From an uncultured Gammaproteobacteria bacterium (lineage in GTDB: Bacteria; Pseudomonadota; Gammaproteobacteria; Pseudomonadales; Pseudohongiellaceae), in contig CAJXUA010000029.1 of assembly GCA_913060695.1 (NCBI GenBank), positions 1 to 36,057 on the forward strand: a stretch of DNA of 36,057 nucleotides, in the 5' to 3' direction. The first letter of the stretch is position 1. Each line of letters starts with the position of its first letter. A program made the position numbers and the translations under genes. Under the pieces are notes generated by a model. The model ran no database searches and was not told where the DNA came from. It saw only the letters and a program-made list of their open reading frames with translations. Below are positions 1-36,057 of the stretch, piece by piece.

Positions 1-232
<232 letters not shown>

Positions 233-1300
233 ATGACACAAACCACGAATCAAGCCCAGAAGCCCTCACTTAGCTACAAAGACGCCGGTGTCGATATCGA
301 CGCAGGAGACGCGCTAGTAGAGAAAATTAAGGCTGTCACACAGCGTACTCGCCGCCCAGAAGTGCTCTCTGGCCTTGGCGGATTCGGCGCTCTATGTGAG
401 ATTCCAGAGGGTTATAAGCGCCCAGTTCTCGTCTCCGCGACTGACGGCGTCGGCACTAAGCTCAAGCTCGCCATCGAGACCGGCAAGCACGACACCATCG
501 GCATCGACTTGGTGGCTATGTGCGTCAACGACCTTATCGTGTGCGGCGCCGAGCCACTGTTCTTCCTAGACTATTACGCCACTGCTGGCCTCAATGTTGA
601 GCAAGCTACTCAGGTGGTAGAGGGCATCGGTGCTGGCTGCGAATTGGCAGGCTGCTCACTGATCGGTGGTGAGACCGCCGAGATGCCAGGCATGTATCAG
701 AAAGGCGATTACGATCTCGCCGGTTTCTCCGTGGGCATCGTCGAGAAAGACGAGATCATCGAGAAGGGGCGCGTCCAGCCAGGCGATAAGCTCATTGGTT
801 TGGCGTCCTCTGGCCCACACTCCAACGGCTACTCCCTGATTCGTAAAGTCCTAGAGGTGAGCAACACGCCACTCTCTACCCCATTTGCAGGCAAGACACT
901 GGGCGAAGTACTACTGACCCCAACCGAGATCTATGTAAAGGCGTTCCAAGCACTCAAGGGCAAGGCCACCGTCCACGCGCTCGCCCACATCACTGGCGGC
1001 GGCATCGTAGAGAATCTGCCACGTGTATTACCTGAGGGCTCACAGGCCGTGATCGACTTGAACAGCTGGGCGCGCCCAGAGGTTTTCAACTGGCTGCAGA
1101 GTGAGGGCAATATTGCCGACTCCGAGATGCTACGCACCTTCAACTGTGGTGTCGGCATGATCGTATGTGTGCCAGCGCAAGACTGCGCGGCTGCACTCGC
1201 AATCCTGAAGGAGCACAATCAGGGCGCCTTCGAGATGGGCTATATTCAAAGCGCAGGGGCAGACGCAGCACCGGTTGTCCTTGAGGGTCAGCCTCGATGA
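233..1300 (+). CDS. purM: Phosphoribosylformylglycinamidine cyclo-ligase (AIR synthetase)
   Basis: PurM catalyses the ATP-dependent ring closure of FGAM to 5-aminoimidazole ribonucleotide, the fifth step of purine synthesis, in the cytosol. The 355-residue product has the usual family length. It shows the AIR-synthase signatures: an N-terminal [12 protein letters not shown] segment (residues 14-25), the glycine-rich [10 protein letters not shown] (71-80), GGETAEMPG, and [14 protein letters not shown]. The ATG at 233 is chosen because conserved sequence begins about 13 residues later; the ribosome binding site is weak. Its stop overlaps the purN start (ATGA), so the two are translationally coupled, the standard proteobacterial purMN arrangement. 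Nothing looks truncated or foreign. Confidence 0.97.
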
Positions 1301-1947
1301 GTCAAACGCCCTGCCCGATCGTCGTGTTGATCTCTGGCAATGGCAGCAATCTGCAGGCCTTGATGGATCATAGCGATGAAGGCGCTTACAGCGTCTGCGC
1401 AGTCATCAGCAACAAGGCCGACGCATTCGGCCTGCAGCGCGCCAGTAAGGCCGGCATTCCAACCCGCGTGATCGATCATCGCGACTATGCGGACCGCCTC
1501 AGCTTCGACCAACGCCTCATCGAAGAGATCGATAGCTTTAGTCCCAAACTCGTCGTACTCGCCGGCTTCATGCGCATTCTTAGCCCCGAGTTCGTGCAGC
1601 ATTTCGCGGGCAAGATTCTGAACATCCATCCATCTCTTCTACCTGCCTATCGCGGCACCCATACCCATGAGCGAGTATTGGAGGCTGGCGAGAAAGAACA
1701 CGGCGTGAGTGTTCATTTCGTCACCGAAGAACTCGACGGCGGACCAGTCGTGCTGCAAGCCACCGTGCCAGTCAACAGCGACGATACTGCCATCACTCTC
1801 GCCGAACGCGTCTTCAAGCAGGAACACCGCATCTACCCCAAAGCAGTCGCGTGGTTCGCCGCAGGAAGACTGCGCATGAACGAAAAGGCAGTAGAGTTTG
1901 ATGGCAAGCGCTTAGGTGTTTCCGGCATACGCGAGATAGGCGCATGA
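1297..1947 (+). CDS. purN: Phosphoribosylglycinamide formyltransferase (GART)
   Basis: PurN transfers a formyl group from 10-formyl-tetrahydrofolate to GAR, the third step of purine synthesis. The 216-residue protein is close to the family length. It has the phosphate-binding [10 protein letters not shown] near residues 13-22 and the catalytic triad of the family: N109 and H111 in the [13 protein letters not shown] motif and D147 in ELDGGPV. The start ATG overlaps the purM stop (ATGA), and the gene's own stop overlaps the next start in the same way, so purM, purN and the DUF3108 gene form one coupled operon. Confidence 0.97.
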
Positions 1948-2666
1948 GATTATTCGGGGCGTACACATTGCTTCTGTGCCTGCTAGCCAGTTCGGCCCAA
2001 GCCAGCGAGCCTCGTCCCTATGACGTAACTTATACTGCCAAGGCGCTGGGTTTTTCCGCAACCGCGTTTCGCCGCCAGACCCTCACGTCCCCCGAGCATT
2101 TCACTCTAGAGAATAGCCTCTCTCTCACCGTACTAGGTGCCAATGTCGGTAGCGTAAGCGAAACCAGTGAGTTTCGCTGGGAAGATGGCACTATCGTGCC
2201 ATTACACTATGAATACGCACAGACAGGCCTAAGCGCGAGTGTCGAGAGTGTCGATTTCGACTGGGAAAATGGCCTTGCCAATAGCCGTAGCGATGACGAG
2301 TCCTGGCAGCTAGAGCTTAGCCCCGGCGTACTCGATAAGCTAAGTTACAGTGTGCAGATTGGGCAGGACATCTTGAGCAAGAACCTCGAAGAGTTTCGTT
2401 ATGAAGTGCTAGACGAGAATCAATTCGACGATCACCTGTACCAGATCACGGCTAGGGAAGTGTTAGACACCCCTTTGGGAAAACTCAATACTGTGAAGAT
2501 AGAACGCATTCGTTCGAGCGAGAGTCGCCGTAGAACAACAGTGTGGCTGGCGAGCGATTGGGATTATTTGCTGGTGCGTTTAGAACAGGTATCAGGCTCT
2601 GGTACCGAGACCGAGTTGTCGATCGACACGGGCACCATGGGTGGCGAGCCAATAAAAGGGCTTTAA
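1944..2666 (+). CDS. DUF3108 domain-containing exported protein
   Basis: A 240-residue protein starting with a clear Sec signal peptide ([10 protein letters not shown]..., likely cleaved after Ala20 in SSAQA), so it should act in the periplasm or outer envelope. The mature part is beta-strand-rich and resembles the DUF3108 family, for example the PYDVTYTAKALGFSA start and late TPLGKLNTVKIER and RRTTVWLASDWDYLLVRLE segments. Molecular function is unknown. It is coupled to purN by an ATGA overlap; purM-purN-DUF3108 linkage is familiar in Pseudomonas-like bacteria, though no functional tie to purines is known to me. It ends 3 bp from the convergent fleQ stop, leaving no room for a dedicated terminator between the genes. 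Confidence 0.85.
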   Translation: MRLFGAYTLLLCLLASSAQASEPRPYDVTYTAKALGFSATAFRRQTLTSPEHFTLENSLSLTVLGANVGSVSETSEFRWEDGTIVPLHYEYAQTGLSASVESVDFDWENGLANSRSDDESWQLELSPGVLDKLSYSVQIGQDILSKNLEEFRYEVLDENQFDDHLYQITAREVLDTPLGKLNTVKIERIRSSESRRRTTVWLASDWDYLLVRLEQVSGSGTETELSIDTGTMGGEPIKGL

Positions 2667-2669
2667 GCC

Positions 2670-4151
2670 TTATTCGTCTTCATTCTTGCGCTGCATATCG
2701 TATTTGCGCATCTTCTCTACCAGTGTCGTGCGGCGGATATTCAGCCTATCAGCGGCGCGTGCTACCACTCCCCCACAATCGTTTAGGGCTTGCTCTATCA
2801 AGTCTCGCTCTAGATTCGCCAGATACTCTTTCAAATCCAAACCATTCAGTGGCAGTAAGGCCTGACCCGAGGCGCCATTACTCTGGGGCGCTGCAGGTGT
2901 GGCATCGGGCTGAGGCAAGTTCTGCAGGCTAGCAATCTCTTCATCCTCCACATGTCTAAACTTCATGGGCAGATCGTTAACTCCCACGATGCCGTGGGGA
3001 TGTAGGATCGCCATGCGCTCAACGAGATTGGCCAGCTCGCGCACATTGCCCGGCCACGGGTGGCGGCATAGGGACTCGATGGCCACGCTATTGAAACGCA
3101 CGGAGCCGCGTTTCTCATTCTCTAAGCGACTAATCAGCTCATTGAGCAAGAAGGGAATATCCTCCGCCCGCTCGCGTAGCGAGGGCATCTCTATAGGGAA
3201 GACATTGACGCGGTAATAGAGGTCTTGGCGGAAGCTTCCTACCTCGATCATCTCTTCGAGATTCTTATGGGTAGCGGCGAAGATACGCACATCGGTCTGC
3301 AGGGTGCGTGTACCCCCAACGCGTTCGTAGCAATGTTCCTGCAACACACGCAGTAGTTTGACCTGCATCGGCAATGGCATATCACCGATCTCGTCGAGGA
3401 ATAGCGTGCCACCCTCGGCCATTTCGAAGCGACCTATGCGGGTGGAGATGGCCCCGGTGAAGGCGCCCTTCTCATGCCCGAACAACTCACTCTCTAGCAA
3501 ATCCGGCGGTATAGCCCCGCAGTTGATAGGGACGAAGGGCTTGTGTGCACGCTGGGAGTTCATGTGCAAATTTCTAGCCACCACTTCCTTGCCAGTGCCA
3601 GACTCGCCGGTAATGAGAATGGTCACTTCCTTGTCTGCCACCTGCCCCATCACATGTCGAATACGCTGCACCTCATCGCTCTTGCCGACGAGAGAGCGAA
3701 ACATATTATAGTCCCGCACATTGCCCGCCTCGCTGAGACGCCGGTAATGCTGTCGATAGACTTCCGCCTTGTGCAGTGCGTCTAGCACTGGCTGATGACT
3801 CAGGGGATAGGGGATCGTGGCGGTAACCGCGTTTAGCAGGTTTTCGGGGAGGTTCTTAGCACTATCATCTAGACCTAGCACTACCACAGGCAGACCCTGA
3901 TCGAGCGCCGCTAAGGCATCGATAAGTGTCTGCAATATCTCACTGGAGAAGGGGCCTATAAGCGCGAGTTTAATCTGGCTAGGAGACTCGAATTGTTCCG
4001 CGACGGCTGCCTGCCAGCTGTTACTACACGTGGCGGTGACCTGTTGACCCAGAAAACCCAAAACGATTTTCAGATCGTCGCAAGACTTTGTATCGTCATC
4101 AATTAATAGGATTTTCCCTTGATCGGCGATATTCAACGTGTGCGGTTCCAT
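2670..4151 (-). CDS. fleQ: Sigma-54-dependent flagellar master regulator, FleQ/FlrA type
   Basis: A 493-residue bacterial enhancer-binding protein. Residues 10-135 form a degenerate receiver-like FleQ domain: it keeps an acidic LLIDDD strand but has LALIGP where a phosphoacceptor Asp would lie. Residues 152-385 are the AAA+ domain with Walker A GESGTGKE (182-189), the sigma-54-contacting GAFTGA loop (229-234), Walker B GGTLFLDEIGD (247-257) and R-finger region (RVNVFP...PSLRER). Residues 443-486 are a Fis-type helix-turn-helix (RAADRLNIRRTTLVEKMRKY). In Pseudomonas FleQ such a protein activates early flagellar genes and binds cyclic di-GMP; here it sits at the end of the flagellar region it presumably controls. 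The start ATG is well placed for the family. It is convergent with the DUF3108 gene. Confidence 0.95.
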   Translation of the reverse strand: MEPHTLNIADQGKILLIDDDTKSCDDLKIVLGFLGQQVTATCSNSWQAAVAEQFESPSQIKLALIGPFSSEILQTLIDALAALDQGLPVVVLGLDDSAKNLPENLLNAVTATIPYPLSHQPVLDALHKAEVYRQHYRRLSEAGNVRDYNMFRSLVGKSDEVQRIRHVMGQVADKEVTILITGESGTGKEVVARNLHMNSQRAHKPFVPINCGAIPPDLLESELFGHEKGAFTGAISTRIGRFEMAEGGTLFLDEIGDMPLPMQVKLLRVLQEHCYERVGGTRTLQTDVRIFAATHKNLEEMIEVGSFRQDLYYRVNVFPIEMPSLRERAEDIPFLLNELISRLENEKRGSVRFNSVAIESLCRHPWPGNVRELANLVERMAILHPHGIVGVNDLPMKFRHVEDEEIASLQNLPQPDATPAAPQSNGASGQALLPLNGLDLKEYLANLERDLIEQALNDCGGVVARAADRLNIRRTTLVEKMRKYDMQRKNEDE

Positions 4152-4186
4152 CTATGCGAAGTCGACTTTAGCTCCGATTGCTAACA

Positions 4187-4211
4187 CCGCGGCTGCAAAA
4201 GCGAGCCGCGG
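4187..4211. other. Perfect inverted repeat between fliS and fleQ
   Basis: CCGCGGCT and AGCCGCGG form an 8-bp GC-only-but-one stem with a 9-nt loop. It lies about 110 nt downstream of the fliS stop and 36 nt upstream of the fleQ start (both minus strand). No U-tract follows on either strand, so it is not a canonical intrinsic terminator. It could be a leader structure for fleQ, an operator, or a pause/processing site. Confidence 0.45.
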
Positions 4212-4319
4212 GGCACAATTCGAATTAATTGGTCACGGGTGAGAATGTACGAGAACGGGCGCTCTCGAACGAAAAGAGCTCACCTCAGACTAGTGTCGAT
4301 TAGACAACGCCACACGGTA

Positions 4320-4745
4320 TTAGTCAATCTGGGCCTGCTCTTGCTCGATAATCGGTGCGGGTACTGGCGCAATGCCGTCCCAGCCTTCCTTGATCGTAAG
4401 AAGTAAGCCAGATACCTCGTCTAGCATTGCAACGTCATTCTTCAGATTTGCCTCCAAAAGGCGGCGCTGCATATAGTCGTAGAGATTATCGAGGTTATCG
4501 GTAATCTGCTCGTCTGCACTCTTGTCGAGGCTGTCCTGCAAGCCACCCAATATAGAGACTGCCTTACCAATCAGAAGCCCCTTCTGGGCTGTCTCTCCGC
4601 GTTGAATAGCGCCGCGCGCCTGTGACAGGCGATCTAGGGCGCCATTGATTAGCATCTGAATGAGCTGATGCGGGCTAGCGCCTTCCAGCGCGCTTTCGGT
4701 ATTGATCTTCTTATATTGGGCTAATGCGCTTTTTGCTGCGTACAT
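4320..4745 (-). CDS. fliS: Flagellin export chaperone FliS
   Basis: FliS binds the C-terminus of cytosolic flagellin and prevents premature polymerisation before export. The 141-residue all-helical protein has the family signature A-L-x-x-Y near the N-terminus (SALAQYKKI), ASPHQLIQMLINGALDRLSQAR, and DNLYDYMQRRLLEANLKND. I start it at ATG 4745, preceded by GGAGAG 4 nt upstream, rather than at the upstream in-frame TTG (4757) that would itself be read as codon 1 only by overlapping the ribosome-binding site. It lies 59 bp after fliD on the same strand and is probably co-transcribed with it. Confidence 0.95.
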   Translation of the reverse strand: MYAAKSALAQYKKINTESALEGASPHQLIQMLINGALDRLSQARGAIQRGETAQKGLLIGKAVSILGGLQDSLDKSADEQITDNLDNLYDYMQRRLLEANLKNDVAMLDEVSGLLLTIKEGWDGIAPVPAPIIEQEQAQID

Positions 4746-4804
4746 AAAACTCTCCAAGGTTGAGTCATACTATATAAAAGTTGCTAGGTTAAATTCAGAA
4801 TTTT

Positions 4805-7800
4805 TTACTTATTGCTCTGACTACTGGCTAGTGCCTCTAGCGCCTCCAGTTGGGAAGTCAGGAAATCAGCCGTCGAATTAAGTTGTGAAATGATCTTGTC
4901 GTTGGCTAGAAAAGAGGTTCTTAGTCGCGCCTCGGAACGGGCGATGCGCTCATCGAGGGCCACACGTTTCTCGGCAATACTTTCCAACTCCTGCGTTAAT
5001 GAGCTCGTACGCGCCGCAAAGAGACCGTCATTATTGAGAAACCCCTTTATCAATACACTTAGGTTCTCGGCCACCCCTTTGATGTAACTCACGGAACCTC
5101 TTGCACCCAACGCGCCACCTGTGACTAGTAGCCGTATACCAAAGGCAGCGTCGGCCTCTCCGGTTGCGTTAGTCCCCGTTTTACCTACCGCACCGGCTCC
5201 GGTGATAAAACCGAAAATAGATCCCGCATTGCCTTGCAGCTCACTTATCTGCACCTTCGAGCTCGTGCCAGTGCTATTGGAGATAATGCCAAAGCCCCCT
5301 GTATTGGTATCAAACTCAACCTTAACTGAAACGCCTGCGGCTACGAGTTTAGGACTATTGTTAATCGCGATTTGCATGCTCGCAGCGACAGCGGTGGGAT
5401 TCGTATTGCTGATAGAACCAAGCGTGATCGAGTCGGAAATGATGCCATCTACGTTGATCTTGAAACTGTCGAAAACAGTGCTACTAGCCAAATCTCCATA
5501 GGCCGTGTTCAGATAGAAACCCGGCGCGGCCTCGATCGTTCCTGAGCCTGCCCGCAATGATTGCCCGATACCGACAGCCTCCACTCCGTTGATCGTGCCA
5601 GCCACGTTCAAGCCATCGACAGATGTCTCACGCGGATTGGTCCCCGTCACTAGCCCTAGTTTGTTACCAGCGTTGACGGACACAGTACTAAAAGTGATCT
5701 GGTCCGAAAAATTCGCAGTTGAAAATACGAAACGACCCAGCTCTGTGTCTTCGTTATATTCATAGGAGACGATGACGGCCAGGCCGTCCTCCCCCGTATT
5801 GTTCGTAGTGGCAATTGCCATGCCATCGGCACCGTTGACCGTCTGGTCGGACAGACCCAACTCGGCAATGGCAGTTGCGTTAACATTGAGTAGCTCGATC
5901 TGCGTAGCGGCACCAGACCCACTGGCATAGGTCAACACCAACTGATCGTTGTCGTCTAAAGTAGCGGTGACTTGCGCACCAAGCCCCGCTGCTGTCAACG
6001 CGTCTTGTACTTTTGACAAGGTGTCCGCCGCACTGACCGTTGCCGTATCAATCAGCACAGACACAGGACCACCGCCAATGTCGATATCGAAGCTCGCGTT
6101 ACTAGTAGCAAAATCGAAGCCCGCACCATTAACTGCTGACCCGGCCGTAACTGCCGCCGGTAGACCGTTCGCAGTCACTTGAATCTGACTATCTTCGCCT
6201 GTGGCAACAGTCTCGAAATAGATTTGATTGCTGCCGTCCAAGCGCGCGATGACCTGCCCACTCAAAGCAGTGGCATCGATCGCATCCTGCACCGCAGCGA
6301 GTGTATTCTCGATAGTGCCTGGGGTTTCGCCTCCGAACGAGACAGAGCTTGCATCCCCTGTCACGCGCACTACTGTTTCTGTGCCACCTGCGTCGAGGCT
6401 TAAGGTTACCGCCAAATTCGTTGTGGCAAAATTCTGCCCCGCAGTGAGGATGCTGCCTGCGCCAGTTTGGGCGGGTGTAAAGGCAAAGTTCGGATCGGAG
6501 TTAATCTGTGTGCTTAGGGCCGTGATAAGGTCATCGGGCTTGTCATACACCACCGGGCTGCCGCTACTACCCGGTATAGTTAACAGGCTGCTACTAATGC
6601 CATTGACGTTGAACACAAAGCTCGTGTCTGCATTGAGCGTCACAGCCGTGTCAAAATTTTCACTCGACAGACCGTTGGGTGTACTTAAGCCACCTAGTTG
6701 ATTGCCCAGCGAGTCGCCTTGAAAAGGTGAGGTTAAGCCTAACAAGTTAGCCATGCCATTCTCGACATCCAAGAACCCTATTGCCGAACTTGAACCATAG
6801 GTATTCGATGCCAGCTCGAAACGTGTTTCCGCGCTATTATAGGTGACTGCAACACGATGGTTATTTGAACTGAGATCGGTATTGCTGTTGATCCTCGTTT
6901 GAATATGCTCGGCCAATGCCGCAGCAGTACTGTAGGTACCTTGCACCAAGGCTATATCCGCCGAAACACCATTGAGTAATACCGTGAACTCATCGTTGTC
7001 GTCATCGATCACGATATTGCCACTGGCTAAGGAGGCTACCTGTTGTCCCGTAAAGGTTCCCGTAGTTGCTAGTCGGGAGATGACGACATCGTAGGTCCCA
7101 GGTTTGGTTACAGATGTGGCGCTATTGTAAGTCAGCAGCGAGTCTGTGGTGGAACCTGCTGTGGCGAACATAGCGAGAATATCAGTGGAGTTACTCGCGA
7201 ACTTTTCCGAAAACTTGCTACTACTAAACTGTAGTTGGTAGCCGTTGTTTTGATCCGTAGTGATGCCAATTTCTGAGAGCGACCTAACATTACCCGTTAA
7301 ACCCGTAACAGAGGTCCTTAGGATTCGATTGATCTCGGACATAGCCAGACGCAGTGTCGAGTCGCCCGTTAGCAAGCTCCCCTGACCGTTCTTTCCCGAC
7401 GTGGTATCGAACGCAGTCAGCTCATCAGAGAGTGCTTTCAACTGATTGTAGCTTTCTACAAATGTTTCGATGCGGGTTGAGATACTCGATGCATCTTTAC
7501 TCACCGACAAGGTAACCGGCCCTGCCGTAACGCCTTTCAGGTTAATGGTAGTACCGGTAACTACCCCGGTCACTAAATTACTAGCGCGGCTAACGTTAAG
7601 GCCGTTTACAGAGAACAGGGCGTTCTGTGCGACGATTGTTTCGCTCAAACGCACCGACCCTTCTACCATTCCCTCGGAATCGTCTAAGCCAAAACCATCT
7701 AAACCACTGACATCTGTGGCAGACAAACCAAGCTGGGCAGAAGCTGCAGTGCCACTGGCATCGACGCTACTGATTTGAATGCTACTGGCAGCACCTGGAC

Positions 7801-9025
7801 TCACCCGCGTGAACACCAGTTCGTTACTAGCACTTAGACTGGCAACCACATCGGAATCCAATCCGGCGGTTACAAGTGCCGCATTAACTAGATCGACGGT
7901 TCCCTGCCGCGAGGCCGACACGGTATTAATTGTAATATTGGACGCTGCTCCGCCATCAACAGCAATGCTGAAAGTGGCATTATTCGCGCTGAAATCGAAT
8001 CCATCAGATAAAGTTGTGCCACCTGTCACCTGTGCCGAGACACCGTCGGTAAGGACTTCGAGCTCCTGATCGAAGCCAGCGCTGGCCGTCTCGAAGAAAA
8101 GGAAGTCTCCGTCGGCACTTGCAAGCACATCACCGGACTCGAAGCCGTTGGCGACAAGCTGGGTGTTCAGCGCACTCTGTACAGCGGCTATGGCATCGTT
8201 AGTGGTGGTGATACTGCCATTGGATGGCACCACGACATTCATTGCGACACCTTGGTAGCTAAGGCTGAACGCCAGGCTTGCACTGTCGAGCCCACCGCCA
8301 GTGGATAGATCAAGAGAGCCCGAAGCCGTAGTAGCGACGAGATATGCGTTCTGACTATTTTGATTGTAATTGAGTGCCTTGAGCCCATCCGTGCCTGAAG
8401 TGGTCACTTCAATGCTGTTTTTCGCTCCGCTACTCTTGCTACCGAATACTAATCTGTAACCGCTACCATCATCGACGATACTCGCTTGCACACCGAAATT
8501 GGCTTTGTTCACGGCGTCGCGGATACCTGCAAGAGTATTGTTAGCCGAGCTAATGACGATGCTTTTGGAAGTCGCGTCGGCATTGAGTGTAAAACCGTCG
8601 TAGCTGCCTCCGCCACCGTAGGTAGTAGTACCGAAACGAAAGTTAATCACTCCCGTGCCTACCGTGCTGGTCACTTCTTCATAGGCCCCACTAGCTATGG
8701 AATGAGATTGAGCAAGTTGCGTGACATTCACAGTATAGCTGCCGGCAACTGCCAGGCTGCTCGCAGTACCGGTGACAGTGCTTTCACTGCTGCTGCTCAC
8801 GGTACTCGCATTGAATGTAGAGGGCAGCTTTAGGGCCGCCAACGCAGCATCGAAACTAGAGAGCGCACTCGTTATCTCCCCATAGGCGGAGATCTTCGCC
8901 TCGGCAATAGTCTGCTTGCTGTCTAGCCGCGCCGCAACGGGTGCGCGTTCTGCCTCGATGATTTGTTCGACGAGTTCAGAGGTAAGAAGGCCAGAGCCTA
9001 CACCGAGGGATTGTATTGATGCCAT
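4805..9025 (-). CDS. fliD: Giant flagellar filament cap protein FliD (HAP2)
   Basis: FliD caps the growing filament and folds arriving flagellin. This one is 1406 residues; usual FliD is about 450-700. N-terminal FliD_N is clear (MASIQSLGVGSGL, then EQIIEAERAP). The D1/FliD_C core restarts near 505-620 (SISTRIETFVESYNQLK, LLTGDSTLR, LSEIGITTD), and the C-terminal coiled coil is at about 1338-1400 (ELESIAEKRVALDERIARSEARLR). Between and inside these pieces lie about seven copies of a recurring module, at roughly 248-333, 349-437, 679-763, 801-850, 868-958, 976-1058 and 1185-1272, so both FliD_N/FliD_C junction and FliD_C are interrupted. The start is ATG 9025 with GGGAG upstream, not an upstream alternative that would add 16 unrelated residues. 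A sigma-28 site precedes it. Confidence 0.95.
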   Translation of the reverse strand: MASIQSLGVGSGLLTSELVEQIIEAERAPVAARLDSKQTIAEAKISAYGEITSALSSFDAALAALKLPSTFNASTVSSSSESTVTGTASSLAVAGSYTVNVTQLAQSHSIASGAYEEVTSTVGTGVINFRFGTTTYGGGGSYDGFTLNADATSKSIVISSANNTLAGIRDAVNKANFGVQASIVDDGSGYRLVFGSKSSGAKNSIEVTTSGTDGLKALNYNQNSQNAYLVATTASGSLDLSTGGGLDSASLAFSLSYQGVAMNVVVPSNGSITTTNDAIAAVQSALNTQLVANGFESGDVLASADGDFLFFETASAGFDQELEVLTDGVSAQVTGGTTLSDGFDFSANNATFSIAVDGGAASNITINTVSASRQGTVDLVNAALVTAGLDSDVVASLSASNELVFTRVSPGAASSIQISSVDASGTAASAQLGLSATDVSGLDGFGLDDSEGMVEGSVRLSETIVAQNALFSVNGLNVSRASNLVTGVVTGTTINLKGVTAGPVTLSVSKDASSISTRIETFVESYNQLKALSDELTAFDTTSGKNGQGSLLTGDSTLRLAMSEINRILRTSVTGLTGNVRSLSEIGITTDQNNGYQLQFSSSKFSEKFASNSTDILAMFATAGSTTDSLLTYNSATSVTKPGTYDVVISRLATTGTFTGQQVASLASGNIVIDDDNDEFTVLLNGVSADIALVQGTYSTAAALAEHIQTRINSNTDLSSNNHRVAVTYNSAETRFELASNTYGSSSAIGFLDVENGMANLLGLTSPFQGDSLGNQLGGLSTPNGLSSENFDTAVTLNADTSFVFNVNGISSSLLTIPGSSGSPVVYDKPDDLITALSTQINSDPNFAFTPAQTGAGSILTAGQNFATTNLAVTLSLDAGGTETVVRVTGDASSVSFGGETPGTIENTLAAVQDAIDATALSGQVIARLDGSNQIYFETVATGEDSQIQVTANGLPAAVTAGSAVNGAGFDFATSNASFDIDIGGGPVSVLIDTATVSAADTLSKVQDALTAAGLGAQVTATLDDNDQLVLTYASGSGAATQIELLNVNATAIAELGLSDQTVNGADGMAIATTNNTGEDGLAVIVSYEYNEDTELGRFVFSTANFSDQITFSTVSVNAGNKLGLVTGTNPRETSVDGLNVAGTINGVEAVGIGQSLRAGSGTIEAAPGFYLNTAYGDLASSTVFDSFKINVDGIISDSITLGSISNTNPTAVAASMQIAINNSPKLVAAGVSVKVEFDTNTGGFGIISNSTGTSSKVQISELQGNAGSIFGFITGAGAVGKTGTNATGEADAAFGIRLLVTGGALGARGSVSYIKGVAENLSVLIKGFLNNDGLFAARTSSLTQELESIAEKRVALDERIARSEARLRTSFLANDKIISQLNSTADFLTSQLEALEALASSQSNK

Positions 9026-9164
9026 GCATGCTCCCGAGAGCGTTGGAGACGAACGTAAAGAGCAACGCGGCAATGCCTATGCACAGCGCGAATCTCACGC
9101 CAAGACTATTCAAGTTGTGTGCCAGCTCGATAGGAGATTCGCAAGCGTATGTCTTACATAGAGT

Positions 9165-9191
9165 TTATCGGCAAGCCATGAGGTTTCTTGA
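9165..9191 (-). promoter_or_regulatory. Sigma-28 (FliA) promoter for fliD-fliS
   Basis: On the minus strand, TCAAGAAA (9191-9184) is followed by an 11-nt spacer and GCCGATAA (9172-9165). The -10 is a perfect match to the enterobacterial sigma-28 consensus GCCGATAA, and the spacing is exactly the usual 11 nt. It would start transcription about 130 nt upstream of the fliD ATG, making fliD-fliS a late (class III/IV) unit independent of fliC. Confidence 0.85.
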
Positions 9192-9220
9192 CCTTCGCAA
9201 GCCTGCCAGCAACTCGAAAT

Positions 9221-9234
9221 GGCAAGGCCTTGCC
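9221..9234. other. 14-bp perfect palindrome GGCAAGGCCTTGCC
   Basis: A perfect palindrome between the fliD sigma-28 promoter and the MOSC gene start. It has the form GGCAA-N4-TTGCC, which recurs upstream of flgJ at 21380-21393. A longer-spaced CGGCAA...TTGCCG inverted repeat follows at 9277-9302. Possible operator; no regulator is identifiable. Confidence 0.35.
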
Positions 9235-9312
9235 GCTGCCTGCGGTCTTGCTTATCCGCAGCGGCTGCTTTACTTTCGGCAAGTCTCAATGAAATGTTGC
9301 CGAGGAACGTTA

Positions 9313-9789
9313 ATGACAGGACGTGTAATAGAGATACACATCGCGACGCAAAGCGATACGCCAGCAGAGCCACAAGCAAGCGTGCAGCTAGAGGCTGGTC
9401 ACGGCATAGTAGGAGATCGTCATTTCCTGCCACAGCAGGCCTTAGTGATCGATGACGCGCCAAGACGTAAGGAAGACATCAGCATCATCAGCGCGGATGA
9501 GCTCGATGCCTTCAATGCGAAATTCGAGCTCAATATTCCCTATGGGGATTTCCGACGCAACATCATCACCCACGACATCGATCTGAATGCCTTGGTCGGC
9601 AAACGCTTTCGCATCGGCAGTGCCCTGTGTGAGGGAATGGAGCTTTGTGAGCCTTGCAGCAAACTGGCGAGAACGGTGAATCGACTAGTGCTACCCCATC
9701 TAGTGCATCGCGCTGGCATTCGCGCGGCGGTGATTGAGGCTGGTCAGGTGGTGCTAGGTGACACCATAAAAGAAACCAATGACCTGTAG
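9313..9789 (+). CDS. MOSC domain-containing protein
   Basis: A 158-residue stand-alone MOSC (molybdenum cofactor sulfurase C-terminal) domain. Visible hallmarks are VQLEAGHGIVGDRH (residues 24-37), SIISADELDAF, the DFRRNIITHDIDLNALVGKRFRIG block (79-102) and LCEPCSKL with the conserved Cys115. The family is thought to carry sulfur or handle molybdenum-cofactor ligands and N-hydroxylated compounds; the substrate here is unknown. The start is ATG 9313, with GAGG at 9302-9305; upstream in-frame ATGs would only add non-conserved sequence overlapping fliD. It is on the plus strand, sandwiched between fliD and flaG, and has no obvious flagellar role. Its stop codon TAG lies inside a REP element. 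Confidence 0.9.
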   Translation: MTGRVIEIHIATQSDTPAEPQASVQLEAGHGIVGDRHFLPQQALVIDDAPRRKEDISIISADELDAFNAKFELNIPYGDFRRNIITHDIDLNALVGKRFRIGSALCEGMELCEPCSKLARTVNRLVLPHLVHRAGIRAAVIEAGQVVLGDTIKETNDL

Positions 9790-9874
9790 GAGCTTGCCTT
9801 GCAAGCGATTGGGTTCGATTAATAAGGATCTGTAGGAAATTTTGGCAAATCGCCTGCAGGGCAGGCTCCTACAG
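9784..9874. repeat. REPIN (inverted REP doublet)
   Basis: Left arm TGTAGGAGCTTGCCTTGC at 9785 and right arm GGCAGGCTCCTACA ending at 9873 are inverted copies of one REP sequence, able to fold into a long hairpin. The core carries GCGATTGGG on the left, ATCGCCTGC on the right and a centre containing GGATCTGT. The same centre occurs in the element at 14474-14563. The first bases form the stop codon of the MOSC gene. REPINs are normally mobilised by RAYT transposases encoded elsewhere; none is in this window. Confidence 0.85.
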
Positions 9875-9911
9875 TCAGCGGTTTCTTTCAAATGCTGGAA
9901 AGCGCTCTGAT

Positions 9912-9966
9912 TGTAGGAGCTTGTTTACCCTATTTATGGGGCCTTGCAAGCGATTGGGTTCGATTG
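9912..9966 (+). repeat. REP half-element with internal insertion
   Basis: Same orientation and sequence as the left arm of the 9784 element (TGTAGGAGCTTG...CCTTGCAAGCGATTGGG) but split by about 18 extra bases (TTTACCCTATTTATGGGG). No right arm follows. Similar CCCTA...TGGGG inner sequence is found in the REP near the right edge of the window. Confidence 0.75.
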
Positions 9967-9992
9967 AAACCAAATTTAGATAAATTCTACAC

Positions 9993-10022
9993 CAAAGAAA
10001 AGGCACGCTAAGAAGCGTGCCT
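9993..10022 (-). terminator. Intrinsic terminator after flaG
   Basis: On the minus strand, AGGCACGC, a 6-nt loop and GCGTGCCT form a perfect 8-bp stem, immediately followed by TTTCTTT. It begins 46 nt downstream of the flaG stop and should end the fliC-flaG transcript before it reads into the MOSC gene. Confidence 0.85.
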
Positions 10023-10067
10023 GAAGGGTTTTAAGGAGTTCGTTTGTTGGTCAGTATTATCTTAGAG

Positions 10068-10478
10068 TTAGACTTGCGCCTTGAACAAAAAGATCGGTTC
10101 CTGTGCGTCTAGTTTTTTAGCTAACTCTAACGCCTCTTTACCACCAAACTGCCGTACTAATTTTCTAGAGTTTCTGTCCACAACGGTCACCGAAGGTTCG
10201 GCTGCGCCCAGTTCAACGCCAAAAATAATGTCCCTTTGTATCGTTTGAACATAGTCGTTCAATCTTGCGACTGCTACTTCTAGTTTTTGCTCACTCGTTT
10301 GTTCTTCCTGGGATACTGCATCAAGGTTTCCGTTCTTCTCCGCAGCGTGTTGACGTTCTTCGCCGCCTCCGGAAAACAGGCTGGAATGGCCTTGATCATT
10401 ATTCTCGGTTTGCACTGAATTAACCTTGTCTCTCGAGACAGTCGTCGGCAGATATCTTGTTATACTGATGTCAGTCAA
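10068..10478 (-). CDS. flaG: Flagellar protein FlaG
   Basis: FlaG proteins are encoded beside fliC and influence filament length in several polar flagellates; the mechanism is not settled. The 136-residue product has a non-conserved, charged first half and the FlaG domain in the second: EVAVARLNDYVQTIQRDIIFGV followed by PSVTVVDRNSRKLVRQFGGKEALELAKKLD. No ATG is available in frame. The best start is TTG at 10478, because GGAGG (10489-10485) lies 6 nt upstream; a further TTG at 10514 has no such site. It is 112 bp downstream of fliC and ends in the terminator at 9993-10022. Confidence 0.88.
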   Translation of the reverse strand: MTDISITRYLPTTVSRDKVNSVQTENNDQGHSSLFSGGGEERQHAAEKNGNLDAVSQEEQTSEQKLEVAVARLNDYVQTIQRDIIFGVELGAAEPSVTVVDRNSRKLVRQFGGKEALELAKKLDAQEPIFLFKAQV

Positions 10479-10544
10479 GGTATGCCTCCAAAACGCGTCT
10501 CTAAAATTACTCAATCATCTAAACCAGTGTTGCAGATTATCTGC

Positions 10545-10578
10545 TTTGGCCTCCCGACTCAAGGAGTCGAGGGCCAAA
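10545..10578 (-). other. Stem-loop between fliC and flaG
   Basis: TTTGGCC and GGCCAAA close a stem that continues with an imperfect CTC/GGGA segment and GACTC/GAGTC around a 3-nt loop. It starts about 12 nt after the fliC stop. No U-tract follows; instead a short GCAGAT/ATCTGC repeat is next. It is best read as a 3' mRNA-stabilising or partial-termination structure that sets fliC high and flaG low, an inference only. Confidence 0.6.
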
Positions 10579-10590
10579 CCAGGTCTTTGC

Positions 10591-13500
10591 TTACTGGAGC
10601 AGTGACAGTACTTGCTGTGGAGCAGCATTCGCTTGCGAGAGGATCGAGATACCAGCCTGTTGCAGAATCTGACTTCTTGACAGAGCCGCCGCTTCAGCAG
10701 CGAAGTCGGCATCAAGAATTCGAGAGTTTGCAGCTGAGAGGTTCTCAGAAGTTACCGCTAGGTTAGAGATGGTAGTCTCAAAACGGTTCTGGATCGCACC
10801 GAGGTCGGCTCGTGCTGCGTTCACAGCGTTTAGAGCGTTATCGACCGCAGTCAACGCAGCGTTTGCGCCGTCTTGAGTGGAAATATCTATCTCATTTAGG
10901 TACTGACCCGCGATACCGCCACCGAATGAGCCCTGTGACAGGCCGAGGCTTGCCAATGCGCTGTTGCCGTTGGTGCCGCCAGACAGGTTGATCTCACCAG
11001 CGGAGGATAAAGACACAGTAGAGTAAGTAGTCTGCGCGTCTGCATTAGCCCGTGTGATACCAGTTAGGCCACCATCGGTGAAATCGGTCTCAGATACACC
11101 AGCGCCTGCCAAACCGAAGTTAGCCGCAGAAACTGCACTACCATTGGTGTCCAGAGCCATTACAATATTGCGGCCATCAGCTGCAGTCAATGTAACGCTG
11201 CTACCATTGTCTTCCGCCGAAACACCGGTCTGACCCGCAACCGAGTTCACTTGGCTTACCAAGAACGCACGGTTGGCGTCTGCTCCGCTTTGTGTCGTTA
11301 GACTCACGCTTACGCCGTTAAGATACAGGGTACCAGTGTTACCTAGCGTGCCATCTGTCGCTGCAGACGACCCCTTCGCGACTGTGGCATTTGCTTGCGC
11401 AGACACACCAGTAGAGCCGGTTGACTCATTAATGGCAGCCGCAATTGCGATACCAGAGGCTTTCTTGCTGCTGGAGTTAGCTACGTAGGAAGCAGAGTCA
11501 GCAGAATTTTTCGCAGCATTGATACTTACACCATTGACTACTAAATCCCCAGAAACTAGCTCCTTCTGCGACGCTGCAACTGCGTCTACACCTGTGCTCG
11601 TTCCGGCAGCTAATCCTAGAACTGAGGCTGCGCTTCCGCCAAGATTCGAAATCTGTACAGAACTTGCAAGACCAGTCGCATTCGATGTGAAAACAACATT
11701 GTTATCGGCGTCTTGAGAAACAGTAACACCACTTACTTGGCCTTCGATCTCCGCTTTCAAGAGTGCAAACGTTGTGTTGTCATCGTTCACGTTTACGTTG
11801 ACTGCAGTGCCACCATCCACTGACACAGTAAAGGTAGCGTTATCGGCACCAGATGAAGCCACGCCTGTATCGGCGGTAGTGATACTTGCACCAAACGCGC
11901 CAGCAGCAGTGACAAGAACCGATCCACCACCATCTGTAACAGTAATTGTCTTACCTTCTTGAACGTTCTCGGTCAATGTTAGGAATCCAGAACCATCAAG
12001 CGCTGCAGTAACTCCAGAGCCAGTTAGTTGCGAATTGATTTTGCTTATCAGACCAGTAGCGTCGGCAGAGTAATCACGATCTAGCGTAACAGAGTAACTA
12101 GTACCAGATACGTCCACATCGAATGCAACGTCAGTTGCTGCAGCGCCAGTACTTGTACCCGCACTGATACCCAACAATGTTCCAGTGTTCGCAGGACCGC
12201 GGATGTCAGATAGAATGATCTCGCTCGCGATACCTGTAGTGGCTGATCTAAACGTTAGTTGACCGTTGTCGTTCAAGGTCGCAGTTCCACCAGTCAATTG
12301 TGAATTGATTGCAGCAGCCAATTGCGAACCAGAAGTGTAGTTAGAGTCTAGCGTTACAACTTGATCAATAGTGTCGTCGAAACGGATATTGAACTTAGCT
12401 GGTGAAGTACCCGCTGTTCCAGTTTCCGTATCATTCGCACCCGAGAAACCAAACGCCGTATTAGCTTCATTACCAGCGGTTCCACTAATTAGCTCAGTGA
12501 ATATGATCGTTTTTCCTGTTGCAGAATCTTCTGTGAAAACGAGGTTACGGCTGGAGTTCAAGCTAGCTGTGACACCCAAGGCACCTAATTGTGTGTTGAT
12601 ATCGTCAAGCAACGCCTGGTTACCTGAACCGACCCCGCCACCTACGGTTGCGTCTGTGTAATCACTATTAATAACGATGTCTGCATTGCCGCCATCGACA
12701 ACACTGATTCGGAAGCTGGTGTCAGGTGCACCACCTGCGAAAGTGGTACCGGTTGCCGCAAGCGCAACAGTACCCGTAAGTTCAGCAACAGTGCCCGTTG
12801 GTGTAAAGTCATTTGAGAAGCTAGTTAGATCTACAGTTCCGGTTCTCAGTGCATTACCGTCTGAAAAGTTGCCACCAGCTGATCTATCGGCAGCTCCTGT
12901 CACTACAGCTGCGATCGATTGAGGACCATCACTGAAATTGTTCGAAGTAAACGCCACTGTGCCAGTGGTCACTGCAGAGGTAGCAGCCTGGAACGCAGTC
13001 GCAACACGAGCAGTAGAGCTAACACCGGAAACACCAGCAGTGAATGTACCACTTGATAGACCAGCATTAGAAAGATTCGCACCCGCTACTGTGATCTCGC
13101 GTGTGTCGCTACCTGCAACCAGAGTGAACCCACCAGTCTTTGTGCCAGCAGCGCCGAGACCCGTGCTTGCAGTCGTAACACCTGAAAGGGAAGTAGTGAT
13201 GTTACGGCCATCGGCTGCAACAAGGCTCACACCCAGTGCATCGTCGCCGCTGTCAATCGCAGTTACGCCTGTCAATGAAGACTGTGCATTGATTGCAGAG
13301 ACAACAGCCGCTCGAGAGGAAGTTGCATCATTAGTTGTTTCAACGGAGATTGCCGTGCCGTTGACAGTTACAGTACCTGCAGTCACAGACGCCGTCATGG
13401 CAGAGCCCGAAGCAGTGGTCTTGCTGACGATTGCAGTTACGCCAGTCTGCGCTGTAGAGCGGTTAACTGCAGCTGCTTTCGCAATTGCAGAAGAGCTCTG

Positions 13501-14133
13501 ATTAGCAGTAGAGGCAGAATCGTCTGATGCACGGCTTGCACCGATGCTGATGCCGTTGATTACTAAGTCGCCACCAGCAAGTGCGCTAGAAGTGGCAGTT
13601 GCGCTAACACCAGACTTAGAAGAAACGCCCAGTGTATCGGCAGTTAGTTTGCCGATGCTGACGCTGATGGTCTCACCAGAGTTGGCGCCTACTTGGAATA
13701 CAGATTTGAAGCTACCGTCGAGCAGATTCAAACCGTTAAAGTTAGTCTGCGAACCAGCACGTGAGATCTCAGCAATCAGTTGCTGTGTCTCGGAGTTCAG
13801 TGCCTGGCGGTCTGCGTCGGAGTTTGTACCGTTGGCAGATTGCAGAGACAGTTCACGGATACGCTGCAGGGAGTCGGTCATCGCACCCAGTGCACCTTCC
13901 GCGGTTTGTGACAGAGAAACACCGTCGCCGACGTTTCGGATTGCCACGTTCAGACCGTTGATCTGAGATTGAAAGCGCGTGGAGATCGCTAGACCGGCTG
14001 CGTCGTCCTTTGCACTGTTGATGCGAAGGCCTGAAGACAGACGCTCAAGAGCCTGGTTAGTGGCCGCCTGAGAACTGTTCAGGTTACGCTGAGCGTTCAA
14101 TGAAGCGATGTTGGTATTAATGATCTGAGGCAT
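10591..14133 (-). CDS. fliC: Giant flagellin FliC
   Basis: Filament subunit of 1180 residues; ordinary flagellins are about 280-550. The D0/D1 ends are canonical: residues 1-160 ([55 protein letters not shown]) and about 1086-1180 ([43 protein letters not shown]). The middle (161-1085) is greatly enlarged. It has a flagellin-hook-IN block at 186-349, repeated at 860-1003 ([10 protein letters not shown] versus [10 protein letters not shown], both with TAADGRNI-like ends). Between them are a TGTV-rich linker and four modules at 471-562, 577-659, 668-748 and 764-848. No cysteine is present. The start is ATG 14133 with AGGAG upstream; an upstream ATG adds eight unrelated residues. A sigma-28 site precedes it. 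Confidence 0.96.
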
Positions 14134-14216
14134 GCTTTGATACTCCTGATTGTACACGTTAAACTGAGTCGCATATCGAAGAGGAAAACTACTGCTCGCC
14201 TTATGCGTTATCAGGG

Positions 14217-14243
14217 TTAACGACTAATTTGCACAAAGCTTTA
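14217..14243 (-). promoter_or_regulatory. Sigma-28 (FliA) promoter for fliC
   Basis: On the minus strand, TAAAGCTT (14243-14236), an 11-nt spacer and GTCGTTAA (14224-14217). Against the consensus TAAAGTTT-N11-GCCGATAA it matches 7 of 8 and 6 of 8 bases. It would give a 5' leader of about 75 nt before the fliC ATG. Confidence 0.75.
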
Positions 14244-14388
14244 GCGTAAATGTAAAAAAATTTCACGCAGATCAAAGCTCTTTGCGGCCAAGTATACCCC
14301 CCACACCCTATGTATGAGGAGCGCTAAGAACCCTAGCTATCGGCGAGTTCTGTGATGGCTTTAGCGGTTTGGGGGAAATTGTTAGAAA

Positions 14389-14436
14389 GGTCTGTGGGTG
14401 ATTTTGGCTAATCGCCTGCAGGGCAGGCTCCTACAG
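14389..14436 (-). repeat. REP half-element (right arm)
   Basis: GGTCTGT-type centre followed by ATCGCCTGCAGGGCAGGC and TCCTACA, matching the right half of the REPINs at 9784 and 14474. No left arm precedes it. With the next element it forms a tandem cluster separated by a linker resembling the one at 9875-9911. Confidence 0.8.
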
Positions 14437-14473
14437 GCAGAGCCTCTTTCCAGTCTCGAGAGAATCCGCTGAT

Positions 14474-14563
14474 TGTAGGAGCCTGCCTTGCAGGCGATTG
14501 GGTTTGATTGATACGGATCTGTGGAAGATTGGGGCCGATCGCCTGCAGGGCAGGCTCCTACAG
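14474..14563. repeat. REPIN (inverted REP doublet)
   Basis: Left arm TGTAGGAGCCTGCCTTGC at 14474 and right arm GGGCAGGCTCCTACA ending at 14562 are inverted copies around a centre with GGATCTGT. It is close to the REPIN at 9784-9874 along its whole length. It lies between the divergent fliC promoter and the fliT-like gene, so the two REP clusters enclose flaG and fliC. Confidence 0.85.
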
Positions 14564-14616
14564 GCAGAGACATATACAAGATTAGTTAGAAACCACCTTA
14601 CCGACAGGAATAGAAG

Positions 14617-14958
14617 ATGACATCACCCACCCGAACCGAACGCGAACAATGGGGCACTATCCTAGAGCTCTCCACGCGTATGCTAGAGCAGGCGGAGATT
14701 CGGGACTGGGATTCGCTAACGGGGCTGATGGATGCGCGTGACAAGCTGCTGAAGCTGTATTTCACGCAGAGTGACTCGGTGGCGCGCAATGAGGAGCTGC
14801 GCGAGCAGATCGCGATGATTCAGGAAAACGACAGGCTTATTGTAGAGTTGACGAAGACGAACCGGGAATTACTGGCGGATGAGCTGATTAAACTGCAGAA
14901 GGCCAAGCAGACGGTTAACGCCTACCAATTGCAGATGCAGAGGCTGGAACTACAGTAG
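14617..14958 (+). CDS. fliT: FliT-like flagellar export chaperone
   Basis: A 113-residue, nearly all-helical acidic protein. The pattern WGTILELSTRMLEQAEIRDWDSLTGLMDARDKLLKLYF followed by a long helix (IAMIQENDRLIVELTKTNRELLADEL) fits the FliT family. FliT binds the FliD cap protein as an export chaperone and can act on the master regulator. Length agrees with FliT (about 100-125 aa), but the family is poorly conserved, so assignment leans on location. ATG 14617 has AGGAA six bases upstream. Unusually it lies on the plus strand between fliC and flgL, not behind fliS. Confidence 0.65.
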   Translation: MTSPTRTEREQWGTILELSTRMLEQAEIRDWDSLTGLMDARDKLLKLYFTQSDSVARNEELREQIAMIQENDRLIVELTKTNRELLADELIKLQKAKQTVNAYQLQMQRLELQ

Positions 14959-14979
14959 GCGCTACCACCTACTGTTTAT
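14952..14979 (+). terminator. Probable terminator after the fliT-like gene
   Basis: ACAGTAGG and CCTACTGT form an 8-bp stem with an 8-nt loop; the left arm includes the TAG stop of the fliT-like gene. A short TTTA follows on the plus strand, so termination may be weak. The same hairpin lies 8-30 bp beyond the convergent flgL stop and could also mark the 3' end of that transcript. Confidence 0.45.
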
Positions 14980-14986
14980 AGAGCTT

Positions 14987-16231
14987 TTAGATATAGTTGA
15001 AGATCGACAGCTTACTTATACGCGCAAAACTCGCCTGTGCCGCCTCCAGAATGAAACTCTCCTGCGTCAACTGACTAATCGCCGAGGCATAGTCCAAGTC
15101 TTGCAATGTCGAGAGCGCCGTCTGTATGGCGAGGTTCGAATCCTCGTTCGCCGTAAGGGTGTTGTCCACTAGGTTCAAGCGCGCGCCTATAGAGCTACGC
15201 GTCTCCAGCAAGGCCGTTTGGGCATTACTCAAATTAGTCAGGGCATTGGCCGTTTTCGACGCTAAGGCCTCCTTATCGGCGACGTTGTCGCCAAACTTAT
15301 GCAGTGCCGCCACAAAGTCTTCGAGACCGGACAATAGGCCTTTGCGGTCACTCGACTCCACTATAAAGGTATCCCCCACCGCCGGTGAGCCGGAAATAGT
15401 GACAGCCGCACCGCCGAATTTGATCTGATCACCTGAGGAATAGGGTTCGTTCTGCACTAATACTCGGCCATCGGACACCTGACGAATGCTATAGGTGAGC
15501 CTTGGCGGGCTCGCCTCGTCTAGTGGGCGAAACTCAATCACTACGTCCTCTGGGTACAGCTTGGCAAATGCCTCTGGGTCCGTGATAGTCTCCTTGCCGA
15601 TGGTGGCAGGGGGCGTGCCCCTGTTCCCAGAGTTAGCGTGGGCGGCAATAGTCGGTTCGACACTCTTAACGTCCACGAACAGCTTCTTGCCCGAATCACT
15701 CGAGGCTACCGAGGTTGCCGCGGCGATCTGAATGCTGCGCTGCCCTTCATCGCCAGTGAAGCGATAGCGTCCGTCATCGCCACGCACGAAGGGTTCGCTC
15801 TTGCCCTGATAGCCGGCGAAGATAAACTCACCGCTGGCGTCGCGGCTATTCATCATCTGCGCCATCGCGTCGATCGTGGCCTGTAACTCTATGGCTAGGA
15901 AACCGCGCTGCTCTTTATTCAGCGCGCCGTCGCCGGACTGCGTCACGAGCTCTTGCGCACGCAGAATCAAGTCGCTCACCCCACCAATGGCCGCCTCTTC
16001 GCGGTTCAGGCGATTGCTCAAGGTTTGGAGATTACTGTTGTACTGTTTATTCAGCGCCAGCTCCTGATTCAGGGCTAGGATGCGCGTGGTCGCAATGGGA
16101 TCGTCCCCTGGGGAGAGAACGCGCTTATTGCTCGCGATCTGCTCCTGAGTCTTGCTCACGGCCTTTTGCATATCCAAAAGGCCATTGAGACCCTTGCTGT
16201 GTATCTGGAATGTGGACAGGCGAATGGTCAT
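14987..16231 (-). CDS. flgL: Hook-filament junction protein FlgL (HAP3)
   Basis: FlgL forms the junction layer joining FlgK to the filament. The 414-residue product is of ordinary size for Pseudomonas-like bacteria. Flagellin-like ends are clear: residues 1-140 (MTIRLSTFQIHSKGLNGLLDMQ, NKRVLSPGDDPIATTRIL, SGEFIFAGYQ) and 330-414 (LNLVDNTLTANEDSNLAIQ, DYASAISQLTQESFILEAAQ). A central domain at about 229-294 (YSIRQVSDGRVLV...GDTFIVESS) resembles FlgK 352-428. None of the large repeated modules of FlgK, FlgE, FliC and FliD is present. The ATG has AGGA upstream and lies 29 bp after the flgK stop, consistent with a flgJ-flgK-flgL operon. Confidence 0.95.
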   Translation of the reverse strand: MTIRLSTFQIHSKGLNGLLDMQKAVSKTQEQIASNKRVLSPGDDPIATTRILALNQELALNKQYNSNLQTLSNRLNREEAAIGGVSDLILRAQELVTQSGDGALNKEQRGFLAIELQATIDAMAQMMNSRDASGEFIFAGYQGKSEPFVRGDDGRYRFTGDEGQRSIQIAAATSVASSDSGKKLFVDVKSVEPTIAAHANSGNRGTPPATIGKETITDPEAFAKLYPEDVVIEFRPLDEASPPRLTYSIRQVSDGRVLVQNEPYSSGDQIKFGGAAVTISGSPAVGDTFIVESSDRKGLLSGLEDFVAALHKFGDNVADKEALASKTANALTNLSNAQTALLETRSSIGARLNLVDNTLTANEDSNLAIQTALSTLQDLDYASAISQLTQESFILEAAQASFARISKLSIFNYI

Positions 16232-16260
16232 TGCATATTCCTTAGTCTATGGGGCGTCGA

Positions 16261-19200
16261 TTAGATTGCGATCAAGGTATCGAACATGTCTTTCGCCATG
16301 GTGATCAGGCGCGCCGAGGCGTTGTAGTGCTGCTCGAACTGAATCAGCCGCGCCGCCTCCTCCTCTACGTTCACGCCAGAGACGCCTTGCAGCGAGTCCA
16401 TGGACTGGCGTAATAAAGTTTCGCTCGCGGCCTGGCTCAGGCGTGCCTGGCTGGTCAAGATGCCGAGATTCTCTACCAATTGGCCATAGGCACCTTGATA
16501 GGTTAGATTGCCCTCGGACAAGGTTAGGCCGGTATTCAAGCCCAGCATTGCTGCGCCGTTGCGGTTATCGGCGGTGCCATCGGTGTTATAAGTGATCACG
16601 AAGGAGTCCCCTGCCTGAGGCGCGCCGTTGACTCCATCACCACTGCCAATGCTGACCTGATAACCCATGAAATTGCCCACTGCCTTAGGCTCGGACCCAA
16701 ACAGTCCGTCGCGGCGACTCGAGCTCAATTGCATGTCCGCAGCCAACTGCACATCTATGGCGCCGCCTACGGTAAAGTCATTCATGAAGGCCTCGCCCTT
16801 ATCTACACGAGGAAACAGGGCGCCATAGCTGCCCACCACATCGGTCACGGCTAGTCGGGAGTTCGCACCGTAGGTAGTAGAGTCCAGCGTTAGGAAGCCT
16901 TCGGTTGAAACCCCTACGCGAATCGGCCCAATGCCCTCTGCCGCTAAGGCGGTGTTGATCGCCTCGCGAATAATATTGGCCACCCCGGCCGCACCTGTCT
17001 GCGTGCCAGAGACATTGCCCCCGGTCACCGGCATCATCGATACCGCACCGCCTACCACATTGCTAACGTTGAGGCTGGCCGTGTCGCCCTTCTGTCCCGT
17101 GCTTAGGGTCAGGTAGTTATTGCTATCCAGCCCCGCTGTCACGACACCTGCGCCGAATATGCCATCGAGCTGCGACTGAATATGGGTCAAGATGCCCGGC
17201 GGAGAAACACTGTCAGGCGTTGCGGCCAACGTCGTATTCACCCCACTCAAATCCACCGTCGAGCTGCCACCGCCGTTCACTGCCACATCGAAACTATGGG
17301 CACCGGCTAAGAAGTTGATACCGGCAGAGATATCCTGATTACCGGTAAATGTCGCCGGTATCGCGCTATCCCCAGTGAGCGTTACCGCCACCGCAGGGTT
17401 GCCGTCGACCGCAATATTGAAAGTATGAGGGCCGTTGCTATCGAAATTGAAACCGCTGCCTAAGGAAACATTGCCTAAAAGGGTCGCATTCTCGCCACCT
17501 GTGTCCTTGCCTAGTGAGCTGCTTGTCTTCAGCAGCCCCTGGGTAGAGGTATTGGCCGCGACACTTACCATGGCCAACTCGCCCGTGGTAGTCGTGGTAA
17601 AGCGCAGTGCGCCATTTGGGCCTATGTCGACTATCAGTTTGCCGGAGATTCCAGTATCGCCTACCGAGGCATCGACCTGGGCTTGAATATCCGCCACTAT
17701 CGTCGCGCCGCTATCTGCCGGATAGTTCGTGTTCAGGGTGATATTGCTAACCTTATTGCCATCGACTACTAGAAGGAATGTGGAAGAGTTAGCCCCACTG
17801 AAGTCGTAAGCGGCGCTGGCGCTAGCGCCATTGGAAAGCTGCGCCGCGATCGGACCTTTGTCTGGCCCTGAAATGCGAGTCAGCGACAAGCCTAATGGGT
17901 CACCGCCGGTAGCATTCGTGATGTTTACTGTGCGCGCATCGCCGACCGAACGAATCTCTAATTTGCCATCGGCATTGAGAGTGACATTGACAACCCCTCT
18001 GCCTATTGTCGCATCGATGTCGCTTTGTACCGCCGCAGCTACCTCGCTAGCAGCTAGCGTGGCTGGCGTAAGGCCCACATAGGTACTGCCAAAACCCACG
18101 TCGATATTGAAGCCCGTACTTGCCCCAATAGTGGTGCCAAATGCTAAAGACTTCTTGCCATGCACTGTGCGCAAGTCGCCATCGCGGACTGCGACGGAAT
18201 CCCCAACATTACCTCCGACCTTAACTTTCAAATCTACACCAGTACTAGAACGCACGGTAAGGGCGAGGCCATCACTGGTCGCCGTAATTCCCAGCCCCTT
18301 GAGGGTCGCATCGGCATTGATGCGATTGCGCAAAAAGTCGGGCGTCATAGGGTCTGGCATTGTCCGTGGCGTCAACTCGCCAGCGTAAACAAAACTAGGG
18401 TCCGTAAGATCCACCCCGTTGAGCGTTACAGTAAGGGGCGCACCAACATTGTCACTCTTGAAATCGGAAAGCTGTAACTGGCTAGACGCGTTCGCCTTAA
18501 CGCCGGATATATTCGATAGGCGTTGCGCAATATCATAGGCAGACTGATTCTGTTCGACCTTGAAGCGCTGTTCACTTGAATAACCCGTTAAGGGGTCTGT
18601 TGTCACAAATGTCAGAACTTCTTCGGCATAACCATTGCGAATGTCGCCAACATTGATACGACCAGCAGAACTGCCCATAGTGCTCACAGTCGTGCTACCG
18701 GGGTCAGATGGGAAAATCTGATTCAACGCGCCAGGTGAGAACTTCTGATTATTCAGTGGCGGCTTCAATGAAATAGGGTTAGCCGGATCCGAATAGTCCA
18801 ATACGTCGTAAGTCGTGGCAGAAGTGAAACGAATCATGATCGGTGGCGACAGCGAACCAGGCTTAGAGGTGAACGCTGGTGTAGTGATGTCGAGCACCGT
18901 ACCCGGCTGAATATAGGCACCGCCGGAATTACCGGCACCGGCCACTGTGCGTATTGGCGAGGCGAAGGCGAAGACCTCCGGCCGCGTGATCAACACTTTT
19001 AGATCGCTTATGCCTACCTTGGTCGGCAGGATGCTGAATTTGTCACCCGGTTGAAAAGAGCCAGACTTTAATGTCAGCGTGAAACCATCGACAGAGATAC
19101 TTAAAGGCAGCTTCTCGGTCAAAACGCCCTCGGCCATCATCTTGCCGTCGGACTCGCGTATCAAGGTATATTGCTGTCCGGGGCCTTCGAAATTCAATTT

Positions 19201-20304
19201 GTAATCGCTGACCTTCAGCTTACTCACATCGTCGATATGCACCGTGACTTGACGGTCGTTAGGCAGTCGGTTATTGCCATCAGCGCGTACGCGATTGGTC
19301 TGCATCTTTGGGTCATTGATATCTGTAAAAATTGGGCTACCGAGATTGCCCTCAAGATCGATTCCTAGCTTCTGCTGTTGATTGATGCCATCGGCTACCG
19401 CTAGGGCTATGCGCCCGAGAGCGCTAAGAGCCGGGTCTAGGGCCTCATTGCGGAACCGAGTTAGGCCGCCAATCTCGCCACCCGATACCTGCGCCGTGAT
19501 CACCCGCGTAGTATTGCCCGCCACGAACAAAAGCTCGCGCTGATTGGTCTCCGCAGTGCCAGCGGCAGACACGACCTTACGAGCAGTAGTACCAATGACC
19601 AGCCCCTGCCCTTCGGCGATAAACACGTCGATGCTCTGGTCGCCCTGCTGCGTAATCGTCACGTCCACAAGCGCCGAGAGATCCCGCACTAATTGGTCAC
19701 GCTTATCGAGTAGATCGTTAGGGAGTTGGGCTCCAGTGATGCTGACTGTATTGCTGATCGCCTCGTTCAAGCTGGCGATGTCCTGCGCAAGACTCGTGAT
19801 ACTGGCGGCAAGCGTGTCGAACTGATCATTGATGGCGGTATTCTGGCTCTTGAGCTTAGCCTCCATTGATTGGAAGCCCTGTGTGAGCAATTGCGTCTGT
19901 GTGAGGAGCAATTGGCGCCCTAACAGAGAAGCGGGGTCATTCGCCGCCTCGTTAAGAGCCCCAAAGAAATTCTCCATGCTCGTTGAGAGTGAGCTATTAG
20001 GGTTCGCGAGTAGATTGTCGGTCTGGCTGATGTTGCTAAGAAAGGTATCGTAATTACTCAACACGGAGATATCGCGCCCAACCTGATCCACTAGGTATTG
20101 CTGCGTGTTACGGAAGATGTCTGTGACCGTAACCCCAGTGCCCACATAACCTGCCGTGGTCTTCTGGGCCGTAGAGGTCACAGAGGTAATAGACTGGCGG
20201 CTATAGCCTTCTGTATTGGCATTGACGATGTTCTGCCCAGTAATGGACAGTGCCAACTGGCTCAGTTTGAGCCCAGAGATCGCCGTGTTTATTAAGTTAG
20301 CCAT
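16261..20304 (-). CDS. flgK: Giant hook-filament junction protein FlgK (HAP1)
   Basis: FlgK is the first junction layer on the hook. This protein is 1347 residues; typical FlgK is 550-700. The N-terminal domain (LINTAISGLKLSQLALSITG, NIVNANTEGYSRQS) and the C-terminal one (about 1290-1347, LQGVSGVNVEEEAARLI, YNASARLI) are canonical. Residues 352-430 form a domain also seen in FlgL. Residues 556-700 (NGYAEEVLTF...LSNISGVKA) match a segment of FlgE. Residues about 731-1160 hold several repeated modules: 731-800, 842-918, a truncated one at 949-985, 1000-1085, and a partial one at 1105-1160. Rapid growth by module gain is inferred. It starts at ATG 20304, 12 bp after the flgJ stop. Confidence 0.95.
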   Translation of the reverse strand: MANLINTAISGLKLSQLALSITGQNIVNANTEGYSRQSITSVTSTAQKTTAGYVGTGVTVTDIFRNTQQYLVDQVGRDISVLSNYDTFLSNISQTDNLLANPNSSLSTSMENFFGALNEAANDPASLLGRQLLLTQTQLLTQGFQSMEAKLKSQNTAINDQFDTLAASITSLAQDIASLNEAISNTVSITGAQLPNDLLDKRDQLVRDLSALVDVTITQQGDQSIDVFIAEGQGLVIGTTARKVVSAAGTAETNQRELLFVAGNTTRVITAQVSGGEIGGLTRFRNEALDPALSALGRIALAVADGINQQQKLGIDLEGNLGSPIFTDINDPKMQTNRVRADGNNRLPNDRQVTVHIDDVSKLKVSDYKLNFEGPGQQYTLIRESDGKMMAEGVLTEKLPLSISVDGFTLTLKSGSFQPGDKFSILPTKVGISDLKVLITRPEVFAFASPIRTVAGAGNSGGAYIQPGTVLDITTPAFTSKPGSLSPPIMIRFTSATTYDVLDYSDPANPISLKPPLNNQKFSPGALNQIFPSDPGSTTVSTMGSSAGRINVGDIRNGYAEEVLTFVTTDPLTGYSSEQRFKVEQNQSAYDIAQRLSNISGVKANASSQLQLSDFKSDNVGAPLTVTLNGVDLTDPSFVYAGELTPRTMPDPMTPDFLRNRINADATLKGLGITATSDGLALTVRSSTGVDLKVKVGGNVGDSVAVRDGDLRTVHGKKSLAFGTTIGASTGFNIDVGFGSTYVGLTPATLAASEVAAAVQSDIDATIGRGVVNVTLNADGKLEIRSVGDARTVNITNATGGDPLGLSLTRISGPDKGPIAAQLSNGASASAAYDFSGANSSTFLLVVDGNKVSNITLNTNYPADSGATIVADIQAQVDASVGDTGISGKLIVDIGPNGALRFTTTTTGELAMVSVAANTSTQGLLKTSSSLGKDTGGENATLLGNVSLGSGFNFDSNGPHTFNIAVDGNPAVAVTLTGDSAIPATFTGNQDISAGINFLAGAHSFDVAVNGGGSSTVDLSGVNTTLAATPDSVSPPGILTHIQSQLDGIFGAGVVTAGLDSNNYLTLSTGQKGDTASLNVSNVVGGAVSMMPVTGGNVSGTQTGAAGVANIIREAINTALAAEGIGPIRVGVSTEGFLTLDSTTYGANSRLAVTDVVGSYGALFPRVDKGEAFMNDFTVGGAIDVQLAADMQLSSSRRDGLFGSEPKAVGNFMGYQVSIGSGDGVNGAPQAGDSFVITYNTDGTADNRNGAAMLGLNTGLTLSEGNLTYQGAYGQLVENLGILTSQARLSQAASETLLRQSMDSLQGVSGVNVEEEAARLIQFEQHYNASARLITMAKDMFDTLIAI

Positions 20305-20316
20305 TTATGCATATCC

Positions 20317-21345
20317 TCAGCGTGGCGCGCTTTGCAGTTCGCTCAGGGCGAAGCGCATCGTCTTACTGTTCATAACGCGCGCGATCTTTTTCGCGTAGAC
20401 GGGATCTGTTGCATATCCGGCGTCCTGTAGGCGTTGGGTAAAGCTATTCGCATCGTGGCTCTGGCTCAGAGCCTCTTGGTAGCGTGGGTTCTCTTGCAGA
20501 AACTTCACATAGTCCTTGAAGCTCTCCTCGTAGGAGCCATAGGAGCGGAAGCTTGCCTTCTCCAATGCCGCCACACCGTCGCGGAATTCCACGGTCTTTA
20601 CCGTAGCTTGCTCACCCGCCCAGCGGGCATCGGCCTTGATGCCGAATAAATTGTGCGAATTACTGCCATCGGGCATGGCGATCATCTTGCGGCCCCAGCC
20701 AGTCTCCAGCGCCGATTGCGCCAACAACACACGAGGATCAACCCCGATGCTCGAGGCCGCCTCTTCGGCGATTGGATAGAGTGTCTTCACGAAGTCTCTT
20801 GGCGACTCGATATGCCGTGCGCGCGAGATGCTGCGGGACTCCGTACCAGTGCCAGTACCAAAGACTTTGGCGCCGCTCTGCAACTGCTGCAGTGTCTGCG
20901 CTATCGGGCCCACATAGTCTTCGCTCGCGACGCTGGCCTGGGGTATTGCGGGACTGCGCGGGGCTAATGCGGGACCACTGGCATCATTGAGTGCTTGCGC
21001 CTCCACTGGCTGGCGCGAGGTGCCCGATACACCGTACTGCCCCATCATCTGCTCGTAGAGGATGTCCGCTAGGCCTAGGCCCTTGCCCTCGCTCAGCGAC
21101 AAGCTCAGCTGATTGTCGAAATTCTGCTGATGGAACTCCATCTCATTGCTCGAGAGGTAGTTCCCTTCCGAGAACACAGCATTACTCTCGCGCATCGCCT
21201 TTAACATGATGTTGAGGAAGACAGACTCGAACTGCTGAGCGACTTTGCGCAGCGCCTCGGGGGTGTTTTCACGCCCGAGTTTGGAGATCGAGTTAAGTCC
21301 CGAAAGATCGGTATAAACTGATTGATTTTCGACACTACTGACCAT
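20317..21345 (-). CDS. flgJ: FlgJ: rod cap and peptidoglycan hydrolase
   Basis: FlgJ caps the growing rod and opens the peptidoglycan sacculus. The 342-residue product has the two-domain form typical of gammaproteobacteria: an N-terminal rod-assembly domain (about 23-110, EALRKVAQQFESVFLNIMLKAMR, GLGLADILYEQMM) and, after a linker, a C-terminal glucosaminidase/muramidase domain (180-337). The presumed catalytic Glu214 lies in AQSALETGWG, followed by NLFGIKAD and AGYATDPVYAKKI. I choose ATG 21345; three codons further upstream is a TTG with no better ribosome site. It heads flgJ-flgK-flgL and is preceded by a sigma-54 promoter. Confidence 0.94.
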   Translation of the reverse strand: MVSSVENQSVYTDLSGLNSISKLGRENTPEALRKVAQQFESVFLNIMLKAMRESNAVFSEGNYLSSNEMEFHQQNFDNQLSLSLSEGKGLGLADILYEQMMGQYGVSGTSRQPVEAQALNDASGPALAPRSPAIPQASVASEDYVGPIAQTLQQLQSGAKVFGTGTGTESRSISRARHIESPRDFVKTLYPIAEEAASSIGVDPRVLLAQSALETGWGRKMIAMPDGSNSHNLFGIKADARWAGEQATVKTVEFRDGVAALEKASFRSYGSYEESFKDYVKFLQENPRYQEALSQSHDANSFTQRLQDAGYATDPVYAKKIARVMNSKTMRFALSELQSAPR

Positions 21346-21379
21346 CTTTCCCAACCTTGTTTAAGGGGTTTCGCAACGC

Positions 21380-21393
21380 GGCAAACATTTGCC
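21380..21393. other. Palindrome GGCAAACATTTGCC in the flgJ leader
   Basis: A 14-bp perfect palindrome of the form GGCAA-N4-TTGCC, identical in form to the one at 9221-9234 upstream of fliD. A second palindrome, CGCTGCA-AA-TGCAGCG, lies at 21454-21469. All are in the 196-bp gap between flgI and flgJ, downstream of the sigma-54 promoter, so they could act in RNA as hairpins or in DNA as operators. Confidence 0.4.
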
Positions 21394-21503
21394 TGATGCA
21401 AGACGACAAATCCGCTAAAACTCGCCAGAAGCGGCAGTTTTTGCCCCCGCAAGCGCTGCAAATGCAGCGTTTACGAGTTTCGTTGTCACCCTATAGTAGG
21501 TAT

Positions 21504-21519
21504 AGCAAGAGGGATGCCA
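21504..21519 (-). promoter_or_regulatory. Sigma-54 promoter for flgJ-flgK-flgL
   Basis: Minus-strand TGGCATCCCTCTTGCT has GG and GC separated by exactly 10 nt and matches TGGCACG-N4-TTGCW at all but two positions. It lies about 160 nt upstream of the flgJ start. This implies a separate middle-class transcript for flgJKL under FleQ or another enhancer-binding protein. Confidence 0.75.
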
Positions 21520-21536
21520 GAAACGCAGTTTCCGGC
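21516..21536 (-). other. Stem-loop just after flgI, overlapping the sigma-54 -24 box
   Basis: GCCGGAAAC, a 3-nt loop and GTTTCTGGC pair over 9 bp (one G-U) on the minus strand, starting 5 nt after the flgI stop. No U-tract follows. Its 3' arm contains the TGGC of the sigma-54 -24 element. Confidence 0.55.
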
Positions 21537-21540
21537 ACAA

Positions 21541-22680
21541 TCAGATAACGATGAGGTCTGCTTTTAGAGAACCAGACTGCTTGAGGGCTTCTAGTATGGC
21601 GGTAAGATCGCCAGGTGCCGCACCAACGGCATTGATGGCCTGCACGATATCCGACAGCGTAGCGCCCGGGTCGAACAGGAACATGCGGTTACTCTCTTGT
21701 GTAACGCCCACATCGGACTGCGGCACCACCACGGTGTTGCCATCGCCGAAGGCATTAGGCTGACTTACCTGCAGGCTCTCGGAGATAGTTACCGTTAGGC
21801 TGCCATGGGTAACGGCTGCGGGCGATACTCTCACCTGCTCGCCTATCACGATAGTCCCAGTGCGGGAGTTGACGATTACACGGGCAACAGCGATAGCCTG
21901 ATCAACTTGCAGATTCTCTAACTCGGACATAAACGCAACCCGCGTCTGTAAGTCCGCTGGAGCCGAGACCTGAATGGAGACGGCATCAAGCGCATTGGCA
22001 GAACCCTCGCCTAGGAATTCATTGATCGCTTGGGACACACGCTTGGCTGTAGTGAAATCGGCGCGCTTTAAATTAAAGGTAATGCTGTCGCCGAAACCGA
22101 AGCCCGTCACCACCTCTCTCACAGATGTTGCACCGCCAGGAATACGCCCGACGCTAGGCACGTTGATAGTGATGCTCGACCCATCGGCGGCGCCTACGCC
22201 TAATCCCCCCACGATCAGGTTGCCCTGAGCGATCGCGTAAACCTCGCCATCAACACCTTGTAGGAAGGTGCGCTCTAGTGTTCCGCCACGCAGGCTTTCT
22301 GCGTTAGCCAAAGACGATACCGTCACGTCGATATTCTGACCGGGCTTTGTAAAGGCTGGCAGCTCGGCTTGCACCGATACTACGGCCACATTGTTCAACT
22401 GGAAGCTCTGACCCTGGGGCAGCGGAATGCCGAACTGATTCAAATAGGCACGGAATGACTCGGCGGTGAACGGCGCCTGAGTGGTTTGGTCGCCGGTACC
22501 GTCAAGACCCGTTACCAAGCCTACCCCTACCAATTGGTTAGCCTGCACGCCTTCTAGATTCGCGATGTCTTTCAAACGGTCTGCGTGTGCAGGTGTCAAA
22601 AAAACCGAAGCGTTCAACACAGTGCTTAAGAGCAGAACGAACACGGGGTTCTTAGTCAGTTTCAGCATGCGGGTGATCAT
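21541..22680 (-). CDS. flgI: Flagellar P-ring protein FlgI
   Basis: FlgI assembles the periplasmic P ring around the rod at the peptidoglycan. The 379-residue product has the family length, a Sec signal peptide probably cleaved after Ala33 (LTPAHA), and mature-protein signatures [54 protein letters not shown]-like [10 protein letters not shown], and the C-terminal [37 protein letters not shown]. The ATG at 22680 has AGGA upstream. It follows flgH by 57 bp; that gap has an A8 run (minus strand). Confidence 0.97.
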
Positions 22681-22737
22681 AATGATTCCTATATCTTAAA
22701 ACGCGAGTATCGAATATTTTTTTTGTGGTCTTGATTA

Positions 22738-23427
22738 TCAGAACGGCCACAAATCGCTAACGAAGAACTTGGTCATCCAGCCTGCCTCGCTCGTATCGGC
22801 CAAGCTTCCAGTTCCGCTGTAGGCGATACGCACGTCGGCTACTCTGGTCGAGAGTATCGAGTTATCGGGCGCGATGTCTTCTTTGCGCACAAGGCCACTG
22901 ATGCGAATGTATTCCTTGCCGCGATTCAGCTGCAGCCATTTCTCGCCGCGCACTTCCAATAAGCCGTTAGGCAGAACGTTCGCCACTGAAACGGTAATGC
23001 TGCCCACTAGTTGATTACTCTGGTCGCTCGCACCGCTGCCGGAGAAGTCGACGCTGCTACTAATATCGCCATTGAGATCGAGGCCAGTGCCGAGAAACCC
23101 TGAGCCCAACACATTGTTATTTCCAAGCGCTGTGGCATTGTCTTTCGAAATCGAGGTGCCGGATGACTTTCTTGCCGTGGTGGCCTCGTTTAGGCTTATG
23201 GTCAATACATCGCCCACACGGTGAGCGCGGCGCTGATACAGATCCACAGCACTATTGCGTGTGTAGATGGAGCCTGTGTACTGCACCGGTGATACTGGGG
23301 TAGGAGTCATCACTGGCGCATAACGCGGATCATCTGGCTCCGCGAAGTCAGCCGGCGTAGTGGCGCATGCGGCAAGAAATGGCAAGCTTAGTACTAGTGC
23401 CGTCTTCGCTATGGTTCGATTGATCAT
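22738..23427 (-). CDS. flgH: Flagellar L-ring lipoprotein FlgH
   Basis: FlgH forms the outer-membrane L ring. The 229-residue protein has a lipoprotein signal with lipobox LAAC and acylated Cys21. Mature signatures are SIYTRNSAVDLYQRRAHRVGDVLTI near residues 53-77, STSIS-like SGTSISKDNA, LPNGLLEVRGEKWLQLNRGKEYIRISGLVR and the C-terminal GWMTKFFVSDLWPF. AGGAG lies 7 nt before the ATG. It is part of the flgF-flgG-flgH-flgI run. Confidence 0.97.
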   Translation of the reverse strand: MINRTIAKTALVLSLPFLAACATTPADFAEPDDPRYAPVMTPTPVSPVQYTGSIYTRNSAVDLYQRRAHRVGDVLTISLNEATTARKSSGTSISKDNATALGNNNVLGSGFLGTGLDLNGDISSSVDFSGSGASDQSNQLVGSITVSVANVLPNGLLEVRGEKWLQLNRGKEYIRISGLVRKEDIAPDNSILSTRVADVRIAYSGTGSLADTSEAGWMTKFFVSDLWPF

Positions 23428-23464
23428 CGTGATACTCCTGAAAAACTTTGTGTATTTTTTAATC

Positions 23465-24250
23465 TTAGAGATTCTGGCTAATGAATTGCAGCATCTGGTC
23501 AGCTGTCGAGATCACACGGGAGTTCAACTCGTAAGCGCGCTGCGTAGTGATCATATTGACCAACTCTTCCACTACATCCACGTTAGAGTTCTCCAACATG
23601 CCCTGCTCTATCATGCCCAGACCATTGGTGCCTGGAGTGGACTCCTGTGGGCTACCACTGGCCACTGTCTCGCTGAACAGGTTGCCGCCCATCGCTTGCA
23701 AGCCCGCTGGGTTCACGAAATCCACGAGAGTCAGATTGCCCACCTGCGTAGAGGCAGGGTCGCCCGCGATCACCGCCGTGACAGTGCCGTCGGTGCCGAT
23801 CGTCACCGTGTTCGCGTTGATTGGAATGCTGATGCCTGGCGCTACGATCAGACCATTGGTGGTAACCAACTGCCCTTCTGCGCTCAACTGGAACTGGCCA
23901 TCACGAGTATAGGAGGCGGTGCCATCGGGCATCGTAATCTGGAAGAAACCGCGACCATTGACTGCGACATCGAGTGTCTCCTCTGTAGTCTGCAGAGCCC
24001 CTTGGGTAAACATCTTCTGAGTACCAACGGTGCGCACACCGGTACCCATCTGCAAACCAGAAGGCAGTATCGTGTCCTGCGTCGAGTTACCGCCTGGCTG
24101 ACGATAGATCTGATAGAGCAGGTCTTCGAACACAACGCGGTCGCGCTTAAAGCCGTTGGTCGCGACGTTCGACAAGTTGTTCGACAGGCTCGTCAGTTGT
24201 TTGTCCTGAGCACTTAGTCCGGTCTTGGAGACATAGAGAGCTGGATGCAT
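23465..24250 (-). CDS. flgG: Flagellar distal rod protein FlgG
   Basis: FlgG builds the distal rod, the driveshaft crossing the outer membrane. The 261-residue length is standard. Residues 1-45 carry the flagellar rod/hook N-terminal motif (MHPALYVSKTGLSAQ, LSNNLSNVATNGFKRD); the middle has TLDVAVNGRGFFQI and the C-terminus ENSNVDVVEELVNMITTQRAYELNSRVI. No module insertion is seen, unlike the hook protein. AAGGA precedes the ATG; flgF ends 29 bp upstream. Confidence 0.97.
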   Translation of the reverse strand: MHPALYVSKTGLSAQDKQLTSLSNNLSNVATNGFKRDRVVFEDLLYQIYRQPGGNSTQDTILPSGLQMGTGVRTVGTQKMFTQGALQTTEETLDVAVNGRGFFQITMPDGTASYTRDGQFQLSAEGQLVTTNGLIVAPGISIPINANTVTIGTDGTVTAVIAGDPASTQVGNLTLVDFVNPAGLQAMGGNLFSETVASGSPQESTPGTNGLGMIEQGMLENSNVDVVEELVNMITTQRAYELNSRVISTADQMLQFISQNL

Positions 24251-24279
24251 GATGGTGTCCTTTATTTACCTAATTCGAC

Positions 24280-25020
24280 TTACTGAATTTGCAGTAGCTG
24301 CGAAGAGACTTCGGAATTGCGCTGCGCTGTCTGCATCAATTTAATATTCAATTCGTAGTTGCGCGTAAGACTGATCATCTCGACCATCGCGTCGACCACA
24401 TTCACATTACTGCCTTCCAAATAACCAGAGACGACGCGAACATTGCCATCGGCAATCTCGAACTCGCCATCGCGGCGACGGAACAGGCCGTCCTCGCCTT
24501 TCACTAGATCCTGAACATCGGGGTTCACGAGTTTGATGCGATCAAGCACCGACATCACCTGCGCGCCCTGGCCGAGTTCACGAATGGAGAGAGTGCCATC
24601 GCCGCCTATCTCCAGTTTTTCGAACGGAGGCAGTGCGATAGGACCGGCGTTACCCAACACTGGCAAGCCATTTCCAGTGATCAACTCGCCGAATGGGGTC
24701 AGGCTTAATTCACCAGTGCGCGTGAAGGCCTCGCTACCATCGGCCGTGAGCACTGCGATCCAGCCATCACCCTCGATGGCCACATCCATATCTCTACCCG
24801 TTTGACGCAATGGGCCTTGGGCGAAGTCGGAGGTAGGAGACTCGGTCTGGCTATAGGCACGGGACTTATAACCGTCGCCTACCACCTGCAAGGCCATGGT
24901 CTGCGCAAAGTCAGAGCGGAAACCCGTCGTGCTCGCGTTGGCCAAGTTGTTGGCATTGATCGCCTGCGCCATCATGTTCTGCGACGCTGCGTTCATGCCT
25001 ACGTAAAGTGCCTTATCCAT
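24280..25020 (-). CDS. flgF: Flagellar proximal rod protein FlgF
   Basis: FlgF is one of the proximal rod subunits exported by the type III apparatus. The 246-residue product has MDKALYVGMNAASQNM and NANNLANASTTGFRSDF at the N-terminus, DMDVAIEGDGWIAV in the middle and SNVNVVDAMVEMISLTRNYELNIKLMQ at the C-terminus. Size is normal. It lies 40 bp after flgE and 29 bp before flgG on the same strand; no separate promoter is visible in the upstream gap. Confidence 0.97.
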   Translation of the reverse strand: MDKALYVGMNAASQNMMAQAINANNLANASTTGFRSDFAQTMALQVVGDGYKSRAYSQTESPTSDFAQGPLRQTGRDMDVAIEGDGWIAVLTADGSEAFTRTGELSLTPFGELITGNGLPVLGNAGPIALPPFEKLEIGGDGTLSIRELGQGAQVMSVLDRIKLVNPDVQDLVKGEDGLFRRRDGEFEIADGNVRVVSGYLEGSNVNVVDAMVEMISLTRNYELNIKLMQTAQRNSEVSSQLLQIQ

Positions 25021-25060
25021 TGTCCTACCCTCTTCTCAAGCCTAGGCTCGTTGCTTAGTC

Positions 25061-28000
25061 TTATAGGTTGATGATGGTCTGTGTTGCCGTATCTGCTGAT
25101 TCGATGATCTGCGCCGCCGCCTGGAAGTTGCGCTGCGACACGATCAGCTGAACCAGTTGCTCGGAAAGATCCACGTTGGAATCCTCGAGGGCGCCGGACT
25201 GAATCACACCCAGACCTGCCGTGCCCGCGCCACTGGGTGTACCAGAGCCCGATGCAGCAGTCTCGGAGAAGCGCGAACCACCCGCATTGGCTAGCTTGGA
25301 TTGGTCGGCGAACTTGGCTAGTGCCACCTCGCCCAGAATCTTGGATTGCCCGTTAGAGAATCGCGCGAAGATCGCACCACGGTCGTTGATATCCAGACCC
25401 GTCAGCTGACCCTTACCGAAACCGTTCTGAGTGTTGGACTGAACAGAGAAGTCGCCACCGAACTGACTCAACTGGGTAAGATCAATGCGGAAGTTTGAGT
25501 TGGTAGTCTGGTCGACAACAGTCGTGTTGCCAGGCACTGGGCCTGCACCCGAGGGCTTTCCGGCGCTATCCAACGGCGTCCAGTTTGTGATGAAGATCGG
25601 CTCCTGCGTCGGGTCATAGAGTCCCGAGCTGGTGAAGCGCAGCGACGCTTTCGCCAAAGTGGGGGCTGTGTCTGCCGTAGCTGCGTTATAGCCGATATCC
25701 TTGCCGTCCACCTGAAAATAGACACTCCACACGCTGCCACTCTGATTGGTGGCGGTGGGGCGCTCTTTCACGTAGTACTGCGTGAGTGTGTGCTGAATGC
25801 CCACTGTGTCGTAGATCGCGACAGCGGTGGAACGATAGTATGTATCGGCGTTCAGTGGGTCGAAGGTATTGAGCTCGAATTGTGTGCCCAATAAAGCGTC
25901 GTCGTCGCTGATGTCACCGAAGATACTCTCCGTGGTGATGGTGACGGCCTGTCCGGCTGCATTCGTGTCGGTATCGCTTAAGACTACGTTCTCGTCGAGG
26001 GTGAACTCGACCACGCCGCCCACTACCACACCGTCATTACTAAGATTGGCAAGGTTTGCAATCTGTTGCGTTGGCACAGAGCTATTGTAAACCGTCTCGC
26101 CAGTCGCTGAATCGCGAACCGAGGAGCCGATAGTGATGGAGCCCGAGCCAGCGGCACCACCGCTGAATACTAGGTTCGCGCCATTATTCTCTGTTACCTC
26201 GAGCATCGCAGAGGCACCGGAGCCAACTACGCGCGCGCTAAGATTGCCGGCAGATTGATTGATCAAAGCACTCAACTCATTCAAGCGATCTTCTGTAGCC
26301 GTCTGCCTTGCTTCGAAATTATTGCCATTGATCGTGAACTTCAAGGGCAAGTTTGCGTCTACGTTCGCAGTACCTGCACCAATGTTCTCTGGGTCACCGC
26401 TATTGGTCGCGGTAATATAGGCAACGGTCTTGGCTGTCGCTGTGATACCGGAGATATTTGAGAATTGTTGCGCCACCGCGTTCGCGGAACTACCGGCTAA
26501 CACATTCACGTATTGAGTCGTGCCGGTATTGTCCAACACTTTCACAGTCTCTGCGGCATAGCCATTGCCAACCGCTTTCTTGCCAGTGTTATTCAACTCG
26601 CTGCCAACAAAGGTGGCGATACTCGCGAAGTCTACCCCTACTCCTGTACCCGAGACCGTGCCAGCCGTGTCCGCTATTACCAAGTCGCCCGGTGGTGCGG
26701 GTGTAACTGCCACGATTAGATCTGCATCCGGACCGGTTGCCACGGATTCAATCACGACGAATCCAGTGGCTGGGTCTAGGCGCGCTCGCACTTGTTCCTG
26801 ACCTAGCGGGAAAGCAAAGTTGGTATCGGTGTTGATCGCGTTCTGAATGTAATCTACAACTTTCTTACCAGTATCCAAGTCTTGATCCAAGGTAATGACA
26901 TTGGAAGTAACAGGGCCAGTACCAGTATCGTAAGTAATCGTCAGAGTGTAATTAGTAGTCGCAAAATCGAAACCACTATTGACGTTCAAGGTACCAGTAG
27001 TACTTGCAGGAGTACTGTCAGACTCTACCTTCAGGGACTTATACGCAGGGTCGTTGAGTTCGAAAACGAAGCGTCCATCGGCGGCGATCGAGACCTTTAC
27101 CTTGCCAGGGAGAGTCGACGCATTGATCTGTCTTTGGATCTCATCTTCCATGGCCTCAAGACCAGAGGAAGCAAAAGTACCAAGGTTTTTCGCAGGTGTT
27201 CCATCGGGAGAGTAATCATCGGCCAAGGTAATCTGCAACGTTTGTCCATCCACAGTGACATTGAAGCGCGTGTTATCAACGGAGAAATCAACTTTGTCGA
27301 CGTCCAGCGTACCGGAACGACGCGTAGTAGCAAAAGTTACCACCTGATTAAAATTCACGCCGCCAGAAACCGAGGTCAATGGATTCACTGTTAAATTCAC
27401 ATCGGACGCAGCGGTGCTCTCAAACTTGAAAGTCCCATCTGCGTCGATACCCACAGTGACTTTACCCAACAAGCCCGCGTTGGTGTTGATTTGGGCTTGA
27501 ATATAATCTTCTAAGGCCTCGTTCCCCGAGCCTGCACCGCCCCCTAGTGCTAGTGCCGCGGCACCGGAGTTGGTGAAGTTTTCATTGATAATGATGTCGC
27601 GAGAAACTCCGCCTAAGGTTAAAGTGAAACCAGTGGGAGGAGCAGTCTTGCCCTTAACGTCGGTCGCCGATACCACACTCGCCGCTAGTCCTTGTACAGC
27701 ACTGATAGTGATGCGCGAAGAGTCGCCCGTTGCCGCCGTCTCAAGTACCACACGGTTGTTCTCTAAGCTTACATTTACGGCGTTATTGCCAGTGAAGCCT
27801 GCGGCCGTTAGTGCTGCGTCTATCGCTGTAACTACTGCCGCGCCATCTGCGGCGTTAACAGCCGCCAGATTGATTGCGGCGAATGCGCCACCGTTGACAC
27901 TGAGGGAGAAACTTTGCGCACCGGCGCCCGCCGTGAAATCGATGCCACCTGATACGTTTATGGAGCCAGTGGTTTTCGCCGCAGTAGTACCGGAGAAATC

Positions 28001-28624
28001 GGTACCATCGACGGATATCGTACCCGCCACGATTGCGGGCTGAGCGACACGAGAGCCAAACTGCGCACTGCCAGAGGTACCGCCATTACTCAAAACCTTG
28101 CTACCTATGATCGAAGATGGTGCCGCTGTTGCATCCAAGTTGATGCGACTGCTAACCAATGTTGTGGCCTGCGGCGAGATCTCACCAGTGGTCACAATTA
28201 GATCGGTCAAAGGACCACCGCCAGTTGCCTTGCCTTCTGAAGTGGCGGCAAAACCCTGCAGCCGCTCGCCAAGACTATTAACGATATAGCCGTTCTTATC
28301 AGTTCCGAAAGCGCCGGCACGGGTATACACATTGCCGCCTTCAGCTCCTAGGATAAAGAAGCCATTGCCATTGATAGCAAGATCCAATGTGCTATCGGTG
28401 AACGAGATATTGCCTTGCCCGAAATTCTGCGCGATGCTCTGTACGCCAACACCGCCACCGGCCTGATTTTCGCCGCCACCGAGTACCGAGGCCGCGTAGA
28501 CATCGGCAAACTCTGTGCGTGAGGATTTGAAGCCATTGGTACTGGCGTTCGCGATGTTGTTACCGGTGACAGAAATCTCTTCCTGTGCTGCGTTCAGTGC
28601 GCTCAAGCCGATGTTAAAACTCAT
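25061..28624 (-). CDS. flgE: Giant flagellar hook protein FlgE
   Basis: FlgE polymerises into the hook, the universal joint. This one is 1187 residues; common FlgE is 400-460. The N-terminus (MSFNIGLSALNAAQEEISVTG, NIANASTNGFKSSRTEFADVY), TLDLAINGNGFFIL near 80-92, a late hook core (FDPLNADTYYRSTAVAIYDT near 921-940, then SLRFTSSGLYDP) and the C-terminus (ALEDSNVDLSEQLVQLIVSQRNFQAAAQ) are canonical. Between residues about 200 and 850 lie four repeated modules (229-321, 331-405, 444-525, 551-643). A segment at 686-835 (NGYAAETVKV...FSNISGITA) matches FlgK 556-700. The start ATG has GGGGTGAG upstream. It follows flgD by 60 bp. Confidence 0.96.
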   Translation of the reverse strand: MSFNIGLSALNAAQEEISVTGNNIANASTNGFKSSRTEFADVYAASVLGGGENQAGGGVGVQSIAQNFGQGNISFTDSTLDLAINGNGFFILGAEGGNVYTRAGAFGTDKNGYIVNSLGERLQGFAATSEGKATGGGPLTDLIVTTGEISPQATTLVSSRINLDATAAPSSIIGSKVLSNGGTSGSAQFGSRVAQPAIVAGTISVDGTDFSGTTAAKTTGSINVSGGIDFTAGAGAQSFSLSVNGGAFAAINLAAVNAADGAAVVTAIDAALTAAGFTGNNAVNVSLENNRVVLETAATGDSSRITISAVQGLAASVVSATDVKGKTAPPTGFTLTLGGVSRDIIINENFTNSGAAALALGGGAGSGNEALEDYIQAQINTNAGLLGKVTVGIDADGTFKFESTAASDVNLTVNPLTSVSGGVNFNQVVTFATTRRSGTLDVDKVDFSVDNTRFNVTVDGQTLQITLADDYSPDGTPAKNLGTFASSGLEAMEDEIQRQINASTLPGKVKVSIAADGRFVFELNDPAYKSLKVESDSTPASTTGTLNVNSGFDFATTNYTLTITYDTGTGPVTSNVITLDQDLDTGKKVVDYIQNAINTDTNFAFPLGQEQVRARLDPATGFVVIESVATGPDADLIVAVTPAPPGDLVIADTAGTVSGTGVGVDFASIATFVGSELNNTGKKAVGNGYAAETVKVLDNTGTTQYVNVLAGSSANAVAQQFSNISGITATAKTVAYITATNSGDPENIGAGTANVDANLPLKFTINGNNFEARQTATEDRLNELSALINQSAGNLSARVVGSGASAMLEVTENNGANLVFSGGAAGSGSITIGSSVRDSATGETVYNSSVPTQQIANLANLSNDGVVVGGVVEFTLDENVVLSDTDTNAAGQAVTITTESIFGDISDDDALLGTQFELNTFDPLNADTYYRSTAVAIYDTVGIQHTLTQYYVKERPTATNQSGSVWSVYFQVDGKDIGYNAATADTAPTLAKASLRFTSSGLYDPTQEPIFITNWTPLDSAGKPSGAGPVPGNTTVVDQTTNSNFRIDLTQLSQFGGDFSVQSNTQNGFGKGQLTGLDINDRGAIFARFSNGQSKILGEVALAKFADQSKLANAGGSRFSETAASGSGTPSGAGTAGLGVIQSGALEDSNVDLSEQLVQLIVSQRNFQAAAQIIESADTATQTIINL

Positions 28625-28684
28625 TTTCTCACCCCGTATTCGAAAGACTTACTCATTAATTTAGTCATTACTTGATCGATTGTT

Positions 28685-29368
28685 TTAGTTAATCTGGATT
28701 ACATCCGCTAGCGACTTCGGACCAATGCCAGCGAGGTTCAGTGTGAGAGAGCCGCCTGGCTCAATCGTCACGCTATTGACGTTGGCGCTCAAGAAAGTAG
28801 GCACCTGTGTTGCGCCGTCGCCATCGGCGATCGCCACCTTGAAGGTGTACTCGCCGGAGGGGAAGCGCTGATCATTGGCATCAGTGCCTGTCCAGATGAA
28901 CTCCTGCCGACCTGACTGCTGCGCACCTAGATTGAAGCTGTCCACTAAGGTGCCGGCCTGGTTGTACACGCTAAGAGTCGCGCCCTCGACACTGCGCGGC
29001 ATGTCCGCGATCACGCTCACCGCGCCAGTGCTCAGTAGAGCGGTCGTATCGGCCTGTACGTGGACCGGACGCCCTACTAGAGAAGTAGCCTGCAGATGCT
29101 GTGAAGACTGGAAAGCGGTGTTGAAGTTATCGAAACTGGCCGACATCTTCTGCGCCTCCTCCAAAGAGGAGAACTGCGCCAACTGGGCCACGAACTCGCC
29201 GTTGTCCTGTGGCTCTGTTGGGTCTTGGTTCTCCAACTGTGCTACTAGCAACTTCAAGAACTCGTTGCGCCCCATCTCATTATTCTTCTGGGTCTCGTCT
29301 TGCTTCTTGGTAAGCGAGTAATCCGAAAGTACTTGGCTTAGTGCGCTGCTGTTTGTGACTTCACTCAT
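28685..29368 (-). CDS. flgD: Flagellar hook-capping protein FlgD
   Basis: FlgD caps the growing hook and is discarded when FlgK arrives. The 227-residue protein has the FlgD N-terminal export/assembly segment (GRNEFLKLLVAQLENQDPTEPQDNG, then EFVAQLAQFSSLEE, residues 33-75) and a C-terminal Ig/Tudor-like region (LVGRPVHVQ, QEFIWTGTDANDQRFPSGEYTFKV). Length is normal, so only the polymer FlgE, not its cap, is enlarged. It lies between flgC and flgE on the minus strand. Confidence 0.96.
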   Translation of the reverse strand: MSEVTNSSALSQVLSDYSLTKKQDETQKNNEMGRNEFLKLLVAQLENQDPTEPQDNGEFVAQLAQFSSLEEAQKMSASFDNFNTAFQSSQHLQATSLVGRPVHVQADTTALLSTGAVSVIADMPRSVEGATLSVYNQAGTLVDSFNLGAQQSGRQEFIWTGTDANDQRFPSGEYTFKVAIADGDGATQVPTFLSANVNSVTIEPGGSLTLNLAGIGPKSLADVIQIN

Positions 29369-29415
29369 GAGGGTCTCCTAATGACGCTCTACTCTTAAAT
29401 AAAATTCGATTTGCC

Positions 29416-29865
29416 TTACTGGCCGAGTGACATAACGCGCTGCATCATCGTGCGTGCGGCATTCATCACATCTACATTCATCTGAAACGAGCGTGAGGAG
29501 GAGATCATATTGGTCATCTCTTCCACGATATTGACGTTGGGGTAATAGACATAGCCCTCTTGGTCGGCCATGGGATGTTCGGGTTCGTAACGCTGCTGGA
29601 ACGGCGCGTCGGATTCGACGATGCCTAGTATCTGTACACCGCGGCCTACGCCATCGCCGCCATCGAAGTTGAATGCGTCTGCGTTGTTGCTGTTTAGCAT
29701 CTCCGCCTGAATGGTGGCGAAGATAGGCTGGCGAGAGCGGTAGACTTGATCGGGGCTCGCCGCGGCACTGTTCGCGTTCGCCATGTTGCTCGCGGTAGTG
29801 TTCAGTCGCACCGTCTGGGCACTCATGGCTGAACCGGAAATATCGAATACGGACATTAAACTCAT
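29416..29865 (-). CDS. flgC: Flagellar proximal rod protein FlgC
   Basis: FlgC is a proximal rod subunit. The 149-residue product shows FDISGSAMSAQTVRLNTTASNMANANSA at the N-terminus and YYPNVNIVEEMTNMISSSRSFQMNVDVMNAART at the C-terminus. The first ATG (29865) is favoured because AGGAG, located in the end of flgB, lies 7 nt upstream; a second ATG three codons on is less well placed. It starts only 2 bp after the flgB stop, implying coupled translation. Confidence 0.97.
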   Translation of the reverse strand: MSLMSVFDISGSAMSAQTVRLNTTASNMANANSAAASPDQVYRSRQPIFATIQAEMLNSNNADAFNFDGGDGVGRGVQILGIVESDAPFQQRYEPEHPMADQEGYVYYPNVNIVEEMTNMISSSRSFQMNVDVMNAARTMMQRVMSLGQ

Positions 29866-29867
29866 TA

Positions 29868-30284
29868 TTACTCTCCTCGCAGCGCTTTCATCATGCCGGT
29901 GAACTTGCCATTCAAGAATTGAAAGCTAGCCTGGTGTTCAAGGGCGTTGCGCGCAAAATTGGCGTTCTCTAGCTGCTCATCCACCGTGTTGCCATCCAGT
30001 GATGGTTGCAGCGGAGTGCGATACAGCAGCGTGTCTTCGTTTACCATGCCAGTGCCGGTACCGTTCTGGTCTTTAATGTGACGTGAATTGGTAGTGCGCA
30101 GGCTTACAGTGTCAGCACTCATGCCCATGCGGTCGCGCAGCACGCTGGCGAAATCCATGTCGCGGGCCTTGTAGCCAGGCGTGTCGGAGTTTGCGATGTT
30201 TGTGGCGATGATCTGCGTACGCTGGCTTCGTAGGACGAGAGCCTGTTCGTGTACCCCGAGTGCATCTGAGAAACTAATTGCCAT
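29868..30284 (-). CDS. flgB: Flagellar basal-body rod protein FlgB
   Basis: FlgB begins the rod on the MS ring/FliE. The 138-residue product starts MAISFSDALGVHEQALVLRS and carries IIATNIANSDTPGYKARDMDF. The C-terminus is NVDEQ-like (GNTVDEQLENANFARNALEHQASFQFLNGKF). I choose ATG 30284, with AAGG upstream, over an in-frame start 23 codons earlier, which would read through the sigma-54 promoter. It heads flgB-flgC-flgD-flgE and probably the following flg genes. Confidence 0.97.
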   Translation of the reverse strand: MAISFSDALGVHEQALVLRSQRTQIIATNIANSDTPGYKARDMDFASVLRDRMGMSADTVSLRTTNSRHIKDQNGTGTGMVNEDTLLYRTPLQPSLDGNTVDEQLENANFARNALEHQASFQFLNGKFTGMMKALRGE

Positions 30285-30341
30285 GGTGCTGCCTTCGCTA
30301 TTTGCCGTTGCCACACATAAAGTGCGCTTTGCAGAGCATTG

Positions 30342-30357
30342 AGCAATACCCATGCCA
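30342..30357 (-). promoter_or_regulatory. Sigma-54 promoter for the flgB operon
   Basis: Minus-strand TGGCATGGGTATTGCT matches TGGCACG-N4-TTGCW with a single mismatch, and GG and GC are 10 nt apart. It predicts a start about 47 nt upstream of the flgB ATG. Confidence 0.85.
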
Positions 30358-30418
30358 AAACTATAAACTCAATATAATCAATAGCTTACTTAACTCAATC
30401 CAGTTGCCACGTGAAAAT

Positions 30419-30449
30419 CGGCAAGGCATTTCCGCAATAGCGGCAAGGC
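30419..30449. other. Direct repeat CGGCAAGGC x2 between divergent sigma-54 promoters
   Basis: CGGCAAGGC occurs at 30419-30427 and 30441-30449, 22 bp apart, about two helical turns, on the same face of the DNA. An inverted TTGCC precedes the first copy. It lies between the divergent flgB and flgA sigma-54 promoters, where an enhancer-binding protein would be expected to act. Confidence 0.35.
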
Positions 30450-30585
30450 TTCGTTAGCCTAAGCTGGCTGGGCTGCGGGGCTTGCTAAGGAAGGGGAGTT
30501 CTAAGTAGTTGCAACAGTTCTTGAGGCCCTTTAGTAGAGGCGCTCGAGCGCAGCCTTTGTTCTGAAGCCTCCAGCGCTGACTAAA

Positions 30586-30601
30586 CGGCACGCAAATTGC
30601 T
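30586..30601 (+). promoter_or_regulatory. Sigma-54 promoter for flgA
   Basis: CGGCACGCAAATTGCT matches TGGCACG-N4-TTGCW at all positions but the first, with GG and GC 10 nt apart. It would start transcription near 30612, about 120 nt before flgA. Confidence 0.87.
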
Positions 30602-30733
30602 TTATTCATGGGGAGTTTTAGTCGAAAGCGCTATAGAGGCATGAAAACGGCGATTTCCACTCTATTTGCGCTGTTATTTTGACGCAGCTTCCGCCCAAAG
30701 GCAGTGGTTGAAACCAAGGCATAGGAAAAAAGC

Positions 30734-31495
30734 ATGAAAGTTTGGCACATTAAGGCAAGAGCAACACAGACACTGAGCGGCGCTTCGCTATGCCTAGCAG
30801 CGATGTTTGGCGTGGCCGCGCATGCCGAGACGGGTCACCAGCAACTCCACAACAGCGTGGCAGAGTTCGTGGAGTCCTTCTTCGATGCCAACGAACTGAA
30901 CCCAAGTGCCGATCGCGATGCAGAAGAGCTTGGCCGCCGCGTAGAGATCGACATCAGCTCCATCGACCCACGCCTAAACCTGAGCGTCTGCGAGCAACCC
31001 CTCATTGCATCGATGAACCAGACCCAGCGCCCCATGGGCCGCATCAATGTTAAGGTGGAATGCCAAGGCTCAGCCCCTTGGACAAAATATGTGCCTGTAA
31101 GCATTAGAGTTTACGAGAAGGTTCTAGTGACCACGCGGCCGATTGCCCGAGGTGAAACCCTTACTGCAGCCGATCTCGCCTTGGTCGATACAGAAGTATC
31201 ACTACTGCGTTATAGCTATATGCAGGAACCAGAACACGCCATAGGCATGGAGGCTAAGCGCTCTCTGTCGACCAACACTACGATAGTACAGGAGGCCTTA
31301 GTGGCCCCTACCCTCGTTAAACGCGGGGATGCGGTAGTACTCAGCGCTAAGGCTGGAACAGTGGAGATTCGCCAGCAAGGCGTCGCGATGCAAAGCGGCG
31401 AACTAGGCAAACGCATAAATGTTAGGAATACCAACTCCGATCAAATCGTACAGGCCGTGGTAACAGGGCTTGGCGAGGCACGAGTAGGGTTTTAA
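30734..31495 (+). CDS. flgA: P-ring assembly chaperone FlgA
   Basis: FlgA is a periplasmic chaperone for FlgI polymerisation into the P ring. The 253-residue precursor has a Sec signal peptide (about residues 1-31, ending VAAHA). The mature N-terminal part has VEIDISSIDPRLNLSVCEQPL and GRINVKVEC. The C-terminal SAF/FlgA domain has LVTTRPIARGETLTAADLALVDTE, KRGDAVVLSAKAGTVEIRQQGVAMQ and GKRINVRNTNSDQIVQAVV. It is divergent from flgB and driven by its own sigma-54 site. Length and composition are normal. Confidence 0.96.
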   Translation: MKVWHIKARATQTLSGASLCLAAMFGVAAHAETGHQQLHNSVAEFVESFFDANELNPSADRDAEELGRRVEIDISSIDPRLNLSVCEQPLIASMNQTQRPMGRINVKVECQGSAPWTKYVPVSIRVYEKVLVTTRPIARGETLTAADLALVDTEVSLLRYSYMQEPEHAIGMEAKRSLSTNTTIVQEALVAPTLVKRGDAVVLSAKAGTVEIRQQGVAMQSGELGKRINVRNTNSDQIVQAVVTGLGEARVGF

Positions 31496-31520
31496 ATTCA
31501 TTAAAAAGCGAAGTATTTAC

Positions 31521-31547
31521 TAAAGTTTTTCTGTAACTGGTCGCCAA
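31521..31547 (+). promoter_or_regulatory. Sigma-28 (FliA) promoter for flgM
   Basis: TAAAGTTT (perfect -35), an 11-nt spacer and GTCGCCAA, which matches the GCCGATAA -10 at 5 of 8 bases. It lies about 85 nt upstream of the flgM start, so flgM may be fed both by read-through from flgA and by sigma-28 itself, the classical feedback arrangement. The -10 is weak. Confidence 0.6.
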
Positions 31548-31637
31548 CATCAGGGAGAGTATTTAAGATTACGATGTTTATAGCCCAACACGTGGGCGTC
31601 GCAACTTATCTACACCCTGCAAATCAAGGTAGAAGTC

Positions 31638-31952
31638 ATGACTGTAAGCACTATAGGCAGCAATGCAACACAGACTCCGACAGAGCAGCGTACTAGCGGC
31701 ACGGGCAGCGTTTCGCCTGTATCCATTAGCGACGTAGGCGCTCAGAAATCGGGGAAATCTGCGGGCAATGACACCGTGCATATCAGCTCGCAAGCTATCG
31801 ATCTGCGGGGCCTCGAGGCTCATATAAGCCAACTTCCCGATGCGGACAAGTCTCGTGTGACTGAGCTTCGCAATCAAATTGCCAACGGCCAATACCAGAT
31901 CAACTTCGATAAAGTCGCGGAAAAAATTCTCGGACTTGAGGCTGAGCTGTAA
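31638..31952 (+). CDS. flgM: Anti-sigma-28 factor FlgM
   Basis: FlgM holds sigma-28 (FliA) inactive until the hook is complete, then is secreted through it. The 104-residue protein has the disordered, Ser/Thr/Gly-rich N-terminal half and the helical sigma-binding C-terminal half typical of the family: DTVHISSQAIDLRGLEAHISQ and DADKSRVTELRNQIANGQYQINFDKVAEKIL. In this bacterium it would have to pass a hook made of a giant FlgE, though the channel itself should be unchanged. It lies downstream of flgA and upstream of flgN. Confidence 0.95.
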   Translation: MTVSTIGSNATQTPTEQRTSGTGSVSPVSISDVGAQKSGKSAGNDTVHISSQAIDLRGLEAHISQLPDADKSRVTELRNQIANGQYQINFDKVAEKILGLEAEL

Positions 31953-31996
31953 GCCAGAGACTGGCGCACTCGAAACATTCGGTCCAAATTAGTCTT

Positions 31997-32027
31997 CACG
32001 GCAATGCTAGCGCATGCCGTGATTTTC
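31997..32027 (+). terminator. Terminator-like hairpin between flgM and flgN
   Basis: CACGGCA and TGCCGTG form a 7-bp stem extended by TGC/GCA after one bulged A, with a TAGC loop, followed by ATTTTC. It lies 44 nt past the flgM stop and 49 nt before the flgN ATG. It could attenuate transcription so that flgN is expressed less than flgM. A second small inverted repeat, GGCAAC-N6-GTTGCC (32045-32062), precedes the flgN start. Confidence 0.55.
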
Positions 32028-32075
32028 GTGTGTTTACATTGGTCGGCAACTACCTTGTTGCCCCTGGGGGCTCCT

Positions 32076-32534
32076 ATGAGCGCATCAACCATGCGTCAAC
32101 TGCTTGAAAAAGACTTGATTAACAGCACTAATCTTGAGAACTTGCTACAAACTGAGCGGGAACAACTACAACAGCGCAATATTGGCGCGTTGAGCAATAC
32201 CTTAATAGAGAAGGCACAATTGCTCGCGGATATTGAGGCGAATGACGATGCACGTCGAAAAATACTGGCATCTTTCGACAAGTCCGTCGACAATAGTGGG
32301 CTGCGTGAATACTGTAAACAAGAAGGTATGGAGGAACTCTATAGAGATCTGCTTCGTAGCCTGCAGCAGTGTTCGGATTTGACCAATATTAATGGTGCAA
32401 TAGTGCACCGAAGTAAGCTGAGCAATCGCCAGATGCTCGACATCATGCAGGGAAAGTCTTCTCAGCCCGGTGTCTACAGCAATCATGGCGATGCAATCAC
32501 TACTTCCGATTCAAGAGCCATCGCAAAGGCCTGA
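32076..32534 (+). CDS. flgN: Flagellar export chaperone FlgN
   Basis: FlgN binds the junction proteins FlgK and FlgL and delivers them to the export gate. The 152-residue, largely helical product matches the family (MRQLLEKDLINSTNLENLLQTEREQLQQRN, LIEKAQLLADIEANDDARRKIL, then a variable tail after ILHRSKLSN-like IVHRSKLSNRQMLDIMQG). ATG 32076 is preceded by GGGGG and agrees with family start; an upstream ATG at 32004 falls in the loop of the hairpin and adds an unrelated hydrophobic stretch. One of its clients here, FlgK, is 1347 residues. Confidence 0.9.
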   Translation: MSASTMRQLLEKDLINSTNLENLLQTEREQLQQRNIGALSNTLIEKAQLLADIEANDDARRKILASFDKSVDNSGLREYCKQEGMEELYRDLLRSLQQCSDLTNINGAIVHRSKLSNRQMLDIMQGKSSQPGVYSNHGDAITTSDSRAIAKA

Positions 32535-32551
32535 TCAATATAAGAGCATAA

Positions 32552-33265
32552 ATGGCATTAAATGACGGACCAGATCGTTACTACTACGGTGCTGGGGACA
32601 TATTCGGAGTCCTAAGGGCTTTACAAACCGAACGCAGTCTAGTGAACGTACAGTTCGATGACGGCGCGCAGCTTTACAACACCATGGTGCTAGATGCGAA
32701 CCTGCAGGAGCGTTACTTTCTCATCGATGAGGTGACCCCACGCGATGGCCATCGCAAGATCGACGAGCGTTCCAAATTCAGCATCCGTGCCAGTATCCAC
32801 GGCATAAAGGTGCATGCGAAAGACCTCGTGAGCGCCCGCACGCTCAACAATGCCGATGGCATCTATTACCAAATCCCCTTTCCCGCCAAGATGCTCTACA
32901 TGCAGCGCCGCGAAGCGTTCCGCGCCTATGTGCCCGGCAGCATGAAAACGACCGCACGCTTTAGCTCCGAAGAGCGCGAAGAATCACTATTTGGCCGAAT
33001 ATTGAATATGTCTGCTACCGGCATACGTGTTGGCTTTCCCGGCGAGGTATTTCCAGAGCTTGGACCCATGGAAAAATTCAACGCCCTGATCGATATTCAA
33101 GCACAGGAAACTAGCCTGGAGTGCCAGCTAGAGATCATCTATTTTCAATACAGCAAAGAGCGTAACCAGACCCTATGTGGCTGCCGCTTCATCGACCTGC
33201 CACGAGCATCTCAGCAAGTCGTGAACCGTTTCGTGACCTTCGTACAGCGCGAAGAGCTCGTTTAA
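32552..33265 (+). CDS. ycgR: YcgR-type PilZ flagellar brake protein
   Basis: A 237-residue protein with an N-terminal YcgR-like domain (about 10-110) and a C-terminal PilZ domain that binds cyclic di-GMP. The PilZ signature is intact: RxxxR at Arg120-Arg124 (QRREAFRAYV) and N-x-S-x-x-G at 152-157 (NMSATG). YcgR proteins slow the motor or bias rotation at high cyclic di-GMP by contacting motor proteins. It starts 17 bp after flgN and is the last gene of the flgA-flgM-flgN-ycgR series, a common arrangement. It converges on the next gene with a C-run in the 7-bp gap. Confidence 0.9.
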   Translation: MALNDGPDRYYYGAGDIFGVLRALQTERSLVNVQFDDGAQLYNTMVLDANLQERYFLIDEVTPRDGHRKIDERSKFSIRASIHGIKVHAKDLVSARTLNNADGIYYQIPFPAKMLYMQRREAFRAYVPGSMKTTARFSSEEREESLFGRILNMSATGIRVGFPGEVFPELGPMEKFNALIDIQAQETSLECQLEIIYFQYSKERNQTLCGCRFIDLPRASQQVVNRFVTFVQREELV

Positions 33266-33272
33266 CCCCCCC

Positions 33273-33947
33273 CTAATACTCCGGAAAGTGTGGCTCCAAA
33301 CTCGCCAATCTTGGCAAATCCTGTGGTCTGTCCACATCCCAGCGCGGCGCTAATTCTAACCAAGACAAACCCGCCACCTTAAGATTTTGACGGGTTTTCG
33401 CCATGACCTCTGCCTCGCCCCAGGGTACCTGCGTAAACAGACAATCTGGTACTATGCGCAAACCAAGCAGCACATAGCCCCCATCCTCTGCGGGTCCAAA
33501 CACGATATGCTCGCCCGACTCCAAAGCCTCTAGAGCCTGCTCTAAATAGGCAGCATCCACCGATGCACAGTCAGCTCCCACCAACACCACGTATTCGCTA
33601 TCCTTTAATAACTCCCGCGCGGTGTGCGCCATTCGCTCGCCTAGGCTCTCGCCCTTCTGATAAGTAATATCTCTTTTATTACAAATAGATAGAAAGAAAT
33701 CTTCACTTCTATTATTAGATTCAGATGCCGCGTGCGCCTGCGCTACCCACAGCTGCACCGGGCATAGTTGCGATTCAGCCAGATTGCTAAAAACGTAGCG
33801 AATCAAAGCCTTATGCAATGACAAGGCGCCGTCCTGACCGAGCTGCGCCTCCATACGCGTCTTTACCTTGCCCCGCACTGGCTCCTTGGCATACAGTGCG
33901 ACCACTCCACGCCCATATCGATAATTAGTTTTATCCTTTTGATTCAT
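33273..33947 (-). CDS. TIGR04282-family (DUF2064) glycosyltransferase-like protein
   Basis: A 224-residue nucleotidyl/glycosyl-transferase-like A fold. Motifs seen are ALYAKEPVRGKVKTRM (17-32), VLVGADCASVDAAYL (121-135), GPAEDGGYVLLGL (151-163) and WDVDRPQDL (203-211), as in TIGR04282/DUF2064, a family annotated from arsenosugar clusters but much wider in distribution. Its real substrate is unknown. It starts 4 bp after the stop of the partner TIGR04283-like gene, so they are probably co-translated. A 60-bp AT-rich patch (about 20% GC, 33661-33720) encodes residues about 76-96, a likely variable loop. Confidence 0.85.
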   Translation of the reverse strand: MNQKDKTNYRYGRGVVALYAKEPVRGKVKTRMEAQLGQDGALSLHKALIRYVFSNLAESQLCPVQLWVAQAHAASESNNRSEDFFLSICNKRDITYQKGESLGERMAHTARELLKDSEYVVLVGADCASVDAAYLEQALEALESGEHIVFGPAEDGGYVLLGLRIVPDCLFTQVPWGEAEVMAKTRQNLKVAGLSWLELAPRWDVDRPQDLPRLASLEPHFPEY

Positions 33948-33951
33948 AAGC

Positions 33952-34641
33952 TTACCTAGCCTTCTTCACGTACATGCCATGTAGAGTTTGAGGGGAAACC
34001 CCTAGGCTGTATAGCAGCCTAATCCACCACATCAGCAAGACTGTGCGCCCAACTCCGTGCGCCTCCCAGCGCCGACTAGACGTAATCACCTTGCTGCGTA
34101 GACACAGGGGCCGAGCATGCTGGCGCAAGGTTTTGCTGATGGCGACATCCTCCATCAAAGGTAGGGCGTCATAGCCACCTATACTCTCGAAGACACTGCG
34201 CCGCACGAAGATCGCCTGATCGCCCGTCGCTACTCCGGAAACACGGGAGCGTAAGTTGATCATGTATTCGATCACCCGGAAGGCCCAGCGCTGCCCACTG
34301 AGCCTGACATCGAAACGGCCCCAGAGTATAGAGTCTGTCGCGAACCCTTCTTGTAGCAGCTCCATGGCGTCGTCCGGTAGGCGCGTGTCTATATGCAGGA
34401 ACAGAAAGATCTCGCCACTGGCGCTCGCTGCCCCAACATTCATTTGCCGCGCCCTGCCAGGCTCACTGATTAGCCAATGATCTAGCAACTGCGCACAGCG
34501 CGCAGCGCTGGCCGCATCGCCGCTGCCATCCACCACGATTATCTCATGGCCAAGCTCACGCAGATCCTGCAGAAGCGGCAGATGGGTGGCGAGGGCCTGC
34601 GCCTCGTTGAAGACGGGGATGATAATGCTGATTTTCTTCAT
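33952..34641 (-). CDS. TIGR04283-family GT2 glycosyltransferase
   Basis: A 229-residue GT-A family 2 glycosyltransferase. Motifs in order: IIPVFNEA (7-14), VVDGSGD (36-42), SEPGRARQMNVGA (59-71), the metal-binding HIDTRLP (83-89), TGDQAIFVRR (139-148), the presumed base region LMEDVAIS (162-169) and SSRRW (188-192). These match the TIGR04283 type named from arsenosugar biosynthesis. No arsenic genes are in the window, so arsenic involvement is unsupported. I start at ATG 34641; a TTG five codons upstream is less likely. First gene of a two-gene operon with the DUF2064 gene. Confidence 0.87.
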   Translation of the reverse strand: MKKISIIIPVFNEAQALATHLPLLQDLRELGHEIIVVDGSGDAASAARCAQLLDHWLISEPGRARQMNVGAASASGEIFLFLHIDTRLPDDAMELLQEGFATDSILWGRFDVRLSGQRWAFRVIEYMINLRSRVSGVATGDQAIFVRRSVFESIGGYDALPLMEDVAISKTLRQHARPLCLRSKVITSSRRWEAHGVGRTVLLMWWIRLLYSLGVSPQTLHGMYVKKAR

Positions 34642-35170
34642 GCTACTCGAGGGCAAAGCTGCGGAATGAAACGGGTATCGTGCCGGTTTGGCCTCGCCCG
34701 TTGTGTGCCTAGGATTCTATGCCAGCCACCAATAAATTACACTCGCGGGGCACCAGCAAAAGCACCACTAAATTGCCCAAGCCTCGCTTTAAAGAGTGAC
34801 TCCGATCACTTCTAGATACAAAAGCTGCGTAGAAGCGCACAAAAGCGCTAAAACAACCCAATTTCAACCCCAAAAGGGCTATCAACCTGAAAGCGAAAGC
34901 AGGATAATGTGCGCCCTGTCAAGGGGTAGGAAACACGCCGTACTTAAGCGCGTTAAGCGTGGGTTAAGTGTGAGGAAGTCAGACTGATCCTATCCGTACA
35001 TGGCGCAAGGATCGCTTTTAATTATTTAACGCTCGCGGGGTAAGAAAACGGCCACTATGCCGTTCTCACTTCCAGAAGGAGTAAAAACCTGATCTTCGGG
35101 CTGGCTACAAGCCGCAGCCATACACAAAGGCATCATCCCGACCTTTGCATCGATCAGACCTGTAACAGCA
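34642..35170. other. Intergenic region, no gene supported
   Basis: About 530 bp between the glycosyltransferase start and a small hypothetical gene. It should hold the promoter of the glycosyltransferase pair (minus) and of the small gene (plus). An AACGGC-N6-GCCGTT inverted repeat lies at about 35050-35067, and an imperfect GGCTGGC/GCC..AGCC hairpin near 35098-35118. Short open frames here lack ribosome sites and recognisable sequence. Confidence 0.5.
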
Positions 35171-35410
35171 ATGAACGTTGAAAACTTTTATATTATTGCC
35201 ACAGCACCAAACGAGCCTACACTGCAGGTAAACATCTCCGGCCCCTACCTTACTAGGCAAGCGGCAGAGGCAGACCTAAGCGCCGCCATTGGCGAAGCTG
35301 TTGGTCTAGACCCAGCAGCAAAGGAGTACGAGTACAAGATTTCGAAGATCGCCTGCCAAAAGCCTGGCGTGATTCAACATATGGCCTGTCACATGGGCCA
35401 ACGGCTCTAG
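35171..35410 (+). CDS. Small hypothetical protein
   Basis: A possible 79-residue protein (MNVENFYIIATAPNEPTLQV...). It is mildly acidic in the middle and has two Cys near the end (ACQKPG, MACHMG). I do not recognise a family. Amino-acid composition is balanced and the frame agrees with the codon style of nearby genes, which favours real coding. Against this, no ribosome binding site is seen before ATG 35171. No signal peptide or membrane segment is visible. Confidence 0.45.
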   Translation: MNVENFYIIATAPNEPTLQVNISGPYLTRQAAEADLSAAIGEAVGLDPAAKEYEYKISKIACQKPGVIQHMACHMGQRL

Positions 35411-35499
35411 GCATACACGCCCTAGTTAAATAGTCAGTTTCGGGGAAAACTTAAAAGACCCTTATAGCGATGGGTTATTGAATCGAGAGAGAGGTTTTT

Positions 35500-35937
35500 G
35501 TGAAAAAACTGGATCCGCTTCACCACATCAGCATCATCGAATCACGTGGCACCAACTGCGCGTGGGTTCGAATTAAATACGACGAAAAAAGCTTCCAAGA
35601 GTCCTTTCCCTTCAAGAAATACGGCGGAAAGGACAAAGCCATCAAAGCCGCCACTAAAAAGCGCGACGAAGAAGGCAAGAAGATCTACGGCGAAAACTGG
35701 CCATTTACCAAGTTCAGCCCCCGCAAGGTCTCCCCCCTCAACTCCTCCGGCGAAATCGGCGTTAGCTACTCCGAGAGCGATCACGCCTGGGTTGCCACCT
35801 GGCAGGAAAACGCAGACGGCAAGCGCCGTCAACGCAATGCCTACTTCTCCATCAACAAGTACGGCGACAAGAAGGCCAAAACTTTGGCCGTGAAGCGCCG
35901 CAGAGAAGAAGTAGCGAAGAACAAGATCGCAAGCTGA
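35500..35937 (+). CDS. Tandem AP2-domain DNA-binding-like protein
   Basis: A 145-residue very basic protein with two AP2/ERF-like three-strand-plus-helix units. Unit 1 (about 10-57) has AWVRIKYDEKSFQESFPFKKYGGKDKAIKAA; unit 2 (about 83-138) has the more canonical GEIGVSYSESDHAWVATW, KRRQRNAYFSINKYGDKKAKTLAVKRR. AP2 domains bind DNA; in bacteria they occur in homing endonucleases, integrase N-termini and small stand-alone proteins. No catalytic domain is present. The start is GTG 35500 with GAGAGG five bases upstream; no ATG is available in frame. It is followed within 15 bp by a REP element. Function unknown; a nucleoid-associated or regulatory role is only a guess. Confidence 0.75.
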   Translation: MKKLDPLHHISIIESRGTNCAWVRIKYDEKSFQESFPFKKYGGKDKAIKAATKKRDEEGKKIYGENWPFTKFSPRKVSPLNSSGEIGVSYSESDHAWVATWQENADGKRRQRNAYFSINKYGDKKAKTLAVKRRREEVAKNKIAS

Positions 35938-35949
35938 ACCTGTTAACTC

Positions 35950-35994
35950 CGTAGGAGCGCTTGCCCTAGCATGGGGGGCTTGCCCGCGAATGAG
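35950..35994. repeat. REP element of variant type, cut off by window edge
   Basis: GTAGGAGCGCTTGCCC, TAGCATGGGGGG and CTTGCCCGCGAATG resemble the REPs at 9784-9966 but keep a CCCTA...TGGGG inner segment and TTGCCCGCGAA. The last bases of the window (CCGCTCCT) look like the beginning of the inverted right arm, so this is probably a REPIN continuing past 36057. Confidence 0.65.
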
Positions 35995-36057
35995 GTATGT
36001 TCACGCTGCAGTACTTGATAAGCTTTGAGGCAGTTACCGGGGAAGCCGTCCGCTCCT

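Follow-up and report, generated by a model that had tools for sequence, protein, structure and literature searches.

We found that four proteins of a single flagellum, the hook protein FlgE, the hook-filament junction protein FlgK, the flagellin FliC and the filament cap protein FliD, are enlarged by copies of one homologous module. The genes lie in a window of 36,057 nucleotides, the whole stretch of DNA analysed here, from an uncultured gammaproteobacterium. Among relatives the four proteins do not move as one; within the family, the sizes of hook, junction and cap are coupled. We propose that the module arrays widen the axial layers of this flagellum and that the shells of hook and junction fit one another, a reading to which we assign a probability of roughly 0.6.

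One module in four giant proteins

The window encodes FlgE of 1187 aa, FlgK of 1347, FliC of 1180 (counted from an ATG inside an 1188-aa open frame) and FliD of 1406 (from an ATG inside a 1422-aa frame), and their identities are consistent with Pfam and NCBIfam models (Table 1). As the original prediction held, these four are giants, whereas FlgL (414 aa) and FlgD (227) are of ordinary size, as is FlgG (261). It also held that the extra sequence is a single repeated unit, expected in about 20 copies. An HMM seeded from its four examples and iterated over 13 window proteins to convergence recovered 19 copies of ~80-100 residues (FlgE 4, FlgK 4, FliC 4, FliD 7) and a further partial copy in FlgK at E 0.08; reversed sequences gave a best E of about 4. 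The module was absent from the nine other proteins searched (FlgL, FlgD, FlgB, FlgC, FlgF, FlgG, FlgH, FlgI and FlgJ). The four seeds alone found additional copies in FliC (2e-8), FliD (1e-6) and FlgK (4e-5), and a widened model counted 9 copies in FliD.

A non-circular test used a profile built from the FliC copies only, run against the slots of the other proteins. It recovered 12 of the 15 copies at E<1e-3: all four in FlgE (4e-7 to 3e-4), three of four in FlgK (the remaining one at 0.04) and five of seven in FliD (the other two at 0.02 and 0.08), with zero matches to reversed sequences. Profiles from FlgE, FlgK or FliD singly were weaker. Within the window proteins, FlgE-only and FlgK-only profiles had no FliC match at E<0.1, and the FliD-only profile left FlgK unmatched and reached just 0.03 in FlgE; among orthologues from 11-12 genomes, each gave 1-4 such matches below 1e-3. 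Together, the 19 copies and the FliC-only matches bear out homology across the four proteins.

Where else does the module occur? A six-frame search of the whole genome (assembly 99% complete, no rpoB match) at E<=10 hit 20 places, every one inside flgE, flgK, fliC or fliD, and found none elsewhere; since the 19 copies were the query rows, this search speaks only to absence outside the four genes. In relatives, the best module-model scores outside the four proteins were 0.024 (FlgC of G042), 0.038 (FlgI of G062) and 0.0076 (FlgL of G070), with 0.0083 as the best other out-of-set score in the order-wide survey; the best reversed-sequence scores in these surveys were 0.17, 0.066 and 0.076.

The modules are acidic (K+R 3-5%, D+E 8-11%), and mean column identity among copies is 26%. 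No DNA-level repeat was found among them, and judged from their sequences the copies are old. Most cluster by protein and slot in a tree. FlgE slot 1 clusters with FlgK slots 3 and 4 (99/93), apart from the other FlgE slots. AU tests of module monophyly per protein gave p 0.39 for FliC and 0.32 for FliD; those for FlgE (0.05) and FlgK (0.08) are marginal.

To what class does the module belong? On profile and model evidence it appears to be a divergent outer domain of the Flagellin_IN or FliD-D2 type, a domain class already known but deployed here in a new way. The kinship with flagellin-IN motifs noted in the original prediction holds: at E<=0.1 the PF07196 profile picks up 13 of the 53 copies compared (best 1e-8), the remaining 40 falling below detection at that threshold and being joined only through the module profile built here. 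Whole FliC scores 25.6 bits against PF07196, above the curated 22.7, and FliC module 2 alone 31 bits; whole FliD reaches 21.5 bits, just under the cut-off, and no match was reported for whole FlgE or whole FlgK. The module profile also matches P. aeruginosa FliD. The likely fold is b-b-a-b-b-b, which agrees with the solved FliD D2-D3 fold. Structure prediction, proposed as a check, worked for FliC module 2 (pLDDT 86.6) and was poor for full-length FlgE (pLDDT 50.4, 12 rows), from which we used only secondary structure and outer-domain matches. Foldseek matched this low-confidence model to the C. jejuni hook protein, in 5az4 (E 4e-5) and 5jxl (E 7e-5).

Table 1. Features of the flagellar genes in the window. 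Module rows rest on the iterated module HMM and the six-frame genome search; residue ranges are in brackets.
Feature	Position	Strand	Evidence
fliS	4320..4757	-	TIGR00208
fliD, giant filament cap protein, 1406 aa	4805..9025	-	PF02465 E 8e-26; PF07195 E 1.5e-39
FliD module 1 (141-223), slot also in relatives' small FliD	8357..8605	-	
FliD module 2 (249-342)	8000..8281	-	
FliD module 3 (348-437)	7715..7984	-	
FliD module 4 (676-767), slot also in relatives' small FliD	6725..7000	-	
FliD module 5 (880-969)	6119..6388	-	
FliD module 6 (975-1061)	5843..6103	-	
FliD module 7 (1184-1276)	5198..5476	-	
flaG	10068..10514	-	PF03646
fliC, giant flagellin, 1180 aa	10591..14133	-	PF00669 E 1e-41; PF00700 E 1e-26
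FliC duplicated outer region, first copy (180-340)	13114..13596	-	
FliC block not present in relatives whose flagellin has 700-740 aa (379-858)	11560..12999	-	alignment
FliC module 1 (470-566)	12436..12726	-	
FliC module 2 (577-659)	12157..12405	-	also modelled
FliC module 3 (667-752)	11878..12135	-	
FliC module 4 (764-844)	11602..11844	-	
FliC duplicated outer region, second copy (about 855-1020)	11074..11571	-	
flgL, ordinary size, without module	14987..16231	-	
flgK, giant hook-filament junction protein, 1347 aa	16261..20304	-	TIGR02492 277 bits, cut-off 171; PF22638 E 9e-66
FlgK partner of FlgE second domain (about 577-710, approximate limits)	18175..18576	-	hhalign
FlgK four-module array, absent in mid-size relatives (714-1175)	16780..18165	-	alignment
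FlgK module 1 (728-813)	17866..18123	-	
FlgK module 2 (839-936)	17497..17790	-	
FlgK partial module, weak (about 958-996)	17314..17430	-	E 0.076
FlgK module 3 (1001-1096)	17017..17304	-	
FlgK module 4, truncated (1093-1169)	16798..17028	-	
flgE, giant hook protein, 1187 aa	25061..28624	-	NF004238 FlgE 402.4 bits, cut-off 400; PF07559 E 6e-24
FlgE four-module block, absent in mid-size relatives (203-686)	26567..28018	-	alignments
FlgE module 1 (235-323)	27656..27922	-	
FlgE module 2 (329-434)	27323..27640	-	
FlgE module 3 (450-551)	26972..27277	-	
FlgE module 4 (562-659)	26648..26941	-	
FlgE second domain, common to FlgK (about 702-830, approximate limits)	26135..26521	-	hhalign
flgD, ordinary size, without module	28685..29368	-	

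The modules are not the only additions. FlgE carries extra domains beyond D0-D1-D2; aligned to FlgE of 395-412 aa, its D2 falls at 919-1069 with ~780 residues inserted ahead of it. Its second domain, retained in mid-size relatives, matches FlgK 540-728 (hhalign prob 97.6, E 4e-12; reversed control prob 2.2). The two copies of the duplicated FliC region match each other (hhalign prob 99.9, E 5e-35) and show at most a weak match to the modules (prob 70). A sequence search of solved structures found no match for FliC 180-340 or FlgE 690-915.

Size coupling among relatives

In the window's family, contrasts coupled FlgE with FlgK (r=0.98), FlgE with FliD (0.82) and FlgK with FliD (0.86), and tied FliC loosely to the other three (r 0.26-0.42, not significant). 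These contrasts cover 17 genomes on a tree of the flagellar cluster's own core genes, leaving aside eight genomes with missing or split genes or off the core tree (G005, G053, G042, G051, G056, G031, N008, N014) and those with another flagellar type. The tree omits twelve loci that are short or copies of contigs from sampled genomes (L003-L007, L009-L013, L015, L028; L003, for example, copies the G043 contig) and retains L008, L014, the Pseudomonas-type loci and L029. Among relatives, whole arrays are missing jointly from FlgE, FlgK and parts of FliD, and the FliC array is lost separately. FlgL is nearly constant in size, and rod and ring proteins hardly change.

The original prediction had all four layers expanding together and named relatives with one protein enlarged independently as refuting it. 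Joint expansion stands for FlgE, FlgK and FliD; FliC, however, moves separately, being large alone in G016, G022, G041 and G053 (FliC 1190-1202, FlgE 679-684) and small alone in G030 and G051 (FliC 740, FlgE 1195), which goes part of the way to such a refutation.

The coupling extends across the order. We searched 127 genomes, of which 88, from 31 families, had all four lengths among the matches listed, and across these all six size pairs correlate. The others had no match, partial genes (e.g. G102, G140, G130) or a FliC outside the listed matches (G065, G088, G123, G151). Lengths are those of stop-to-stop open frames; where a genome had several copies, we used the FliC of greatest length and normally the FlgE with the top score, and one FliC (790, in G125) runs off its contig end. 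Contrasts on an rpoB tree used 82 of the 88 genomes (no rpoB match in G000, G083, G125, G158, G162 and G177). Coupling across relatives was upheld on both trees. FliD reaches at least 1000 aa in 11 genomes of four families, and all 11 have FlgE of at least 1190 and FlgK of at least 995 aa. FlgE and FliD carry the module in all four families. Among these, FlgK and FliC arrays were seen in the window's family only: the ten giant-hook, giant-cap genomes of the three other families have 0-1 modules in FlgK and zero in FliC. FlgE reaches up to 1587 aa in family f5.

A proposed matched outer shell and its alternatives

We propose that the arrays sit in the central, outward-facing part of FlgE, FlgK, FliC and FliD and would greatly widen the outer shell of the axial layers beyond the rod around an ordinary D0/D1 core. 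Outer rings built of these arrays may encircle hook, junction, filament and cap, and contacts between neighbouring arrays could make a wider, stronger hook for carrying the flagellar load, as the extra domains do in the C. jejuni hook. Hook and filament would then be thick, by analogy with C. jejuni, whose 865-aa FlgE gives a hook of 28 nm against about 18-20 nm ordinarily, and with published giant flagellins, a class marked by filaments at least 30 nm thick. FlgK is seated directly on FlgE, so that their shells would have to match, which could explain the near-perfect coupling of their sizes. FlgL, lying between FlgK and the filament, may therefore leave FliC freer to change, and the thousands of FliC copies produced may put its size under a separate cost pressure. 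FliD enlarges with hook and junction, perhaps since the cap is first built on the junction. We would not bet on a wider version, in which the post-rod flagellum has a common outer radius evolving as one quantity: hook, junction and cap genes would gain and lose a stock domain an entire array at a time, with copying between the flgE and flgK genes, FlgL would insulate the filament, and in four families of a single order the same route in hook and cap would have led to giants.

Could linkage alone explain the coupling? The four genes lie in one cluster, and if clusters were swapped between species sizes would travel together without any fitting. Swapping has some support: rpoB places G013 among giant genomes (100/99), yet its flagellar core genes group with a mid-size genus (support 1.0), a grouping rejected by an AU test on rpoB (p 0.002); likewise, the small G034 adjoins the giant G042 and G050 on rpoB (94/92) but G027 on the core tree. 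However, the FlgE-FlgK contrast remains 0.98 on the cluster's own tree, FliC is equally linked in the window yet uncoupled, joint giant FlgE, FlgK and FliD recur in four families, and in G142 and G163 the flgE, flgK and fliC/fliD matches lie on separate contigs or >50 kb apart. We therefore consider linkage an unlikely explanation.

Still less probable is a role at the surface, in adhesion, in recognition or as a shield against phage or predators, with coupling arising from shared surface chemistry rather than mechanics. Exposed domains may be old, divergent and acidic, as these modules are. Nevertheless, apart from Flagellin_IN, no enzyme or binding family drew matches from as many as three of the 53 copies; the hook, with some hundred subunits, and the cap contribute little surface relative to the filament; and giant hook and junction persist beside the small FliC of G030 and G051. 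Least credible is neutral duplication and shrinkage of outer domains protein by protein, their likeness reflecting an ancient common outer domain: the class is old and common to Flagellin_IN, FliD D2 and flagellin D2, and most copies cluster by protein and slot, but sizes correlate on two trees, rod and ring proteins hardly change, and FlgE slot 1 falls beside two FlgK slots, although the one-clade tests are marginal.

The matched-shell reading recasts the question of thick flagella as a testable matching of outer shells, and natural variants for comparison exist, lacking either the FlgE and FlgK arrays or the FliC array.

Comparison with known flagella

We found no report of the shared module or the size coupling in the open-access papers searched, a scope that takes in few subscription papers. 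The module has the same fold class as Flagellin_IN (PF07196) and FliD D2/D3; unlike them, it stands here in 4-7 copies per protein across four proteins. Ridged filaments of P. aeruginosa PAO1 (PMC10256154) involve D2/D3 of flagellin, whereas here the hook protein is concerned, and the structural match of the FlgE model to that flagellin probably rests on the better-modelled FlgE second domain (about 690-885) rather than on the four modules.

Extra outer domains are known in hooks. FlgE of Campylobacter jejuni is likewise enlarged, by D3 and D4, and at 865 aa was called one of the longest (PMC5097172, PMC5069557); the window FlgE differs in having tandem modules and 1187 aa. Campylobacter FlgK, according to the available text, has diverged to fit its own FlgE (PMC5691160). 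The idea that a change in the hook forces one in the junction is shared; that work, as far as its available text goes, concerned one species and structure modelling, whereas here the coupling of sizes runs over many genomes.

A further comparison is with the giant flagellins described from marine gammaproteobacteria (Thomson et al. 2018, PMC6248924). As described in the available text, these share with the window FliC a length of >1000 aa and an outer region that is present twice, its two copies separated by an insert; the duplicated region here may be comparable to their 'DE', a name we take from the layout. In that text the repeat is found in flagellins only, and the DX insert has no homologue outside Oceanospirillales flagellins. 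In the window FliC, by contrast, the insert position is occupied by four modules that have homologues in hook, junction and cap. Those authors asked if other components of the apparatus were correspondingly large. From sequence, the answer in this flagellum is that hook, junction and cap are large, rod and ring are not, and FlgL hardly is.

A module shared by hook, junction, filament and cap

The original prediction held that one repeated module enlarges the hook protein FlgE, the hook-filament junction protein FlgK, the flagellin FliC and the filament cap FliD together. The sizes on which it was based are correct (1187, 1347, 1180 and 1406 aa), FlgL, FlgD and the rod proteins of the window are of normal size, and the single module is borne out. 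An HMM iterated from the four examples first proposed finds 19 copies, all of them in these four proteins; nine other flagellar proteins encoded in the window have none. Moreover, when the complete genome (3.73 Mb, of which the window is contig 29) was searched in six frames, 20 module places were found, every one inside the four genes. The best cross-protein pairs of inserts match at 3e-9 to 6e-8 by BLASTP. In the reversed-sequence control, no cross-protein pair scored better than 0.68; the strongest match of all (3e-6) paired FlgK with its own reverse. The cleanest homology test is a profile built from FliC only, which recovers 12 of the 15 FlgE, FlgK and FliD copies at E<1e-3 and the remaining three at 0.02-0.08. 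A profile limited to FlgE, to FlgK or to FliD generalizes less well, and several protein pairs fail this test. No DNA repeat is common to the copies in the window. Altogether, the modules are real and homologous, and they represent a known domain class whose deployment is new and coordinated.

Apart from two insertions ahead of D2, FlgE is an ordinary hook protein. The insertions are a four-module block (residues 203-686) and a second domain (~702-830) that also occurs in FlgK at ~577-710 (hhalign probability 97.6, E 4e-12). All four giant proteins (window 4805-28624) lack cysteine, and their net charges are -42 to -76. The closest relatives of the window's FlgI (74-97% identity) are from gammaproteobacterial MAGs and genomes including Pseudohongiella, and on this basis the window is placed near them.

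Gene order and neighboring features in the window
Feature	Position	Strand	Details
fleQ-like, fliS, fliD, flaG, fliC, flgL, flgK, flgJ, flgI, flgH, flgG, flgF, flgE, flgD, flgC, flgB		minus	flgB, C, F, G, H and I named from position and sequence
flgA, flgM, flgN, ycgR-like gene		plus	
MOSC-domain protein gene	9016-9789	plus	PF03473, E 4.5e-14; between fliD and flaG, on the opposite strand
REP-like element	9785-9878		fliD/flaG gap
REP-like element	14347-14567		fliC/flgL gap; three copies of the element, two with 66% and 86% identity to the first
Short ORF with AP2 domain	35500-35937	plus	PF00847, E 5e-10; window end

Size coupling in the family and the order

We searched 59 genomes of the window's family and found matches to Flagellin_N in 38, FliD in 30, FlgK in 35 and FlgE in 32. 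Lengths (FlgE/FlgK/FliC/FliD) fall into giant (G018, 1191/1347/1190/1432; G050, 1205/1341/1394/1403; G043), mid (G003, 678/891/699/934; G028, G011, G033, G045) and small (G027, 422/640/474/681; G034) classes. There are also mixtures: giant FliC with the other three mid (G016, G022, G041, G053), FliC of 740 with the other three giant (G030), and 676/895/1192/1190 (G013). In the window's flagellar type, module counts track size class, with 4 or 0 in FlgE, 4, 3 or 0 in FlgK, 4 or 0 in FliC (2-3 in G042, G050, G018 and G053) and 1-7 in FliD. FlgE module positions of the window's genus have orthologous counterparts in G042/G050 (four clades of eight, support 0.96-1.0), as do most of those in FlgK and FliD; for FliC positions this is not clear. 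In G042 (L095), flgK appears split into open frames of 841 and 518 aa; either the gene is broken or the sequence contains an error. Contrasts (n=16) on a tree of flagellar core proteins (FlgB, C, F, G, H, I and J) gave 0.98 for FlgE-FlgK, 0.82 for FlgE-FliD and 0.86 for FlgK-FliD; FliC against these three gave 0.26-0.42, not significant. The loci of a second flagellar type (L099, L100, L102, L107, L108) are an exception to the coupling, having large FlgE (971-1017) and FlgK (915-997) with FliD of only 476-495 and flagellins, where seen, of ~280-380.

The order survey covered 127 genomes, searched for the four protein families, and all four lengths were obtained in 88. Spearman correlations of length were 0.68-0.88 across the 88, and 0.55-0.89 when the medians of the 31 families were compared. 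In every one of the 11 genomes whose FliD has at least 1000 residues, FlgE has at least 1190 and FlgK at least 995; their FliC is 751-1295, one ended by a contig edge. Contrasts on an rpoB tree (82 genomes; sign-flip p 0.01 or less) were 0.77 for FlgE-FlgK, 0.58 for FlgE-FliC, 0.54 for FlgE-FliD, 0.52 for FlgK-FliD, 0.34 for FlgK-FliC and 0.31 for FliC-FliD; without the five most influential contrasts they were 0.65, 0.40, 0.27, 0.30, 0.22 and 0.36, respectively. Rod and ring proteins barely track FlgE size (medians of FlgD, F, G, H and I within 12 residues). The window's assembly (G000), rated 99% complete, has no rpoB match and therefore has gaps. On the rpoB tree, from which the window's giant genomes are absent, giant FliD requires three changes; with those genomes counted too, it occurs in four families (f1, f5, f9, f34).

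In the ten other giants, modules number 2-6 in FlgE, 4-7 in FliD and 0-1 in FlgK by a widened model (357 rows; reversed sequences gave no hit under 1e-3), and FliC has none. The same model places three in a 1673-aa flagellin of a genome outside the family (G130, L140). Among 18 scanned genomes from outside the family, one, G152 (f14), has at least one module in each protein (1, 1, 1 and 2); therefore, some sharing by all four is not unique to the window's family. Among the genomes scanned, only that family showed arrays of three or four modules in each of the four proteins; hook-and-cap sharing recurs. The predicted joint enlargement is more general than claimed for hook, junction and cap but less general for flagellin.

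Array loss, cluster exchange and the source of the modules

How did the size classes arise? The core tree unites the mid genomes and G013 in one clade (1.0). The giants form the adjoining clade (1.0), and G042/G050 lie outside this pair. The simplest reading of this topology is that a single branch lost the arrays of both FlgE and FlgK. On the rpoB tree, G013 instead falls among the giants (100/99; AU test rejecting the alternative, p 0.002) and G034 beside G042/G050 (94/92), so both genomes (L063, L064; L087, L088) are placed differently by flagellar core genes and rpoB. The disagreement looks as if the flagellar cluster was swapped as one unit. Transfer of the cluster between species is probable, and part of the size co-change may be co-transfer.

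FliD is a plausible candidate source of the modules, since its copies near residues 142 and 676 are found in small FliD too. A module tree (85 copies, 84 columns) groups FlgK modules 3-4 with FlgE module 1 (99/93), and FlgE modules 2-4 with one FliC copy and FlgK module 2 (91/75). These mixed groupings suggest that modules have been copied from one of flgE and flgK to the other; tests of a single clade per protein gave marginal results (p 0.05 for FlgE and 0.08 for FlgK).

Comparison with other enlarged flagella

Published work describes related cases. The C. jejuni hook is widened to 280 A by additional FlgE domains, to which robustness is also ascribed (PMC5097172), and one paper argues that FlgK of Campylobacter diverged to suit its own FlgE (PMC5691160). 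FlgK touches FlgE and FlgL, and the structure of a junction-assembled cap has been solved (PMC12221982). PAO1 needs flagellin outer domains to swim in viscous media (PMC10256154). From these four papers, we infer that the modules form a wide shell on the outside, with hook and junction matched to each other. The literature considered also included PMC5069557, PMC7018530 and PMC10868613. Thomson et al. report their repeat from flagellins only and raise the question of whether other components are correspondingly large (PMC6248924); our size data are a partial answer to it. Finally, FliC contains a duplicated region (180-340 and ~855-1020; E 5e-35), and its four modules lie between the two copies, a position comparable in layout to the DX insert site of other giant flagellins.
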